Source: Liolophura sinensis (taxonomy: Eukaryota; Mollusca; Polyplacophora; Chitonida; Chitonidae). Taken from it: 64,000 bases of DNA. The notes below the pieces were generated by a model. It searched no databases, had not been told where the DNA came from, and saw only the letters and a program-made list of their open reading frames with translations. This document shows positions 1 through 64,000 of this stretch, one piece after another; position 1 is the first letter of the stretch, and each line of letters begins with the position of its first letter. The stretch covers positions 10,795,501-10,859,500 of the forward strand of contig NC_088303.1 of assembly GCF_032854445.1 (NCBI RefSeq), in the 5' to 3' direction. The position numbers and the translations under genes are program-made.

Positions 1-212
1 TTCCTTTTGTGTTCAGCAGAGAATAATTGTCATACTGAGCAAAATATCGGTAAAATAACCTCAAAGCAAAGGTTTCTGTTGAAATCTGTCCTAGGAGAAA
101 GCCTCTTCACTTAACATTTTTTTTTTTTTTTTGAAGCTTTCCGAAGTCAACTGTGTCAGATTCATTGTGGTTGGAGTACTAGTAACTCTGTTGCACCTCT
201 TATTTGTCACAG

Positions 213-2414
213 GTGAGAAGAATGGTTGGGGCCATGCTCCAGTATGCCCAGGGTAATATTGACAGAGATTTCCTGCTCTCTACATTAAACCAGCCATCTG
301 GTAAAATGTGCAATTTTCTCCATCGCAAATCTGCGCCAGCGTATGGCCTTTACCTCAAGAGTGTGGAATACAATCCTTCAGGTAACTATTTGGAATCTGC
401 TGATGAAGGATACAGGACTGCACTGAATTACCTCCCTTAAGTACACTGTCCCATTAAAAAGGTGGGTTTTCTGGGGGTAAGTTGTGCTAAGGTGGGACCT
501 CAGAGAATGGCTAATGACAAGTTTCGGAGATAAAGCGGCATAAGATATTTGAAGACCTAGCTCTAAGACAGATTTTAAGTTTGTAAACTTATTTGGAAAG
601 CCCAGGATAAACATTATATATTTTTTAATCCATTCTTAGATGATTTTAAAATTCTGGCCTTTGTTAAATACAATAAACAGGATCTGCGAACTGTTAAGCT
701 GAGAAACATTTACTTCATTTAAGATCTCCCGACATTTCTGCGAGTCTTAAAGGCTGATATGTTTTGTAACATCCTGTTCCTTAGAAAATGTTTGTCATTG
801 TTGTGGCGTAACCTACATGCTGCATGCTCTAATAGACGAGGTCCCACTTCTTGTAGTTTCATGCCTCATAACCAATCTCGTGTTTTTTCATAGTAGCTGT
901 CGTGTAACAAGGGAGATAATTCAGAGCAGGCCTATTGACATTCAAGCAACAGTGACACATCCAGGTATCAGTGACATAGAAATAGGGGAAAAACATCCAG
1001 TTGCAAAGTATAAAATAGGATGAAACATCCATGACAAATGGACACATTGTAAGGCAGGGTACATGTACATTTAAGGCAGGCTACATGTACATTTTAAGGC
1101 AGGCCACATGTACATTGTGAGGCAGGCTAAATGTACATGGTGAGGCAGATTACATGTACACTGTAAGACAGGCTACATGTACATTGTGAGGCAGGCTACA
1201 TGTACATTGTGAGGCAGGCTACATGTACATGGTGAGGCAGGCTACATGTATATTGTGAGGCAGGCTACATGTACATTGTAAGGCAGGCTACAGGCAACAT
1301 GTACGTTGTGAGGCAGACTACATGTACATTGTGAGGCAGACTACATGTACATTGTGAGGCAGACTACATGTACACTGTAAGACAGGCTACATGTACATTG
1401 TGAGGCAGGCTACATGTACATTGTGAGGCAGGCTACATGTACATGGTGAGGCAGGCTACATGTATATTGTGAGGCAGGCTACATGTACATTGTGTGGCAG
1501 ACTACATGTACATTGTGAGGCAGGCTACATGTACATTGTAAGGCAGGCTACAGGCAACATGTACATTGTGAGGCAGACTACATGTACATTGTGAGGCAGG
1601 CTACATGTACATTGTGAGGCAGGCTACGTGTACATTGTGAGGCAGGCTACATGTACATTGTGAGGCAGGCTACGTGTATATTGTGAGGCAGGTTACATGT
1701 ACATTGTGAGGCAGGTTACATGTACATTGTGAGGCAAGCTACATGACATTTAATTCAGAGAGATTTTTACCTTTGTATTTTCCAGATCTGGAGTATCAGC
1801 TGCCAGCAGACTGCCGTTTTGATGAGGATATATCTGGACTGCGTGCTCACATAGGGCCCAAGAGGCGAGGGGATCAAGAGGTGCGGTCAAAGTCCATATT
1901 AGCAGAAACATACGCTACTCCCTGTGTGGAGTTTGATAAGAGTGGACACACATGTGAAACTAGTGCCAAGAACAGTTATGATGACAACAATGGACATACA
2001 TGTGAAACTAGTGCCAAGAACAGTCAAGATGACAACAATGGACACACATGTGAAACTAGTGCCAAGAACAGTCACGATGACAACAATGGACACACTTGTG
2101 AAACTAGTGCCAAGAACAGTCATGATGACAACAGTAGACACAGATGTGAAACGAGTGCCAACAACGGTCATGATGACAACAATGGACACAGAGGTGAAGC
2201 TAGTGCTAATACCACTCATGATGACAAAAAGGGACATACATGTGAAGTTAGTGCCAACAACGGTCATGATGACAACAGTGGACACAGAGGTGAAGCTAGT
2301 GCTAATACCACTCATGATGACAAAAAGGGACATACATGTGAAGTTAGTGGAAAGAACAGTCATGATAATCTGAACAATGGAAGAGGACAACAGATTTCAA
2401 CACAAATGAAATAA
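213..2414 (+). CDS. PUSL1: tRNA pseudouridine synthase-like (TruA family), last two exons
   Basis: Partial gene; earlier exons lie left of the window. Exons are 213-381 (after acceptor ttgtcacag, ending before donor gtaact) and 1786-2414 (after tttccag, TAA stop at 2412-2414). The phase-1 junction joins exactly, forming a GAT codon. The first exon encodes VRRMVGAM and APAYGLYLKSVEY, the C-terminal signature of TruA enzymes, which isomerise uridine to pseudouridine in tRNA. The ending GLYLKSV resembles PUSL1 more than PUS1 or PUS3. The second exon continues with DLEYQLPADCRFDEDISGL and then a hydrophilic tail of nine 16-residue repeats that I know from no TruA protein. The catalytic Asp is not in the window. 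The family call is firm; the PUSL1 assignment is inference from the C-terminus only. Confidence 0.75.
1047..1745. repeat. 23-bp minisatellite in the PUSL1-like intron
   Basis: About 30 head-to-tail copies of a unit near caggctacatgtacattgt plus gagg, with point variants and a few copies containing an extra caggcaac. The unit holds the overlapping palindromes TACATGTA and ATGTACAT. The array fills most of the intron and stops about 40 bp before the last exon. Confidence 0.95.
1944..2375 (+). repeat. Coding 48-bp minisatellite (nine 16-residue repeats)
   Basis: Nine 48-bp units lie inside the last exon of the PUSL1-like gene. The first four follow GHTCETSAKNSHDDNN closely. Later copies drift to GHRGEASANTTHDDKK, and a two-unit (96-bp) block is itself duplicated. 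Period 48 preserves the frame. The encoded tail is rich in His, Asp and Asn, with one Cys in many units, and is probably disordered. Confidence 0.95.
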
Positions 2415-2437
2415 TATTATCATCAGGAAATCATCCA

Positions 2438-2443
2438 AATAAA
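2438..2443 (+). terminator. Poly(A) signal of the PUSL1-like gene
   Basis: AATAAA lies 24 bp after the TAA stop, with a T-rich stretch downstream. Confidence 0.6.
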
Positions 2444-2689
2444 ATGTTGTTTGTATTTTTAAATAGAGCAAGAACTATTGTACTATTTATGTAATAGTAT
2501 ATAATATATATATCTAAGAGTGAAACCTGAATTGGTTTGGTGTTTTGTAATTATGCCCACAGCCCCAGTTAAAACATTGGGAAGAGAGACACATAATGTA
2601 ACAGTTCCACCAGTATTTGTATGTGTGCACACGAATCTTGTCCAGGTCATATATGACTCCCCATTCACACAAACAAAGTTAAGCGCCTT

Positions 2690-2870
2690 TAAGTCTGAAA
2701 GTGGCTTTGAGCCAGTTTGACGTCGCTCGTGTGAACGCAAAGCAGGGGGCATTTAATCCAGTTTATTTGCCCCTGCTGGCGACGTGGCTTTAATCCAGTT
2801 TCAGGACTTGAGTAGGCTTATTAGTAGTGTGAACAGTACTGGATTAAATGCCCCGGATACCTGGAGGCGG
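2690..2870. repeat. Nested inverted repeats (foldback remnant)
   Basis: The segment gggggcatttaatccagt near 2745 is matched in inverse by actggattaaatgcccc near 2840. A second inverted pair (gacgtcgc with gcaggg, against ccctgc with gcgacgtgg) nests inside it. Probably a small non-autonomous transposon; no coding content seen. Confidence 0.45.
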
Positions 2871-3486
2871 GGATGAAGTTACAATTACTAAACCGGTACC
2901 AGAATGTGTGGGGGACCAGAAGTGGGGGACCAGAAGTGTGCCGAGGGCGCACTCTGCCAAGCCCATGCCGTCAATCACGACAGCACAACGCCAGTAAGTG
3001 TGCCTACGGCGCTCTTTGTCTAGTCTGCTCCGTGAAATACGCTGCCAAGGGGTGTGCAGACAGGGCACTGACAAGAGCATAACACCAGAAAGTTTACAGA
3101 AGCACTAGCTATGTTTTAAACCGCCCGCACGGACAATGCAACAGTTCCAGTTGTTAAATCCAAACTTTAAATAAAATAGAAAAAAGAAAACGGTCATCAA
3201 ACAATTTTAATGTAAGAATTTTGTTAAATTAGTTTTAAGCTTTCAAATGTCTGTATGTATGTATGTATGCTTGGGATTTAATGTCGTAAAACATTCAATG
3301 TATTGAACATTGTAAGGGTAGTGGCAAGTTGTGACAATAAACTTCCGTGTTAGTCCAAATGACGTCTCAAGGAATTCTCCTGTTTCTAATTAGCTGGATC
3401 CGTGGACAATAAACTGCGGGTGGAGCAAACGGTTTCCCCTGTTGTGTTGGGAGTTGTTGTTGTCTGTCACTTCATTATAGTCACAG

Positions 3487-3890
3487 GCAATTCAGATTTG
3501 TTTGGCTTGGATTCTGGCTCATATTAGCATAGAGGGAAACGAGAACACAGACAAGACTGCTAATCAAGCACTGATATTCAATGACATTTCAGGTTCATAC
3601 TCGTTGTCTTGCAAGGAGGTGTTCATTGAAGCCATGCCCTACTTTGAGTCACTCTGGCAAGTTGAATGGAACACGAGTAATAACGATCGTTTCTTCTTTC
3701 AGTATCAGTCATCTGTTTTAGCTCCACGACGATATGATGTTTTGTTTTTTTAGATTGATGTCGGGTGTTTTACTGTTAATATGCCACCTTTTCAGAATTA
3801 ATAAACATCCTACTGGACGATGTGATGTCTGTGATGTGGATGAAATTCATGATGCCCTCGGTATCACGCTGCTAGGACTCAAATGTATAT
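3487..3890 (+). pseudogene. Non-LTR retrotransposon RNase H / 3' remnant
   Basis: The frame from about 3487 to 3753 gives AWILAHISIEGNENTDKTAN, matching the WxPxHxGIxGNExAD core of the RNase H domain of Jockey/R1-type retrotransposons, then a degraded WQVEW segment. After an in-frame TAG in a T-run the +1 frame continues as RLMSGVLLLICHLFRI and a CDVCDVDE Cys motif, the usual terminal part of these polyproteins. The frameshift and missing upstream domains show it is dead. Confidence 0.75.
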
Positions 3891-5513
3891 AAAACAATCA
3901 TTTAGGCCATTTTTCTGCTCAGTTTAAAAGCTATACTCTGTCCTCGACAGAGCAAAGGTAAGGTGTTTAATGAGGTTGCCAAATTCTAAGTGAATTCGAG
4001 AAGGTTTTGATTTTCTTAGAAGTTTGTACTTTTAGGTTAACAGCTTCATGGATATGAAGTGGTTTGTTTTGATGTATTACAGTGTAGCGTGCATCATCGC
4101 TGTTTGAACTTGGAAAACGCCAAATATTCAAATTCACTCACAACTCTGGATGGACATGCAGTCAGTACACGAAACGCATACACACATGGAATGTAAAACA
4201 CTTAGCATTTAGAGAACGTGCTGCTGCAAAAATATGCCACGTGGGAGTTTATGGTAGCAACAGGTCACCATAGAATCAAATATTTTAAACCTTTGTAATT
4301 GACGGGAAAATACTGTAAAAAAAGAAAATAATAAACTACTTTCTTTAACAGATTTTGATGGCCTTTCTTTTGATGTAAACTTCCTGATTACATATATTGG
4401 TCTTATCCACCTTACTGAAGAGCAGCACTCTCCATGTATAGACTGGAAAAAAGATGACAACGGTGTTTTCTCTCAATATTTTATATTTTCAGCTTGGGGA
4501 TTTCAACAACATAACATAGTTTGACATTTAACGCAGAAAGTCATGTAAAATTGAATTGAAAACTTTCGAAAATCAGTAATTACATCCTCCTCAATCCGAC
4601 AAGATGTTGGAACAGCTAACCAGCATTTTGATAACTTCCAATTACTCATGCATTCTGTGTAGGCCACATTTGTCTTGTAGTGCAGTACAAACGTGCATGT
4701 TCAATACCAAATTAAATACAGTTTTGAAACTTTGTACAGGGTTATTAACCCGGCAAATGAGAGAATGAAATCAGAAGTGACGGTTGAATTAAGATCGCTG
4801 CTGTGTCGTTAATTGAATCTGGCCACTATGTAAAATACAGAAGCTACAAGTATACTAAATACGTTATTACCAACGGTGAGCTACAAGTACACGTAAATGT
4901 GTACATAGCTTAATATGTACACATAGGTATATACTTGTCCATTTAACACGACATGAAACGTTTATCGGTTTTAAACTTGAGTTCAGGAATTGTAGGCCTT
5001 CTCGTGACCGCATACACGCAGCCTGGTACTTAAATCACATATTATTGTTCACATTAGACATGTTGAATTTTGTTAAGCACTGAAAACTATAATTAGGTCA
5101 AAATAATAGTAACATGATGGCGAAACAGTGAAGCAATGGCTTGTATTGCAGATATTATGCTGGGTATTGCGAGTGTCAAACTTAACAACTTGTAGCTATT
5201 GACAAACTTCAGGGGACAGCGCTATCAAACATCTATGGCGTCCTGGAACCATCAGGTCGCACGAGATTCTTCGATAAAGAAAATAAATAACTCCAATATT
5301 TTAGACGTATTAACAATTGAACGTATCAATTCAAAATGTCATGGATTGTCTCCCGTAAACTTCATTTTACACCATCCAGGATTCTCATCTTTTGTGTCTC
5401 TTTTGTAAAATGAACACAAGTGTGCAGTTTTCAGCCCCGTTGTAATATGGCTTTGGGGAAAAGTCACTGCTTGATGCCGTAAAGCTACGTCCATACAACA
5501 GGTGGCATGTCAA
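3891..5513. other. Intergenic, no recognised gene
   Basis: AT-rich DNA with only short unsupported reading frames (for example 69 codons at 5199-5408). It separates the retrotransposon remnant from the 3' end of the PDZ gene. No poly(A) hexamer for the PDZ gene was seen close to its stop. Confidence 0.5.
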
Positions 5514-8500
5514 TCACTGCGGCTGTCCATAAGCTCTCTGGATGGACACACCCTGTGCGTTTAGGTATTGGGTACGATTCTGGCGCTTCCGGTCAAATAT
5601 CGAGGACGGTCTGGGACCTGCCACAAAAAATATCATCATATGCAATTACGCCACAAATATAACCGGTATGTAGCAAACTAAATACATTTAGTGCATTGAT
5701 TCATTGGTTTTTAACGCAGTGCTGGAGAGTATTTCACTTATACACTTATCAATGGTATATGTACGTACGATTTAACCATTGGCCTGTGGCAATTAACTTA
5801 TGAACTTGCCAACGTGATGATCAGATAATATTTTCACGTCGGAAGCAGTTTTAAATTCCAGACCTCACTCCGCTTCCCGGCTTCCTCTTATCATAATGCT
5901 GTCCGCCGTGATATAAGTGAAATATTCTTGAGTACGGCGTAAAACACCAATGAAATAAAACTGATAAATCATTCCGCTTATGTTTGGTCATGCGCGTGAG
6001 AAACAACTTCATTCCAAAGCTGCATTGTCCATGGTGCTTTCATACAGACCACAGCACCCGTTTGCAAAATCAACTGGCATTTCAAGAAAGACTAACGGTG
6101 GTTATCCTTTCGTTTCTACTCCATTTCAGGTCCAATCCATAATATGCATTTTTCTCTTTTGTGACGCTGCAATAGATGTACACTCCGTCATAAACTGCAA
6201 ACTGAAGCAAAATAGAAATATCACAAGGATGAACACTCTCCAGATTAAAAGCAAAGCCTACCTTTGTCTCCCTCAGATTGGCCTAACTCGTCCTTCAGAA
6301 CCGTGAACGTCTTGGACTCAACCGGCCTGAATTCTGCTCCCTCCTCGTTCATGTGGATTGTACTTTCTTCAATGACCTCCACATTGCCAGGGGGAGGCAA
6401 CTTCGCCGAAGCTGTCCTTACGTCTACCGCATCTCTGTCAACAATTCGATTAATTATAATTTTCGTTTAGTTTTGTGTTCATTTAGCAACCTGCGGATGG
6501 TCGTGGGTTTCCACCGGGCTATGCCCAGTTTCCTCCCACCAGGCAATGCTCGGTTTCCTCCCACCATAATGCTGGCCGCCGTTGTATAAGTGAAATATTC
6601 TTGAGTACGGTGTAAAACACCAATCAAATAAATAAATAAATACCACGTTGCCACTTTACTTGATGAGTACTCTCCTATAGCTTGTAATATAAAATCATGC
6701 TGTAGAAAGTGTTTTTTATCGTATTGTTTCTCATGACGTAAATCATCAACGAAATAACTAAATAAATAAATCAATCAAAATAAAGGCCTATACATGTACA
6801 ACATACAAAGAGGATGTGGATGAGTTAAGAATGAAGCAAACCTACCTTTGAACTGTAATGAGAAACTCGTTGCCAGCCCTGTTCATTTCGCCTTTCGCCG
6901 CATCGTGGGTATACCCCATCACACTCGTCTCGGCGATTTTGATCACAGCGTCCCCGGGCCTCAGTCCTGCTCCCTCCGCCCTGCCTTTAGGGGATACCTG
7001 TCAATGTGGCGCAGTGAGTCTCGGGATTCATCAATGACATCATCGGGAGGAGGGGGTGGGGATATGTGCATTGGCAAGTTATTTAAAAAGGTTAAATATA
7101 TTGATTAATTGACTGATTGTCTTGTCTACTCTTCACATGGTGTTGTCCTTATTTAGGCTATGCTCACACAAATACGATATAGGGGCCTACAGATGGCTAA
7201 ATGAGTCAGTTGTCTGACTGCAGAAACAAAACATGTACATGCACAGAAGCTGTTTAATTAACTGATTGTTTGCCAGCATATTTTTATCGCCACAATATCA
7301 CCGACGAACGCGCATGAGCTAAATGGTTGATTTTTATAAATTCTGTTTACGCCGTAGCCTACTCAATATTTCACTTATGCGACGGCGGCCAGCAGAATGG
7401 TGGGAGGAAACTGGACAGAATCTATGCGTCGAAACAGACATTCGTATACCAGCCAACCAGTAAGGGCGTTCCGGGTCAATAATCACAAGGCCAATTCCCA
7501 AAACTACTTTTAACACAAACTACCAAGGAACTAAGAAAGTACGAAATACGACGGCATCATACAAAGAGAAACAGTCAACAGTTTCCAGTGCTGTGGGATA
7601 GACGCAAGGTGAGAGGCTCCGTTGTCCTGCTAGATTTGAATATCCGACTCCGGTAGTTATCTCATAATGTCTGACTTGTCACAATATAAAAATGTTAAAC
7701 TGATTAATGTAACATACTCAAAAAGCCAGAAAAGCAGAAGTACACATGATGTATGTGTGGTGGAATGTGCAAAATAGACGTTGTATTGTACATCGTATGT
7801 CCAGCTATACTCGTCGTGAGATAAAGTCACATGTTATAAACCGAACCTGCATCACTGACGGCCCTGTGGAACCAAGATTTGCAATGCATTTCTCCACTTT
7901 TCAATTTCGGTGTCAATGTTTGAAAAGCATCAATGGTGTACTGTCGATTCTTAACGATTCTTGCTACTTTCCTGAATGTCTACTGAATCTCACTATGTGG
8001 ATAATCACAAGCAGCATTCACGCTTTTATATAGGCCTACATTTCAAAGACTTCACAAGGAGCACATCTTTTCTATTATCTAATGGATGGAGTTGCCATTG
8101 ACTTGTTGCTTCGTCATGCAATGGAAACAATAGTACGTGTTCGTTAATCCTATCTTACGTAAATATCACTGTTACTATGTCAAAACCAAGTCCTTGCTGC
8201 CTCCTCATCGAAACGTACGAGGGCTACCTCAATCTTGATAGCTTTTGCACTTATCGAACACCATTATAATTACTATTCCCAGTCATTAAAGTCAGCCGCT
8301 GGGTTGTTTGCACTGCCTAGGAGTTTTTATACCATTTTTCTCGCGCGCATGGCGACTTCCTGATGTTATGGTGTGAAACTGGATGTGATGGAGCGTTTCA
8401 GTAACAGCAGAACTGGTGATCGACAACGTCGGATAGGAAACACCCGAATAAACATCTCTGTGAAAAGCCTACAAACATTCGTTACGATTATGGGTTTGTT

Positions 8501-10766
8501 GAATGGCCGCAGTCGGCTTCGTCATACCATGAGTTAGAATAAAAATCCTAACCAAATTAAATGATACTATGGCTGAATATTTTACCGGTTATGTGTGATT
8601 CAACACCAATTGTATCACACTGTCGTTGTCGACTTCTTGTGACTCGTTTCACCTAACGGTTCTCGTCTTTATACACATGTTTCCATGACACTAACGTGGA
8701 AGACATTTCTTTATTTATTTGATTGGTGTTTTACGCAGTACTCAAGATTATTTCACTCATACGACGACGTCCACAGTTATAATACGTGTGAGGAAACCGG
8801 GCATATCTTGGGGGAACCCACAACCATCCGCAGCTTGCTATCAGATCTTTTCTCGTGAGGCCAGAGAGGTAGCTCCGGAACATATAATTGGAACAAAACT
8901 TTCCAAGATTATATGCTACATGTACTCATATCTAACCTGTGTAGTTATAAGAAAAGGTATACATATATATACGTATGTCACACACTACAAGAAACTCGTG
9001 GCAACTGTGACGAGCTTACTTTAATTTGTGTAAACAGACAATTGGCGTTTCAAGAAATTGAGAGCATGCAGCAACGGATATAAACACTGCCAGGTGTCAG
9101 AGCATGCGCACGCCTTGGTGGCTGATCTCCAGTTACAGCCCAAAATAGGCACATGCAAAAACCGTAGAGCTGCCGGCCATGCAGGTTGTCTGGCGATGAA
9201 CACATCTTCAGCGACGTACTATATAGGCTAGCAGATAGATATACCTGTATCTGATATTTTAACTTCTGTCACACAAATCTGTAAGATTGCGGCAATGCCA
9301 ACAGCAAAAATCGCTTTACAAACATTATTAATATGATTACAAATATCTTAAACAGTGGTTCTTGGTTTCCCCTCCCAAAGTTATATATATTCCAAAATTT
9401 GTTCCTCACGTACCCAAGGCCAGATTTTCCGTCGGCGCGGGAACATGAAAGGAATTAAGGATTGCTCGGGTGCACGTACATATATGTTACCTTATTAAGT
9501 TCACATATATTCTACGATGTATTACTATATACTATTAGAATATATAAAATAACTTACTAATATCGCTGACTACAAAATTCGCAAAATAAACTGAATGAAT
9601 TTTTATATGATAAACGGGCCACAATGAATGTCACCATTAGTGTGATTCGTGTTTCTAACAAAGTTTCTTCAAATGAAGGTCAACTTTCCAGAAAGATAGC
9701 ATATACTGTTTGTGTTTATCCGGATTACATTGGACTCATCAAAGAAGACACCTAATATATTATATATTATATACCATTTCAAACGATTGCCTAAATATGT
9801 ATCACTGGGACAGCATTATATACTACGCCTGTCCGAATGTTTGTCTGTCTGCCCGTCAAATCATTATCCTAACTTTTAACATGGGCTAGCTTTTAATTTC
9901 GCTGTGGGCCTTGGTGTAAGGCGACACTGATCTTATGCATCTTTTTTAGACAGATCTGCACCTAGGGATTAAAATCGAGAATATTCGAAACCAAAGAATA
10001 CTTATAATGGTTTGTAATCTCTACCGCCTTAACACATGTTAATTACCTTTCCCATACGAGTGAGCGTCGCTGGTGGAACATCCCCTATAGGCCTACTGCG
10101 AGGCTTAGATTTTGCTTATACCCAGACATGCATGAGCTGGGTAGTTTACGTGCATGTTTACAACGTGAAGTGAGAATGCCAAGGTTTTCGTGTCGTGCTG
10201 ACCTTCAGTGACAAGGAACCGTTGAACTTCACAATTCAGCTTTACTACTCCCTTTATGTCAACAACAGTTGAAGTTTTCTCCACTGTGAACTTCTGCTAA
10301 CAGGGTTTACCCGTGTGCTGGTCTCTACCTTACAAGCTATGACTGCCTCGTAAGGCCGACATGACGCATATCCACGTATCTTAGATGACATATACAGTGG
10401 CATGCACACATATATACATGTAGGCCTACCTGTGCACGCACCCACAGACCCATACAATGAGTTATTTGTTTCATTTATGTTTCGTGGGATCATTTGAGTT
10501 CATCTGAAGAAAATCATCTACCCAATTACATAACCATTTCCTCACTAAAGACAGAATTACGTACATGTATGTAGATGGGCTACGGTACACGTACGTGGAT
10601 GGGCTACGGCACACGTATGTGGATGGGCTACGGTACATGTACGTGGATGGGCTACGGTACATGTACGTGGATGGGCTACTGTATATGTACGTGGACGGGC
10701 TACGCAGTGGGTTAAATCTGTCTTTTCAGTCAAACTTCGGGACGCAGAAGCTGTATTCTGACTTTA

Positions 10767-10819
<53 letters not shown>

Positions 10820-11409
10820 TTAGCCCGTTCACCTGGAATTGCCTATAGTCTATGTGCATGTAAATCAAACAGAACGCAACAACTTCGTACAGCGATTCTT
10901 TTTTTCCCTCAAGTTCTAACATAACTGTTGCTGAACTCTTGCAACATCATACACTGTCTATAGGCCTACGTACTTGCAGTACCTAATACAAAGACTGAAT
11001 AAAAAGGAAGGCACATTCATCTCTTCTTGCACAGAGCATATCAGATAAATATACTGTGTACCGTGTACTGTATTCACCTAAGATGTATATGTGTGGTAGT
11101 ATATACCATTTGTGAGAAAATATTCTCATTGGGCCTATTGGGACACTGTATATCTATATATTTTACTCTATACAATGTTTAGTTGGTGAACTTTCTAGAA
11201 ACACTACGGTACAGGCCCGCATATATCTTTCAACATTTTGAACCAGCTCCTGACATTCTATACAACTATTCTGTTCCCTACTAATGCCTTACCTGTGCAA
11301 TGTACAGAGGCAATCCTTGATCCGACCCACCCTGCATTTTGAACCCCCATGGCTGGCTAGAATCGAAACGACTTAAACGAAGCTGGACTAGTTGACCGGA
11401 GTCCGACAT
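5514..11409 (-). CDS. PDZ-domain protein of PDLIM/Zasp type, LIM-less (181 aa)
   Basis: Four coding exons on the minus strand: 11293-11409, 6846-6997, 6262-6434 and 5514-5617. All have GT..AG borders and compatible phases (0, 2, 1), 546 bp with the TGA at 5514-5516. Exon 1 starts ATG in ACCAAAATG and holds the carboxylate-binding loop as PWGFKMQGG. Exon 2 has GLRPGDAVIKIAETSV and AGNEFLITVQ, the PDLIM/Enigma/Zasp type of PDZ (residues 5-90). Exon 3 encodes an acidic linker, and exon 4 ends IFDRKRQNRTQYLNAQGVSI...YGQPQ. Relatives anchor alpha-actinin at Z-discs and actin bundles. No LIM domain or clear Zasp motif is seen before the next gene on the left, so it is a Zasp66-like short protein or a short isoform. 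Intron 1 (4.3 kb) holds SINEs and minisatellites. Confidence 0.85.
5885..5962 (+). mobile_element. SINE 3' fragment
   Basis: Contains ataagtgaaatattcttgag and tacggcgtaaaacacc, the 3' body of the tRNA-derived SINE described at 24577-24855, in forward orientation and 5' truncated. Confidence 0.7.
6485..6641 (+). mobile_element. SINE 3' half with AAAT tail
   Basis: Forward copy from the body (acctgcggatggtcgtgggt) to the (AAAT)n tail. It has a local duplication of the segment containing gtttcctcccacc. It sits in PDZ intron 2. Confidence 0.85.
7338..7422 (-). mobile_element. SINE fragment
   Basis: Reverse copy of the SINE body (cacttatgcgacggcggcca), truncated at both ends. It abuts a different dispersed repeat at 7425-7580. 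Confidence 0.6.
7425..7580 (-). repeat. Dispersed repeat shared with 62575-62765
   Basis: On the minus strand it carries tttcgtactttcttagttcc and ggtatacgaatgtctgtttc, highly similar over about 110 bp to the plus strand at 62628-62755. At 62 kb it directly follows a reverse transcriptase remnant, so it may be the 3' region of the same retroelement. Confidence 0.7.
8709..8875 (-). mobile_element. SINE copy, diverged
   Basis: Reverse copy beginning tttatttatttgattggtgt, diverged through the body and lacking the tRNA-like head. Located in PDZ intron 1. Confidence 0.7.
10568..10709. repeat. 24-bp minisatellite
   Basis: Six copies of tacgtggatgggctacggta plus catg. It reads as YVDGLRYM repeats in one frame, but nothing else supports coding. 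It lies in PDZ intron 1. Confidence 0.9.
10770..10815. repeat. (TA)n microsatellite
   Basis: About 23 TA dinucleotides. Confidence 0.95.
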
Positions 11410-11485
11410 TTTGGTGAAGTTAACGGCTGACGTTTGGTGGGCACAGTGCTGCAGCTATCCCTGTAGGGTTACTGTTAAGAGTGGG

Positions 11486-11493
11486 CTATATAG
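11486..11493 (-). promoter_or_regulatory. TATA-like sequence upstream of the PDZ gene
   Basis: CTATATAG lies 77 bp upstream of the PDZ start codon. The spacing is plausible for a TATA element with a short leader, but similar sequences are common in this AT-rich DNA. Confidence 0.25.
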
Positions 11494-12061
11494 GCTATAA
11501 TGTTGCGGGGATGCGCGCACCTAGCTCACCGCCCTGCCCGCATGACGCATTGAGGTGCTTCATGTACCTATACACCTACATCTCAAGAGGGTGCCGAGTG
11601 GGGTACGCGCAGTGTGATAAGACATGAAGCTGACAGACAACTGGACAAATGGGATATTGAGTACGTCATACCAGGAGGCCTATATACCGACATACGCTAA
11701 CATTCTCCATATTCCCGTGGTACGTTTTCGTTAAATGCCTATGGAATAAATTTTAGTTACCGGTGTACTAGCAAAGAGGATCAAAACTCAGCTGACTTAC
11801 AGATGGTCAGTTAGAATGCCAAAATACTGAGCCAAAGGCTGCCTTAGGATACACGTGCACTTTACTCAGGACCCAAACATGAATTATCCTTCTGGTCATA
11901 GGCAACATATACCCACACAGAGATACAGCACATATTGTGTATATCCAGACGAGTTGATTCAACTTCTTTTCGCGAATCCAACTCTCGCTATGTATACATA
12001 TATAATGTAAAATGTATATAACACGTTTCTCGCTTATGTTTAAGCTGTGGTTTAAGTCGAG

Positions 12062-12245
12062 AAGTCACCAACGCTGTCGCTGTGAGTTCAAGTCCAGCTC
12101 TTGCTGGTTTCCTCTCCGGCCGTATGTGGGAAGGTCTGTCAGTAGTTTGCGGATGATCATGGGTTTCCCCAGTGCTCTTCCCGGTGCCAGTTGTACATAT
12201 GTAAGTGAAATTTTCATGAGTACGGCGTAAAACACCAATTATAGA
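12062..12245 (+). mobile_element. SINE, near-complete forward copy
   Basis: Includes the B-box-containing gtgagttcaagtccagctct and the terminal tacggcgtaaaacaccaat. The first part of the tRNA-like head and part of the body are lost. Confidence 0.8.
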
Positions 12246-12384
12246 AATGAACAAATAAGTCAAGATGATTGTTAGGTATCTGCATGGCGAAAGCTTGTTC
12301 TTTCAGTCTGGACGCAATCTTAGATTAATGAAGACAACCCGTCTTCCATCAATATAATACGTAGTGCGCATCTTTAAGTCACAT

Positions 12385-12510
12385 GTGGAAAAGTTCGTCA
12401 GTAACATGCCGAAAGTCGCTTGTTTATGCCGGACACACTGGTTTCCTCCAACCATAACAGTGAAACATTCTTGAGTACGGCGTTAAGCAACAATCAAACA
12501 AATGAATATG
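12385..12510 (+). mobile_element. SINE 3' fragment, diverged
   Basis: Contains gaaacattcttgagtacggc and a poor A-rich tail, forward orientation. Confidence 0.6.
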
Positions 12511-12819
12511 TAGAGATGCAAGCATCACACACAATGGTTGCCGGACATTTCAACAGTATCATAACACACTAGTAATAATCCGTGAATAACATTTCTTCCA
12601 TTTTAATATTCTTATTTCAGCTTCAAATTGTGCATGTCACTTCGTATATAATTCTATCAATGAACCTTCACAAATGTCAAGTTTATCATTGGACTGCACA
12701 GAATGAAGGTACTATAAAGATGACGTTCTATAAAGCTGTCTCAACCTGTGTCAGTTAGGATTTATGTAGTCGTAAACGTTACGCGCCAGGCGCCAGTAAC
12801 GAATGGTTCGTAAAACGGG

Positions 12820-13095
12820 CATTCTGGCTTCATGCCGAAAATATCGGACATGAAATTTCACCCTGTCACATCATTCTGGCTTTATAATGAAGATAAAAGA
12901 CATGATATCTTATCCAGTCACATCACTATGACATCACAATGCATACTAGAGAAGACATCTCACCCATTTACAGCATCTGGCTTCATAAAAAAACATACCA
13001 GACATAACATCTCACCCAGTCATTGAAGATAGAAATGACATCTCATTCAGTTACGACATTCTGGCATTACCCATGAAGAAAAGAGACATGATAGC
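12820..13095. repeat. Degenerate ~50-bp tandem repeat
   Basis: About five loose copies of a unit containing cattctggcttcat and gacatctcacccagtcac. Too diverged to define a clean period. Confidence 0.5.
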
Positions 13096-13939
13096 CCCCT
13101 CGATGGTATCTCACGCGGTATACTGCACAGACGTCCAAATGAAATAGGGCGGGGTGGAAGGAGGGGAGGGCATGTGGTTTAACGTTCCGAAGGAAATAAC
13201 ATGCATGAGCTACAGCACAAGCCTCATCCTATAAAATATACCGAATTTTAAATGTAGCCTATCAGATGATTCTCTTTTGTCATGTCAGTCTAGCTTTATA
13301 TATGATATGGTGCTTTGATCTGCATTACTTTGTGGTATACATAGGCCAAGACTATTTTTCTTTGTTTATCTTACGCTACTTGTAGGTAGGTTTATACACT
13401 ATTGTTCGGTGTATGTCGAAACCTGTTCCTGTGGACAAAGCTGATAATAATATTCTATTTTTCCGCAAGAATTATTATTATCAGGTTCTTGTAGAGGAGC
13501 TGATAATATCACTACAACAGCTGCTGCAACATCAACGTAATCTATAACGACGCATAACCCGAAGAAACTATATATAAAAAAAACATGAGAAACGTCCTTT
13601 CTCAAACAGAGGAGTACAACCGTGCCTTCTGGTCACACTCATATACCACAACTTTACTGGATTTTAAAAATGCGTAAATCCCCACAGAGAGCTCGCTTTA
13701 TTGCGGAGTCAAGAAAAGGTATCACCAATCTTGTAACTAATCTCTTAACGGCAGTCATTTTGGAAAAAGTTCTGTTGTCCAAAAATATAGGTGTCAGCTG
13801 TATCTGGATTCTCAAAACTCCAAACCAAGAACTCTCAGATACATTTAACGTATTATAAGGATATCTCTAATATCTGAGATTTTATCATTATTCCTCACAC
13901 AGATTAACTGATGGAATTCCATAACTAGTCGTGTTTAAT

Positions 13940-14545
13940 AAAACTGGCGTATATGTATTCCGGTTTGTACAATTTGTTTTGGTTCACCTATAACTGTTCT
14001 CGTAGTAGGAGTAATCCTCACCAGGACCGATCTTCCTTATGCAAACGGTATATTGATGATCTGCCAGCTTTAAACAATCCACATATAGCAAAGACTGTGA
14101 AAGATATATACATGTACCCATCTTCGCTGGATTTTTGAAACCACAGTTTCATTTTTATATTGTAAATTATCCTTATTTGTAGAGCAATATACTGAGGGGT
14201 CCTACATATGGTGTTTACATATCTCGCGTTACAGGTCTACCATTTGTTAGATCTGTGTGTTATGTGACGATTCCAGTCATCATCGCAAGTTATTACTGCA
14301 AAAACCAGCGTGTCAAGGTTATTCCATCAACTCCTTCACTCTAAGTTTCTAAAGTTTTACAATGAGTATACTTCTCTTGTAAGTAAATATTGACAGAACG
14401 GTCGAAATCTCTGGCGCTCTGTTTGAGAATTCATCTTATTCCGTCGAATCCGGTTGCGAGGGGGGCAGTATATTCATCGCCTTGAATTAGATCGCCACGT
14501 TGAATATAGTAACAGTTGCAGTCAAAGCGTAACTCGGATACATAT
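13940..14545 (+). pseudogene. Decayed reverse transcriptase element
   Basis: Reading frames interrupted by stops preserve RYIDDLPALNNPHIAKTVKD (the YxDD catalytic motif), then SNILRGPTYGVYISR, then KFLKFYNEYTSLVSKY. These occur in this order in a widespread retroelement reverse transcriptase family of invertebrates with RYIDD..LNNP and PAYGVYIS motifs. Stop codons and shifts show it is inactive. A second fragment of the same part lies at 62225-62520. Confidence 0.75.
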
Positions 14546-14774
14546 TTTATTATTGACAATTTACATTACGGTGGCCCGTTAGTGCCATTCGAAATTTTTA
14601 ACATTTTCTACTGATTTTAAATAATTCAGAGGACTTTCTAATGAAACTTATCATTATGACCTTCAGAATTTGAAGTAGGCCTAGGCTAAGTCAAGACGAA
14701 ATTAACGTCAGTGAAAAAATTGACACAAAATAGATAAATTCTACTATAAAGTTTGAAAAACAGCGAAAAATTTT

Positions 14775-15110
14775 TCTGCCCGATTGAAAGATTTTCTCCG
14801 CGGTGGAAAGATTTTCTCCGCAGTGGAAAGATTTTCTCCGCCGTGTAAAGCTTTTCTCCACAATGAAAAGGTTTTCTCCGCGGTGCAAACCCTATTTTCC
14901 GCGGTAGAAATGTTGTCTTCACTGTGTAAACGTTTTCGGCGAGGTAGAAACCCAAGTTGCATCTAGCCCTCGATCTGAATGTAAGACTCGTTAGTCAGAT
15001 GAAAGATGTCGAATATCTCAGATCGAGGTAAGTGTTACGTGGGTTTCCACCGCGGTGAAAAGATTTACACCGAGGAGAAAATGTTCTCACCGTGGTGAAA
15101 ACCTTTTCAG
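14775..15110. repeat. 20-bp minisatellite with an inverted counterpart
   Basis: From 14775 to about 14950 there are eight or nine copies of a unit like ttttctccgcggtggaaaga. From 15040 to 15110 related units appear in inverse orientation (caccgcggtgaaaagattta, accgaggagaaaatg). The centre is bounded by ctcgatctga and tcagatcgag, also inverted. Only short reading frames cross it. Confidence 0.85.
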
Positions 15111-15119
15111 AGTATGCAT

Positions 15120-15670
15120 GTATTTTTAAACTGGATTCTCCCATGGTCCTTTTTGGCCATATTGGGCCAATTACGTGACATCAGGTTTTTTGCCACTTTA
15201 CAAACACAGAATTAGATTTGATCATTGAAAAAGGCATATGCATACGCTAAAACCTATGAATTAATTCACCGAAAGGAGCTTGGAGGGAACTATTTCTAAA
15301 AATATGAATATGACGGGAATGATACCTTCTGGGTTACGACAGTTCAGTTGTTTAAAACTATTTCACTCGGCTGGAAAAATTCCTAAAAAATAAATCGTAA
15401 AAAAAAACCAACTATTTTCCTGGGCAGAGATACCCAGAGTACACCAGTATATCATTCACGTCACATCTGTATTTTTTTTACATAGTTCGTTCCCAATTCC
15501 TTTCAGAGAATGCATTCATAAATCTGCATATTGAATGAAGAAATCTAATTCTACATGTGTTAAGTGGCAAAAACCTAATATCTTGTCATTGGCCCCAATA
15601 TGCTCAGAAAAGGCCATCGTGGAATACAGTTTCCAGTGCATTTTTGCTGTGTTTGAACAAATTTTAAAAA
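15120..15670. mobile_element. Foldback / MITE-like element with ~110-bp inverted arms
   Basis: The left arm (15120-15228) contains ctttttggccatattgggcc and ttttttgccac. The right arm (15545-15670) is its imperfect inverse (gtggcaaaaacctaatatct, aaaaggccatcgtggaatac). About 310 bp of non-coding DNA lies between. A related structure is at 49736-49960. Confidence 0.7.
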
Positions 15671-16611
15671 TATATTATAATTAATGGAGCCATTGTTTTT
15701 TCTTGAATTATTACTTGTTTGTTTTTTTATATAGTGTTTAATGGTCATTTATCTGACATATACGAAGATTTCACCGTACGTACAAAGAAATTCGTCGACC
15801 TCTCCGACCATGAGAGTGTGAAGGGGCGGGGTCAAGCGAATACGAAACGCGGTTTGCAGACACAGAGCTGGCTTTCAATGGACAAGGCGCGAAAGAAATT
15901 GTGCTTTTATATTTCATTTCAGAGTGGACTCTGGTTAAGTTTGTGAATTCTTAGAATTTCATTACATGTCTTGCCTCGTGTAATTGAATAGAACGTACTA
16001 ACAGGCTGAAAAAAGTCATGATCTGAAATCACTTTGATGAAGAAGTAGAACTTTGTCCAGTTTGTCGGCGTAAACCGTGCAGCAGCAACAACAACAACAA
16101 CAGTACTGGTAAATTTGTAACTAAAGCCATACATGTAGACACCGATCAATTTTACATCTACTTACACAAACACGATGCTAAGCTTTAGCACTGGAGCAGA
16201 TTAACCGAGGCCCTAACACTTTTGTCTGGTGTTTGTCGACCATTGTGAACCTAACTTGGTGAAAGGGTCATAGAGCCCAAAGCTAAGTTTGACGTTCCTA
16301 CCGTAACGCCCAGCTTCGGTCATATAGACCTCCAGGCGGACAGTTTCACTGAAAAAACCGGGTCGAACCCTACCTTACTTTTGCTGTCCACTGATTTCCT
16401 AAAACAACCAAAATGTAATATGTTAAGTTTACCATTGATAAACCACCTTTCATCAGTATCCAGCCATTTAAACATTGCTATGTTTGGAATTTTTTTTTTT
16501 CATCTTCGGGCAAGGTGATGGGCTGCGAAAAGTTTATTCCACCCAACATTCTGTTTACAGGACATGCAATTCTTAAAGAGAATGTTGGGTAGGATAAAAT
16601 AAGCCACAATG

Positions 16612-16912
16612 TAGATTTAATTTAATGAGCAGAGTCAGCATTTCAGTAGTTCCGCGAGTTCATACAGATATTGATGAGACAGGGTGGGAACTCTTGTAAA
16701 CTAACGCAGCTAAAAGGCGAGATTTTACGGTACTCGGTAGACTGAATGCTCGTCTTGCATAGTCGGGTATGTCGACCCAATGGTGCCGTTAGCAGCTGCC
16801 ATACAATCGTGCCTTTTAACAGTGTTATTTCTCGAGAGCCCCACCCTGTTCTTGTTCATTCTAAGTGAACTTGACACATTTTTGAAATGCTGACTCGGCT
16901 TGTTTAATTGAT
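16612..16912. mobile_element. MITE-like element with terminal inverted repeats
   Basis: The left end (tgagcagagtcagcatttca, then agacagggtggga) is matched in inverse by the right end (ccccaccctgttctt, then tgaaatgctgactcggctt). Total about 300 bp with no coding capacity. Confidence 0.6.
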
Positions 16913-17410
16913 CTAAGGTGTACCTAGGATAATGATCAATTAATCAGAGTGAGTCACAAGATGTAGATGAGGGGATTCTAGACAAGCTATGAGGCTCTCA
17001 CTAACTCTGATAAGCTGAGGTTGACTAATCACTTCTCTTCAGTGTCAAACCTCCCTCATCCACCATAGTTTCTCGGATTAACCAAGAAATTGGCTGTGAA
17101 CGTTTTATATTGGGTAAGGTCTAGTTCACACCAATCTACTTTTATCAGTAAATATAACCCATACTTAGATTGAATTTTCACATGAATATACACATTTCTG
17201 GTATGCTTTTGCGCACTCCAACAGCAAATTTGAAATGCCTTAATGGTAGAATCCCCACCCCCACCCCACCCACCCCAAAAAAATAAAAATGAAATTCCTT
17301 TCAACACTCTTTTGCTTACCTAAAATAGGTATTTCATCTTCTCAAATTCCGTTTGCCAAGAAATATCCACTTAGCTTGTTTAGGTTTTTTTTTGTTTTTT
17401 AGCTGTAACA

Positions 17411-17462
17411 ATGGAGATTGTGTGCTGTCGAGTTTCATTTGCCCGAGAAGCATACACTAAAG
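17411..17462 (+). CDS. PNKP: Possible alternative 5' coding exon of PNKP
   Basis: ATG in ACAATGG context follows a strong polypyrimidine acceptor (ttttttgttttttag) and ends at donor AAAG|gtaatg. Joined to an acceptor at 17746-17747 (gatatag), it reads in frame into the FHA exon, whose upstream part is open. The result is a 31-residue Arg-rich N-terminal extension. Without splicing, the same ATG gives only a 57-residue frame to TAA at 17584. Speculative; the usual start at 17789 gives a normal PNKP N-terminus. Confidence 0.35.
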
Positions 17463-17788
17463 GTAATGAGGAGACAGTTGTAGACTGGAATCCGGGTGTT
17501 ACTGGTTTGACAGTGGCTGGAAGTCAGGATGTTTGTCAGCTACCTGATAAAGAGCGTGGTTTACTCCGAGCTCTCCACGTGTAAACATCTGCCACCTCAT
17601 ATTTGTTAAATATTTTTTAGTTTGGCGTTAGACTTTAATCATATAATAGCTAAATGTACATGTATTCATTGACATGTGGCCACATCATGAATTTGTTAAA
17701 TACCTGGTCAGGAAGATACAGTTGTGTACATTTTATTTTTGATATAGTGATTACGACCCGCAGAAGGCATTGTAGACAAGTGCGGAGA

Positions 17789-20700
17789 ATGAAGTGTTTT
17801 CTATTGTGTAAGGACAACAGTCATGATCCTATCCCTCTTCCTGATGGCTGCCCTGTCTACATAGGGCGCAATCCCCTGACGAAGATTGTCGACAAACGAT
17901 GCTCCCGGCAGCAGTGTAAGTTTCTCCATTCTGTCTTGTGGTTGAGCCTGAATATTCACTGTAATGGTAGGTATGTAAAAATGGACTTCCAGAAGCACAT
18001 AAATGGGCCGTAAAATGATACTTTCAATGCCAACGTGTAAGTTTTTCTGATAAGAAGTTAGTTAAACTTCACACAAAAAAACTCTCAAAAAGTGGCCGTA
18101 TAAGGTGGCAGAATCCATTAGAATAAAGCAAACTGTGTCATGTGAGAAATGCTGAACTTTAAGTCAGATCACATCCACAGCATTTTGTACACCCATTTTG
18201 TTAGCCTAAAAAGTCATCTTCAAGTGTAATTTTACAAACTGCTTGTACATCCTACACTCTGACATTTCTGTAATCATGACTACCATGATATAATGGGAGT
18301 ATAGCATTAAACACCAGTCACATACTGCATTGGCATGAAACTTTTACCGCAATCACATTGACATACATTACTTTTGTGCTGAAACATTTTTCCAATATGA
18401 TATCACCTACCTTCCGAATAAATCTCAAAACACCTTTCAAAAATCATGATGACTATGAGAATCTTGCAAAATGAGTTACTTTTTTTGATTTAAATAAAGT
18501 ACATAAATCAAATTTGCTGAGCAAATTTCAAATTGCTGCAGCCACTTTACCACAGAGTATATTTGTTAAATGGGAGAATGAATTTAGTTATGTGTGGGTT
18601 AAATTTGAAGTCTTCAATGCTGAAAAGATCTGTACATGTACTACTGGTAGTTTCCTGCTTTGTACAAGGCATAATGGGATAGACTAAGTGGCAGTCAGCA
18701 CTGTCAGTATTCTGTGATTGATATGAATACTTTATCAGGTGTCTTCAGCAGGTAATTCTGGTGAAGCAGCACAAAACAATGGGGCAGATTGCTACTAGGT
18801 GGCACTGTGATGATAACAGCAATGCTGAAAGCAATGTTAATCAATATACTGATGTATGTAATGTGTAATTGTACATGTATTTCTAACTGTGTTTTCTCCC
18901 TCTGGTTCTATTTTAGTGGAATTTATCGCTGATTACAAAAACCTGCAGGTAATAGTAAAGCAGTTAGGTGGGAATAGCTCAGCTGTGGGGTCCAAGGAAC
19001 TGAATGAGGGTGAGACTGTGACATTGACTGACGGAACAACTGTTTATGTGCTCAGTGGTCTCTATCCTCATCTGATCAGGTTTTCAGAAACGTCAAAAAC
19101 AGCCAGTCCGCACATGAAAACAAAACCTTTGACGAAAGTATCATCTGAGTCTAGCGATTCTCGGAAACGAAAAAGTTCAGAATCTGAGTCCTTGTCAAGA
19201 TCGAATTCCAAAAAACTGAAGAAGGAAGTCGTTTCTGTTGTCTCAATGGAGGATAACAAGGATGACAGTGACACTGAGATTGCTAGAGTCAAAGAAGTGA
19301 AGGAGAAGTTGAAACAAATGAAACAGGCAGCTAAAGGTGAGCAGAAAGCTGCGGAGGTTATACCTGCAAAGAAAGAGGTGAAAGCTGTGCCCAGTAGATG
19401 TGGAAAACCTGCTTCTGATTCTAGCTGGTCCCAGTTTGACAAACTCCTCATGTACATTGGCAAAGGAGTGGAGGCCAGGAGTAAGGTACCAGCAATCATT
19501 ACAGAATTGTTTATTGCTGAGGTGATATAAAACTGTTAACAAGTTAGCTGTGTAGTTAAAGACATCTGGGATTTGTTTTTTCCAGATGGTTTGTTGATTT
19601 GAATACAATACTGTGAAACGAACTGTGATGAAAACAGTTTTATGTCACCGAAAGGTTTTAGGTTTTTAATTTGAATCGAGTGATCATAATTACTAGTAGG
19701 AACAGAATTTTTCAAGAATATTCAAGGTGCTTTCTTTCTTTTTGACTAATGATTTTTAATTACAAAAAATATTTGATCATGCAGTTGAAAGTTGAAAACT
19801 GTATGGCTGCACAATAACACTTCATGTCCTGTGTTGACAGGTGGCAGGGTTTGACATTGATGGGACAATCATTGGCACAGTGTCTGGCAAGGTGTTTCCC
19901 ACTCACCCTGGGGACTGGAAGTAAGAGTTCTTACCTTAGGATGAATTTACTCATAACCCTCACATATGAAATCATCTGTGAGTTTTGCCCTCACCTTATA
20001 ACATGTGTGTGCCTCTCACATTAGCTTGGAATAGTGATAGCTGCCTTTCACTACTTAGTTCCCTATCAGTACCCATGGGGATTGGGGGTTGAGGGGACTA
20101 GGACTACAGGTTTGTACTGTCTGTCACTCCAGTGCACTAGTTCTCCGTACTTTTTGTGAAATTGGTTCATCGTATTGAATTGAAACTAGGTATGTGGCTT
20201 CACCAACAACTTACAGATCAAGTTCGAGTTTCTTATCCCCACATCCAATTTGGACAAAATTAACGCTATTTTTATATAACTTTGCACTGGAACAGTTATC
20301 CAGACTGTCCAAAATGGTTCTTTGATGAATGGGAACTTGGCACATAACCATAACAAGTTACAGATTTGTCTCCTGTGTCCAATTTGGACAAAATTATGGC
20401 TCTTTTGGACTAGCAATTCTCCCAATTTTATATCTATTATTCTGATGTCTCAAACTGGTAGTGGACATGTATTGTTTTGGCAGTACTTTCAGGATGTTTG
20501 TTTTATATTAATATATTTAAATGTCATTGTACATGTATTTTTACCAGTTACATGTAATTTGTGATGAGACCCTCATAGAGTAATAAGTCCTGTATTACAG
20601 ACTGAACTGAGCTTGCATCATTGTATTCTCAAAAACTGAAGCTCTTCATTGTCATTAATGGTCAGTATGGTTGTTTATCAGTTGTTGACACACTTCTCTT

Positions 20701-23700
20701 CAGTTCCATCAGTAAGTGTAACAAATGTGGACTCTTTACTTCATCCTTCATGCTCAGTTACTTGGTTATATTTAACTATTATTTGTTGAGACACCTCTCT
20801 TTCACTCCATGAGTAAATGTAACAAATGTGGACTCTTTTACTTCTTCCTTCATGCTCAGTTACTGGGTTATGTTTAATTATCATTTGTTGAGACACCTCT
20901 CTTTCGCTCCATGAGTAAGTGTAACAAATGTGGACTCTTTTACTTCTTCCTTCATGCTCAGTTACTGGGTTATGTTTAATTATCAGTTGTTGACACACTT
21001 CTCTTCAGTTCCATCAGTAAGTGTAACAAATGTGGACTCTTTTACTTCTTCCTTCATGCTCAGTTACTGGGCTATATTTAATTAAGTCTTCAACATGTAT
21101 TAATTACTTTTAAGGATATAACCTTAATGCGGCCGGCGTCACATAAGTGAAATATTCTTGAGTAAGACGTAAAACATAAATCAAATATATAAATATTGCA
21201 TGAATACTTTGTTGATGAAAGAATCGTTCCCATCAACTGCTGTTGTATATGTTGCAGAATTCTGTATGGTGAAATTCCCACAAAGCTGAAGCGCCTCCAC
21301 AATGATGGGTACAAGGTTGTATTCTTTACAAACCAGGTGAGTAAGGAGTTAACATAGAACATCTCAGTATTATCAGAGTCATGTCTAGAGTCATTTTACT
21401 TCCGGAAAACTTTGGGCTCTCAAACCAGTCAGGGTGTATTTAATCTAACAAGTAAATTAAGCAAAAATATGACGGTTTACAAAAATGTAAGTTTTCATAC
21501 AAATTTTCTTCATTCACAGACTTAGAAGCTTTCAGAAACCATCATTTTGAGTTGCTGTTCATAAGATGTGTTTATGCGGGGTTACAGTGTCACCTGTACA
21601 GTTTGGGATTTAGTTTTGTTGTAGATGTGGCCCTGATTATTTGTGTATGTAATTCAGTGTTCAAGTCCTTATTCTGTCATCAATATCCGTCTTTGAACAC
21701 ATGTACCACGGTCTACATTCTGTCTTTACTGCAGAGCAGGGAATTGGCAGTGCGTTTATCATTAACCCAAGGCATTTGAGGCTCTGACCTGACAACGAAC
21801 TTTAGCATACATTGACTTTGCCAGTGAGATACAAAGTCCTAATAATTATTGGCTTGTTTGTTTTGAGTTGAGCAAATTAATCTCCTGTCATCACATGATG
21901 TTGTATTTCTGTATGCAATAAAGCTAGGTGTGGAAAGAGGGAAAACTAAGGTGGAGGATTTGAAGACAAAGTTTGCAGGTGTGGTGAAAAGAGTGGATGT
22001 TCCTGTACAGGTGAGTGGAGCTGTGAAAACAGATTTAACTGTCTTTGCATATGTATACACTCAGATTTTCTGTAGAAAATAGTGAAGTAACAGTGTTTTT
22101 ATTTTTGGGTGTTTGTAGTATTGTTCACAGTGCTGGAATCTGCCATACTCAGAAAGTGTAATCACAAATAACAATACTTGGTGATTTCTCAGAGACTTAT
22201 GCCTCATACTTAAGGAATTGAAAACTGTCAAGTTTTGTTTTATATACCAAAAGTGCACTGTCATTGTGAAAGATTCATAAAATTAATTTTCTATGTCTGA
22301 TCACATTTTGATCACATTTTATATGTCTGTATGTTTATTTGTCAGTATGATTATCTTGGGGCCCTGTGGTATATATTTGGTATGTTGCATGCATTTCTGT
22401 GTATTCATGTACCTGTGATAAAGTGTAATAAATACATTTCTGATCAAATTCTATATCTCTTATGCGGAATATTTGAGTAGTTTAAGTGAACCTTATCACA
22501 ATTATCTAAAGGCTGCAACAGTTTTTTATATATTGCTGTACAAAAGACGGATTGCACACACATTAGCTGGTGATGTGATCGTTTTCTCTGTCTGCCTGCC
22601 AGATTCTTGTGTCCACAGGCTCGGGTGTTTGCCGGAAGCCTGCCACAGGAATGTGGGATTTCCTCAGTCAGCAGGTAAGATAAACTAAACTGCCTGAAGA
22701 AATTAGTGAGCGTCACTTAAGTTATTGTAGGCTTTAATGACAAGCACTCAGTCAGGCACTTCAGTTGTCTGCAATGGTGGTTAGCAGAGGATGAAGATAA
22801 AGATAACATTTCACCTGTCCACTTAACTGGCTACCCCTGTGGCCTGTTGTTGTAAGGGAGGACCGTACATGGTTACCCTAAGACTTCTATTTCTTTTTTT
22901 ACAACAGATATAAGTAGTGTTGAAAGCAAAGTATTACATTTCTCTCCCAGTTTTTTTGAAAAGTAAAGATTGGTGTCAATCTAACATGTGCGTCACATAA
23001 ACTTTTCTCTCATTTTGTTGTATAGGCTAATGATGGTATAGAAGTGGACATAGACACATCATTTTATGTTGGGGGTAGGTATAGTTTTGTAGCTAGCAGC
23101 TTAGATATACGCGTATGTGCCGGTTTCATGAGTCATGGGCTTATCGTCATGTAGGAGAAGAAATAGTGCTGCCAGTAGGGGCCTGAGAGGTTGATGTTAT
23201 GTTTATTGTCATCCTTTATTCGTATGTAAATTAATCCCTGATTTTTAGATTAATTTCTCTATCTTCATCTAAGGTACTCATATCCAAGGTTAATCATCTT
23301 GCATTTATACTTTTTCAAAATGATTTTTCTCTTCTGTTTCGGACTTTATTTGCACACAAGCCCTCTGGCATTTGACTACTGTACTCACTACAGCTGTCAC
23401 AATGATACTTTGGTGTGGTTGACTTACAGATGCTGCAGGCAGAGCTGACAAATGGAGTCCTGGGAAGAAGAAGGATTTTTCCTGCAGTGATAGACTGGTT
23501 AGCTGAATTTCTACAGGGGGAAATAGTGAAAGTTTAGTGGATATCAATCTGTTCAATCTGTCTGCTGTCACAGTATCACATTGCCTTTGCTGCGAGTGGA
23601 TGAAAAGTAACATTGTCACAAGAAGGGGTGGTGGGACTTCAGATGTAATATATCTGTTTATTGTCATGGGCCTTATTAGAAGGGAAAATAATGATATAAA

Positions 23701-26700
23701 CAAATAATAGACTGCCACAGACGTACATGTAGAGGTGTTTTCTTATGTACTGTTTGTATGTGATGAATTCCTTGTGGACGGTTGACTCGGGGTTTCTTGT
23801 TGATTTTGTTTCACTTTGCAATGAACACCATCTACATGTAAGTTTGATTTAGCATTGATTTGGATTCAACTTGCAATGAACACCATCTATGTTTGATTTA
23901 GCATTTATTTGGTTTCACTTTGTAATGAACACCATCTCAGTGTGATTTAGCATTGATTTGGTGTCACTTTACAATGCACACCCTCTTAGTTTGATGTAGC
24001 ATTGATTTGGCTTCACTTTGTGCTGAACGGTATCTCAGTTTAATTTAGTGATGATTTGGTTTCAGTTTGCGCTCAACATTGGGCTCAAGTTCTTCACTCC
24101 TGAGGAATATTTTCAAGGCTGGAAACCAGCGCCTTTCAAACTGCCAGAGTTTAATCCTGTAAGTGTTGATGCTGTTATACATGTGTACACTTTTTATGTC
24201 CCCTTGCCAGGATATGGGTGCAATATTTCCAAAGTTGTATTAAGTTGTTATCATTCATTTTTAGTATATCCCATTGCAAATGTAATGGGGGACATCTTTC
24301 TTTGTGCCTGTCCATGGATGTGTGTGTATGGGTGTCAGTTTGTTTAGCCCTTAGTGGGTTGATTGTGCTGTTTTGTGTATTTTTACATGAAGTTAGTAGG
24401 AGACGACTTGCCTTTCACCAATGTGTTACGTCAAGTGAAAGTGGCGATTACTTAGCACTCCTCAGGGAATGCACAGTAGTCAGAGCAGTAATCCTGGAAT
24501 TTTTGCACAATATGCTGTATACACTTAAAGTTTGCTGTGTAAAAAAAAAAAAAACACTTTCAGAAGCAAGAAGATCTTTTTTTTTTTTTTTTTTTTTTTT
24601 TTTTGATTGGTGTTTTACGCCGTACTCAAGAATATTTCACTTATACGACGGCGGCCAGCATTATGGTGGGCGGAAACCGGGCAGGGCCCGCGGGAAACCC
24701 GCGTCCATCCGCAGGTTGCTGAGTGACCTTCCCACATACGGCCGGAGAGGAAGCCAGCATGAGCTGGACTTGAACTCACTGCGATCGCATTGGTGAGAGA
24801 CTCCTGGGTCATTACGCTGCGCTAGCATGCTAACCAACTGAGCCACGGAGGCCCCAATTAAAGATCTTAAAATCTTACTTAAGATACTTTTTTTGATTGG
24901 AAATCAATCAAGTAAACCTCAGGAAGAACTCATAGTTGCCCTTTAAGGTGGATAAATGAATCAAAATTAAGCAAAATGTGTCGCTTGAAAAATGCTAAGC
25001 TTTAGTTACAATAGGATATGGTACAATTTCTTTATGATAGATGCCCTTTACCTTCTGTTGTATATACATGTAAGCGAGCAATTTTACTCAAATAAATTCA
25101 TGTGTGCTGGACATTTCCTCCTTCAGAATTCTCTGAGAGCTGATAATCCTCTGACGTCCCCTCCAGATGCCAAGATTATCTCCAAGAATCAAGAGGTGAG
25201 TCATGTGTAATCCTGAATTGATAAAGCTTGTGTCCATGGGTAATCCTACATTGATAAAGCTTGTGTCCTTGGGTAATCCTGAATTGATAAAGCTTGTGTC
25301 CATGGGTAATCCTGAATTGATAAAGCTCCTGTGTGGTGAAATCACCTGGAGTTTAACAGGTAGTAAATCGCCCAGCTGTTTGAACTGCAGCACTAAAAGG
25401 TGATTAGGCAGTGAAAAATGACGTGAAGTTCCATGTGAAATACTGTTGGTGAAAAATTATAAGAAGCTACCTTTGATTATCTCTTTGTACTACTTAAAAT
25501 CAAGTGTCTTATAAGATTTCCTTTCACATGTATCTGTCCAAATTTAAGTCCAATGTGAAGATTGTTGTTGTCTTTTTCCTCAACCAATGATAAGGCTTGG
25601 GTTAAAAATAAAATACATGGCTTTGGTTTGGAATATGTACGTTTATGTAACAGCTCTCTAATTTCGGATATTTGGAATATGAAAATGAATATGACTACCT
25701 GCAAGTTCGGCTTGTTGATGACTGACCATACATGTACAGTCTTTATTTGTTACAGGTTGTTATCACAGTTGGTTTTCCAGCTTGTAAGTAATCCAGTTAG
25801 CAAGTTTATGACATGAACTTTTTTGAATGAAACGAAATGTTTTTCGAAGAGGATATTTCTGATTGGAAATCATGAAATGATTTGGCAAAGAAATCACCAG
25901 AACAAGTAATCATTACCTGATAAACAGACTAATTTCCAGACACAAAAACCAAATACACATAAAGTATGTAACAATATAACCTTCACTGAAAATTTATAGG
26001 GTTATAGCCACATTGTGGTGTCTAGATTATGTCGTAGGTAGATTAAGGTGTATTCTCAAAGCCAGTGCTCATAGTTATACTGTGTACAAGTACAGTGAAG
26101 TATAGCTCCGTAAAAGAACGCTTTAGTTTGTTATAAATTGTATAAGTTGCTTAAATTATTGTACCGAATTTCATACTGATGTTCAAATGTTGAGATACCG
26201 TTTTCACACCTGCGCATAACACTTGAGATTCAGTGGCTAAAGAACTAAATAGTTGTCATGTTGTTTATGACAGTGCTTTGTCAAAGAGCACTGCTTTGTC
26301 AAACAGTCATGGGTCTATTAATCAGGAAGTAAAACATTGTGATTTTTACTTTTAGCAGGAAAATCATTTTTCGTGAAGACCTACATGGTGAAGGAGGGTT
26401 ACATTCATGTGAATAGAGTGAGTTCCCTGTTTTATAAACTTTAGTTTTATGTCAGTGTGAATGAGGAAGAGAGAACAAAGGTCAGTCATTTAATTGGAAG
26501 AGGTGTGGAAACAGTCCAAAACTGCCATAGCCATTTTGTTGCGTGCTTTTTTCAGCTATTAGTACCGGTGTGGAATTCCTATGAGACCTTGGGATATGCC
26601 ATGTTAGAGAATCTGGAAACGTGATGTGGCGTCATTTGTATCCCAAGCCCACACGGCTAAAGGCCGAAACAGGGTTCTGGTGACATCAGCGGAAACAGAT

Positions 26701-29302
26701 GCTTTCTCGGATTACAGAAATAACTTGCAGCTGTTTGGGTAAAACTGATAACATGGCACCACTTCCAATTTTCTCAATGTGTGCCATTTTGTTTAATTTG
26801 GCCTGCACTATCTCAGTTATGCAACCACACAGAAATATAGAGATACAATTTTAAACACTTTGTTTTTTAATTAAATATCAGTGCATACATGTATTTGATT
26901 TAGAGTTGTCTTATCATTTAACGAAATGATCATTCTACAGAAGTGTGTGGAAAGCGAAGGACAGGAGATTGTAAGCATGCTAGTGAATAAAATGTTAAAT
27001 AAATATAATAAATCCGAAAGCCTGTTTAGTATGAATAGTGATGAGTATTTCAGTCATCATGTTTTGGGACAGTAAGACTAATTTGATTTGTAATGTTCTC
27101 ATAAAGAGATTTTCATGTATTTTTGCTGACAGACAGTTGAGACTGCAGAAATGCTGGGTCCCTTTCAAACTGCAACGTTTCATTTATGAGCTATTAGTGA
27201 GGTGTGTGTTATTGGATAAACTGATAACCTGAGACACTATAGTTGTTGAGGTGTCTTGGTGTGTGTTGTAGGATAAGTTGGGCTCCTGGCAGAAGTGTGT
27301 GGCTGCCTGTACCAAGTCTCTACAACAGAACCACAAGGTTGTGGTGGATAACACCAGTCCTGACAAGGAGTCCAGGAAAAGGTAGCTCCCTCTGCATGTA
27401 CAAGTCAGGATTTGTACATGCATGCTGGGTAATGTCTAAAAGTTGTCAGGTTTTAACAATTGCACCCAAAGAGATATTGTTATACTTAACTACTACCTGC
27501 TACATATTTATTGTATTATAGTGTCTGCTATTTTAATTTCCTCATATTTTGTACTTATTGTCTTTGGGAAAGGCTTGGCTTCTTAATTTAGATGCTATGT
27601 CAGAAAACTTTGCGTACCATTTATCCTAACTGGCATGTTTTATTGAAGACATTGGACTTGTCATATTGACTACATTACTTGCTGGAGTATGCTGTGAAAC
27701 ACCAATCAAGTTAATAAATAAACATTACCTGATGATAACACTTAAGTGATGGTGGTTGGGAGGGGATTATTGTATGAGCCTTTTGAACTGTTCCAGGTAT
27801 CTGGATGTGGCCAAGAAGTTCAACGTTCCTTGTCGATGCTTCTATTTTACTGCATCTCTGCAACAAGCCAGGCACAATGAAAGGGTCTGTACATAGAAAC
27901 ACTACATTTCCATGATGGTTGAAGTGCTAATTGTTAATAATGATCTATATGAATTGTAACCCTGATCGGGACAGCATGTATTTAAGGGAAAATTCATTTT
28001 CAGCTTAGGGACTTACAGAGCCTATAGTTTTTGCATTTTGTACATGTAGAATGACCTCTTTTGCAAATCAAATGAAATGTAAAGTTCCCATAACCATGGC
28101 AACTAGGGACCAAATATTTGCCCTTTAGTGAGCTTTATTTGCATAACTATTGTGACCACCATATCTTGGGACCCATTGAAATAGGTGCATGTAATATGCA
28201 TGGCTGAGAGATGCTCCTGCTTCGCTGCTGTTATTTAATATGAAATCTTCCAGGCTAGAATACCATAATTTACAAAATTAAAAATGGTTTATTAAGTTTT
28301 GTGAAAGTATATCTTCTGAGCAGTAGATGTTATAAATATTAGCTTGCAAGATAGTTACATGTATAATGTGGTGTGTACAGTTTTTGAAGCATGGCATTCA
28401 GATCCAGATCAGAAAGGCATAAACTCCAGCACATCAGTAACAATATTCACAAAACACTTTTTTTGCCACAGTTCCGGAGCTTGACAGACAAGTTACACAA
28501 ACCCATCAATGACATGGTCATGAATTCTTACAAGTAAGTTAGTGTGTCAGGTTCATACAGATAGGAATATCCTGTCTCGGTGAAATGATTTGTGTCTTTG
28601 GTTAGTGTTTGACACTGTACTGAGTTTATTTCATTTAGATGATGGCAGGCAGGGGTTCTGATGTAGGATCAAACCAGTGGATATGGGCCTGTCAGTGAAA
28701 TACAAACATGTAAACTCCGCTATTACAGCACCTGTGTTAATACCTGCATTTCTTGAGAAATGGCATTAAGAAACAATCAGATGGATAAAGGCTTGTTTGA
28801 ATGCCTTTGTAATACAGTGCCTGTCAGCCTCTCAGTCCCAGCTCAGTGACAGCATCCCAACCTACAATATTTGTCTGCTTTAGCTCAAGCTTGATTTTAG
28901 ATAATAAAGACTCCTGAGGTGAATATTATACTGTATAACCTCTGCTGGTTGAAATGCACAGGCATATCTCAAATAAAAAGTAAAATGCACAAAGACATGG
29001 AATGATTGAAAGTTGTAGTTGCAACATCCATTATTAAAATCTGTTAGGTTTGTAGATCTGTTCACCTTCAAACCTGGCCACCAATTCATCAGCTGCAAAC
29101 CACTGATTCGTAATATGCAAGTCATTTGTGCATAAAATGGTATTTTGACATCATTATCACATTTGTTTGTTTCTTCAGGTCAAAGTTTGAGGAGCCGTCT
29201 GTGTCTGAAGGTTTTACACAGGTGATCAAGATCAACTTTGTCCCCAAATTCACAGATCTCTCCCATGAAAAGCTGTTTTTCCAATACCTTATGGACAAAT
29301 GA
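17789..29302 (+). CDS. PNKP: Bifunctional polynucleotide phosphatase/kinase
   Basis: Restores 5'-phosphate and 3'-OH ends at DNA breaks. Sixteen exons, all phases matching, 588 aa: 17789-17915, 18917-19485, 19841-19920, 21258-21336, 21924-22010, 22603-22674, 23026-23074, 23430-23497, 24066-24158, 25127-25195, 25756-25783, 26356-26417, 27272-27381, 27797-27884, 28472-28533, 29179-29302 (TGA at 29300). Exons 1-2 encode an FHA domain ([19 protein letters not shown]) that binds phosphorylated XRCC1/XRCC4 in relatives, then a Ser-rich linker with basic KKLKKE and acidic DDSDTE stretches. Exon 3 has the HAD phosphatase motif FDIDGT, exon 4 ends FFTNQ. Exons 11-12 build the P-loop GFPASGKS, followed by VNRDKLGSW with the kinase Asp. 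Exon 13 has DNTSPD; exons 14-15 give QARHNERFRSLTD. Exon 11 is only 28 bp, and the exon 14 donor (gtctgt) is weak. Human PNKP is 521 aa; the linker is longer here. Confidence 0.97.
20682..21090. repeat. 102-bp tandem repeat, four copies (PNKP intron 3)
   Basis: Copies start at 20682, 20783, 20885 and 20987 (ttgttgacacacttctcttc in the first and last). They contain gtaacaaatgtggactcttt and are closely similar to one another. Confidence 0.95.
21122..21190 (+). mobile_element. SINE 3' fragment
   Basis: Contains cataagtgaaatattcttga with a degraded A-rich tail, in PNKP intron 3 just after the 102-bp array. Confidence 0.65.
23770..24070. repeat. ~49-bp repeat array ending on the PNKP exon 9 acceptor
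   Basis: Five or six copies of a unit containing gcattgatttggtttcactt and tgcaatgaacaccatct. The last unit is the authentic splice site itself: gatttggtttcag followed by exon TTTGCGCTCAACAT. In the complete upstream copies the acceptor AG is replaced by AC. Confidence 0.85.
24577..24855 (-). mobile_element. Full-length tRNA-derived SINE (reference copy)
   Basis: Read on the minus strand it begins ggggcctccgtggctcagtt (A-box region of a tRNA-like head). It has a B-box-like gagttcaagtcc, then a body with ggccggccgtatgtgggaag-like sequence, and ends gtacggcgtaaaacaccaat followed by poly(A), seen here as a T-run. At least twenty other copies or fragments occur in the window. Located in PNKP intron 9. 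The pol III type is inferred from the head. Confidence 0.93.
25207..25337. repeat. 33-bp tandem repeat, four copies (PNKP intron 10)
   Basis: Unit gtaatcctgaattgataaag plus cttgtgtccatgg, starting 12 nt into the intron after the exon 10 donor. Confidence 0.93.
27675..27725 (+). mobile_element. SINE terminal fragment
   Basis: Ends gaaacaccaatcaagttaat plus aaataaac; only the last ~45 bp of the SINE remain. Confidence 0.45.
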
Positions 29303-29329
29303 AAGCTTCCACGACTGGTGTGCTTTCAT

Positions 29330-29550
29330 TTCTAACTCTGGGAAATCTGCTGGGCAACTCAGCACATGGTGTTTCAGAGGATGGGAAATCTGCTGGGCAA
29401 CTCAGCACATGGTGTTTGTGGGTATGGGAAATCTGCTGGGCATCTCCACACACAGTGTTTCTGAGTGTGGGAAATGTACTGGGCAACTCCGCACACAGTG
29501 TTTCTGAGAGTGGGAAATCTGCTGGGCAACTCAGCACACGGCCTGAAGTA
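29330..29550. repeat. ~42-bp tandem repeat in the PNKP 3' UTR
   Basis: Five copies of a unit containing gggaaatctgctgggcaact and cagcacatggtgtttc. It begins about 28 bp after the stop codon. Confidence 0.93.
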
Positions 29551-29915
29551 ATAGTGTTATAGTACCACTCTGACTGCTGTGGGAACACTTGTGCTGTTAA
29601 TCGAGCTCAGCATTCTACACGAAATGGGACTCAGATATAGTCTTTGCTTGTCTCTATGCTGAATCTTGTGAGAATGGATTCTTTAAGTACATGTACTAAA
29701 TGTAATGAAGGATACAGCCTGTTAAGTTATTGAAAAGTCTTTGCTACAAGTCATTTCTCAAGTCCTCATAAGTCTTTATTTTTGACAGAAGGTGTTACTT
29801 AATTTAATTCTCACCAATGACAATCTGATAATTAAAACAACTTACTAATAAGCAAATAAGAATTGTTCTCTTCTTGTATCATTTAGGGGATCACTTATTT
29901 TGGTAACAAGAGAGT

Positions 29916-31195
29916 CTGAGCAAGTGGTAAACACAGTTAAGGTTGTAGGTGGTGTTTCATGACCAGACACTCAAGTGGTAAACACAGTTAAGGTTGTAGC
30001 TGGTGTTTCATGACCAGACACACAAGTGGTAGACACAGTTAAGGTTGTGGCTGGTGTTTCATGACCAGACACACAAGTGGTAAACACAGTTAAGGTTGTA
30101 GCTGGTGTTTCATGACCAGACACTCAAGTGGTAAACACATTTAAGGTTGTGGCTGGTGTTTCATGGCCAGGCACACAAGTGGTAGACACAGTTAAGGTTG
30201 TGGCTGGTGTTTGATGGCCAGACACACAAGTGGTAAACACAGTTAAGGTTGTGGCTGGTGTTTCATGGTCAGACACACAAGTGGTAGACACAGTTAAGGT
30301 TGTGGCTGGTGTTTCATGGTCAGACACAGAAGTGGTAGACACAGTTAAGGTTGTGGCTGGTGTTCGATGGCCAGACACACAAGTGGTAAACACAGTTAAG
30401 GTTGTGGCTGGTGTTTCATGGTCAGACACACAAGTGGTAGACACAGTTAAGGTTGTGGCTGGTGTTTCATGGTCAGACGCACAAGTGGTAGACACACTTA
30501 AGGTTGTAGCTGGTGTTTCATGGCCAGACACACAAGTGGTAGACACAGTTTAGTTTGTAGGTGGTGTTTCGTGCTGGTGTTTCATGGCCAGACACACAAG
30601 CGGTAGACACAGTTAAGGTTGTAGCTGGCATTTCGTGCTGGTGTTTCATGGCCAGACACACAAGTGGTAGACACAGTTAAGGTTGTAGCTGGTGTTTCAT
30701 GGCCAGACACACAAGTGGTAGACACAGTTAAGGTTGTAGGTGGTGTTTCATGGCCAAACACACAAGTGGTAGACACAATTGAGGTTGTAGCTGGTGTTTC
30801 ATGGCCAGACATACAAGTGGTAAACACAGTTAAGGTTGTAGCTGGTGTTCCATGGCCAGAAACACAAGTGGTAAACACAGTTAAGGTTGTAGCTGGTGTT
30901 CCATGGCCAGACACACAAGTGGTAGACACAGTTTAGGTTGTAGCTGGTGTTTGATGGCCAGACACACAAGTGGTAAACACAGTTAAAATGTAGCTGGTGT
31001 TTTATGCTGGTGTTTCATGGCCAGACACAGAAGTGGTAGACACAGTTAAGGTTGTAGCTGGTGTTTCATGGCCAGACACACAAGTCGTAAACACATTTAA
31101 GGTTGTAGCTGGTGTTTCATGGTCACACATGCAAGTGGTAGACACAGGTAAGGTTGTGGCTGGTGTTTCATGGCCAGATACACAAGTGTGTAACA
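29916..31195. repeat. 51-bp minisatellite, about 25 copies
   Basis: Unit acaagtggtagacacagtta plus aggttgtggctggtgtttca plus tggccagacac, with a few irregular units. Period 51 has no stop in several frames, which produces long spurious reading frames on both strands. Confidence 0.97.
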
Positions 31196-31213
31196 TGGAA
31201 GCGTTTTTGTTTA

Positions 31214-31219
31214 AATAAA
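31214..31219 (+). terminator. Poly(A) signal downstream of PNKP
   Basis: AATAAA directly after the 51-bp array, about 1.9 kb from the stop. A minus-strand AATAAA (TTTATT at 31231-31236) lies 12 bp away and could serve the convergent ZNF341 gene. Unused alternatives cannot be excluded. Confidence 0.4.
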
Positions 31220-31230
31220 ACAACTGTGTC

Positions 31231-31236
31231 TTTATT
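31231..31236 (-). terminator. Candidate poly(A) signal for ZNF341
   Basis: Minus-strand AATAAA about 1.76 kb past the ZNF341 stop. Another copy is at 31947-31952. Which one is used cannot be told from sequence. Confidence 0.3.
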
Positions 31237-31239
31237 TTT

Positions 31240-32505
31240 GCAATTTTTACACGCACACCCACCTCAAAACATAATTCAGAAGATCGATAATCCTGTGTAA
31301 TTTGTTTTCCCATGTTGTATGTATGACCCAATGTTAAGATTGGGACTGAGCACACCTTTCCATAAAGCGATGATATAGTGTCGCAAAGGGATCTCTCTCT
31401 GTTCTAACATTTATTACATTTATTTTGTATGTAATAAACGTACTCAGTTATGTGTGAATTCCCCATCCATCGTTTAAAGTTATTCTAATTCTTACTGAAT
31501 ACCTTACAATACATATAACCCACCCGCTCAACAAACCACAAGAACCTCAGCCACACCTAGTTGTTCAAATCCATGCATTTGCATCCCTGCAACTGCATCT
31601 GTATCATGCCTTGAAATGGTGCAAAATTGCTACAAAAAATCCTGGCTGACAACCAAAATGTATAGTGGGTCTGCACACTTTCATCAGTGGGTAAGTTTCA
31701 TCAAACCATGCGCTTAAGTTAATTTTGTAAAGTTGATGACAACCTAGACATTTGACTACAGTGGAAATGCCTTACAGATATCCTGGTTTCAGATCAACCA
31801 AAAAAATGGAATGGCACCAAATGTCCCCCAAATCCATCCAGAACTTTTTCTGATAAAATGAAAACCAACAAGAACATAACTTCCTTTGATAGAAATAATG
31901 AAAAGTATACATTAAGAAAAAACATTCCAATTTCAAGAAAAATAATTTATTCGTCAAATTATTCCTACCTTCCAACTTTAGAAAAATCAGTATCAAGTCA
32001 TTACTTTGTCAAAGTCTTCAGTACTGTAAATCAAAGACTGAATCATTCCACAGATCTACAATCCATTATTGCTGTCAAATTGACGCATACAGGTCACATG
32101 TTTATTATCGGATCCACACAGGAAAACACGAACACTATTGGCACTTGTATGGAGTATGTGGAGAGGTTAACATAGCCCACAAAAACATCACTTAAGACAT
32201 AAGTCAGTCTTTGAAAAGATACATGTGACTGCAACATGCATTTACAGGTGATAACGTGATCACCCTAGAGACGCTATTCACAGCTTATGCAACATACAGT
32301 AAAGGAGAATGTCACATCTTGCTCAGAGGGAAAGGTTTGTCAAAATGTTTCATGTTTTTATGGAACTACATGTATTGCTGTAAATGCACAAGAATTTCAA
32401 TCACAAAAATTTAATGTAAAAGTGTTATTTTGTGTAAAATTTAATAAGCCATTGTACATGTCTCGTCATCTGACAGACAGATTGAGGTTCAAAGAGATCA
32501 GATGC
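31240..32505. other. Intergenic or 3' UTR, no recognised gene
   Basis: AT-rich with no tandem array. A 105-codon plus-strand frame at 31858-32175 shows no recognisable domain. Probably the 3' UTR of ZNF341 on the opposite strand. Confidence 0.4.
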
Positions 32506-32511
32506 ATTTAT

Positions 32512-32700
32512 GTATTTATTTGATTGGTGTTTTACACCGTACTCAAGAATATTTCAATTATACAACAGTGGCCAGCATATTGGTGGGAGGAAACCAGACA
32601 GAACCCGGGGAAAAGCCACGACCATTCGTAGGCAGCTGGCAGACCTTCCCATGTACTGCTGGAGAGGGAGACAGCATGAGTTGGACTTGAGCTCCCAGAT
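32512..32700 (-). mobile_element. SINE, 5' truncated, first of a pair
   Basis: Reverse copy from the (TTTA)n-side tail through the body; the tRNA-like head is missing. A second copy in the same orientation follows within 8 bp. Confidence 0.85.
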
Positions 32701-32707
32701 CCGATAC

Positions 32708-32880
32708 ATTTATTTATTTATTTATTTGATTGGTGTTTTACGCCGTACTCAAGAATATTTCACTTATACGATGGCAGCCAGCATTATCGTGGGTGGAAAC
32801 TGGGCACAGCCTGGGGGAAACCCACGACCATCCGCAGGTTGTTGACAGACCTTCCCACTTACAGCTGGAGAGGAAGAGAT
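32708..32880 (-). mobile_element. SINE, 5' truncated, second of a pair
   Basis: Reverse copy with the tail tttatttatttatttatttg and gattggtgttttacgccgta. It ends at cagctggagaggaagag before the head. Lies just beyond the ZNF341 stop codon, in its 3' UTR. Confidence 0.88.
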
Positions 32881-32997
32881 CCAATACATGTACAATAGTA
32901 TAACACAAGACTACATTCCAACATGACAAGTTGAAACTTGCTCCTTTAAGGATTTGAGGGATGTTAACTTCAAAAAGACACGTCAGCTTCAAAATCT

Positions 32998-35900
32998 TCA
33001 CTGTTCCTCCATAGATCGCAGGATGTCCTCTGAGGCTTTCAGCAGACTTTCTGTGCCCTGCAGCACAGGGTCAGTCTCAGAGACGTAGTGCTGGATTTGT
33101 CTGCCCTGATGAGTCTCCAGGTCCCCATCCTCTGTGATCTCAGCCACACAGGTAACCATTTCCCCGGCCGCAGACCCCGGGGTAGCAAACACCACCTGAC
33201 GCCTCACCTGTACCCCGTCTACCCCAGGTGTGGGGTCCTCTACGATGAAGGTGTGCATGCCCTGAGAGTTGACGCCTGCAGGCATGTGCTCCTCTACTGT
33301 GATGTGCTGCTCCTCTGCAACCAAGTCTACCCCAGACGTATTTGACGAATTAGTGATCTCTATTTCCACCCCCTGCCCCTCTGAGGTGGAAACAACTTGT
33401 GCATTTGACAAATCCACCAGCTCCACTTGACCAATCACAGCAGGCTGCAGCAACTGCTGAGTTGCAGGGGAAATGATGGACTGGTGGGACATATTAGGGG
33501 AGATAACTGAGGGGGCTGACATGGTGACGATGGTGGACTCTGACTGATTAGCTTCATCCACAGAGCTGCCTCCTGTGATGTCACACGACTGCAGCTGCAC
33601 CACATAACCCGCTGAGGTAGTCAAATGAGGAGCTGCAGCAGTGCGAGTGAACTCCATCCCAGCAAAGGACACCTCCACAGTTGTGTCCTTGACCTGACCT
33701 TCATGCACCGCTGCTGTGTCTTGTGACTGTGACGTAACATGTGTATGTGTAGTGTCTGTTGACTGGTCACTGCTTGTCACCGTGACAACTCTCTGAGGCT
33801 GGGGAAACACAGGTTGTAGCTTTATCGTGTCAGTGGGAGAGGCTGTATTGTTGGGAGGAGCCACAGGTAACCCTGAAGATGGGCCAGAACTCAATGTGGC
33901 TAGAGGAGCTGAATCTCTAGATGAGGAAGCCACAGGTGGCTGCTCTGCTGGCGTCGCCTCTGTCTCCATGCCCAGCCTCTCCCCGCCTTCTCGCCGTGTG
34001 GGTCGGCCACGTCGACGAGTTATCATCGTGCTTGTTGACTTTTGACTATCAGCCGTCACAGTGATCATTCTTTTCCGTGGCCTCCCAATTTTCCGGCGAC
34101 TCCGCGCTCGGGGTGTGGGGACAATAAGCGTTCCGTCTTTGTCTGTTATAGGGTTACATTTATGTCCATGGAACAGCTTAGGCCTGAAAAAGCCTTTGCC
34201 ACATTTCTCACAGCGGAACCTGAAGTCTGACCGATGACTTCTCTCATGTTCCAGCAGGGAGGGTTTGCGACAGAAAGATTTGCCACACTCGCGACACTTG
34301 AAAGGTTTTATACCACTGTGGGAGATAATGTGAGCCTTCAACTTGTCGGGACGATTGAACTCCATCTCACAACCTGAACAAACAAAAGGTCTCTATTAAA
34401 CCCTCTCAATTCTATTAAGCTTTCAAAGACATTAATTAACACTTCAACATAGTAAAACATTTAAATGTACAAAAGTATCCCAAAGTTTTAACAAATATAA
34501 AGGTGCATTCATTCAATCTCTCAGCTTGGACCCATCATGAAAGGATTTCCACATCAATAACAAGCATACCTGATACCCTGTGTCTCAGCAGATTAAGAGG
34601 TAAATTAATGTGTTCAAAAAAGCTAATTAAGCTAATGAAATCAAACTAAATATGAATACGTGAATATAAATTTTCACCAAAAAGAAGTAGGTATACGGTC
34701 AATTAAGCTGACCACAATCCAATTTGGTCTAAGGTTCATTTTTCTAGGATAAACAATTCTGACAAGACTTTAACAGTAGAATTTAAACTTTGGTCTAATA
34801 AAAATGTAATTCAGTCTGGAGTACTTTATATATACAAGCAAGCCCATTTATGAAATTTGGTCCACTTGTTTTGGAGAAAATAAAGGGGCATAACTCAGTT
34901 CATTTTTGATTAGCTTTGAGATTAATTGGCCACATGTTCAGTTTTTATCCAACATCAACCCCTCTCTAGGAGATAACTGACTGATGAGACCAATGAAATA
35001 AAATTAATTTAATACAGTACAAAACTGGCCCTTGTACCATACAGAAGGTGTGTCCAGAATGGCTGGCAACACAAACACACCTGTAAGGCTTTTGAATGGA
35101 CATTTGTACTTCTTGACGGTGACATGGATCAGCATGTGCCGCTTAAGTTTGTCTTTCCTGTTGAAGGCAGCGTTGCACTGTTCACACTGGAAGGGTTTCG
35201 CACCAGAGTGGATCAGGGAATGCATCTTGAGATAATTTTCAGCCTTAAATCGCTTGAAGCACACCTGACACTCAAACTGACCTGAAAACATGTAAGTTAT
35301 CAGAATTACATGAAAGATTAGTTTTTCCTTGTTCTTAACATGAATTATTTCAACAGTGATATAGTGAACTTAAAAGCAATTTGTTAGTTTGGATTTTGGT
35401 CCAAGTGTCATGACACTTACAATGTTACTTTTTGACAAGTATGTCATAGCATGTTTTACTGATGGATGACACCAGACCATCTTGAATACACCAGTGAGAA
35501 ACTTTTCAACACATGACACATTTGCCTTCCCAATTCGTGGAAGAGGGGTCTTCAACGAACATAAAACATAAAAAAAAGCTTAGCTTACACTGCTGACAAT
35601 TTTCTGTCATAAAGCCCTTAGTTTTATTTATTTATTTGATTGGTGTTTTACACCATACTCAAGAATATTTCACTTATACGACGGCGGCCAGCATTATGGT
35701 GGGTGGAAACCGGCCACAGCCCGGGGCAAACCCACGACCATCCGCAGGTCGCTTACAGACCGTCCCACTTACGACTGGAGAGGAAGCCAGCATGAGATCA
35801 ACTTGAACTCACAGCGACCACATTGTTGAGAGGCTCCTTGGTCATTACGCTGCACTAACGCGCTAACCGACAGAGCCACGGAGGCCCCACCATAAAGCCC

Positions 35901-38900
35901 CGAGAATAATGAGAGCAGGGCAATCTAGAAATTCCCTCTTCAAGATGTCCCAGGACCGGACTGAACCTCCATGTACATGTGTACCTCATGAACCTTCATG
36001 TACATGTGTACCTCATGAACCTTCATGTACACATGTATACCTCATGTGCCAGCACCTGGGAGCTGCATGGCTAAGCAATGAGTCAGGTTTCATTCCCTGT
36101 CCAGTTAATATGCCTTTCTGGAAACCAACATGTACCATATAACAGCCCTCATTCACTGTTAGATTGTTACATGAACATACTACATGTGACTAGACATGGT
36201 ACTGCATGCCCATGGAATGATAGCCTAGAGGCGAGGGGATGATGAAGCAGGGGAACACCCAACATGAAACACCTTAGTGCTGGCTAACAGAGCAAAATGG
36301 ATACATGTAAGTGAACTGACCGACAGTGTGGCATGTGGCCTGATGTCTCCTGAGGTAGAACTCACAGGTAAACACGTTAATGCTGGCGAACAGGACAAAG
36401 TGTGTGAGTGAAGTGACCAACAGTGCAGTATGTGGACAGGTGTCCCCTGCGGTAGAACTCACAGGTAAACACCTTAACACTGGCTAACAAAACAAAATGT
36501 GTGAGTGAACTGACCGACAGTGCCATGAGTGGACAGGTGTCTCCTGAGGTATCGTTCACAGGTAAACACTTTCATACAGGTGGGGCACGGGTAGTGATGA
36601 GAGGCTGTGGACAGGTGATGGTCCAAAGCTTCAGGACTGGAATACTTGTTCAGACATTTCGTACACTGGTAATATCTGAAAGTAAATGTACATTGGTTAA
36701 GTAGAGACATATACCATTACACAACTGTCCACATGGGTCCCAGCTTTGAAACCCCCTTCATGTATCTCAATGATACCTTGTCCATATTCTGTACTGATCT
36801 TGTTTTAGTAATCCGATATTAGCACAGAAACCACAAATTTTCATCTGCATCACATAAACCTAATATTAATCCTATAACAGTAAAGATATGGCTTCCATCT
36901 TGTCCACAAGATTCTCTACCTGCCATGTTGACTGATTTTATCTCACGCATTATATTGCCATAAAATCTACATGCTTAATTTAAATGGTTCCAGTTGAAAT
37001 AGAAATGTCCTTATTTCATTTATCTGACTGGTGTTTTACGCCTTCCTCAAGAATATATCACTTATACGATGGCGGCCTTCATTATGGTGGGAAAAAAAGA
37101 GCAGAGCCTGGGAAAAACACACTACCATCTGCAGCTTGCTGCAGACCTTCCCATGTACAACTGGAGAGGAAGCAGACATGAGCTGGACTTGAAATCACAG
37201 CAACCACATTGGTGAGAGGCTCCTGGGTCATTACACAGCACCAGCATCCTTACCACCTTGCCCACGGACGCCCCAAAAAAGAAATGTAATTTAGTACATA
37301 ATATGCCCAGGTATGAAACTTGAAAACATTATTTGAAACAGTATATGAAACCTGGTGAAACACTGACCTTGGTGCAGAGAGCCTGGTTTGGCTGGGGTAG
37401 AGACTGTGGGAGTACTGGTGGACCCCTAGCTCATATAGGGACGGGAAGGTTTTATTACACAGGTGACATCTGTAAGACATGCCATCCTCGTGGGTCTTGA
37501 TGTGCTCTAAGAACATGTCCAGACTTTTGAACATGGAACCACATGTCTTCAGCACACATTTGTACACCTGTCAGACACAAAATTGTAATTAACTGTTCTG
37601 TGTGTTAGATCAGGGTCTCAATACCTGTATACCTGTAAGTCAGAAAAAGTTAGTAGCTATTCTGAATGTTAGATCAAAGATGAGAGGTTAGTTCTGGATG
37701 TTCCATCAAGGTCACACTCCCATCTGCAAGGTTTATCATTACCATTATCAAAATAGACAAACACTATTATAAATATATGTGAATAAAACTAAAAGTTCCT
37801 GTGACACAGTCCTCATTGTCCAGTTTCCCCCAAAAGAAAACATCATCTCAACATGTACACTGTGTATACTGTAATACACCTTGAAAACTCCAAATTTTCT
37901 CCTGTCCATGCCCTTGGTACATTACATAGGTTTACCACCATGCCAGTATCTAACGGGTGTGGAAAATACATGTACAAGAGCTGTCTAGTCTATGACACCA
38001 AAACATACATATGCTGTCTGTTTTAAAATAAGGTAAAATATCCTGGACAGTCAAACAATTGATGCAAACACAAATTCATGTTTGCTTCCTCAGCCTTACC
38101 TGTTCATCTTTGTGTAAGACCATATGTGACTTGAGCTGAAAGTAGGTTTTGAACTTCTCCGGGCAGTACTGACACAGGTAAGAGTTATCCACACTGACGT
38201 TCATCTGACCGTTAGCATCTGTTGTTGACCCAATATTCAACTACAAACAAGAAAAAAAAATCACATATATTTACCAGTTAGACTAGGTACCAAAATCTGC
38301 ATGTACATGTAGCAGGGTGACCGACTCCCTTATTGACAAACAGCTGACAATAGGTTTACCACAGGGAAGTAAATGCAGCTGTGCCTGGCATGACGGGCTG
38401 AGGTCTATGATATCACCTACCTCTGGTTATTTACTGATTGATATTACCTAATACTTAAACTGGTAACAAGATACAGAATGGCCTACTTCTGCATAATTAG
38501 TTGCATACACGTAGTTAGTTGATGCTATCTTTTTTTATTCGAGGCCCTAGGTTGCACGCGCACATTATGTGTGACACTGGTTGCAATTTGAGCATCTTCC
38601 CACGAAGCCACATCTCACTTCTCGTTATAGCTGGCTGAAGAAATATGATGGCTTGCACACTATATCATTCTCGGGGATATGACACACCTGCCTGAATAAA
38701 TTATCACTGACCACTTGACTGAAATATGTAACCCACCTCTCTAACTGGCTGTAGAACATGACTTACTTCCCTACCTTCATGCCGAACCTCTCTCTCTCAG
38801 GCTGTAGAACATGACTTCATACCTCCCTGCGATAGAGTATACTGTAGAACATAACTTACCTGTGTGACTGGCTGTTGAACATGACTTACCTCTCTGTTTG

Positions 38901-41900
38901 GGTGTAGAACATGACTTACCTCTGTGACTGACTGCAGAACATGACTTGCCTCTCTGTTTGGCTGTAGAACATGACTTACCTCTGTGACTGACTGTAAAAC
39001 ATGACTTGCCTCTCTGTTTGGCTGTAGAACATGACTTACCTCTGTGACTGACTGTAGAACACGACTTGCCTCTACAACTGGCTGTAGAACATAACTTACC
39101 TCAACAACAACGTTCATCTGACAGTTAGCATCTGTGGTTGATCCAATATTCATCTAGATGTGGGAAAACAAAAACATGTATTTATCAGCTCCCCAGTATG
39201 ACCTACTTCTGCATAATTAGGTTACACTTTGTTAATTCTTTCTTTTGTATTGGATTGCTGTTCAATGCCATACTAAAGAATTGATCACTTATTTGATGGC
39301 AGGCAATTTCATGTGTGGGGAAGCTGGAGTGCATGGGGAAAAACCATCGACCTTCGAAAAGATCATGTGAAGTACAGTATGACATCCTGGCTAAGTCATG
39401 TTCTGGCTGCAGAACATGACTTACCACTTTGACTGGCTGTAGAACATGACTGAAGTCTCTGTCAGGCTGCAAAACATGACTTACCTCTGTGACTGGCTGC
39501 AGAACATGACTTACCTTTGTGACTGTCTGTATAATATGACTTACACCTTTGACTTGCTGCAGAACATGACTTAGCTCTGTGAATGGCTGCAGAACATGAC
39601 TTACCCTTCTAAATGGCTGTAGAACATGACTATTAATACCTCTCTGACTGGCTGTAGAACCTCTCTGACTGGCTGTAAACATGACTTACCTGTCTGACTT
39701 ACTGAAGAAGATGACTTACCTCTATGACTGGCTAAAGAACATGACTTACCTGTCACGACTGTAGAACATTATTTACCAGGATGTAGAACATGACTGTTCT
39801 CTTCGACTGGCTGTAGAACATGACTTATCATTCTGATTGGCTGTAGAACATGACTTACCCTTCTGATTGGCTGTAGAACATGACTTATCTCTCTGTCTGG
39901 CTATCAGAAAACATGACCTACCACTCTGGTTGGTTGCAGGACATGACTTACCTCTATGACTGACTAAAGAACATGACTTACCCCTCTGACTGGCTGAAGA
40001 ACATGACTTACCCTTCTGAATGGCTCCAAAACATGACTTACCTTTGTGACTGTCTGCATAATATGACTTACCCCTCTGACTTGCTGCAGAACACGACTTA
40101 CCTCTGTGACTGGCTGTATAATATGACTTACATCTTTGACTGGCTGTAGAACATGACTGAAGTCTCTGTCAAGCTGCAAAACATGACTTACCTCTGTGAC
40201 TGAATGCAGAACATGGCTTACCTCTGTGACTGTCTGTATAATATGACTTACCTCTTTGACTTGCTGCAGAACACGACTTACCTCTGTGACTGGCTGTATA
40301 ATATGACTTACATCTTTGACTGGCTGTAGAACATGACTGAAGTCTCTGTCAAGCTGCAAAACATGACTTACCTCTGTGACTGAATGCAGAACATGGCTTA
40401 CCTCTGTGACTGTCTGTATAATATGACTTACCTCTTTGACTTGCTGCAGAACATGACTTACCTCTGTGACTGGCTGTAGAACATGACTGAAGTATATGTC
40501 AGGCTGCAGAACATGACTTAGCTCTGTGAATGGCTGCAGAACATGACTTACCCTTCTAACTGGCTGTAGAACATGACTATTAATACCTCTCTGATTGGCT
40601 GTAGAACACGACTTATCTCTCTGTGTGGCTATCAGAAAACATGACCTACCACTCTGGTTGGTTGCAGGACATCACTTACCTCTATGACTGACTAAAGAAC
40701 ATGACTTACCCCTCTGACTGGCTGAAGAACATGACTTACCTGTCACGACTGTAGAACATGATTTACCTCTCGGTTGGCTGTAGAACATGACCTACCACTC
40801 TGATTGGTTGCAGGACATGACTTACCGCTTTGACTGGCTGTGGTACATGACTTACCCCTTTGATTGGCTGAAGAACATGACTTACCCTTCTGATTGACTG
40901 TAAAACATGACTTTTCTCTCTGTCTGGCTATCAGAAAACATGACCTACCCTTCTGACTGGCTGTACAACAACTTACTTCTCTGACTGGCTGAAGGCTATG
41001 GTCAGGCTCCTGTCCATCACCTGCCATAGTGCTGTTACACTGTGTAATCCCTGACTCTATGTCCTCCACTAACTCTACCAGCTTTGTAGGTTTAGGTAGG
41101 GTAGAGGCGGTTCCTGCTGGCCACACCTAGTGGATGAAAAAAGGTTCAGATATTCAAGATATTGGTACAAGATCTTAAATGTATAAAAATACATCAAATT
41201 ATAGTTTTTTTAAGGCCTCAGCGGTCAGTCCAGAAATTAAGTGCCTCGCAGTAGTGATGTCAATGATGATCTCTCTTAAAAAGAATTCGGGGACCTCCGT
41301 GGCTCAGTTGGTTAGCGCTAGCACAGCCTAATGACCCAGAAGCCTCTCACCAATGTGGTCGCTGTGAGTTCAAGTCCAGCTCATGCTGGCTTCCTCTCCA
41401 GCTGTAAGTGGGAAGGTCTGGCTAAGCCGGCCAGGCAAACCCACACAGTGTCTGAGTATGTTATTGTCTAAACTGTACATACATGTATATATGGCTAGTA
41501 GCCGGCTGACAACAAATCAGGTGCAGTGTATATAAGTGAACAGAGACCAACATAAATTTACACAATATGGAAGACGTCATTGAGTATACAAAAGTATAAG
41601 TTCCAAGCAAAAAAAATCTAAGACCATTTAATGGAGGTGTTTGACAGTGACAGTTCAGAGTATTTTGATTTGGTCTTTTGGGGGAAAGTCAGAGTGCTTC
41701 ATTTTCCTTGTTCATTCTGTGGAAATGTCACATCACATGGAAATCTGAAGAAGCTGAAGCTTAGATAGCTTTTTTTTTGGAAAAAGCTAAAACTGACGCA
41801 ACTAACTATATCTGAACATAGAGAAATATCCATGAATGAATGCGTTGTTTGCTTTAAGAAAATCCTACTGAGAAACAAAATAGGTCCGACTGATCAGTTA

Positions 41901-44011
41901 AATTCACCCGAGGTCAACATTACAGACAGCAAGGTTCACTGGGTTCAGGGCACTTGTAGGTGTTCACTGTGCTCCAAGCAAGATCAATGATGACGTACTT
42001 TCCAAAAAAATCTCACCATTTACGAAATATATGCATAATATAAAGAGGAAATTAACAGGTATAAAAGTACCCCAAAAATGAAAATTATAAAAAAAAAAAA
42101 TTTCTTGGGCGTAATATTCGTTATTTGGCTTAGAAACACAATTTTTGCTTTTGAGTTCGTTTTCATGTATCCTTTAAAGGAAAAGGCCCTTAAAGTTACC
42201 TGGTTCAGAAAGGTAAGGCATATTCTGCACCTAGTTATACAGGTAAATCTACACACCACAAGTTTTCAAGTTTTCAAAAATTCAAAGTGAAAAGCATAGA
42301 AAAAAACAATTTTTAGGATTATTCAAAATCTTGAATCCACCCGATTTCTACTTTAGCATCCAGGCCCAAATTACGAACAGTTACTGCGCTACAGTAAGCT
42401 GAAAAGCTTTCATCACCTGGCTAGAGATGTGTCAAATAGTTTACTTCTTGATCATCGTTACTCATAATGTTACCTTAAAGAAATACAAGACAGGAATTTT
42501 CACACATAAACCTAGACACAATAGTCTACTATTCTTTCTTTACAGATTAACGCGCAGATCAAGCATTCATGATCTCACCTTATGCGTGGTCATGTGCTTC
42601 TTGACATTGGACTTTTGGGCAAAGGCTCGACCACAGACAATGCACTGAAAGGGCTTCTCTCCTGTGTGGCAGCGCACATGCTGTTGCAGATCAAAGTTTT
42701 TGTTGAACAGCTTATTACAGTATTGACAGCGTAATTTCTTCCTTATCTCCTCATTATTTTCCTGCCCCGTTGCAGACTTCCCCTTCTTAGATTTCTGCTG
42801 AGGGCTCACCTCCATATCTGTGCCACTGAGAATCTGCTGATTCAGAGACTGGGCTGTCTTCCTCCCTGCAAATAATTACAAATGATAAGAAATAGTTACC
42901 ATGGATTCATAAAATAAACTTGAGTAATTTCAATACGGATAATGAATGTTTTTTGTCATTTCTTTCCGTCACAGCCAATGTCTTACTAAACTGTTTGACT
43001 TTGGAACTGCATTTAAAATTATGGCACAAATGCTGCAGCTATGTTTTATACGACCTATGAGGATTCAAATCATGATAAAATTGAACAATATTTTTATAAG
43101 GAGTCCACAGATGAACAACAGTATTATCAACTAAAATAAAAAGATGCAGCACATTGTCTTGCAAAATAAAACTTGGATAATTATTGTTTATACCATTCAT
43201 TCTTTAAACTAAAACTATCAAAGCATGCACCTGCTTTAGTTGGGCTAGTTTTAGGCTGTGGTGACTTGTCCAGTGGGGATAAAGTAACTTGCTGGTGATG
43301 GGCCTGGACTTGAATCTGATTGGCTGGCACAGCACTTGTAAAAGCCGAGCCATTTGAGGAGAAGGTTGTCGAGGTAACTGGGCTGTAAATGGTGACGCTG
43401 TTGGCAGATGAACCCCTTGGGGTGAGGGCACCCACTTGAGACAGGAAGGGGTTGCCCTGTACAGTTGTAGCCTGCTGCGCTGTCGGGAAAGTCTGCAAAG
43501 GGTTTGAGATTAAATAAAAACAAATTCATCAACTATACACAGAGCAGGCATGCAGTCTTTCAAATCAAAACACTCTAATTCTGCAGTCAATTCAAAATAT
43601 CACTAACTTAAAAAATAAACAGGGAAGAACCACAACAATATAAATAATTCCAGTATTAAATCTGAATACAATTTGACACGCCAGTACACTGAAAAGGTAA
43701 GGTCAAATGATTTTTGTGAAGGCCTTTTATAGTTAATCAATTCAACCAATGACGAAATCAAAATTCTGAGTCAATTGCTAAAAAAAAAAAAAAAAGAGGA
43801 CATAAATCTGGTGAATCTGAGGATAGGGAGTCTGAGTTGCTCTTGAAATATGCCAATTACTCACCATTTGTATAGTCTGGGTTTGAAGGTTAGGGTCAAT
43901 GCTTGTAAAAGCCATGATGTCTTCACTAAGCACCATCCCTGGGGTGAGTTGAGTGAGGGTGGACGGGGCAACAGCATTCAGTGTCTGAACAGTCTGAAAT
44001 GACACATGGTA

Positions 44012-44056
<45 letters not shown>

Positions 44057-47000
44057 TGTTTGTTTTATTAGAGTTTTTATTTAATTTTTTTTCTTCTTTT
44101 TTTTCCAACTTATTTTTTTATTATCTTTTCTTCATGAGTGAGGGAGTCCAGAGTGCAAAAAAGACTGCCTTATGCCAGGTACCAAACAAAGCTCTTGACT
44201 TCAACCCACGTTCAAAGCAGCAAAAGCAGCAGGAGCATGGCCTAATAATATTTTAAAGGTTGATAATATTTTTATCACAACCTTGTTAACATATTACAAC
44301 ACTTTTTATTTGCCAGTAAAGTTAACATCATTATGACTTGGTAATAACTGTGTCATGTTGTTCTGTTTTGTGTGCGATGCATTAAATGACAGGTTATATG
44401 TGATCAGAAGTATTCTTGCAATTGTATAATTTGTTCAAAACATAAAATCACTTTTTTTGGAAACATCAGCGTGACAATGCTTGCAAAATAAGGGGAGATA
44501 ACCCATTGGCATTTTAGGTAAAACATTGATACAGCAGATTTACATAAAACAAATATTATTTTAGTACACTCACAAGAAAAGCTACTACATTACATTTATG
44601 TATGTCACAGGGACAGAAGAATGTAGATCACAACAATCACTTTGCTTGTGATGAAGGCTTTGCAACAACCTGCCATGGTTGTTGCATGGTGGTGGTAAAG
44701 GCTGTGGGGTTTGGCACTAACCTGTCATGGTTACTGTATGGTGGTGGTAAAGGCTGTGGGGTTTGGCACTAACCTGTCATGATTATTGTATTGTGGTGGT
44801 AAAGGCTGTGGGGTTTGACACTAACCTGTCATGGTTATTGTATGGTGGTGGTAAAGGCTGTGGGGTTGACACTAACCTGCTGTGGTTATTGTATGGTGGT
44901 GTTAAAGGCTGTGGGGTTGACACTAACCTGGTTATTGTATGGTGGTGGTGGGGTTGACATTAAAACCTGTTGTGGTTGTTATATGGTGGTAAAGGCCATG
45001 GGGTCCGGCACTAACCTGTCTTTGTTGTTGTATGGTGGTGGTAAAGGCTGTGGGGTTGGTACTGACAACAGTCTGCTGAGGCACAGGTCTCAGGGTGGCT
45101 GGTGGAGTACAGCGCCCTTGTTTGTGAGAAATGAAGGACGGCAGAGAGGTAAACTGCTTCTTGCACTTCCCACACTGGAACAGGTCTTCTTCTTCTGCTA
45201 CAAGATGAGGTCAGGAAAACAGTTACTACCTTACCACATATGACACCATATTGCTCTAACACTCTTCCAAGGGAGAGAATCTTTTCCATCTTTTCAAATA
45301 TAATAGACAAACTTTCAGTGCAATTTATGTACATTTGTAATCGGTGGTGATGGATTGGCCAGTTTCAGGGCTTCAAAAAAATAAAATTTTATCAATCAAC
45401 ACAGATTAATGCCTTCAGAATATGCTTGAACAATTACCGTAGATAACTTAAAAATCCCAATTTCTTTATTTATTTATTTATTTACTTGATTGGTGTTTTA
45501 CGCTGTACTCAAGAATATTTCACTTATATGACGGCGACAAGCATTATGGTGGGAGGAAACCGGGCAGAGCCCAGGGGAAACCCACGACCATCTGCAAGGT
45601 TGCTGGACTTGAACTCACAGCGACCGCATTGGTGAGAGACTCCTGGGTCATTACGCTGCGCTAGCGCGCTAACTGACTGAGCCACGGAGGCTCCAAAATC
45701 CAAATTTCCCTTAAAATCAGCTGAAATACACTGTTGAGCTGACCCTGCACTCCAGACAGTATATGTGATGAAATATCTGAGCGACAAACCAAAACCTGAC
45801 TGGAGAGCAGAACTACCCGGTGGTAAGGAATACAACATGTAAAAATCTGAAAGATTTTTCAATAAATGAACTCAATAACTCTAAATTGCTGAATTTATAA
45901 AAACTCAATCCTATCTAAACCCACATTCACTAATTCTGATTTGTTGCATTCACTTAACAATTGCAACAAACTGCACTATGTCAAAAATTTGGCAGACTTT
46001 TATCAAGTTAACAAATTTGTAACATTTTACTTACAGTTACATGTAGGAAAATATTTACCCTCGATGACCTGAAATTTGACCATGACTAAGTTGTTCATTT
46101 TTCCGGATTCTGGGAGTTCTACTGATTTTAGAAAGGTGCTCTGAGAGGAGTTTGTCAGGTAGGATGATATCATACTAGGAAAATGAAAATTTTAGCAGTG
46201 GTCAGAAGTAATATCTCATGACATATTTTCCTCCAAAAATGCTTTTATGTGGGCAAATTTTTTGAAGTATTTCACATTTTCTATGGCTTATGGGCTAAAA
46301 ATTTACAAATGGTTCAAAAAACCTGTACAACTTACCTTGTTGGGTCGCCTCGGCCACATTTTGTGAGTCAAGAAGGGACTGAACCACAAGAGCTGCCTGG
46401 TTATCCACTGACACTCCCCCTGTAAGATTTCCACTATAAACAATTAGCCCTGCCTGACAACCAGTGTAGGGTTTATGGATACTCGGACAGAGCAATACCA
46501 GCTTTTCTGTTACCCCACATGGATCAATCTTTACCTGGCCTCCATTCTGGCTCAAGTCTTCATCCTTTAATGTACATGTAGTATTAGGACATTAAACAAG
46601 GCCAGCAAAATGGCACTCAAATGAGAAATTAACCCGACTGTTGTTGTTCATGTGTAAGTAAGAAAATGTTGAGAATGACATAAATAAATATTACAGCAAT
46701 CCGAGTTAAGGGTGGAGGACAACCTCCACTATGCCATTTTGAAAACCCTCCAGACTAAATACTGAAGACTAAACAAAAAAAAAAAAACAACAAAAAAACA
46801 TGGAAACCTACATGTATGTGTAGCCTAATTAAGTAGGCCTACCTATACACAAATGAATAAAAAAAAACAGACACAGTAAGTATGTCACTGGTTCCATGAA
46901 GATTTGGTTCACATCAAGTGCATGCAGGAATATTTACTACCCTAAAGATCCAAACAATGCTTTTTATCTGTCAGTGACATATACCCGCCGTGTGGCTTCA

Positions 47001-47712
47001 GCAAACTTTAGTTGGTTTTGCTACGTTCGACCGTAGCTTACAACAGCGTGCTGTCACGACACATACCACTGTTAGCTGCATTGTGTGATTAAGGTAGGGT
47101 ACCGGTGATCTAAACATATACATCTTGCATATTCTTGTTGAATGTGCATGTGAGCTGTCACTAACAACCAAACAGAGGTAAACGGCTCATGTATTTGTAT
47201 TCGGCGCAGCTTCATGTTCTCTATGATTACTGCATCCACTGTCATGACTACGCAAAGCTGTTTCTTGACATTTGCCCTCACATGTGGGTTGGGAACACGC
47301 GCTGCAGCCGATCGTTTGTTTAGGCCATTCCAAGTATTTCGGCAACACCCTTTACAGGCTGTTACCATCATAGGTAACAAAAACCCACTGCATCAAATAT
47401 GCTTACTAACAATTACCATGGCGACAATTTTTAACCGAATTTCAACAATGATGGAGCCGAGTCTCAGGAAAAACTATGAAAAACGTGTATTTTGAGCGTT
47501 TGAATTTGCAAAAGTCGGAAGAAATGTCCAACATGGCGGACTTTTGTCGGGGAGGCAAAGTGTCGGTGTAACAGCCAAAAATAAAGCAATCTTCAAGGCT
47601 GTTTTTACATTGTGTGTCACTTCACTGCGGTCTTGGGCATCTAGAATACCCATAGTTTGATATGGCCGAGCTCTCACTGACCTGCTAGTGCATCAAATAT
47701 GGTTTGGGCCAT
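32998..47712 (-). CDS. ZNF341: C2H2 zinc-finger transcription factor, ZNF341 orthologue
   Basis: Twelve minus-strand exons, every phase fitting, 1067 aa: 47682-47712, 46336-46419, 45016-45197, 43865-43993, 43231-43492, 42579-42865, 40977-41126, 38100-38240, 37368-37567, 36515-36675, 35081-35281, 32998-34373 (TGA at 32998-33000). Exon 1 has 31 coding bases ([11 protein letters not shown]), joined to [16 protein letters not shown] as in vertebrate ZNF341. Exon 3 has the first finger ([14 protein letters not shown]). Exon 4 carries [12 protein letters not shown]; exon 6 carries [17 protein letters not shown]. Exons 8-12 hold further fingers, including [15 protein letters not shown] across the 11/12 junction. 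I count 13 fingers, the first and last atypical. After them come AT-hook-like KIGRPRKRM and RRGRPTRR, then a long Ser/Thr/Gln/Val-rich tail, longer than in vertebrates (human about 850 aa). The vertebrate protein activates STAT3/STAT1 transcription; its role here is unknown. Confidence 0.95.
35622..35888 (-). mobile_element. Full-length SINE
   Basis: Reverse copy with (TTTA)n tail, complete body and tRNA-like head ending cgacagagccacggaggccc. In ZNF341 intron 10. Confidence 0.93.
36274..36514 (-). repeat. 97-bp duplications of the ZNF341 exon 10 end and donor
   Basis: Two copies of the exon 10 3' end (VFTCE..., part of a zinc finger) with its following intron sequence lie inside intron 10, head to tail with the real exon. 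The shared aggtaaac occurs at 36366, 36463 and 36560, so the period is exactly 97 bp. The real donor is GTCAGT; the nearer copy has GTCACT and the farther one GTCAGT. Confidence 0.9.
37011..37274 (-). mobile_element. Full-length SINE, diverged
   Basis: Reverse copy, complete from tctgactggtgttttacgcc to the head (cttgcccacggacgcccc). In ZNF341 intron 9. Confidence 0.88.
38739..39099 (-). repeat. 30-bp splice-donor minisatellite, left block
   Basis: About 12 units of the 30-bp repeat (minus strand: gtaagtcatgttctacagcc plus agtcacagag). It abuts the duplicated mini-exon at 39100-39153. Confidence 0.93.
39100..39153 (-). CDS. ZNF341: Duplicated 54-bp mini-exon of ZNF341 (alternative exon candidate)
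   Basis: Copy of the first 54 bp of exon 8 ([18 protein letters not shown] against [18 protein letters not shown]), with its own acceptor (cccacatctag) and a donor GAG|gtaagt supplied by the 30-bp array. It is phase 0 at both ends, so inclusion between exons 7 and 8 would add 18 residues in frame. Upstream intron sequence (cctacttctgcataattag) was copied with it. Whether it is spliced in is unknown. Confidence 0.5.
39234..39362 (-). mobile_element. SINE fragment, strongly diverged
   Basis: Weak similarity to the SINE body in reverse orientation (ttggattgctgttcaatgcc, atgtgtggggaagctggag). It separates the two blocks of the 30-bp array. Confidence 0.4.
39395..40976 (-). repeat. 30-bp splice-donor minisatellite, main block
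   Basis: About 50 units running without a break from the authentic exon 7 donor. On the minus strand the unit is cagccagtcagagaggtaag plus tcatgttcta. It matches the exon 7 end (CAGCCAGTCAGAGAA) plus the intron start (gtaagttgttgta). With the left block, roughly three dozen units keep a perfect GTAAGT. Most also have ctacag or ctgcag before the exon-like part. Confidence 0.96.
41289..41420 (+). mobile_element. SINE head without 3' half
   Basis: Forward copy of the tRNA-like head (ggggacctccgtggctcagt, gtgagttcaagtccagctca), ending after gtaagtgggaaggtctg. The 3' body and tail are absent, unlike the usual 5' truncation. Confidence 0.85.
44016..44055. repeat. (TA)n microsatellite
   Basis: About 19 TA dinucleotides in ZNF341 intron 3, close to the exon 4 acceptor. 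Confidence 0.95.
44650..45060 (-). repeat. 51/52-bp minisatellite from the ZNF341 exon 3 donor
   Basis: About eight units whose rightmost copy is the true exon 3 end and donor (minus strand CAG|gttagtg at 45010-45018). Actaacctg recurs at 44716, 44768, 44820, 44871 and 44922, each a copy of the donor. Two other units lost it. Confidence 0.93.
45464..45694 (-). mobile_element. SINE with internal deletion
   Basis: Reverse copy with tail, body and complete head (tgactgagccacggaggctc). The region around the pre-head body is shortened. In ZNF341 intron 2. Confidence 0.9.
46059..46174 (-). other. Possible alternative first exon of ZNF341
   Basis: A minus-strand segment with acceptor ttcctag, an ATG at 46173-46171, an open frame ([20 protein letters not shown]...) and a phase-1 donor GAGG|gtaaat that fits exon 3 exactly. 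As an internal exon after exon 2 it would hit a stop at once, so it could only act as an alternative start. Weak evidence. Confidence 0.25.
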
Positions 47713-47758
47713 ATTTTCAGAAACTTTTGACTTCTTCTCAACCGGGGAACAGCGGCGG

Positions 47759-47766
47759 TGACGTCA
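47759..47766 (-). promoter_or_regulatory. CRE-like palindrome at the ZNF341 promoter
   Basis: Perfect TGACGTCA 47 bp upstream of the ZNF341 start codon, the classic CREB/ATF site, often near CpG-type start sites. Function is inferred from position. Confidence 0.45.
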
Positions 47767-49735
47767 CACATCCTTGTGGCCGTTCTGCTTAGTGCGCTGC
47801 GGAAAGGGGAGTAACTCATGTGAGTAGCGTACGTGTAAACCCCCACACTTGTGTCAGTGAGAGGCAAGCTTGACCGAAATCAAACAAAACTAAACACCAA
47901 GAGGCCCAACGGCGCAATTATACATTGATTTCAAGTACAAAGAGAGCCAGTACTGGTAAAGACCCTTTTGCTGGTAATTAGCTAGCTAGGTGCCTTACAC
48001 TGATCGAGGTAGCTGGTTCGAAATTAAAGGTTTCGGCCATGTTTCAGCATTAAAGGGTACCGGTACCGAAAACAGATGACAAATGTTGCCATCATGTGAC
48101 GGGGACAATACAGATTCCAGGAGACGAAGAGACAAGTTTTAGTTTCACTGGTTTAATGATCGCCAACTGAACAGTAATTCAAAATACCCCTATCATGATA
48201 TGAAATGCGAAACAGCACAACACAATTTTAGACTCATGACACTTGTGCAATGGATTTAGCAAAATAATATAATACCTGGATATTCCGTATCTCTCTAACA
48301 TGGATTTGCTAGTATAGGTAAATATACATATATAAATTATAATGGTACTAGGCTATATATTGACCTTTATGATGTACTGTGTCATGGCTTTACCACGACC
48401 ACGTTATTGCTGCTAATATTCAGTATTGACTATCACACAGATATACATTTATAGAATTATTCATACTCTCTTATAACGCAATACACTACTACGTAGAATA
48501 TACCGGAGTGTACTTGTATGACAACTTAACTTTGTGCTTGACATTTTGCTTCATAACATCATTAATATTACCAGCAAAATGATAGTAATACAAGCTTCTG
48601 TGTGTGAATTACATACACTTTATTACCAAACCCTATTCCGTATTAACTTGTGATATTTCTGTGTACAGTGTTTCTTACTAAAGTTTACGTATGAAGGGAG
48701 ACTACTCACTAAATGTATGCGGTCATGCCGAAGTTGCGTGCCTTGATTACAACTCTGCACAAATTCGTGTACCCTATCTGTCCTACCTGTAATGACTTAA
48801 CATGTATATTACTATCGAGAAAGAAACTATCGCTTACTGCCAAGTATCCTTACTGTTAATTCAATTGTTACAATCGCTAATACACATTACACGGACACTA
48901 TCGTGTTTAACATCTTGGCTACTCGGTATGTTCGAGATCAACATTTCCAGACGCTCCAAAATATGTGCGACCTGGGCTAGATTACTAGCGATATAGAATG
49001 CACATCAGAGTTGCTGCTTACACCAGTTATTACATCTTCAATAATATGGCTTATGCCACACCACTGCAGCTCTAGAAAACACAAATAATCATTCTTTACC
49101 AGGAAGATGAAGAAGTAAGTTTTAGTTTCGCCAACTGAACAGTAATTGAAAATACCTCCATCACAAGAGAGTTCAAGGTAATCTCCCCTTAACTGCATCA
49201 ATGCATGGTAAAACCAGAAAACGCATAATTTGTCACATAAACAGCTAGCTCTCAGATGCGGGCCCTCGGCAAGCTGAGTTTTGCATCTAACCAATCAGTA
49301 AGTCAAACGAAATGATACACCATATCGTTAGGTCTTCAGTTTACGACAATTTTTGTGAAATATTTCGGATACGTTTTCAAACATTTATATGCACACACGG
49401 CATAAATGCACGTCTATGTGTGGACCACACGAAGACACAATATATGTACAAACACCCAATGACTCCTGTCGTCATATAACTGAAACATTATTAAGTATGC
49501 CAAGTTAATCCCCAAGCATACGAAAACAAAAACAATAAATATCCACAAACTATATTACTTCTCAAAGGAAAAACACTTAGCTCACAATATGTCTTGAGAT
49601 TAAGGGTAGATTTCTTAAAGGCAAAGAAAACACTAAAATGAAGTACATGTGAGATGAAAGGCTGTCCTGAAAAATATTTTGATTTGTCTTTTTTTTTAGG
49701 TCTTTTCAGACCAAGTGAAATCGTTTCAAAGCATC

Positions 49736-49960
49736 AGAATCTACGGTGATCTGTTGTGACCCAGATGGTTTCAATGACGTCACAATCCATGCTTTTTGCT
49801 TGAAATAGGCCGTTTCAGTGTCCATTTGGGGAATGCATTCACAGGCCTATCTGTAGGTTATAGATGCATTTTAATTGATGATATCCTACAGCCTAGGGTG
49901 TTTTGTGGCAAAAATCTGATGTGACGTCACTGGGGAGAAAAGGCCACCATAGAATCTAAA
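49736..49960. mobile_element. MITE-like inverted repeat element
   Basis: Agaatctacggtg near 49737 is inverted as caccatagaatct near 49946, with tgacgtcac on both sides. It shares gtggcaaaaa and agaaaaggcca motifs with the foldback at 15120-15670, so the two are probably one family. Confidence 0.5.
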
Positions 49961-50309
49961 GTTTCAAGTGCGTTTTGCTAGGTGGAATGAAATTCTAAAA
50001 AAAAATGAATCGCAATATTTTTGTGGACAATGTTTGATGGACTTTCACCTGAAAATTCAATTAAGGAAGAATTTACTATACTGGAGCTACCATCATTTGC
50101 TCTGATCAAGTTTTGCAAAACCACAAACTTAGCAGGTCTACGTAAATAATGGTTGCACCATTTGGGGGAATAATTTAAGCTGACAATCAGTTGACAACAA
50201 CAGATTGTGGACTTTTCTCTGATCGAGTCCAATTCAAGAGACATGAACTATTCCTGAAAACGGCACGAAACCACTATCAATTGAATAATTAATTACACGG
50301 AAATATATA

Positions 50310-50500
50310 ATTTGGTGACTAACGCCGTACTGAAATCTTATTCCACGCAGGTCAGGTTCATGGGTGGAAGGAACCGACTGGATAAACCACAGCAGCGCCA
50401 GATACACCTTACAAAACACCAGATGTAAGGCCTTATAGCCGTACCTGCCGGATGGGGATTCGAACTCCAAGCCTGATTGGTCAGGGTCTACAGTCATCTT
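50310..50500 (-). mobile_element. Divergent tRNA-like SINE
   Basis: On the minus strand a B-box-like gagttcgaatcccc follows ctgaccaatcaggctt. On the plus strand the far end has gactaacgccgtactgaaat. A different or highly diverged SINE family. Confidence 0.4.
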
Positions 50501-51721
50501 CTGTGTACCAGTTTGAGGCCGGAGTTAAGGTGAAAGACAGCACCTGACTAATGTTTATGTCCACTGAAAGACTACCATTCAAAGTATCTTAAAGCGGCAT
50601 TAAATATTTTTTTTAGATTTTTTTCGACCCAGTAAAAGTTTAATGAAACTTCGTTTGGTCACAGCTTCAGCGCGTCCCCATTATTCAAGTGATTTTTTGT
50701 CATAAATGTAGTGTTGGAAAAAATTTCTTCGTGGCTCCTGGCCAACCGGTTATCTTTGACTACCAAATATATGTCAATAAAACCCAATAACAAGAAAATA
50801 ACTGCAATTTCCAGTTTGGTTATCTCTGGTAACGAAAATAAAACGTTGGGCCGAGACGGTAGGCCAGTGCTGCTGCCTGACATAGTTTGTGATACCGCCG
50901 TTGAAGATTACACGGCTTGTAAATCAACTGACTTTGCGTCTGTGGTGATCCGTAAATGACACAAGTCTGTTGCGCAACATCATATGAAATGGCCCTTCGG
51001 CCACACATGAATAAATCGTTGTAAGCGATCGCAAAATGATATCTTATGCAGCAGTTCTGTGTTATCATATGTCACATCATGGAGTGAATGGGTGAAAGCT
51101 ACGTCACATCTTCGGCCGGACAATCTCATAACAGCGTATTTGATTGGATGAAATTCTCAGGAAGGCTGCCTCGATTCACAACAGCCATTTGTGCTGTACT
51201 GTCATTTTGTTCTACATGTTATTTGGTGAAATCTCATTAACATAATAAAGTATGATACTTTTTAGAAAGCTTGACTATCGTACTTTCGATGGAAATGTGT
51301 TTTAACCAGGTGCTGTCCTGCCCTTTAATGCAGGCCGAGCTCTCTTTGGAACACCCTACGGTATGTCTAGGTAGCTTCTACAATACATCACCTGCCATAA
51401 ATTCATGAAATGTGGGTCATCGACATTATTTGTTAACACAATAAAATTTATTTCAATATCATGACCCTTGTCAGACATGAGTCGTCTGAAATTGATCACA
51501 GTCATTGTTTTACGATGTCAGTGCATGGGCTCTTGATGTGTCGAATCGCCTGCTTCGTCCCTTGGCCAAGTTTCGCATTATTGGTTTAAAGCACCAGCCA
51601 GTGCTTTAATGGCCTTAAATCATTTGTCAACGATGTGCTGTGCATTGCTGGGATAAACCAAATCTGTAATCTCTCTCTCTCTCTTTCTGTGTGTTGCTGG
51701 CGGTCCCCACTTTCCTACACC

Positions 51722-54700
51722 ATGGATCGCCTGCGGCAGAAGTTTCGGCAGGTAAGTATCATGTAATCTGAGCGATGACTTTAGCTCACGCGAGTCCTCA
51801 ATCTGGTGATTTGAAAAAAATTTTGAACATTTGCTTTCTGTTGAGCGTGCAATATATACCAATGAGATTTCTTCCACTTGGAAATCGATGAACTGGGATA
51901 TAAACGTGAAACAAAACAGTTAACATAAAATTAGTACCATGACTTTCCTTGCAGCATAATCAAGGCATATCTTTAAGAGTAAGAAAACCCAATATTTTAA
52001 TTTATACAGAATGAAATCTTAGCCGTCACGTTAAGTGCATAGGACCAAAGGCATGAAGGCTGTTCTACCTTGCAACACTTTCCCACCGATTGTGTCACAC
52101 TTATAGGGTCAATGGGAGAAAAGTAGTTAGCTCAGTCTGCTATCTGCATGGTTTTTAAAATTTTGATTTTTGAATATGTGTTATGAATATCATTATGGGA
52201 TTTTGCGTATTGTGATACTGCAGAAAGAAACCTGATATCTGTCTATTGGTACGTGTTGGTTTACAATGACAAATTCTTACTTGGCATGTAAGTATGCTTA
52301 TATTTCGAGGAATTGTGACCGATTGGACCACTTTTTAGCTCATATCCACCAATACGGTCAGTGGGACAGCTCATACCACGTGAATTATACAGTGATTGAA
52401 CTTAGATCACATTGCAAGAATATCCAAGAATACATGCAATTTAAAAATGTTATGAATTTGAGGCTTCATATTCATTTTTTTCTGCCAATCAGTGGTTGGT
52501 TTAACGTTCGAGCTAGGATCAGTCATCCTCCGTAGGTATATCAGACCGTGACAACCCATTTGGTCACTGGCTATCCACCGTAGGTATATCAGGCCGTGGT
52601 CATTTTGGTCACTGGTCATGCGCCGTAGGTATATCACACCGTGACAGTCCATTTGATCACTGGTCATCCACCGTAAGTGTATCAGACCGTGGCAATCCAT
52701 TTGGTCACTGGTCATCCGCCGTAGGCATATCAGACCGTGACAACCCATTTGGTCACTGGCTATCCACCGTAGGTATATCAGACGGTGGTCACTTTTGGTC
52801 ACTGGTCATGCACCGTAGGTATATCACACCGTGACAATCCATTTGATCACTGGTCATCCACCGTAAGTGTATCAGACCGTGGCAATCCATTTGATCACTG
52901 GTCATCCGCCGTAGGCATATCAGACCGTGACAACCCATTTGGTCACTGGCTATCCACCGTAGGTATATCAGACCGTGGTCACTTTTGATCACTGGTCATG
53001 CGCCGTAAGTATATCACACCGTGACAATCCATTTGATCACTGGTCATCCACCGTAAGTGTATCAGACCGTGGCAATCCATTTGATCACTGGTCATGCGCC
53101 GTAAGTATATCAGACCGTGCATGGCAATCAGTTTAGTCACTGGTCATCTGGCGTCTGTACATCACATCCTGGCAATCCATTTGTATACAATGTATTCCGA
53201 GCAAAAGACTGATGTGTTTACAAACCCACATCATTTCGTATTTTCAACAAACTTTTGACAGATAAGTAATTGTGGTTAAGTTGATATTCTTAGCATAGCT
53301 TGTGTCCGTTACAGAGAATGAGATGGTGACCAATGAAAATAGAGATATTTATTTATTCATTTGTTATTTATTTGGGGTTTTACGTCGTACTCAAGAATAT
53401 TTCACCTATATATGACGGCGGTCATTACAGTCGGAGGAAACCGGGCAAAGCCTATATGGAAACCCACGACCATTCGCAGGTTACTGGTAGACATGCCCAC
53501 CTACGGCCGGAAAGGAAGCCGGCATGAGCTAAACTTGAACTCACAGCAACCAAATTGATGAGGAGCTACTGTGTTACTGCACAACGCTAGAACCCTGACC
53601 ACTGGGCCATGCACGGTGGCCCACTCAACAGAGATATTTATTTACTTGTTTGATTGATGGTCTACACCGTACTGAAGAATATTTCACTTATAATACGGCA
53701 GCCAGCATTATGTTGAGAGGAAACCCACGACCTTCCGCAGGTTGGCGGCCTTCCCGAGTGTGGCCAGAGAGAAAGCTAGCATGAGCTGGACTTGATCTCA
53801 TAGCGACAGCATTGGTAAGAGGCGCCGGGGTCATTGCACTGTGTTGTCACGCTATTTTACCCTATTGTTCTTATTTATTTATTTATTTATTTGATTGATG
53901 TTTTACGCCGTACTCCAGAATATTTCACTTATACGACGGCGGCCAGCATTATGGAGGGTGGAAAGCCCGGGGGAATCCCACGACCCACGTACGGCCGTAT
54001 TGTTAGTTGCGGGCCGTGAGCAAATATACATATTAAATGAGCTTTCAAACAATATCGAGTGTGTCATGCAACATGCCGGTTGGTACGTTTACCTCCCCGG
54101 GTAATATGATTTCATACTGCTTATGTCTACAAATAAAATAATTTAAGTTTGTTTATTTGTTAGATTTGCTTTTGTGATATATATAAAGGTGAACTGTTGA
54201 AATTTCCTTCAGCGATTAAAGTGATCTTTCGCACAGTTTATATTTCTCGCTTCTGTGTTCACATTTTTGATAGTTTACATCCAGACGCCATGACGTGGAA
54301 AAAGAATTTTTTGTTCCATAACGTTTCAGTCTGAGCTCTATGGTATGAGATTCTTAAGTACGACGTATAACCCCAAGCACTCACTCACTCACTCATTCAC
54401 TCACTCACACTACGGTATGACGTCATAATACATGTGCAGTGCAGTTTTACAATCGGTACTCGGTACGAAACAAGTTTCAGTGGTATCGGGTGACACAACA
54501 AACAAGGCTACGACTTTGTTAAACCCCTTATTCTACCCCGCTGTTAGCTGTTGGCCGTGTGCATATATGCATATTAAATTGAGATGACTTTTCAAACAAC
54601 ATCGAGTGTTTCACGCAACCAACCTGCCGGTACGTTTACCTCCCCGAGTATTATGATTTCATTCTGTTCATGACCACAAATAAATGAATTTGAGTTTGTT

Positions 54701-57700
54701 CACTTGTTAGAGTTACTTCCTGATTTATATATAGGTGGACTATCGGAATTTCTTTCAGTAATAAATGTGTTCTTTTGCACAGTTTATAGATATCGCTTTT
54801 AATTTCACATAGACCTATTTCGTATTTCACAGACGCCATGACGTTAAAAAAGAAACAAGACGTTCCAATTGGAGCTTAACGGTATGACATCATAATGTAT
54901 CTACTGTGAACTTTTACATTTCTACGTCACGCAACAATAAGAAACGACATCATACATACACAATTTGACATATCTAGGTTAACTGCTGTGACCTAAACTG
55001 GCCGTTGATTGGTCTAAAATGCGTGACCTATGAGGATTGAGTAAAACAGAATGGCAGCATGAAGAATGCAGTTTTTGCTACATTTTCTTCATTTTTTGGG
55101 GAAGAATTAGACTTTGTCAAATCCCTTGAATGCTGCGCATTCTTGGGATTTGACTCGGCACGAAACAAGACTCAGTGGTATCGGGTTGCACAACAAGCAC
55201 CACTACGGCGGTATTGAACCCTTAAACCACCTCCAAATTCTCCGAATGTATTGGCCTCAAATGTCAGGGTATGTTTTTCAATCAGACAGGTGTATAAAAC
55301 TGAGGAGCAAACTCATATTTACATTTGTCTCATCGACAGGTTACTGGTAGACATAACGGCAAGGTCGTGCCCGAGGGCACTAGCCAGACCCAGCAGAGGT
55401 TAGAGAGGGGCAATTGGGGAAATAAACTGGAGTTTATTCTGACGTGCGTGGGTTATTCTGTGGGACTTGGCAATGTTTGGAGATTTCCATATCTTGCATT
55501 CAAGAATGGTGGCGGTAAGTAATGTAGGTATATGTGGTATATTTGAGCATATCCAAGCTATACTGGACCCTGTATTCTGCGTAGCAACATTTGCAAGTCT
55601 CTGGGGCTTTTTCAGCTACTCTGACAAGAATAATGCTGGGTATGCTCTGAGCTAATATATCTGTGGATATTTGCGCGAGAAGTTTAAAGTAGAAATAATG
55701 ACAAGACAAAAATCTCATGTCCATCTAAAGTTTGCAAGGATTTCACGAATCGTTCGTGTACACCTGGTTTCAGGGACCTTCCTCATTCCCTACTGGATTA
55801 AGCTGCTGTTTTTGGGCATGCCTCTATTCTTCTTGTTTCAGGGGCCTTCCTCATTCCTTACTGGATCATGCAGCTGTTTGTGGGCATGCCTTTATTCTTT
55901 TTAGAATTGTCGTTTGGACAGTTTGCAAGTCTTGGGCCTCTTACAATCTGGAGGATAAGCCCGGTCTGCAAAGGTAGGCCGGTTCCTCTCTTTAACATGT
56001 TGCCATTGTCCAGTTTATCAATTAAATGAAATTAATGAAGTGATGGACCAAAAAGTTACACTGGGGCAAAATTTAAAATGGCTAGCCGGGATATCAAGGC
56101 TATGTTTTGGAAAAGTGATTTCAGACTGTAAAATCACACCAAGAGAGCTAATCGCCTTAAAACAATATATATGAACTTATGTTTATGTCGATATACTTGT
56201 AACTGGATGGACATTCACTTTTGAATAATGGTCTGTAAGCTTACCGGGCGAAGAACAGCTGTTTCCTCCATGTAAGCTGGTTTCCTCCATGCACCCGTGT
56301 TGAGAGTTACACAACAAACACCACTACGGCGGTGTTAAACCCTAAATAGAATAATGGTCTATAAGCTTACTTGGTGAAGAACAGCTGTTTACTACCAGCA
56401 CGCTGGTTTCCTCCCTGTACGCTGGTTTCCTACATGTACACTGGTTCCTTCCATGCAGCCTTGTTGGGAGTGACAATTCTTGAGTCCGGTTTTAAACAAC
56501 AATGAAATAAAATAATTTTTTCCGCCTTGATTATAAACAGTCGCTTTCATACTTCATCTGATGTGTCAGCTAAAGTCTTTGTTTACTTCTAACAATTGCA
56601 TGCATTGTTGTCGTTTTGTTATTGCAGGAATCGGATTCAGTATGGTGATAACGCTGGCGCTGGTGGCCACTTATTACAACGTCATCATCGGGTACTGCTT
56701 CTTCTACTTCTTCGCGTCGATGACAGACCGGTTGCCGTGGGCCCACTGTGACAACGTCTGGAACAGTCCAAACTGTGTGGTGGGAAACGAAACTCTGGCT
56801 TCGGGTATGTTCCCACGACTACACTTACTGCACTTTAGCATTTCTAATATGGAATAGACAACGGCTGGTTGCAGCTTTAGGTCAGAAAGGTCGTCTCATT
56901 TTCCGCGAAATTATATTTATTTTATTTATTTGATTGTTGCATAACGTCAATATGTGCGGGTCGTGACCGAATGGTTCAAGTGCCTTACTTTGAATTGCTT
57001 GAGAACACAAAATATAACCTATGACAGGGAACTAAAGTTAAACTTTGGAGTAAAATTTGCACCGAGGCTAACACAATTTCACTACATCGTTCTTTTAATA
57101 TTATAATTTTCTTATGCAAAACGCCATTAAATATTCTTTTGAATGCATTGGGTGTTTTTGGGACAATTCTCTATAAAATGTTAAAACCTGTATCCGAGTC
57201 ATATATTGCGTGAGTCTGACATAGTCTGGCTTCGATCTACACGCAGTGGACTGAGGTGGTGATTAACTATTTTGTGAAATGGACAATCTTATTAATAGCA
57301 TGTACAGTTGTTTCTGTCTTCTTGCAATGACATCCTAGTCATTGTGTCGACAGACGAAATCATCAAATCACTATTTCACGCATAACTGAGTCAATATCCT
57401 GTTCGACAATAGATAATCCTTTCTACGCAATTAATGTACACTGCCCGTGCATATAAACTGTGTTTAAGTCGGGCAAATTCCAAATTAACATGCACTGAAC
57501 ATGTGCTACCATATTTTGACTTTACTCAAAACACGTTTATGAGTTTAAGTCTGTGAAGTACTACTGAAGAACAACGCTGTAAACAAACCCGAGACTCTTC
57601 ACGCCACTGTATTTGATTTGTCCTGATTTATGATAATAGTAGAAATTATGGTGTCATAAGTTACTTTTAGTTTGCATACAGTACAAATGTAGGCCCATAC

Positions 57701-60700
57701 CCCTTTAATACGAAGATGTACCCAGCTCTGCCTTTAATGCTGAGTCAAGGTGAGTTTATTGGGAATGGGCACACCAGGGTTGACGACCTCTCTGACTTAC
57801 CTTAGTATCGCTAGAACCGCTCTCGGTTGAGTAGGTGCAGTGCTATTTATATGCTATATACACAATTAAGTAATGATTTACAGTGGTTTGCTCTCTAGTG
57901 GTGTAAATAATGGACATTCATATTCAGTTCCCATGTACAAATACCGGTAAATACTGAAGTTCATTAAAGCTTTCCACTCGTTTAGAAGACAAAGAGGGAA
58001 TGAAACGTTCATCAAGAAGGTATCCTTGTTTTTCCACGAGATTCCGTGATGAGAGCTCCATTTAAATTTATCGATAAGCAACTATTATTTCACATTATTA
58101 ACATTTTTCTCTTACCAGTTCCAAAATACAGAATGAAAAAGAATGCTTCTTTTGATTTCTGTTGGCATTTAGCAGTATGTTGGCCCAACTTGTAATAATA
58201 CTGCATTTGGAGCGATTTACAGACATAACTTATTGATATATTTGATTGATGCTTTACCCCGTACTCAAGAATATTTAACTTATTCGATGGTGGCTTGCAT
58301 TATAATAGGAGAAAATGAGGAAACCCACGACTTTTGGTAGGTTGTCACCAGACTTACGACCATGCAATGAGGAAGCCCGCAAGACCTGGACTTGAACTCC
58401 CAACGACCACATAGGGACCTGATATAGGCATATCTCAAATGAATTTAGTTAATTTAGTGATTATGATCTGGAGTTCCCATAGGTCGACTCTGACTGCTGT
58501 CTGTTTCTTTCCATTGTACCAATAAACATGTGTACATGTCGATCGAGTTACACCGTGGCTATGTGTATACATCAGTCGTCCTTGTATTTACTGTTCGTAC
58601 ACTATCCTCCATGAATCCGTTAATTGTTTATTCCTTTAATTTCCTATTCCGGGTTTTCAAAAGGTGAACAGGCCATATCCTCAAGCGAAGATTTCTTCAC
58701 GTGAGTAGATCCTGTTCATAGGTGTGAAATACGTGTAACAGATCACGACGCTTTCGTATCGTTATAAAGGGAACTGAGGAAGAAGTACTTCCCGTTTCAT
58801 CGTCTGCTGATGACAACTATATATCAATTACTTGGACACACCCTCCATAATAAAGTTAATGATAACACCTTTCTTATATCACCCTAAACTTGTTCGAGAA
58901 ATTCTACAGCCCGACTTAAGTGCAATATTTTGAGGAAGCCCCAGTGTATTCTTCATGTTAATTATTATTCCCCTTTCCCAGAATCTATACCGTTATTTAT
59001 TTAATTATTTATTTATTTATTTATTTTATACTCAAGAATATGTTACTTATTAGTCCTCCAATTTGTCTGATATTGTTGACAGTGCCTAATGAGACAAATC
59101 ATCTCAAAAAGCCAAGCTACGGAACTTTTCATTAAAAAGTTTTCATTCATTGCATTAAGGAAACGAGCTAAAAGAAAACTGTTCTATGTCACGTACGTGG
59201 TTTGGCGGCCATATTGGATGCACCTGTATATCGTTTTCTAGAGCTAAGAATGTTTATCTGAAATTAATATACTGCCAGAACAAGTACAGCTGGGTGCAGT
59301 GTGTACAAACAGAGTTTATATCTTGAAAATTGTGGAAATTTACTGGTTACTAAATTTGTCACGTGAGCAAAAATATTTGAATATAATAAGCACGTTATCT
59401 CGCATATTTTGCCATCTTGATCACGGGTCTGGTCGTTTTTCCTGCGAAGTATACATACATTGAAACTTGCGATCCGAGATCTGAGCAGGTGTATTTTTTC
59501 TGATATTCTCCAGTCACAGCCCTGAAAACAGGGCTGTATATTTATTGTGTAAGTGTTTGAAACATAAAACCACGGCTCCTTTAAATCTGCAATCAATGAA
59601 ACTGTATTCTGCTATGTTTACTTAGCTTTAAAAATCGCTTAATTGGTTCAGTAACCATAAAGCAGACAGAGCTTTAAACTTGAGCTACATGATGGAATGC
59701 ATGTCTAAAATTTTTTTTTTCATGTTTTTTTTTTTCTTTTAACTGAAGTGGTGTATAGGTAGCCTAATTTCCCAAATCACCTTGTTGGGGCGCGGGGGTG
59801 GGGGTGGGGGGGGGGAGGAGAGCTGATATCCCTCCGAAACGCACAAATTTCCCACTTTTGAAAATTAGTAAGTTATTATATTTCTGTTCGTTGTGGAGGT
59901 GCATAGGATAAGATTGTAATTTCTCCTTGTTAAAAGCAATGTAACTTTTAAGGCAACATTGGATGACAGCACTTTGCAAATGGCAGTTGTAGATGAGCAG
60001 GTTACTTTGAGCCGTTCTAAGCCACATGTTATAATCTGCCATTACCTGTACCATACAGTCGGTATGTACTGGACCAGTCTCCGACCATTGACGAGATTGG
60101 CACACCTCGATGGCAGCTTGTTCTCTGTCTGATGCTGGCCTGGACTGTCGTCTTTGTCGTCCTTGTTAGGGGAATCAAATCACTAGGGAAGGTGAGTACA
60201 TTTGGGCTGTCAGATGTGGTATGCGCATGTTAACATTGAACATCCCTTGGTAAGGTGAGTACCTTGGAGCTAACACGAGTGGTATGTTCATGTTAACATT
60301 GAACATCCTCTGGTAAGGTGAGTACCCTTGAGCTGTCAGGAGTGGTATATTCATGTTAAAATTGAACATCCTTTAGGAAGGTGAGTACCTTTGGGTTGCC
60401 AGGTGTGGTACACTGATGTGAAAATTGGACACTTCTCTAATAATAGCCAGTATGACGTTTGATGCTCAAATCATTTTATGCAACAAGACAAGACGAAAGT
60501 ACTTTTCATATGTGTATTTTGCGCCAAGTGCTTTGAACATAAGAGGATATCCTAATGACTGGTCCGCACTCCCAATACGGTGTATTGTGGGCATATAGCG
60601 TTCCCATGAAGCAGCACTATCGAAATTATGTAAGCCGGTTGTGGCCACGCGCGTTTTCTTACTCCCCACCTAAAAATATGGTTTACAACATTCTGCATTC

Positions 60701-63700
60701 TGACAACACGCAAAGACCTGGGCCTAAACAGCAGAAACCGGAAGGGGGAAATGCGAAGGTAATTTCGCTGTTTTGCGCTTTCGACCTTTTGAGTTGACTT
60801 AAAAAGGTCGAAAACCCAAAAGTGCGAGGCAAATACCCGAAAGTTGTATCAGCTTAACACTTTCGGCTTTTCTTCTTGCGTTTTCTAACTTTTGTCTCGC
60901 ATTTTCGTGTTTAGACCTTCGCAGTTTCGCGTTTTGGCCCTTCGTCCTTTTGTGTTTTAGCGTTTTCGACATTCGCCGTTTTCTGTTTTCGCATTTTCGA
61001 CGTTATATTTAAAGTAAGAAAACACGAGTGGTCGCACCCGACTTGCATAAAAGTATCTGCATGAATAACGACCTGTTGCACGGAAGCGTCATGACCATTT
61101 ACAACCGAAAAAAAAATGTTGAAAGAGAGTTCGTTCCAAATGTTTTTTCTGTACACTCGTCGTAGGTCGATCATGCTCTCTTCCAGTAGACAGCAGTCAA
61201 TCAGCATGTCATAAGCTGCATGTACAGTGCACATCGTTGATACATGAAACCCAGTCCAGTATAATGTGTGATTGACACCGATTGGTTGATCGACACCTAT
61301 AGTTATACAACCAGGTGCTGTCGCATACTGGTCCAAAATCGTTGCCTACCAAGGGAACGCATGAATTATATTCATAGGCTATCAACTCTTAAGCGCTTAA
61401 TGTTGACTATATAGCCCATATACCGCAGTCTGGGACAATCTCCGCCACAAATATATTGTCGCAATACGTCTTCGGTAAAAACTATTTCTGTCCAATGTAA
61501 AATCATTACTGTGTTTGATTTTGCGGGGTGAGAGCCCTTGTTGAGACAGATTAGTTAACATTTCTCACCCTCTTCACTGACAGGTGGTCTATTTCACAGC
61601 AACTTTCCCCTATCTGTTGCTGTTGGCATTGCTTATAAGGGGTGCCACTCTAGAGGGTTCAGCTGACGGTATCTACTATTATCTGACACCCAGATGGGAC
61701 AGGCTGGACGATTCATCGGTGAGTGCTTTCTTTGAAACCATGTGAGCAACAGTAGTCAGACTGTGTACCAATTTGTACTTATGTAGCCGTACACTGAGCC
61801 CAGCTTACATCCAACAGCAATGCAGATGGCGCCCTTTATATGAGAAGTATGGAAGTGTGCCAAGATTTTCAGTAGTTGAAACCTGCGCTGTGAGGAGTAT
61901 GGAAGTGTGTCTGGAAATAGGTTGTTTGCAATGACAGCCATCTTTGATGTAAAATTGCGTATTGCCGACTGGGTGTCTGTTGTTAGAGGTGTCATACGTT
62001 GGGCAGAGGCCGGTAAGGGCATACAGTGGGCAATATACACAAACTTACCTCAAAGATGGCTGCCATTGCAAAACATCTGTTGCTGTTGTTGAAACCTGAA
62101 CCTCAAGAGAAAAACAGAAAAGTCTATATAAAGTGGATAGGTGTGGCACCGACGAGCAAATAGTTTAGATTCCCCTAAATCCACTGTTCTTGGCTGCTTT
62201 GGTGGCAATAAGAAGATTACGCCGCTCGTATAGTAATTTAAGTGGCAAAAACATTTGTGTCAAGCTTATTCCATCAAACACCTTCACTCTAAGCTTCTGA
62301 AGTTTTACAATAAGTATAATTCTCATGTAAGGAAATATGGACAGAGTGTCCAGAATCTCTGGCACTCGGCTTCATGATTGTGGCTAATTCCGCTTATCCC
62401 CGGGATGTACGGACTGTATATTCATCATGTTGAATTAGATCGCCACTTTGGATATATGAACAATTGCAAATGAGGTACATATTTTATTATCGACAACTTA
62501 TATTGTAACATACTTCACGATTTGCATACTAATTTCACTCACTCACTCACTCAAGAACATACCATGCGTCTTCCCTACATCACTGAAAATAGTTGACTGC
62601 TTCTATTTGTATGATTCCGTCCTATTTTCGTACTTTATATACTTTCTTAGTTCTTTGGTAGATTGTGTTAAAAGTCGTTTGGGAATTAGCCTTGCGATTA
62701 TTTACCCAGAATGTCCTTCTTGGTTGACGACTGGTATACGAATGTCTGTTTTGAGACGTACATTACATGAGGCTTGCTGGTAATGACTTGTCTTACACGA
62801 ATATGAGACACTTGCACGTCACAAGTGGGAAAGTTCCTGGCGCCAGTTACCGGGTTACCTCTGGTAAAACTGATGAACTCGGCGCCGTACAAGAACAATA
62901 CCGCTGTTGTTGAGTACGGTGTCCAAACCCTAATGAAAGAAATAAATAGATACGGAAAAAATATACAAGTATACCAGTGAAACGTCTCGATAGACGAAAC
63001 TAAGATTACAGCAGATCTTTTACTTACATCACACAGTCTGTATATGTTGGCACTTGAGTTTTTTCTTGATATTGTTAGCCGTTTCGTATTTATACAAACA
63101 CTGTAGTGAGACTCTCCTTCTCTTAATTGTTTTCCTGGTGATTTATATTGACTCCTATGTAAGTTTTGCGCATATGAAATCTATGGGTGTATCGCCTGAA
63201 GTCATGCAGTAAAAAACTAACGAGCATATGTTTATACTATATCACTGTTATAGTATAATTATATTATACTATAAATATGTTAATTATACTTTAACTATGT
63301 TTATACACTATAATTTTATTAGCCCTCAAAAATGTATCCGAAATAATTATGTACATCACAATTCTAGATATCTACATTTAATTTTGAAAGCGCTATAGCA
63401 GCCTAAGATTTCCCCGAATACCTAATTCCTAAGATTAGAGCTGATCTAAAGGTTAGGGTTCAGTGTGCACCTTTTCACAAAACTTTGTTTGCATTGCCAT
63501 AGTGCACCATCCAGTCCAGTAATGCATAAAATACAGTGTAAATATGTTTTGTATTATGTTGCATTGTTTCCTCGAAAGCATTTACTGAACATAATGGCCA
63601 CAAATGCTTCAGCCAAGTTTTTTTAAATCGATTTTACTCCGCATGTCTGTGTTGTTCAGGTATGGAGTGACGCCACAACCCAGGTGTTCTATTCCCTCAG

Positions 63701-63763
63701 TGCCTGCTCGGGGGGGCTAATTATGATGTCCAGTTTTAACAAGTTTAGTAACAACTGTCTCAG
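51722..63763 (+). CDS. SLC6 Na+/Cl- amino acid transporter, glycine-transporter-like (first 8 exons)
   Basis: Runs off the right edge. Exons: 51722-51751, 55340-55514, 55842-55973, 56628-56804, 58664-58700, 60059-60191, 61584-61718, 63660-63763; all phases fit (307 codons plus 2 bases). Exon 1 (ACCATGG start, [10 protein letters not shown]) is the least certain. Exon 2 holds TM1 with the SLC6 signature [20 protein letters not shown]. Exon 3 encodes TM2 ([19 protein letters not shown]) and exon 4 TM3 plus a loop with the conserved Cys pair ([10 protein letters not shown]) and an NET glycosylation site. Exon 6 is TM4, exon 7 TM5 ([20 protein letters not shown], then [15 protein letters not shown]), exon 8 TM6 ([20 protein letters not shown]). 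Exons 7-8 resemble SLC6A9/SLC6A5 most, but the substrate is uncertain because TM6 pocket residues differ. Expected role: sodium-driven amino acid uptake across the plasma membrane. Confidence 0.93.
52508..53150. repeat. 47-bp minisatellite, about 13 copies (SLC6 intron 1)
   Basis: Unit ccgtaggtatatcagaccgt plus gacaacccatttggtcactg plus gctatcca. Several copies carry ccgtaagt. Higher-order blocks of about 240 bp recur. It is not clearly derived from an exon junction. Confidence 0.95.
53347..53622 (-). mobile_element. SINE, near full length, first of three
   Basis: Reverse copy with (TTTA) tail, body and a diverged head ending atgcacggtggccc. Followed within about 15 bp by another copy. Confidence 0.85.
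53635..53850 (-). mobile_element. SINE, second of three
   Basis: Reverse copy (ttgattgatggtctacaccg to the head region) with a deletion in the body. Confidence 0.8.
53871..53997 (-). mobile_element. SINE, third of three, truncated
   Basis: Reverse copy with tail and 3' body (tatttcacttatacgacggc), ending near cccacgtacggccg. Confidence 0.85.
54377..54408. repeat. (CACT)n microsatellite
   Basis: About seven cact/catt units. A similar run is at 62535-62553. Confidence 0.85.
54455..56345. repeat. Three copies of a short dispersed repeat
   Basis: Copies near 54455-54530, 55145-55215 and 56300-56345 share acaacaa.caccactacggc and cggtattgaaccct-like ends. The first two also share cagtggtatcgggt. 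They may be 3' parts of another SINE family. All lie in SLC6 introns 1 and 3. Confidence 0.5.
55774..55841 (+). repeat. 68-bp duplication of the SLC6 exon 3 acceptor and start
   Basis: The sequence tttcag plus the first ~60 bp of exon 3 (TM2 start, [19 protein letters not shown]) is repeated immediately upstream of the real exon. The copy keeps an acceptor, but reading from it into the true exon shifts the frame, so it looks non-functional. Confidence 0.85.
58237..58412 (-). mobile_element. SINE, diverged
   Basis: Reverse copy (tatttgattgatgctttacc) extending to the B-box region (tggacttgaactcccaacga). In SLC6 intron 4. Confidence 0.8.
60192..60400 (+). repeat. 63-bp minisatellite from the SLC6 exon 6 donor
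   Basis: The real donor AAG|gtgagt at 60192 is followed by three more copies at 60255, 60318 and 60381, an exact 63-bp period. The units contain gttaacattgaacatcc. The first intronic unit has an in-frame TAA, so use of a later donor would truncate the protein. Confidence 0.95.
60750..61010. repeat. Low-complexity region with a hairpin
   Basis: Degenerate repetition of short motifs such as cgcattttcg and gcgttttcgac. At its left, ttcgaccttttgagttgact plus taaaaaggtcgaa forms a perfect-stem hairpin near 60779-60812. Confidence 0.6.
61886..62087. mobile_element. MITE with terminal inverted repeats (SLC6 intron 7)
   Basis: The left arm (tttgcaatgacagccatctt, then tattgccgactg) is the near-perfect inverse of the right arm (cagtgggcaata, then aagatggctgccattgcaaa). 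It is flanked by the 11-bp direct repeat gttgaaacctg at 61875-61885 and 62088-62098, a possible target duplication. No coding capacity. Confidence 0.75.
62225..62520 (+). pseudogene. Second reverse transcriptase remnant
   Basis: Encodes [20 protein letters not shown], then NLWHS, clearly homologous at DNA level to 14320-14540. It matches the C-terminal part of the same retroelement, and downstream DNA to 62765 matches the repeat at 7425-7580. Confidence 0.7.
62575..62765 (+). repeat. Dispersed repeat, partner of 7425-7580
   Basis: Contains agattgtgttaaaagtcgtt and ggtatacgaatgtctgtttt. Probably the 3' end of the retroelement whose reverse transcriptase remnant precedes it. Confidence 0.65.
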
Positions 63764-63840
63764 GTGAGGGTTTCCCACACTTGTTCTTGACTGCTTACAG
63801 AAGCTTTAGAATGTTGTTGCCAGTTACCCTCCTGATTCCA

Positions 63841-63930
63841 GGCGCGGGCTGTGTCTAGTGGTTAAGGTGTTAATTTCAGTCTCTAAGACAGGCAAGGTGC
63901 CGGATCAAACCCAACCTTGGATAGGGACTG
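63841..63930 (+). mobile_element. tRNA-like SINE head, second family
   Basis: Gcgggctgtgtctagtggtt plus aaggtg resembles a tRNA A box, and gtgccggatcaaaccc resembles a degraded B box about 40 bp on. Different from the main SINE. Located in SLC6 intron 8; its end is not resolved. Confidence 0.5.
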
Positions 63931-64000
63931 CACAGATTCTCAGGCTTTCATTGTTCGTATAGGTTTAGTATCAATACCCGGTGTCAGGCTCACCAGAGCT

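Follow-up and report, generated by a model that had tools for sequence, protein, structure and literature searches.

Tandem arrays in PNKP, ZNF341 and SLC6

The window, a stretch of 64,000 nucleotides from the genome of the chiton Liolophura sinensis (a mollusc), contains three genes that carry tandem repeats at their exon borders. Junctions in the window were taken from hand-built gene models and arrays were called with TRF. The PNKP model is identical to the NCBI protein 'PNKP-like isoform X2 [Liolophura sinensis]' (588/588 aa), and the ZNF341 model differs from NCBI ZNF341-like isoform X2 (1,066 aa) by a single residue at a CAGCAG acceptor. The third gene is assigned to SLC6 from four Pfam SNF matches within the window, and its putative junctions were placed from the reading frame and splice signals. 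Acceptors were scored with a matrix of 32 sites, one of which is wrong (ZNF341 46564, the correct exon position being 46419); the same error is present in the antisense scan of the exon 7 array and in the tally of window arrays spanning or abutting a junction and in the repeat coverage near junctions of the window and the myosin sample, both described below.

PNKP lies on the forward strand. Its intron 8 holds 5.4 copies of a 49-bp unit (23800-24070), the last of which runs across the exon 9 acceptor and takes in the first 5 bases of the exon (exon start 24066). A further array, of 33 bp in 3.8 copies (25202-25327, forward strand), begins 7 nt past the end of exon 10 (25195) and its unit contains no donor; it had been overlooked in the first-pass annotation.

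ZNF341 is encoded on the reverse strand and contains arrays at three donors. At exon 10 a 97-bp unit is present in 2.7 copies (36306-36569), formed from the final 55 nt of the exon, the donor (exon end 36515) and 42 nt of intron, which are then repeated downstream; the donor scores at least 6 in 2/3 units. The exon 7 donor (exon end 40977) is the site of a much longer array, with 53 copies of a 30-bp unit (39403-40991) and a donor score of at least 6 in 39/53 units. Scanned antisense, with the site error given above, this array has no donor site reaching 6.15. It is also the one array that was searched against the whole genome, where at least one weak match lies off-locus (71% over 131 bp on C10), match counts being lower bounds. 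Finally, the first unit of a 52-bp array at exon 3 (44667-45057) consists of the final 48 nt of the exon and the donor (exon end 45016), and the donor scores at least 6 in 4/4 units, counted per 104 bp. In both PNKP and ZNF341 it is the exon-proximal copy of the junction that is used in the NCBI protein models.

Intron 7 of ZNF341 also contains a partial copy of exon 8 (39153-39100, reverse strand), which is in-frame and extends for 54 nt from the exon 8 start. The acceptor of this copy is weak (score 2.9) and its donor is strong (11.6). A second 30-bp array (38842-39102, reverse strand, 8.7 copies), related to the exon 7 array, begins at this donor; it too was missing from the first-pass annotation. 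Isoform X2 does not include the 54 nt, and the copy is best regarded as a potential new in-frame exon.

In SLC6, on the forward strand, a 68-bp duplication (55767-55899, 2.0 copies) copies an acceptor together with the start of its exon, placed putatively at 55842. A reading frame entered through the upstream acceptor copy meets a stop directly after 55901. Further downstream a 63-bp unit is repeated 3.9 times (60186-60431) from an exon ending at 60191, and the donor AAGGTGAGT is kept in 4/4 units with a score of at least 6.

All six arrays that had been noted from the letters alone were recovered by TRF at the same places and periods, each containing a PNKP, ZNF341 or SLC6 junction, and the exon numbers given for ZNF341 (3, 7 and 10) and PNKP (9) agree with the gene models. 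The accompanying view that no single mobile repeat is involved also holds: unit period and sequence differ from gene to gene, in the window as in the arrays sampled elsewhere, and no one such element is seen at the junctions.

These arrays stand against a dense background of minisatellites. The window contains 25 merged arrays with a period of at least 10, of which 6 span a junction, 1 abuts one, 1 lies at the ZNF341 exon copy and the remaining 17 are at no known junction; the majority of arrays are located away from junctions. Array density is 0.39/kb in the window and 0.44/kb in the first myosin sample. This high density (~0.4 arrays/kb) had previously been left out of account.

Excess of arrays at donors

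Outside the window 29 gene regions (14 myosin, 15 dynein) were picked by Pfam family alone. The sample consists of clustered myosin and dynein places, with three dynein clusters and several myosin places omitted. Exons (99 myosin, 85 dynein) were recognised as frames conserved among paralogues, and splice sites were kept only at a net score above 3, giving 151 donors and 149 acceptors; these junctions are homology-inferred, and single sites, such as one in dynein d3, may be a few bases off. Before counting, exon copies within arrays were removed (7 from myosin g6, 2 from myosin g4 and 1 from dynein d8), and the copy attached to the full exon was retained.

Across these regions the first unit of an array contains a donor in 9/151 cases where 2.3 are expected (P=0.0007), the random control positions possibly including undetected exons. 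Against positions matched for GT the expectation becomes 2.7 (P=0.0014) or 3.8 (P=0.014). Acceptors show no excess in the same regions (3/149, 2.9 expected). For the window genes, which were chosen for the pattern, the counts are 4/37 donors against 0.80 expected (P=0.007) and 2/36 acceptors against 1.03 (P=0.28). Sample and window together give 13/188 donors, where 3.0 are expected at random (P=0.0003) and 3.7 or 5.0 with GT matching. The donor excess is therefore ~4-fold over random positions and 2.3- to 3.6-fold over GT-matched ones, and it is stable under three other TRF settings. The donor and acceptor rates (13/188 and 5/185) do not differ significantly from one another (Fisher P=0.09). 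In total 18 arrays pass the first- or last-unit test (13 donor, 5 acceptor), and their copies all lie inside an intron.

It could be argued that three genes of a single window, picked for the pattern and with small numbers (4/37 donors), amount to a local coincidence with no wider meaning. This is very improbable. The absence of enrichment elsewhere had been named as the outcome that would favour it, and the donor excess in 29 other regions makes it an unlikely explanation, short of serious error in the homology-inferred junctions; there are also clear cases outside the window, such as a myosin exon end present in eight copies (C3:25740948-25741938). The enrichment check that had been suggested, run here on the sampled regions, is thus positive for donors and negative for acceptors. 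As acceptors lack an excess, the proposal of a shared process at 'exon borders' holds for donors only, and there the support is modest.

A plain coverage test near junctions would have misled. On the donor side of the myosin sample repeats cover 8.6% of bases 1-10 and 19-22% beyond 250 bases, whereas the window donors show the opposite, with 14% near the junction against 10%. Overlap with any array is found for 14/188 donors and 5/185 acceptors, where 30 and 24 would be expected from the non-coding background; the coverage percentages given before carry the misplaced ZNF341 site. Repeat cover at junctions below the non-coding background fits purifying selection.

Break points, decoy sites and conservation

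One explanation for the excess is that donors, or transcription and splicing at these sites, actively promote tandem duplication. The persistence of the excess over GT-matched positions is in its favour, as is the clustering of array left edges in the final 30 exon bases (7, against ~2 per intron bin, in the myosin and window genes). However, the break points are scattered across the unit and are not centred on the donor: exon sequence makes up 7 to 93% of the first unit in the 13 donor arrays, a spread compatible with a uniform distribution (KS P 0.22-0.59). There is no evident excess of arrays lying just within the intron but lacking the donor. Among the periods of the 13 arrays multiples of 3 are not favoured (4/13).

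Donor-like sites away from true junctions show part of the same effect, on both strands, which again argues against targeting. At a score of at least 6, 7.0% of true donors are located in a first unit, compared with 3.5% of sense decoys, 5.8% of antisense decoys and 2.0% of random positions; true donors differ from sense decoys at P=0.045 and from antisense decoys at P=0.36. With stricter thresholds, where sites are few, the corresponding values are P=0.28 and 0.13 (score at least 8) and P=0.60 and 0.45 (at least 10). Similarly, non-junction arrays contain 15 sense donor-like sites (score 6) against 10.9 in shuffled units (P=0.12), and 16 antisense sites against 10.7 (P=0.045). The G-skew expected of R-loops, which had been offered as a cause, is absent, with a mean GC skew of 0.09 in donor arrays and 0.08 in other arrays (P=0.80). 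Active promotion of duplication at donors is on balance unlikely.

Selection for extra splice sites had likewise been put forward, and in one form of this idea the arrays would be kept because several U1 binding sites secure exon recognition. Some conservation of the donor is observed. Over the 13 arrays the donor 9-mer has a mean conservation percentile of 0.70 (z 2.4), or 0.67 (z 2.1) excluding the first unit, and it exceeds the unit average in several arrays, including the SLC6 63-bp array (1.00 vs 0.88) and the ZNF341 52-bp array (1.00 vs 0.89). The signal is weak, and it disappears in the longest of the tested arrays, with 53 units, where donor and unit are equally conserved (0.853 vs 0.853), and in pooled mismatches, which reveal no constraint (donor 88/1,026 vs 418/5,792, P=0.14). 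Nor are donors with arrays weaker than others (mean score 9.6 vs 8.4, P=0.11), so that rescue of weak donors by arrays is unsupported. Retention of the arrays as additional U1 sites is accordingly judged improbable.

Relationship to lancelet mirages

Arrays with this anatomy have been described in lancelets as 'mirages', minisatellite-like tandem duplications of exon/intron boundaries. Two reports (PMC3087553, PMC3902484) describe them in Branchiostoma Adh3, the globins BflGb6 and BflGb9, troponin C and PGBD5, with units of 10 to ~160 bp extending across 5' or 3' splice boundaries, AG/GT signals in many but not all units, and regular splicing reportedly undisturbed. The chiton arrays are similarly tandem repeats across splice boundaries: their units overlap a true exon/intron boundary, and the splice signal is kept in several of them (39/53, 4/4, 4/4, 2/3). 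Compared with what those reports describe, the chiton set differs in coming from a mollusc and from several unrelated gene families, in including one array of 53 units, and in having a measured excess at donors with none at acceptors in the sample.

The chiton arrays are thus probably mirages, that is, short tandemly duplicated stretches that include an exon/intron boundary by chance, in a minisatellite-prone genome. Duplication would strike at random positions, as expected of indiscriminate minisatellite birth. Where a donor is included the 5'-most donor would stay in use and the copies would turn into intron, so that donor-side copies may be tolerated and the array would be free to expand toward the intron. 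An acceptor copy, by comparison, would fall upstream and be encountered first; acceptor arrays would therefore be more often harmful, and rarer. The extra donors would mostly be silent passengers, although ZNF341 intron 7 suggests that one may occasionally become the donor of a new exon. Two observations count against the passenger view, namely that the donor columns are somewhat above average in conservation and that the donor-acceptor contrast alone reaches only P=0.09. Moreover, pure tolerance gives at most the neutral rate, and since donors exceed it something besides tolerance is needed there, be it mutational bias, better persistence or a benefit. An exonic anchor that is under selection may also prolong the time over which donor arrays can be recognised.

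The arrays could also be read as birth scars, introns having been born from them through tandem duplication of AG/GT segments. Such an origin is proposed for lancelet globins in PMC3087553, and the likeness is that new splice sites can arise when a border is duplicated in tandem. The segmental copy in ZNF341 intron 7 would create an additional exon and intron, and it fits the lancelet model in which an exon is recruited from a mirage (PMC3087553, Figure 7 legend). The units of the 13 donor arrays, however, hold exon end and intron sequence together, and, unlike in intron gain, the copies of the 18 chiton arrays are intronic; gain would be at most incipient, in one case. As a general account of the arrays intron birth is very improbable.

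A different comparison is offered by human UBC and VCX3A, tandem-repeat genes with dual-specific splice sites. According to PMC10809524, they resemble the chiton arrays in having an AGGT splice signal in each repeat unit, and their sites work as donor and acceptor, those of UBC delimiting coding repeats. The chiton repeats are, in contrast, mainly intronic, and their extra donors are predicted sites.

Beyond the reading as mirages it is conceivable, if doubtful, that in chitons, and perhaps in lophotrochozoans, tandem duplication starts preferentially at true 5' splice sites, through a process connected with transcription or splicing, the arrays then forming a reservoir of exons and introns, with ZNF341 intron 7 caught mid-process. 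In PMC3087553 and PMC3902484 mirages are reported from single lancelet genes, and in the chiton about 1 in 14 sampled donors (13/188) carries an array of this kind, which exceeds the position-matched null. Three questions can now be put to the test: whether splice sites act as hot spots of mutation, how the spliceosome copes with strong decoy donors by the dozen, and whether junction arrays contribute to the origin of exons and introns.

Genes and junction arrays of the window

The window is carried by a 37.3-Mb contig of the 609-Mb genome of the chiton Liolophura sinensis. PNKP (plus strand, 16 exons) and ZNF341 (minus strand, 12 exons) were modelled by hand; in a protein search the former is identical to 'bifunctional polynucleotide phosphatase/kinase-like isoform X2 [Liolophura sinensis]', and the latter differs from NCBI isoform X2 by a single residue. 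The SLC6 transporter gene (plus strand), identified by the Pfam SNF domain, extends beyond the window end, with further exons in the fetched region L031. An SLC6 intron there (about bases 700-3150) contains a CACC-rich repetitive stretch of ~2.4 kb with long repetitive open frames.

The first-pass annotation described six tandem arrays in these genes with a splice junction in the first or last unit. All six are present with the periods claimed, and the gene models place a junction inside each. In the window, donor-side arrays hold the exon end and donor in the first unit, the remaining units being intronic, and acceptor-side arrays hold the acceptor and exon start in the last unit. Two further arrays had been missed, one of which (25202-25327) starts 7 nt past the end of PNKP exon 10.

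The other lies in ZNF341 intron 7. The end of exon 7 (40977) falls inside a 53-unit array with a 30-bp unit containing GGTAAGT. Downstream of it on the minus strand, segment 38150-39420 holds a partial copy of the exon 8 start and acceptor region, with a 54-nt exon copy at 39100-39153. Across the acceptor and exon start 66 of 81 bases are identical between copy and original, and a second intron piece also matches (38/47). The missed array (38842-39102), its unit related to that of the exon 7 array, directly adjoins the 54-nt copy and starts at its donor. The copy is in frame and without a stop; its donor, supplied by this second array, scores 11.6, and its acceptor is weak (2.9). It is absent from NCBI isoform X2 of ZNF341. 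As judged from sequence, the segmental copy is possibly a candidate new in-frame exon of 18 amino acids. The 30-bp array has a weak match (71%) elsewhere in the genome, at G000:C10:3262633-3262763.

Other repeats were observed in the window. A 48-bp (16-aa) repeat at 1943-2366, probably coding, lies in an open frame that follows an exon resembling tRNA pseudouridine synthase (PF01416, 186-437); a 23-bp array of 30 units (1044-1750) ends about 36 nt short of the putative acceptor of this frame. A dispersed SINE-like element occurs at 24580-24870, 32500-32890, 35630-35890, 45480-45700 and 53400-53990, and these five pieces match 13 of the 13 myosin gene regions searched by blastn.

Frequency at donors and acceptors

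Minisatellites are abundant in the genome (25 arrays with a period of at least 10 in the 64-kb window), and the analysis was therefore widened to 29 further gene regions (14 myosin, 15 dynein) chosen by Pfam rows only; array density in the first myosin sample is 0.44 per kb. Exons of these regions are frames conserved among paralogues, and their splice sites, set by a matrix from the window genes, are inferred and not transcript-derived. Donors in the first unit of an array and acceptors in the last unit were compared with non-coding positions drawn at random from these genes.

The proposal that arrays lie at junctions more often than expected holds in these 29 regions for donors (9/151 against 2.3 expected, P=0.0007) but not for acceptors (3/149 against 2.9). 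The donors comprise 6/85 in myosin (1.5 expected) and 3/66 in dynein genes (0.8 expected). With the window genes included, 13 of 188 donors lie in first units against 3.0 expected (P=0.0003), and acceptors show no such excess (5/185 against 3.9). The donor excess is stable under three other TRF settings. With GT dinucleotides from these introns as the control, 2.7 donors are expected where nine are observed (P=0.0014), or 3.8 once GT sites far inside arrays are excluded (P=0.014). At C3:25740948-25741938 a myosin exon end and donor are present in eight copies, and one myosin gene on contig C12 has four junction-spanning arrays; of these, the 66-, 31- and 61-bp arrays have the donor in their first unit. 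Dynein donors lie in arrays on contigs C9, C12 and C6.

Whole exons are also seen in copies in the sampled genes. In a myosin gene (regions L012 and L013, C1:26636501-26651500) single exons are paired or tripled, as in mutually exclusive splicing, and a dynein region (L049) has one exon twice, at about 1682 and 2350, some 670 bp apart.

Several results weaken the donor excess. Cover of junctions by any array is below background (donors 14/188 against 30, acceptors 5/185 against 24), and exons therefore repel arrays. Some enrichment in first units is likewise seen for off-junction donor-like sites, sense and antisense, and the first-unit share of true donors does not differ from that of the antisense sites (P=0.36). 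The difference between donors and acceptors alone is not significant (P=0.09).

Possible origin and known relatives

The exonic fraction of first units is consistent with a uniform distribution, and array periods show no preference for multiples of three; both agree with duplications whose ends fall at random. On duplication of a donor, the original 5'-most donor would stay and the added units would become intron, harmlessly, whereas duplication of an acceptor would give it an upstream competitor. The frame entered from the upstream acceptor copy in SLC6 reaches a stop just after 55901. We infer that this asymmetry can explain the scarcer acceptor arrays. The excess of donor arrays above the neutral rate needs a further factor, which may be a mutational bias acting locally, longer persistence of exon-anchored arrays, or weak selection for the copies. 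Support for weak selection for donor copies is mixed: the donor 9-mer has a mean conservation percentile of 0.70 (0.67 without the first unit), and pooled mismatches show no constraint on it.

The chiton arrays are alike in anatomy to the lancelet gene 'mirages', minisatellite-like tandem duplications of exon/intron boundaries, as described in two papers (PMC3087553, PMC3902484). Among the matches listed from open-licence PMC papers, the term has this sense only in these two, both on lancelets, and a mollusc mirage report was not found. The chiton arrays are taken as further members of this kind; their new elements are a first estimate of frequency and the bias towards donors.

Follow-up and report, generated by a model that had tools for sequence, protein, structure and literature searches.

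The tandem array that follows exon 7 of a zinc-finger gene in Liolophura sinensis is in all likelihood (we put the probability at roughly 0.8) a neutral minisatellite of the kind known as 'mirages', which spans an exon-intron junction and in which the exon-proximal donor would still be used for most transcripts. A segment reaching from ~18 nt before the end of the exon, across the donor, to ~12 nt into the intron would have been tandemly duplicated and then expanded to about 60 units by slippage or unequal exchange, and higher-order copying and an interrupting fragment of exon 8 would have followed. Since most transcripts would be spliced at the exon-proximal donor, the entire array would be removed with the intron, and it would persist because it is nearly neutral. 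Both the direction and the mechanism of the duplication are what we infer, and it is only by analogy that the exon end may be regarded as the source of the array and not the reverse.

The window, by which we mean the whole stretch of 64,000 nt analysed here, holds this gene on its minus strand, and the open reading frame list for the gene includes exons of the C2H2 type; the first-pass annotation calls it ZNF341, a presumptive name, and we keep the exon numbering given there. Exon 7 (40977-41126, 150 nt, VWPAGTAS...DHSLQPVRE) has an open frame ending in phase 0, an AG before it and a GTAAGT after it, and the presumed authentic, exon-proximal donor is GAA|GTAAGT at 40971-40976. The exon terminates with CTTCAGCCAGTCAGAGAA, which matches the 3' portion of the unit consensus GTAAGTCATGTTCTACAGCCAGTCAGAGAG, and the array begins at the donor of exon 7. 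The consensus unit spans the boundary, with the final 18 nt of the exon and the donor both inside it, and the reading of the unit as an amplified exon end and donor junction is supported. A search tolerating up to 6 substitutions per 18 nt placed 63 unit anchors on the minus strand between 38600 and 41200, and 49 of these units, with 40 distinct sequences among them, are exactly 30 nt long, in good agreement with the ~60 copies first proposed. GT is retained in many units though not in all (46 of 63), and about three dozen perfect GTAAGT units were rightly noted, the hexamer occurring 39 times on the minus strand within 38739-40976 against 17 times over the remainder of that strand and 35 times on the plus strand of the whole window. 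The acceptor-like CTACAG or CTGCAG was overestimated, being found 31 times, that is in about half of the units and not in most. The array is not continuous, being broken at 39100-39402 by an incomplete copy of the next exon and other sequence, leaving a main array of ~52 mostly 30-nt units (39403-40976) and a second array with 11 unit anchors (38739-39099); TRF gives 53.2 copies at 39403-40991 and 8.7 copies at 38842-39102, both with period 30. A higher-order duplication of 180 nt, recognised by eye around 40071-40461 of the main array, suggests recent turnover. An inverted part-unit at the main array's distal edge (39388-39426, minus strand) could fold into a hairpin with as many as 17 pairs and one bulge (fold z-score -3.0), and the next exon proper, exon 8, is a zinc-finger exon ending in KDEQ that was placed at 38100-38240 on the minus strand from its open reading frame and splice sites.

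The first-pass annotation saw in the array a large choice of competing donors; if many of them were used, a graded series of isoforms would arise ahead of the next zinc-finger exon. Dozens of good donors have indeed been kept, and competition between donors must be regarded as real, since the authentic GAA|GTAAGT is outscored by 35 of the 46 units that have GT, albeit with a human donor matrix applied here to a mollusc. There is furthermore precedent for such use, as retention of one unit occurs in human ABCA7 (PMC5954066) and variants of human IFI6 take two downstream repeat units (PMC4526556). Clear selection for donors is however missing from the 49 units and their 40 distinct sequences, since the G of the GT columns has a consensus frequency of only 0.78 (tied seventh lowest of 30 columns in the 49 units) and the T one of 0.88. 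The GTAAGT columns do count slightly against neutrality, ranking ninth of 30 among the 40 distinct units with a mean conservation of 0.908, somewhat higher than the 0.856 of columns 7-27, although anchoring of the unit finder to columns 1-18 itself favours conservation of GT. As for the proposed 12-nt micro-exons, the 33 array AGs are preceded by 7-11 pyrimidines per 16 nt, compared with 15 ahead of exon 8, 13 ahead of its incomplete copy (exon 8') and 12 ahead of exon 7, and this would speak only weakly against them, because two other authentic acceptors have 11 and 5 pyrimidines and three more sites were misplaced by a base.

The reading frame likewise argues against a general use of the array donors. 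The units of human IFI6 are 12 nt long and in frame, unlike the first unit of the main array, which measures 28 nt, so that the following six unit starts (+28, +61, +91, +121, +151 and +181, all 1 mod 3) are out of the exon 7 frame, and that frame, when read into the array, meets a stop after 77 codons, 231 nt past the donor. As a consequence the only unit donor that is both in frame and free of stops is the one at 40766 (+210), and the suggestion that decapeptides could be added in frame from exon 7 is not supported. Substitutions among the units (45 synonymous, 126 missense and 3 nonsense, with 43.6, 123.8 and 6.7 expected) gave no sign of selection on the decapeptide frame either. A switch between many donors thus seems decidedly unlikely, but a minor leak to downstream donors (e.g. 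+91 and +237), mostly leading to frameshift or stop, is likely, since the authentic donor looks weaker than many of those in the array.

The duplicated exon at 39100-39153 would suit the decapeptide idea better. This exon 8' (minus strand, identified by alignment to exon 8) is a 54-nt, 18-residue incomplete copy of the 5' portion of that exon with phase 0 on both sides, and it carries its own good acceptor (13 of 16 pyrimidines, as against 15 for exon 8) and a unit-derived donor, GAG|GTAAGT. The first nine units of the second array have GT or GC donors at 30-nt steps from +0 to +240, all of them open in the frame of exon 8' (open reading frame 38797-39153), so exon 8' and these units could form a length-variable cassette exon (54 + 30k nt, with k from 0 to 8) that would always be in frame. 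The open frame is however a consequence of the unit consensus being open, the units bear no mark of selection, and none was found in the alignment of exon 8' with exon 8, where 40 of 44 exonic positions are identical and, by our own count, 4 differ, along with 15 of the 79 intronic positions that align, a divergence such as would be shown by a neutral copy of a constrained exon. We therefore find the cassette unlikely, and the same must be said, slightly more firmly, of a two-part arrangement in which the main array would be ignored or leaky while exon 8' would be a live cassette exon inserting 18 + 10k residues before the zinc finger; its length would depend on the donor chosen and, with expansion of the array, would differ from one individual to another. 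If true, junction arrays in this mollusc would form a permanent reservoir of new splice forms.

That the array is an artefact of assembly, or a collapsed or expanded repeat, is very improbable; it is known from one assembly, but its units have diverged, with 40 distinct sequences in 49, and other loci carry independent arrays of this kind. Equally improbable is a dispersed satellite that inserted beside the exon by chance, for although a second 30-nt array elsewhere (C10) has GTAAGTCATGT in common with it and is 68-75% identical over stretches, all 44 genome-wide matches to the 25-nt unit core with up to 3 mismatches lie at this locus, and the final 18 nt of the exon itself are part of the unit. 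Within the window, TRF and the sequence place two further junction arrays in the same gene on the minus strand, one at 44667-45057 with 52-nt units starting in the end of the exon with donor 45015, and one at 36306-36569 with 97-nt units across a zinc-finger exon end and the presumed donor G|GTCAGT near 36516. The neighbouring SLC6-type gene on the plus strand has 63-nt units from ...GIKSLGK|GTGAGT at 60186-60431 (the exon matches Pfam SNF, E 7.8e-9) and an acceptor-side counterpart at 55767-55899, where 68-nt units contain TTTCAG|GG.. together with the first part of an SLC6 exon. Over both genes, TRF arrays contain 4 of the 15 donors mapped and 1 of the 13 acceptors, in a count with positions placed by eye that excludes one of the 16 listed donors (z8), which lacks a clear site, and exons that were not placed, such as one or more of the SLC6 gene. 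As TRF arrays cover 12.4% of 33-64 kb, the excess of junction arrays in the window over random placement is not significant (random-shift P = 0.096).

Exon-end donor arrays recur in the Liolophura sinensis genome. In our reading an exon ends at the first donor of the array at 8 of 20 loci with CAGGTAAGT arrays, these 20 being all such loci among the first 100 of 128 matches. Exons at these arrays match GH31 (2.9e-13), MH2 (2.1e-7) and RIC1 (5.5e-10) above the cut-off, and also GTPBP6 (6.9e-10) and SMAD3 (4e-21), while Roc (7.7e-5) falls under its cut-off, polycystin-2 (0.045) is a weak match, and the searches returned no match for those at L036 and L041; the names DERA, polycystin-like and MFHAS1/LRRK-like are presumptive. 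Enrichment at exons is not claimed, since the motif itself selects true donors and the 128 matches are a weak excess over the 75 of a single control word. A genome-wide excess of GTAAGT arrays was considered and rejected, there being 5,528 matches compared with 13,238 for the reversed word. Among SLC6 transporter exons, an array includes the donor at 1 of 69 exon ends (L084/L013, 45 nt), the sample consisting of the donor-side match ends, some of them not true exon ends, from 109 matches ranked by score rather than drawn randomly, one match in the window being passed over. Other arrays lie close by, L053 beginning 9 nt past the first base of the donor, and L079, L024 and L026 starting 4, 24 and 47 nt beyond the match end.

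The SMAD2/3 array is informative as to which donor is taken. Its exon, ...GWGAEY followed by AG, runs on into the next exon as ACGTCAGACG (RRQTVTS), whereas the frame past the first donor meets a stop 1 nt on, and among about 16 donors only the first gives an intact protein. In minigenes spliced by exon definition the upstream of two identical CAG/guaagu donors was favoured, while the downstream donor was preferred in short introns (PMC9225289), and SRSF1 and intron-proximal donors are the subject of a further study (PMC5585400). Because of the SMAD2/3 case and published minigene and RT-PCR results, we infer that the exon-proximal donor of exon 7 is the one mainly used as well. In the genes with junction arrays, an authentic donor has between 5 and about 60 further copies directly behind it, many of them predicted to be as strong or stronger. 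This amounts to a natural experiment on donor choice, and donor use at the arrays would pit intron-centric and exon-centric proximity rules against each other under competition far harsher than in two-site minigenes.

The first-pass annotation knew of no described system of this kind, but precedents are found in amphioxus mirages (PMC3087553, PMC3902484), human ABCA7 (PMC5954066) and human IFI6, also called 6-16 or G1P3 (PMC4526556). The cited accounts describe mirages as minisatellites across exon-intron boundaries in the Adh3, globin, troponin C and PGBD5 genes, with regular splicing reported undisturbed (PMC3087553, PMC3902484), and in them, as here, minisatellite-like tandem repeats lie over the boundaries, AG/GT signals occur in many units, and both donor and acceptor sides are affected. 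The host is in contrast a mollusc, and amphioxus as a source is rejected because its genome has eight consecutive hemocyanin beta-sandwich domains, a molluscan Pfam family; ~60 units compare with 3 and 6 in two haplotypes of the cited globin gene, and the unit is 30 nt long against 10-72 bp in Adh3. The ABCA7 intron-18 VNTR, with 25-bp units directly after the exon and 23.7 units in the reference, shares with our array that the first GT of the repeat is the authentic donor, and it is described as varying in length within the population, with one unit seeing minor use, exon 19 being skipped more often as the repeat lengthens, and an association with disease (PMC5954066). In IFI6, repeat units with donors likewise follow the exon and downstream units serve as donors in variants (PMC4526556); for the present array a minor leak of this sort is predicted. 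Finally, intron gain via tandem duplication across a boundary has been described (PMC4974935), and there too the duplicated segment crosses the exon-intron boundary, but it makes a new intron, while here the copies accumulate inside an old one; arrays of this sort may also feed intron and exon gain. The kind is thus already known from amphioxus and humans and here recurs within one genome, and the value of the present array lies in its scale and in the natural experiment it provides.

The array downstream of exon 7 of the C2H2-type zinc-finger gene, which according to the ORF list of the window spans approximately 46600 to 33000 on the minus strand, is a genuine, large minisatellite that spans an exon-intron junction and is of a kind already known. 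Exon 7 (40977-41126, minus strand) has the 3' end ...CTTCAGCCAGTCAGAGAA followed by the donor GTAAGT, and from this donor the main array, with a period of 30, extends on the same strand to about 39403 (TRF 39403-40991, 53.2 copies, 74% matches), while a second minus-strand array runs from 39099 to 38739 (TRF 38842-39102, 8.7 copies). There are 63 unit anchors across both arrays, 49 of them exactly 30 nt and 40 of these distinct, and since the last 18 nt of the consensus GTAAGTCATGTTCTACAGCCAGTCAGAGAG match the end of exon 7, the unit represents a copy of the exon-intron junction. The arrays contain 39 GTAAGT, far more than the remainder of the window, and when the 609-Mb genome was searched with a 25-nt unit core allowing at most three mismatches, all 44 matches fell at the zinc-finger locus and none elsewhere. 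Where the main array ends distally, an inverted part-unit is predicted to be capable of forming a hairpin, and at 38842-39102 higher-order pairs of 60 nt are seen in which GT donors alternate with GC donors. Interspersed-element-like stretches, some tRNA-like (GGGGACCTCCGTGGCTCAGTTGG..), are furthermore found at 41290-41400, 35600-35800 and 32506-32877, and look like an element type known from mollusc genomes.

The first-pass annotation had proposed that use of later donors could add the unit's decapeptide in frame to exon 7, but this fails, since the first unit is 28 nt long, so that the next six unit starts (+28, +61, +91, +121, +151 and +181) are all 1 mod 3, and since the exon 7 frame hits a stop 77 codons beyond the donor. 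The only unit donor that is both in frame and stop-free is 40766 (+210, GAG|GTAAAT). The decapeptide frame is nevertheless suited to exon 8' (39100-39153), which copies part of the exon that follows (40/44 positions identical), lies between the two arrays, has its own acceptor and takes its donor from a repeat unit; nine donors at 30-nt steps, GT and GC alternating in part, share one open frame with it. Exon 8' differs from exon 8 at 4/44 positions in the exon part and at 15/79 aligned positions in the copied intron flank, which is roughly as expected for a constrained exon 8 and a drifting copy.

No clear preservation of donors or peptide is seen among the units, as judged from the GT columns and from codon changes that are close to expectation. 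Over 49 units the consensus frequency is 0.88 for the T of GT and 0.78 for its G, a value tied for seventh lowest among the 30 columns. When cyclic windows are compared over the 40 distinct units, GTAAGT comes 9th of 30; mean conservation in this window is 0.908, slightly higher than in columns 7-27 (0.856), but columns 1-18, and hence GTAAGT conservation, are favoured by the way units were found. The decapeptide frame shows 45 synonymous changes where random placement of these base changes gives 43.6, 126 missense against 123.8 and 3 nonsense against 6.7, and nonsense changes fall below expectation in the other two frames as well. Most likely the array is neutral and removed together with the intron. 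By a human donor matrix the authentic donor GAA|GTAAGT scores 4.6 and is outscored by 35 of the 46 GT-bearing units, 22 units having more U1-matching positions; the authentic donor thus faces real competition, and some minor leakage to array donors is likely.

How such competition may be settled is suggested by the SMAD2/3 gene (L042, G000:C2:22305900-22308200, and L092), where about 18 donor units of 31 nt form an array between the last two exons. The exon encoding ...SFVKGWGAEY ends AG|GTAAGT and is followed in the array by 15 further GTRAGT-like donors, 11 of which score equal or higher, while the next exon begins ACGTCAGACGGTAACC, giving YRRQTVTS, and terminates in SSMS. Since the reading frame runs into a stop one base beyond the donor, the full protein can be made only via the first donor, and this conserved gene would thus imply that an exon-proximal donor beats many equals. 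This notion agrees with minigenes in which, of two identical CAG/guaagu donors, the one lying upstream was used under exon definition, the preference being opposite with short introns (PMC9225289). Both introns flanking zinc-finger exon 7 exceed 1.4 kb, exon definition is therefore expected, and we infer proximal-donor use in this gene as well.

Several junctions lie in arrays. Donors at 45015, 40976 and about 36516 of the zinc-finger gene (minus strand) and at 60192 of an SLC6-type exon are embedded in arrays with units that contain the end of the exon, so that 4/15 mapped donors and 1/13 acceptors of the window fall in tandem arrays; an excess is not proven, as random shifts within 33-64 kb (12.4% array-covered) average 1.9 donors (P = 0.096). 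At 55767-55899 the start of an SLC6 exon occurs as 68-nt tandem copies on the acceptor side, and acceptor junctions are therefore affected as well as donors. Genome-wide, three CAGGTAAGT at short spacing gave 128 matches against 75 for the reversed word, with no enrichment of GTAAGT arrays in general. The first 100 of the 128 matches represent 20 loci; the sequence of every one was retrieved, and by reading, an exon ends exactly at the array's first donor in 8 of these 20. For five of the eight exons the protein match is solid or moderate (GH31, MH2/SMAD, RIC1, Roc and GTPBP6; SMAD3 at 4e-21, Roc under its cut-off), for one it is weak (polycystin-2) and for two there is none. Among 69 SLC6 exon ends sampled separately, one has its donor inside an array: at G000:C10, ~34945183-34945625 (L013/L084), the exon end ...WKNICPIFSG|GTAAGT is copied into the intron as 45-nt units. 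At L035 (G000:C1:26352000-26354800) a GH31 glucosidase exon is followed by a 39-nt donor array, and with 17/17 downstream donors in frame and 275 nt without a stop this locus is a promising candidate for isoform ladders that keep the frame in this genome. Another 30-nt array (L002, G000:C10:3262473-3266500 and beyond; unit GTAAGTCATGTAATGAGCACATTCCACAGG, 134 copies up to the fetched end) shares GTAAGTCATGT with the window array and adjoins no obvious exon. Eight consecutive hemocyanin beta-sandwich domains, a molluscan family, were also seen at G000:C8:37880506-37891931 and point to a mollusc as the owner of the genome.

The parallel cases within one genome allow a direct test of how a donor is chosen among equals. 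Among the matches listed, titles and abstract starts of the open-licence literature yielded no junction-spanning arrays in a mollusc. In amphioxus, minisatellites spanning exon-intron boundaries are known as mirages and reportedly leave splicing undisturbed (PMC3087553, PMC3902484). In human genes, the first GT of the 25-bp ABCA7 VNTR is the exon-18 donor, with minor retention of one unit and exon 19 skipping that increases with length (PMC5954066), and in IFI6 variants downstream repeat units serve as donors (PMC4526556).
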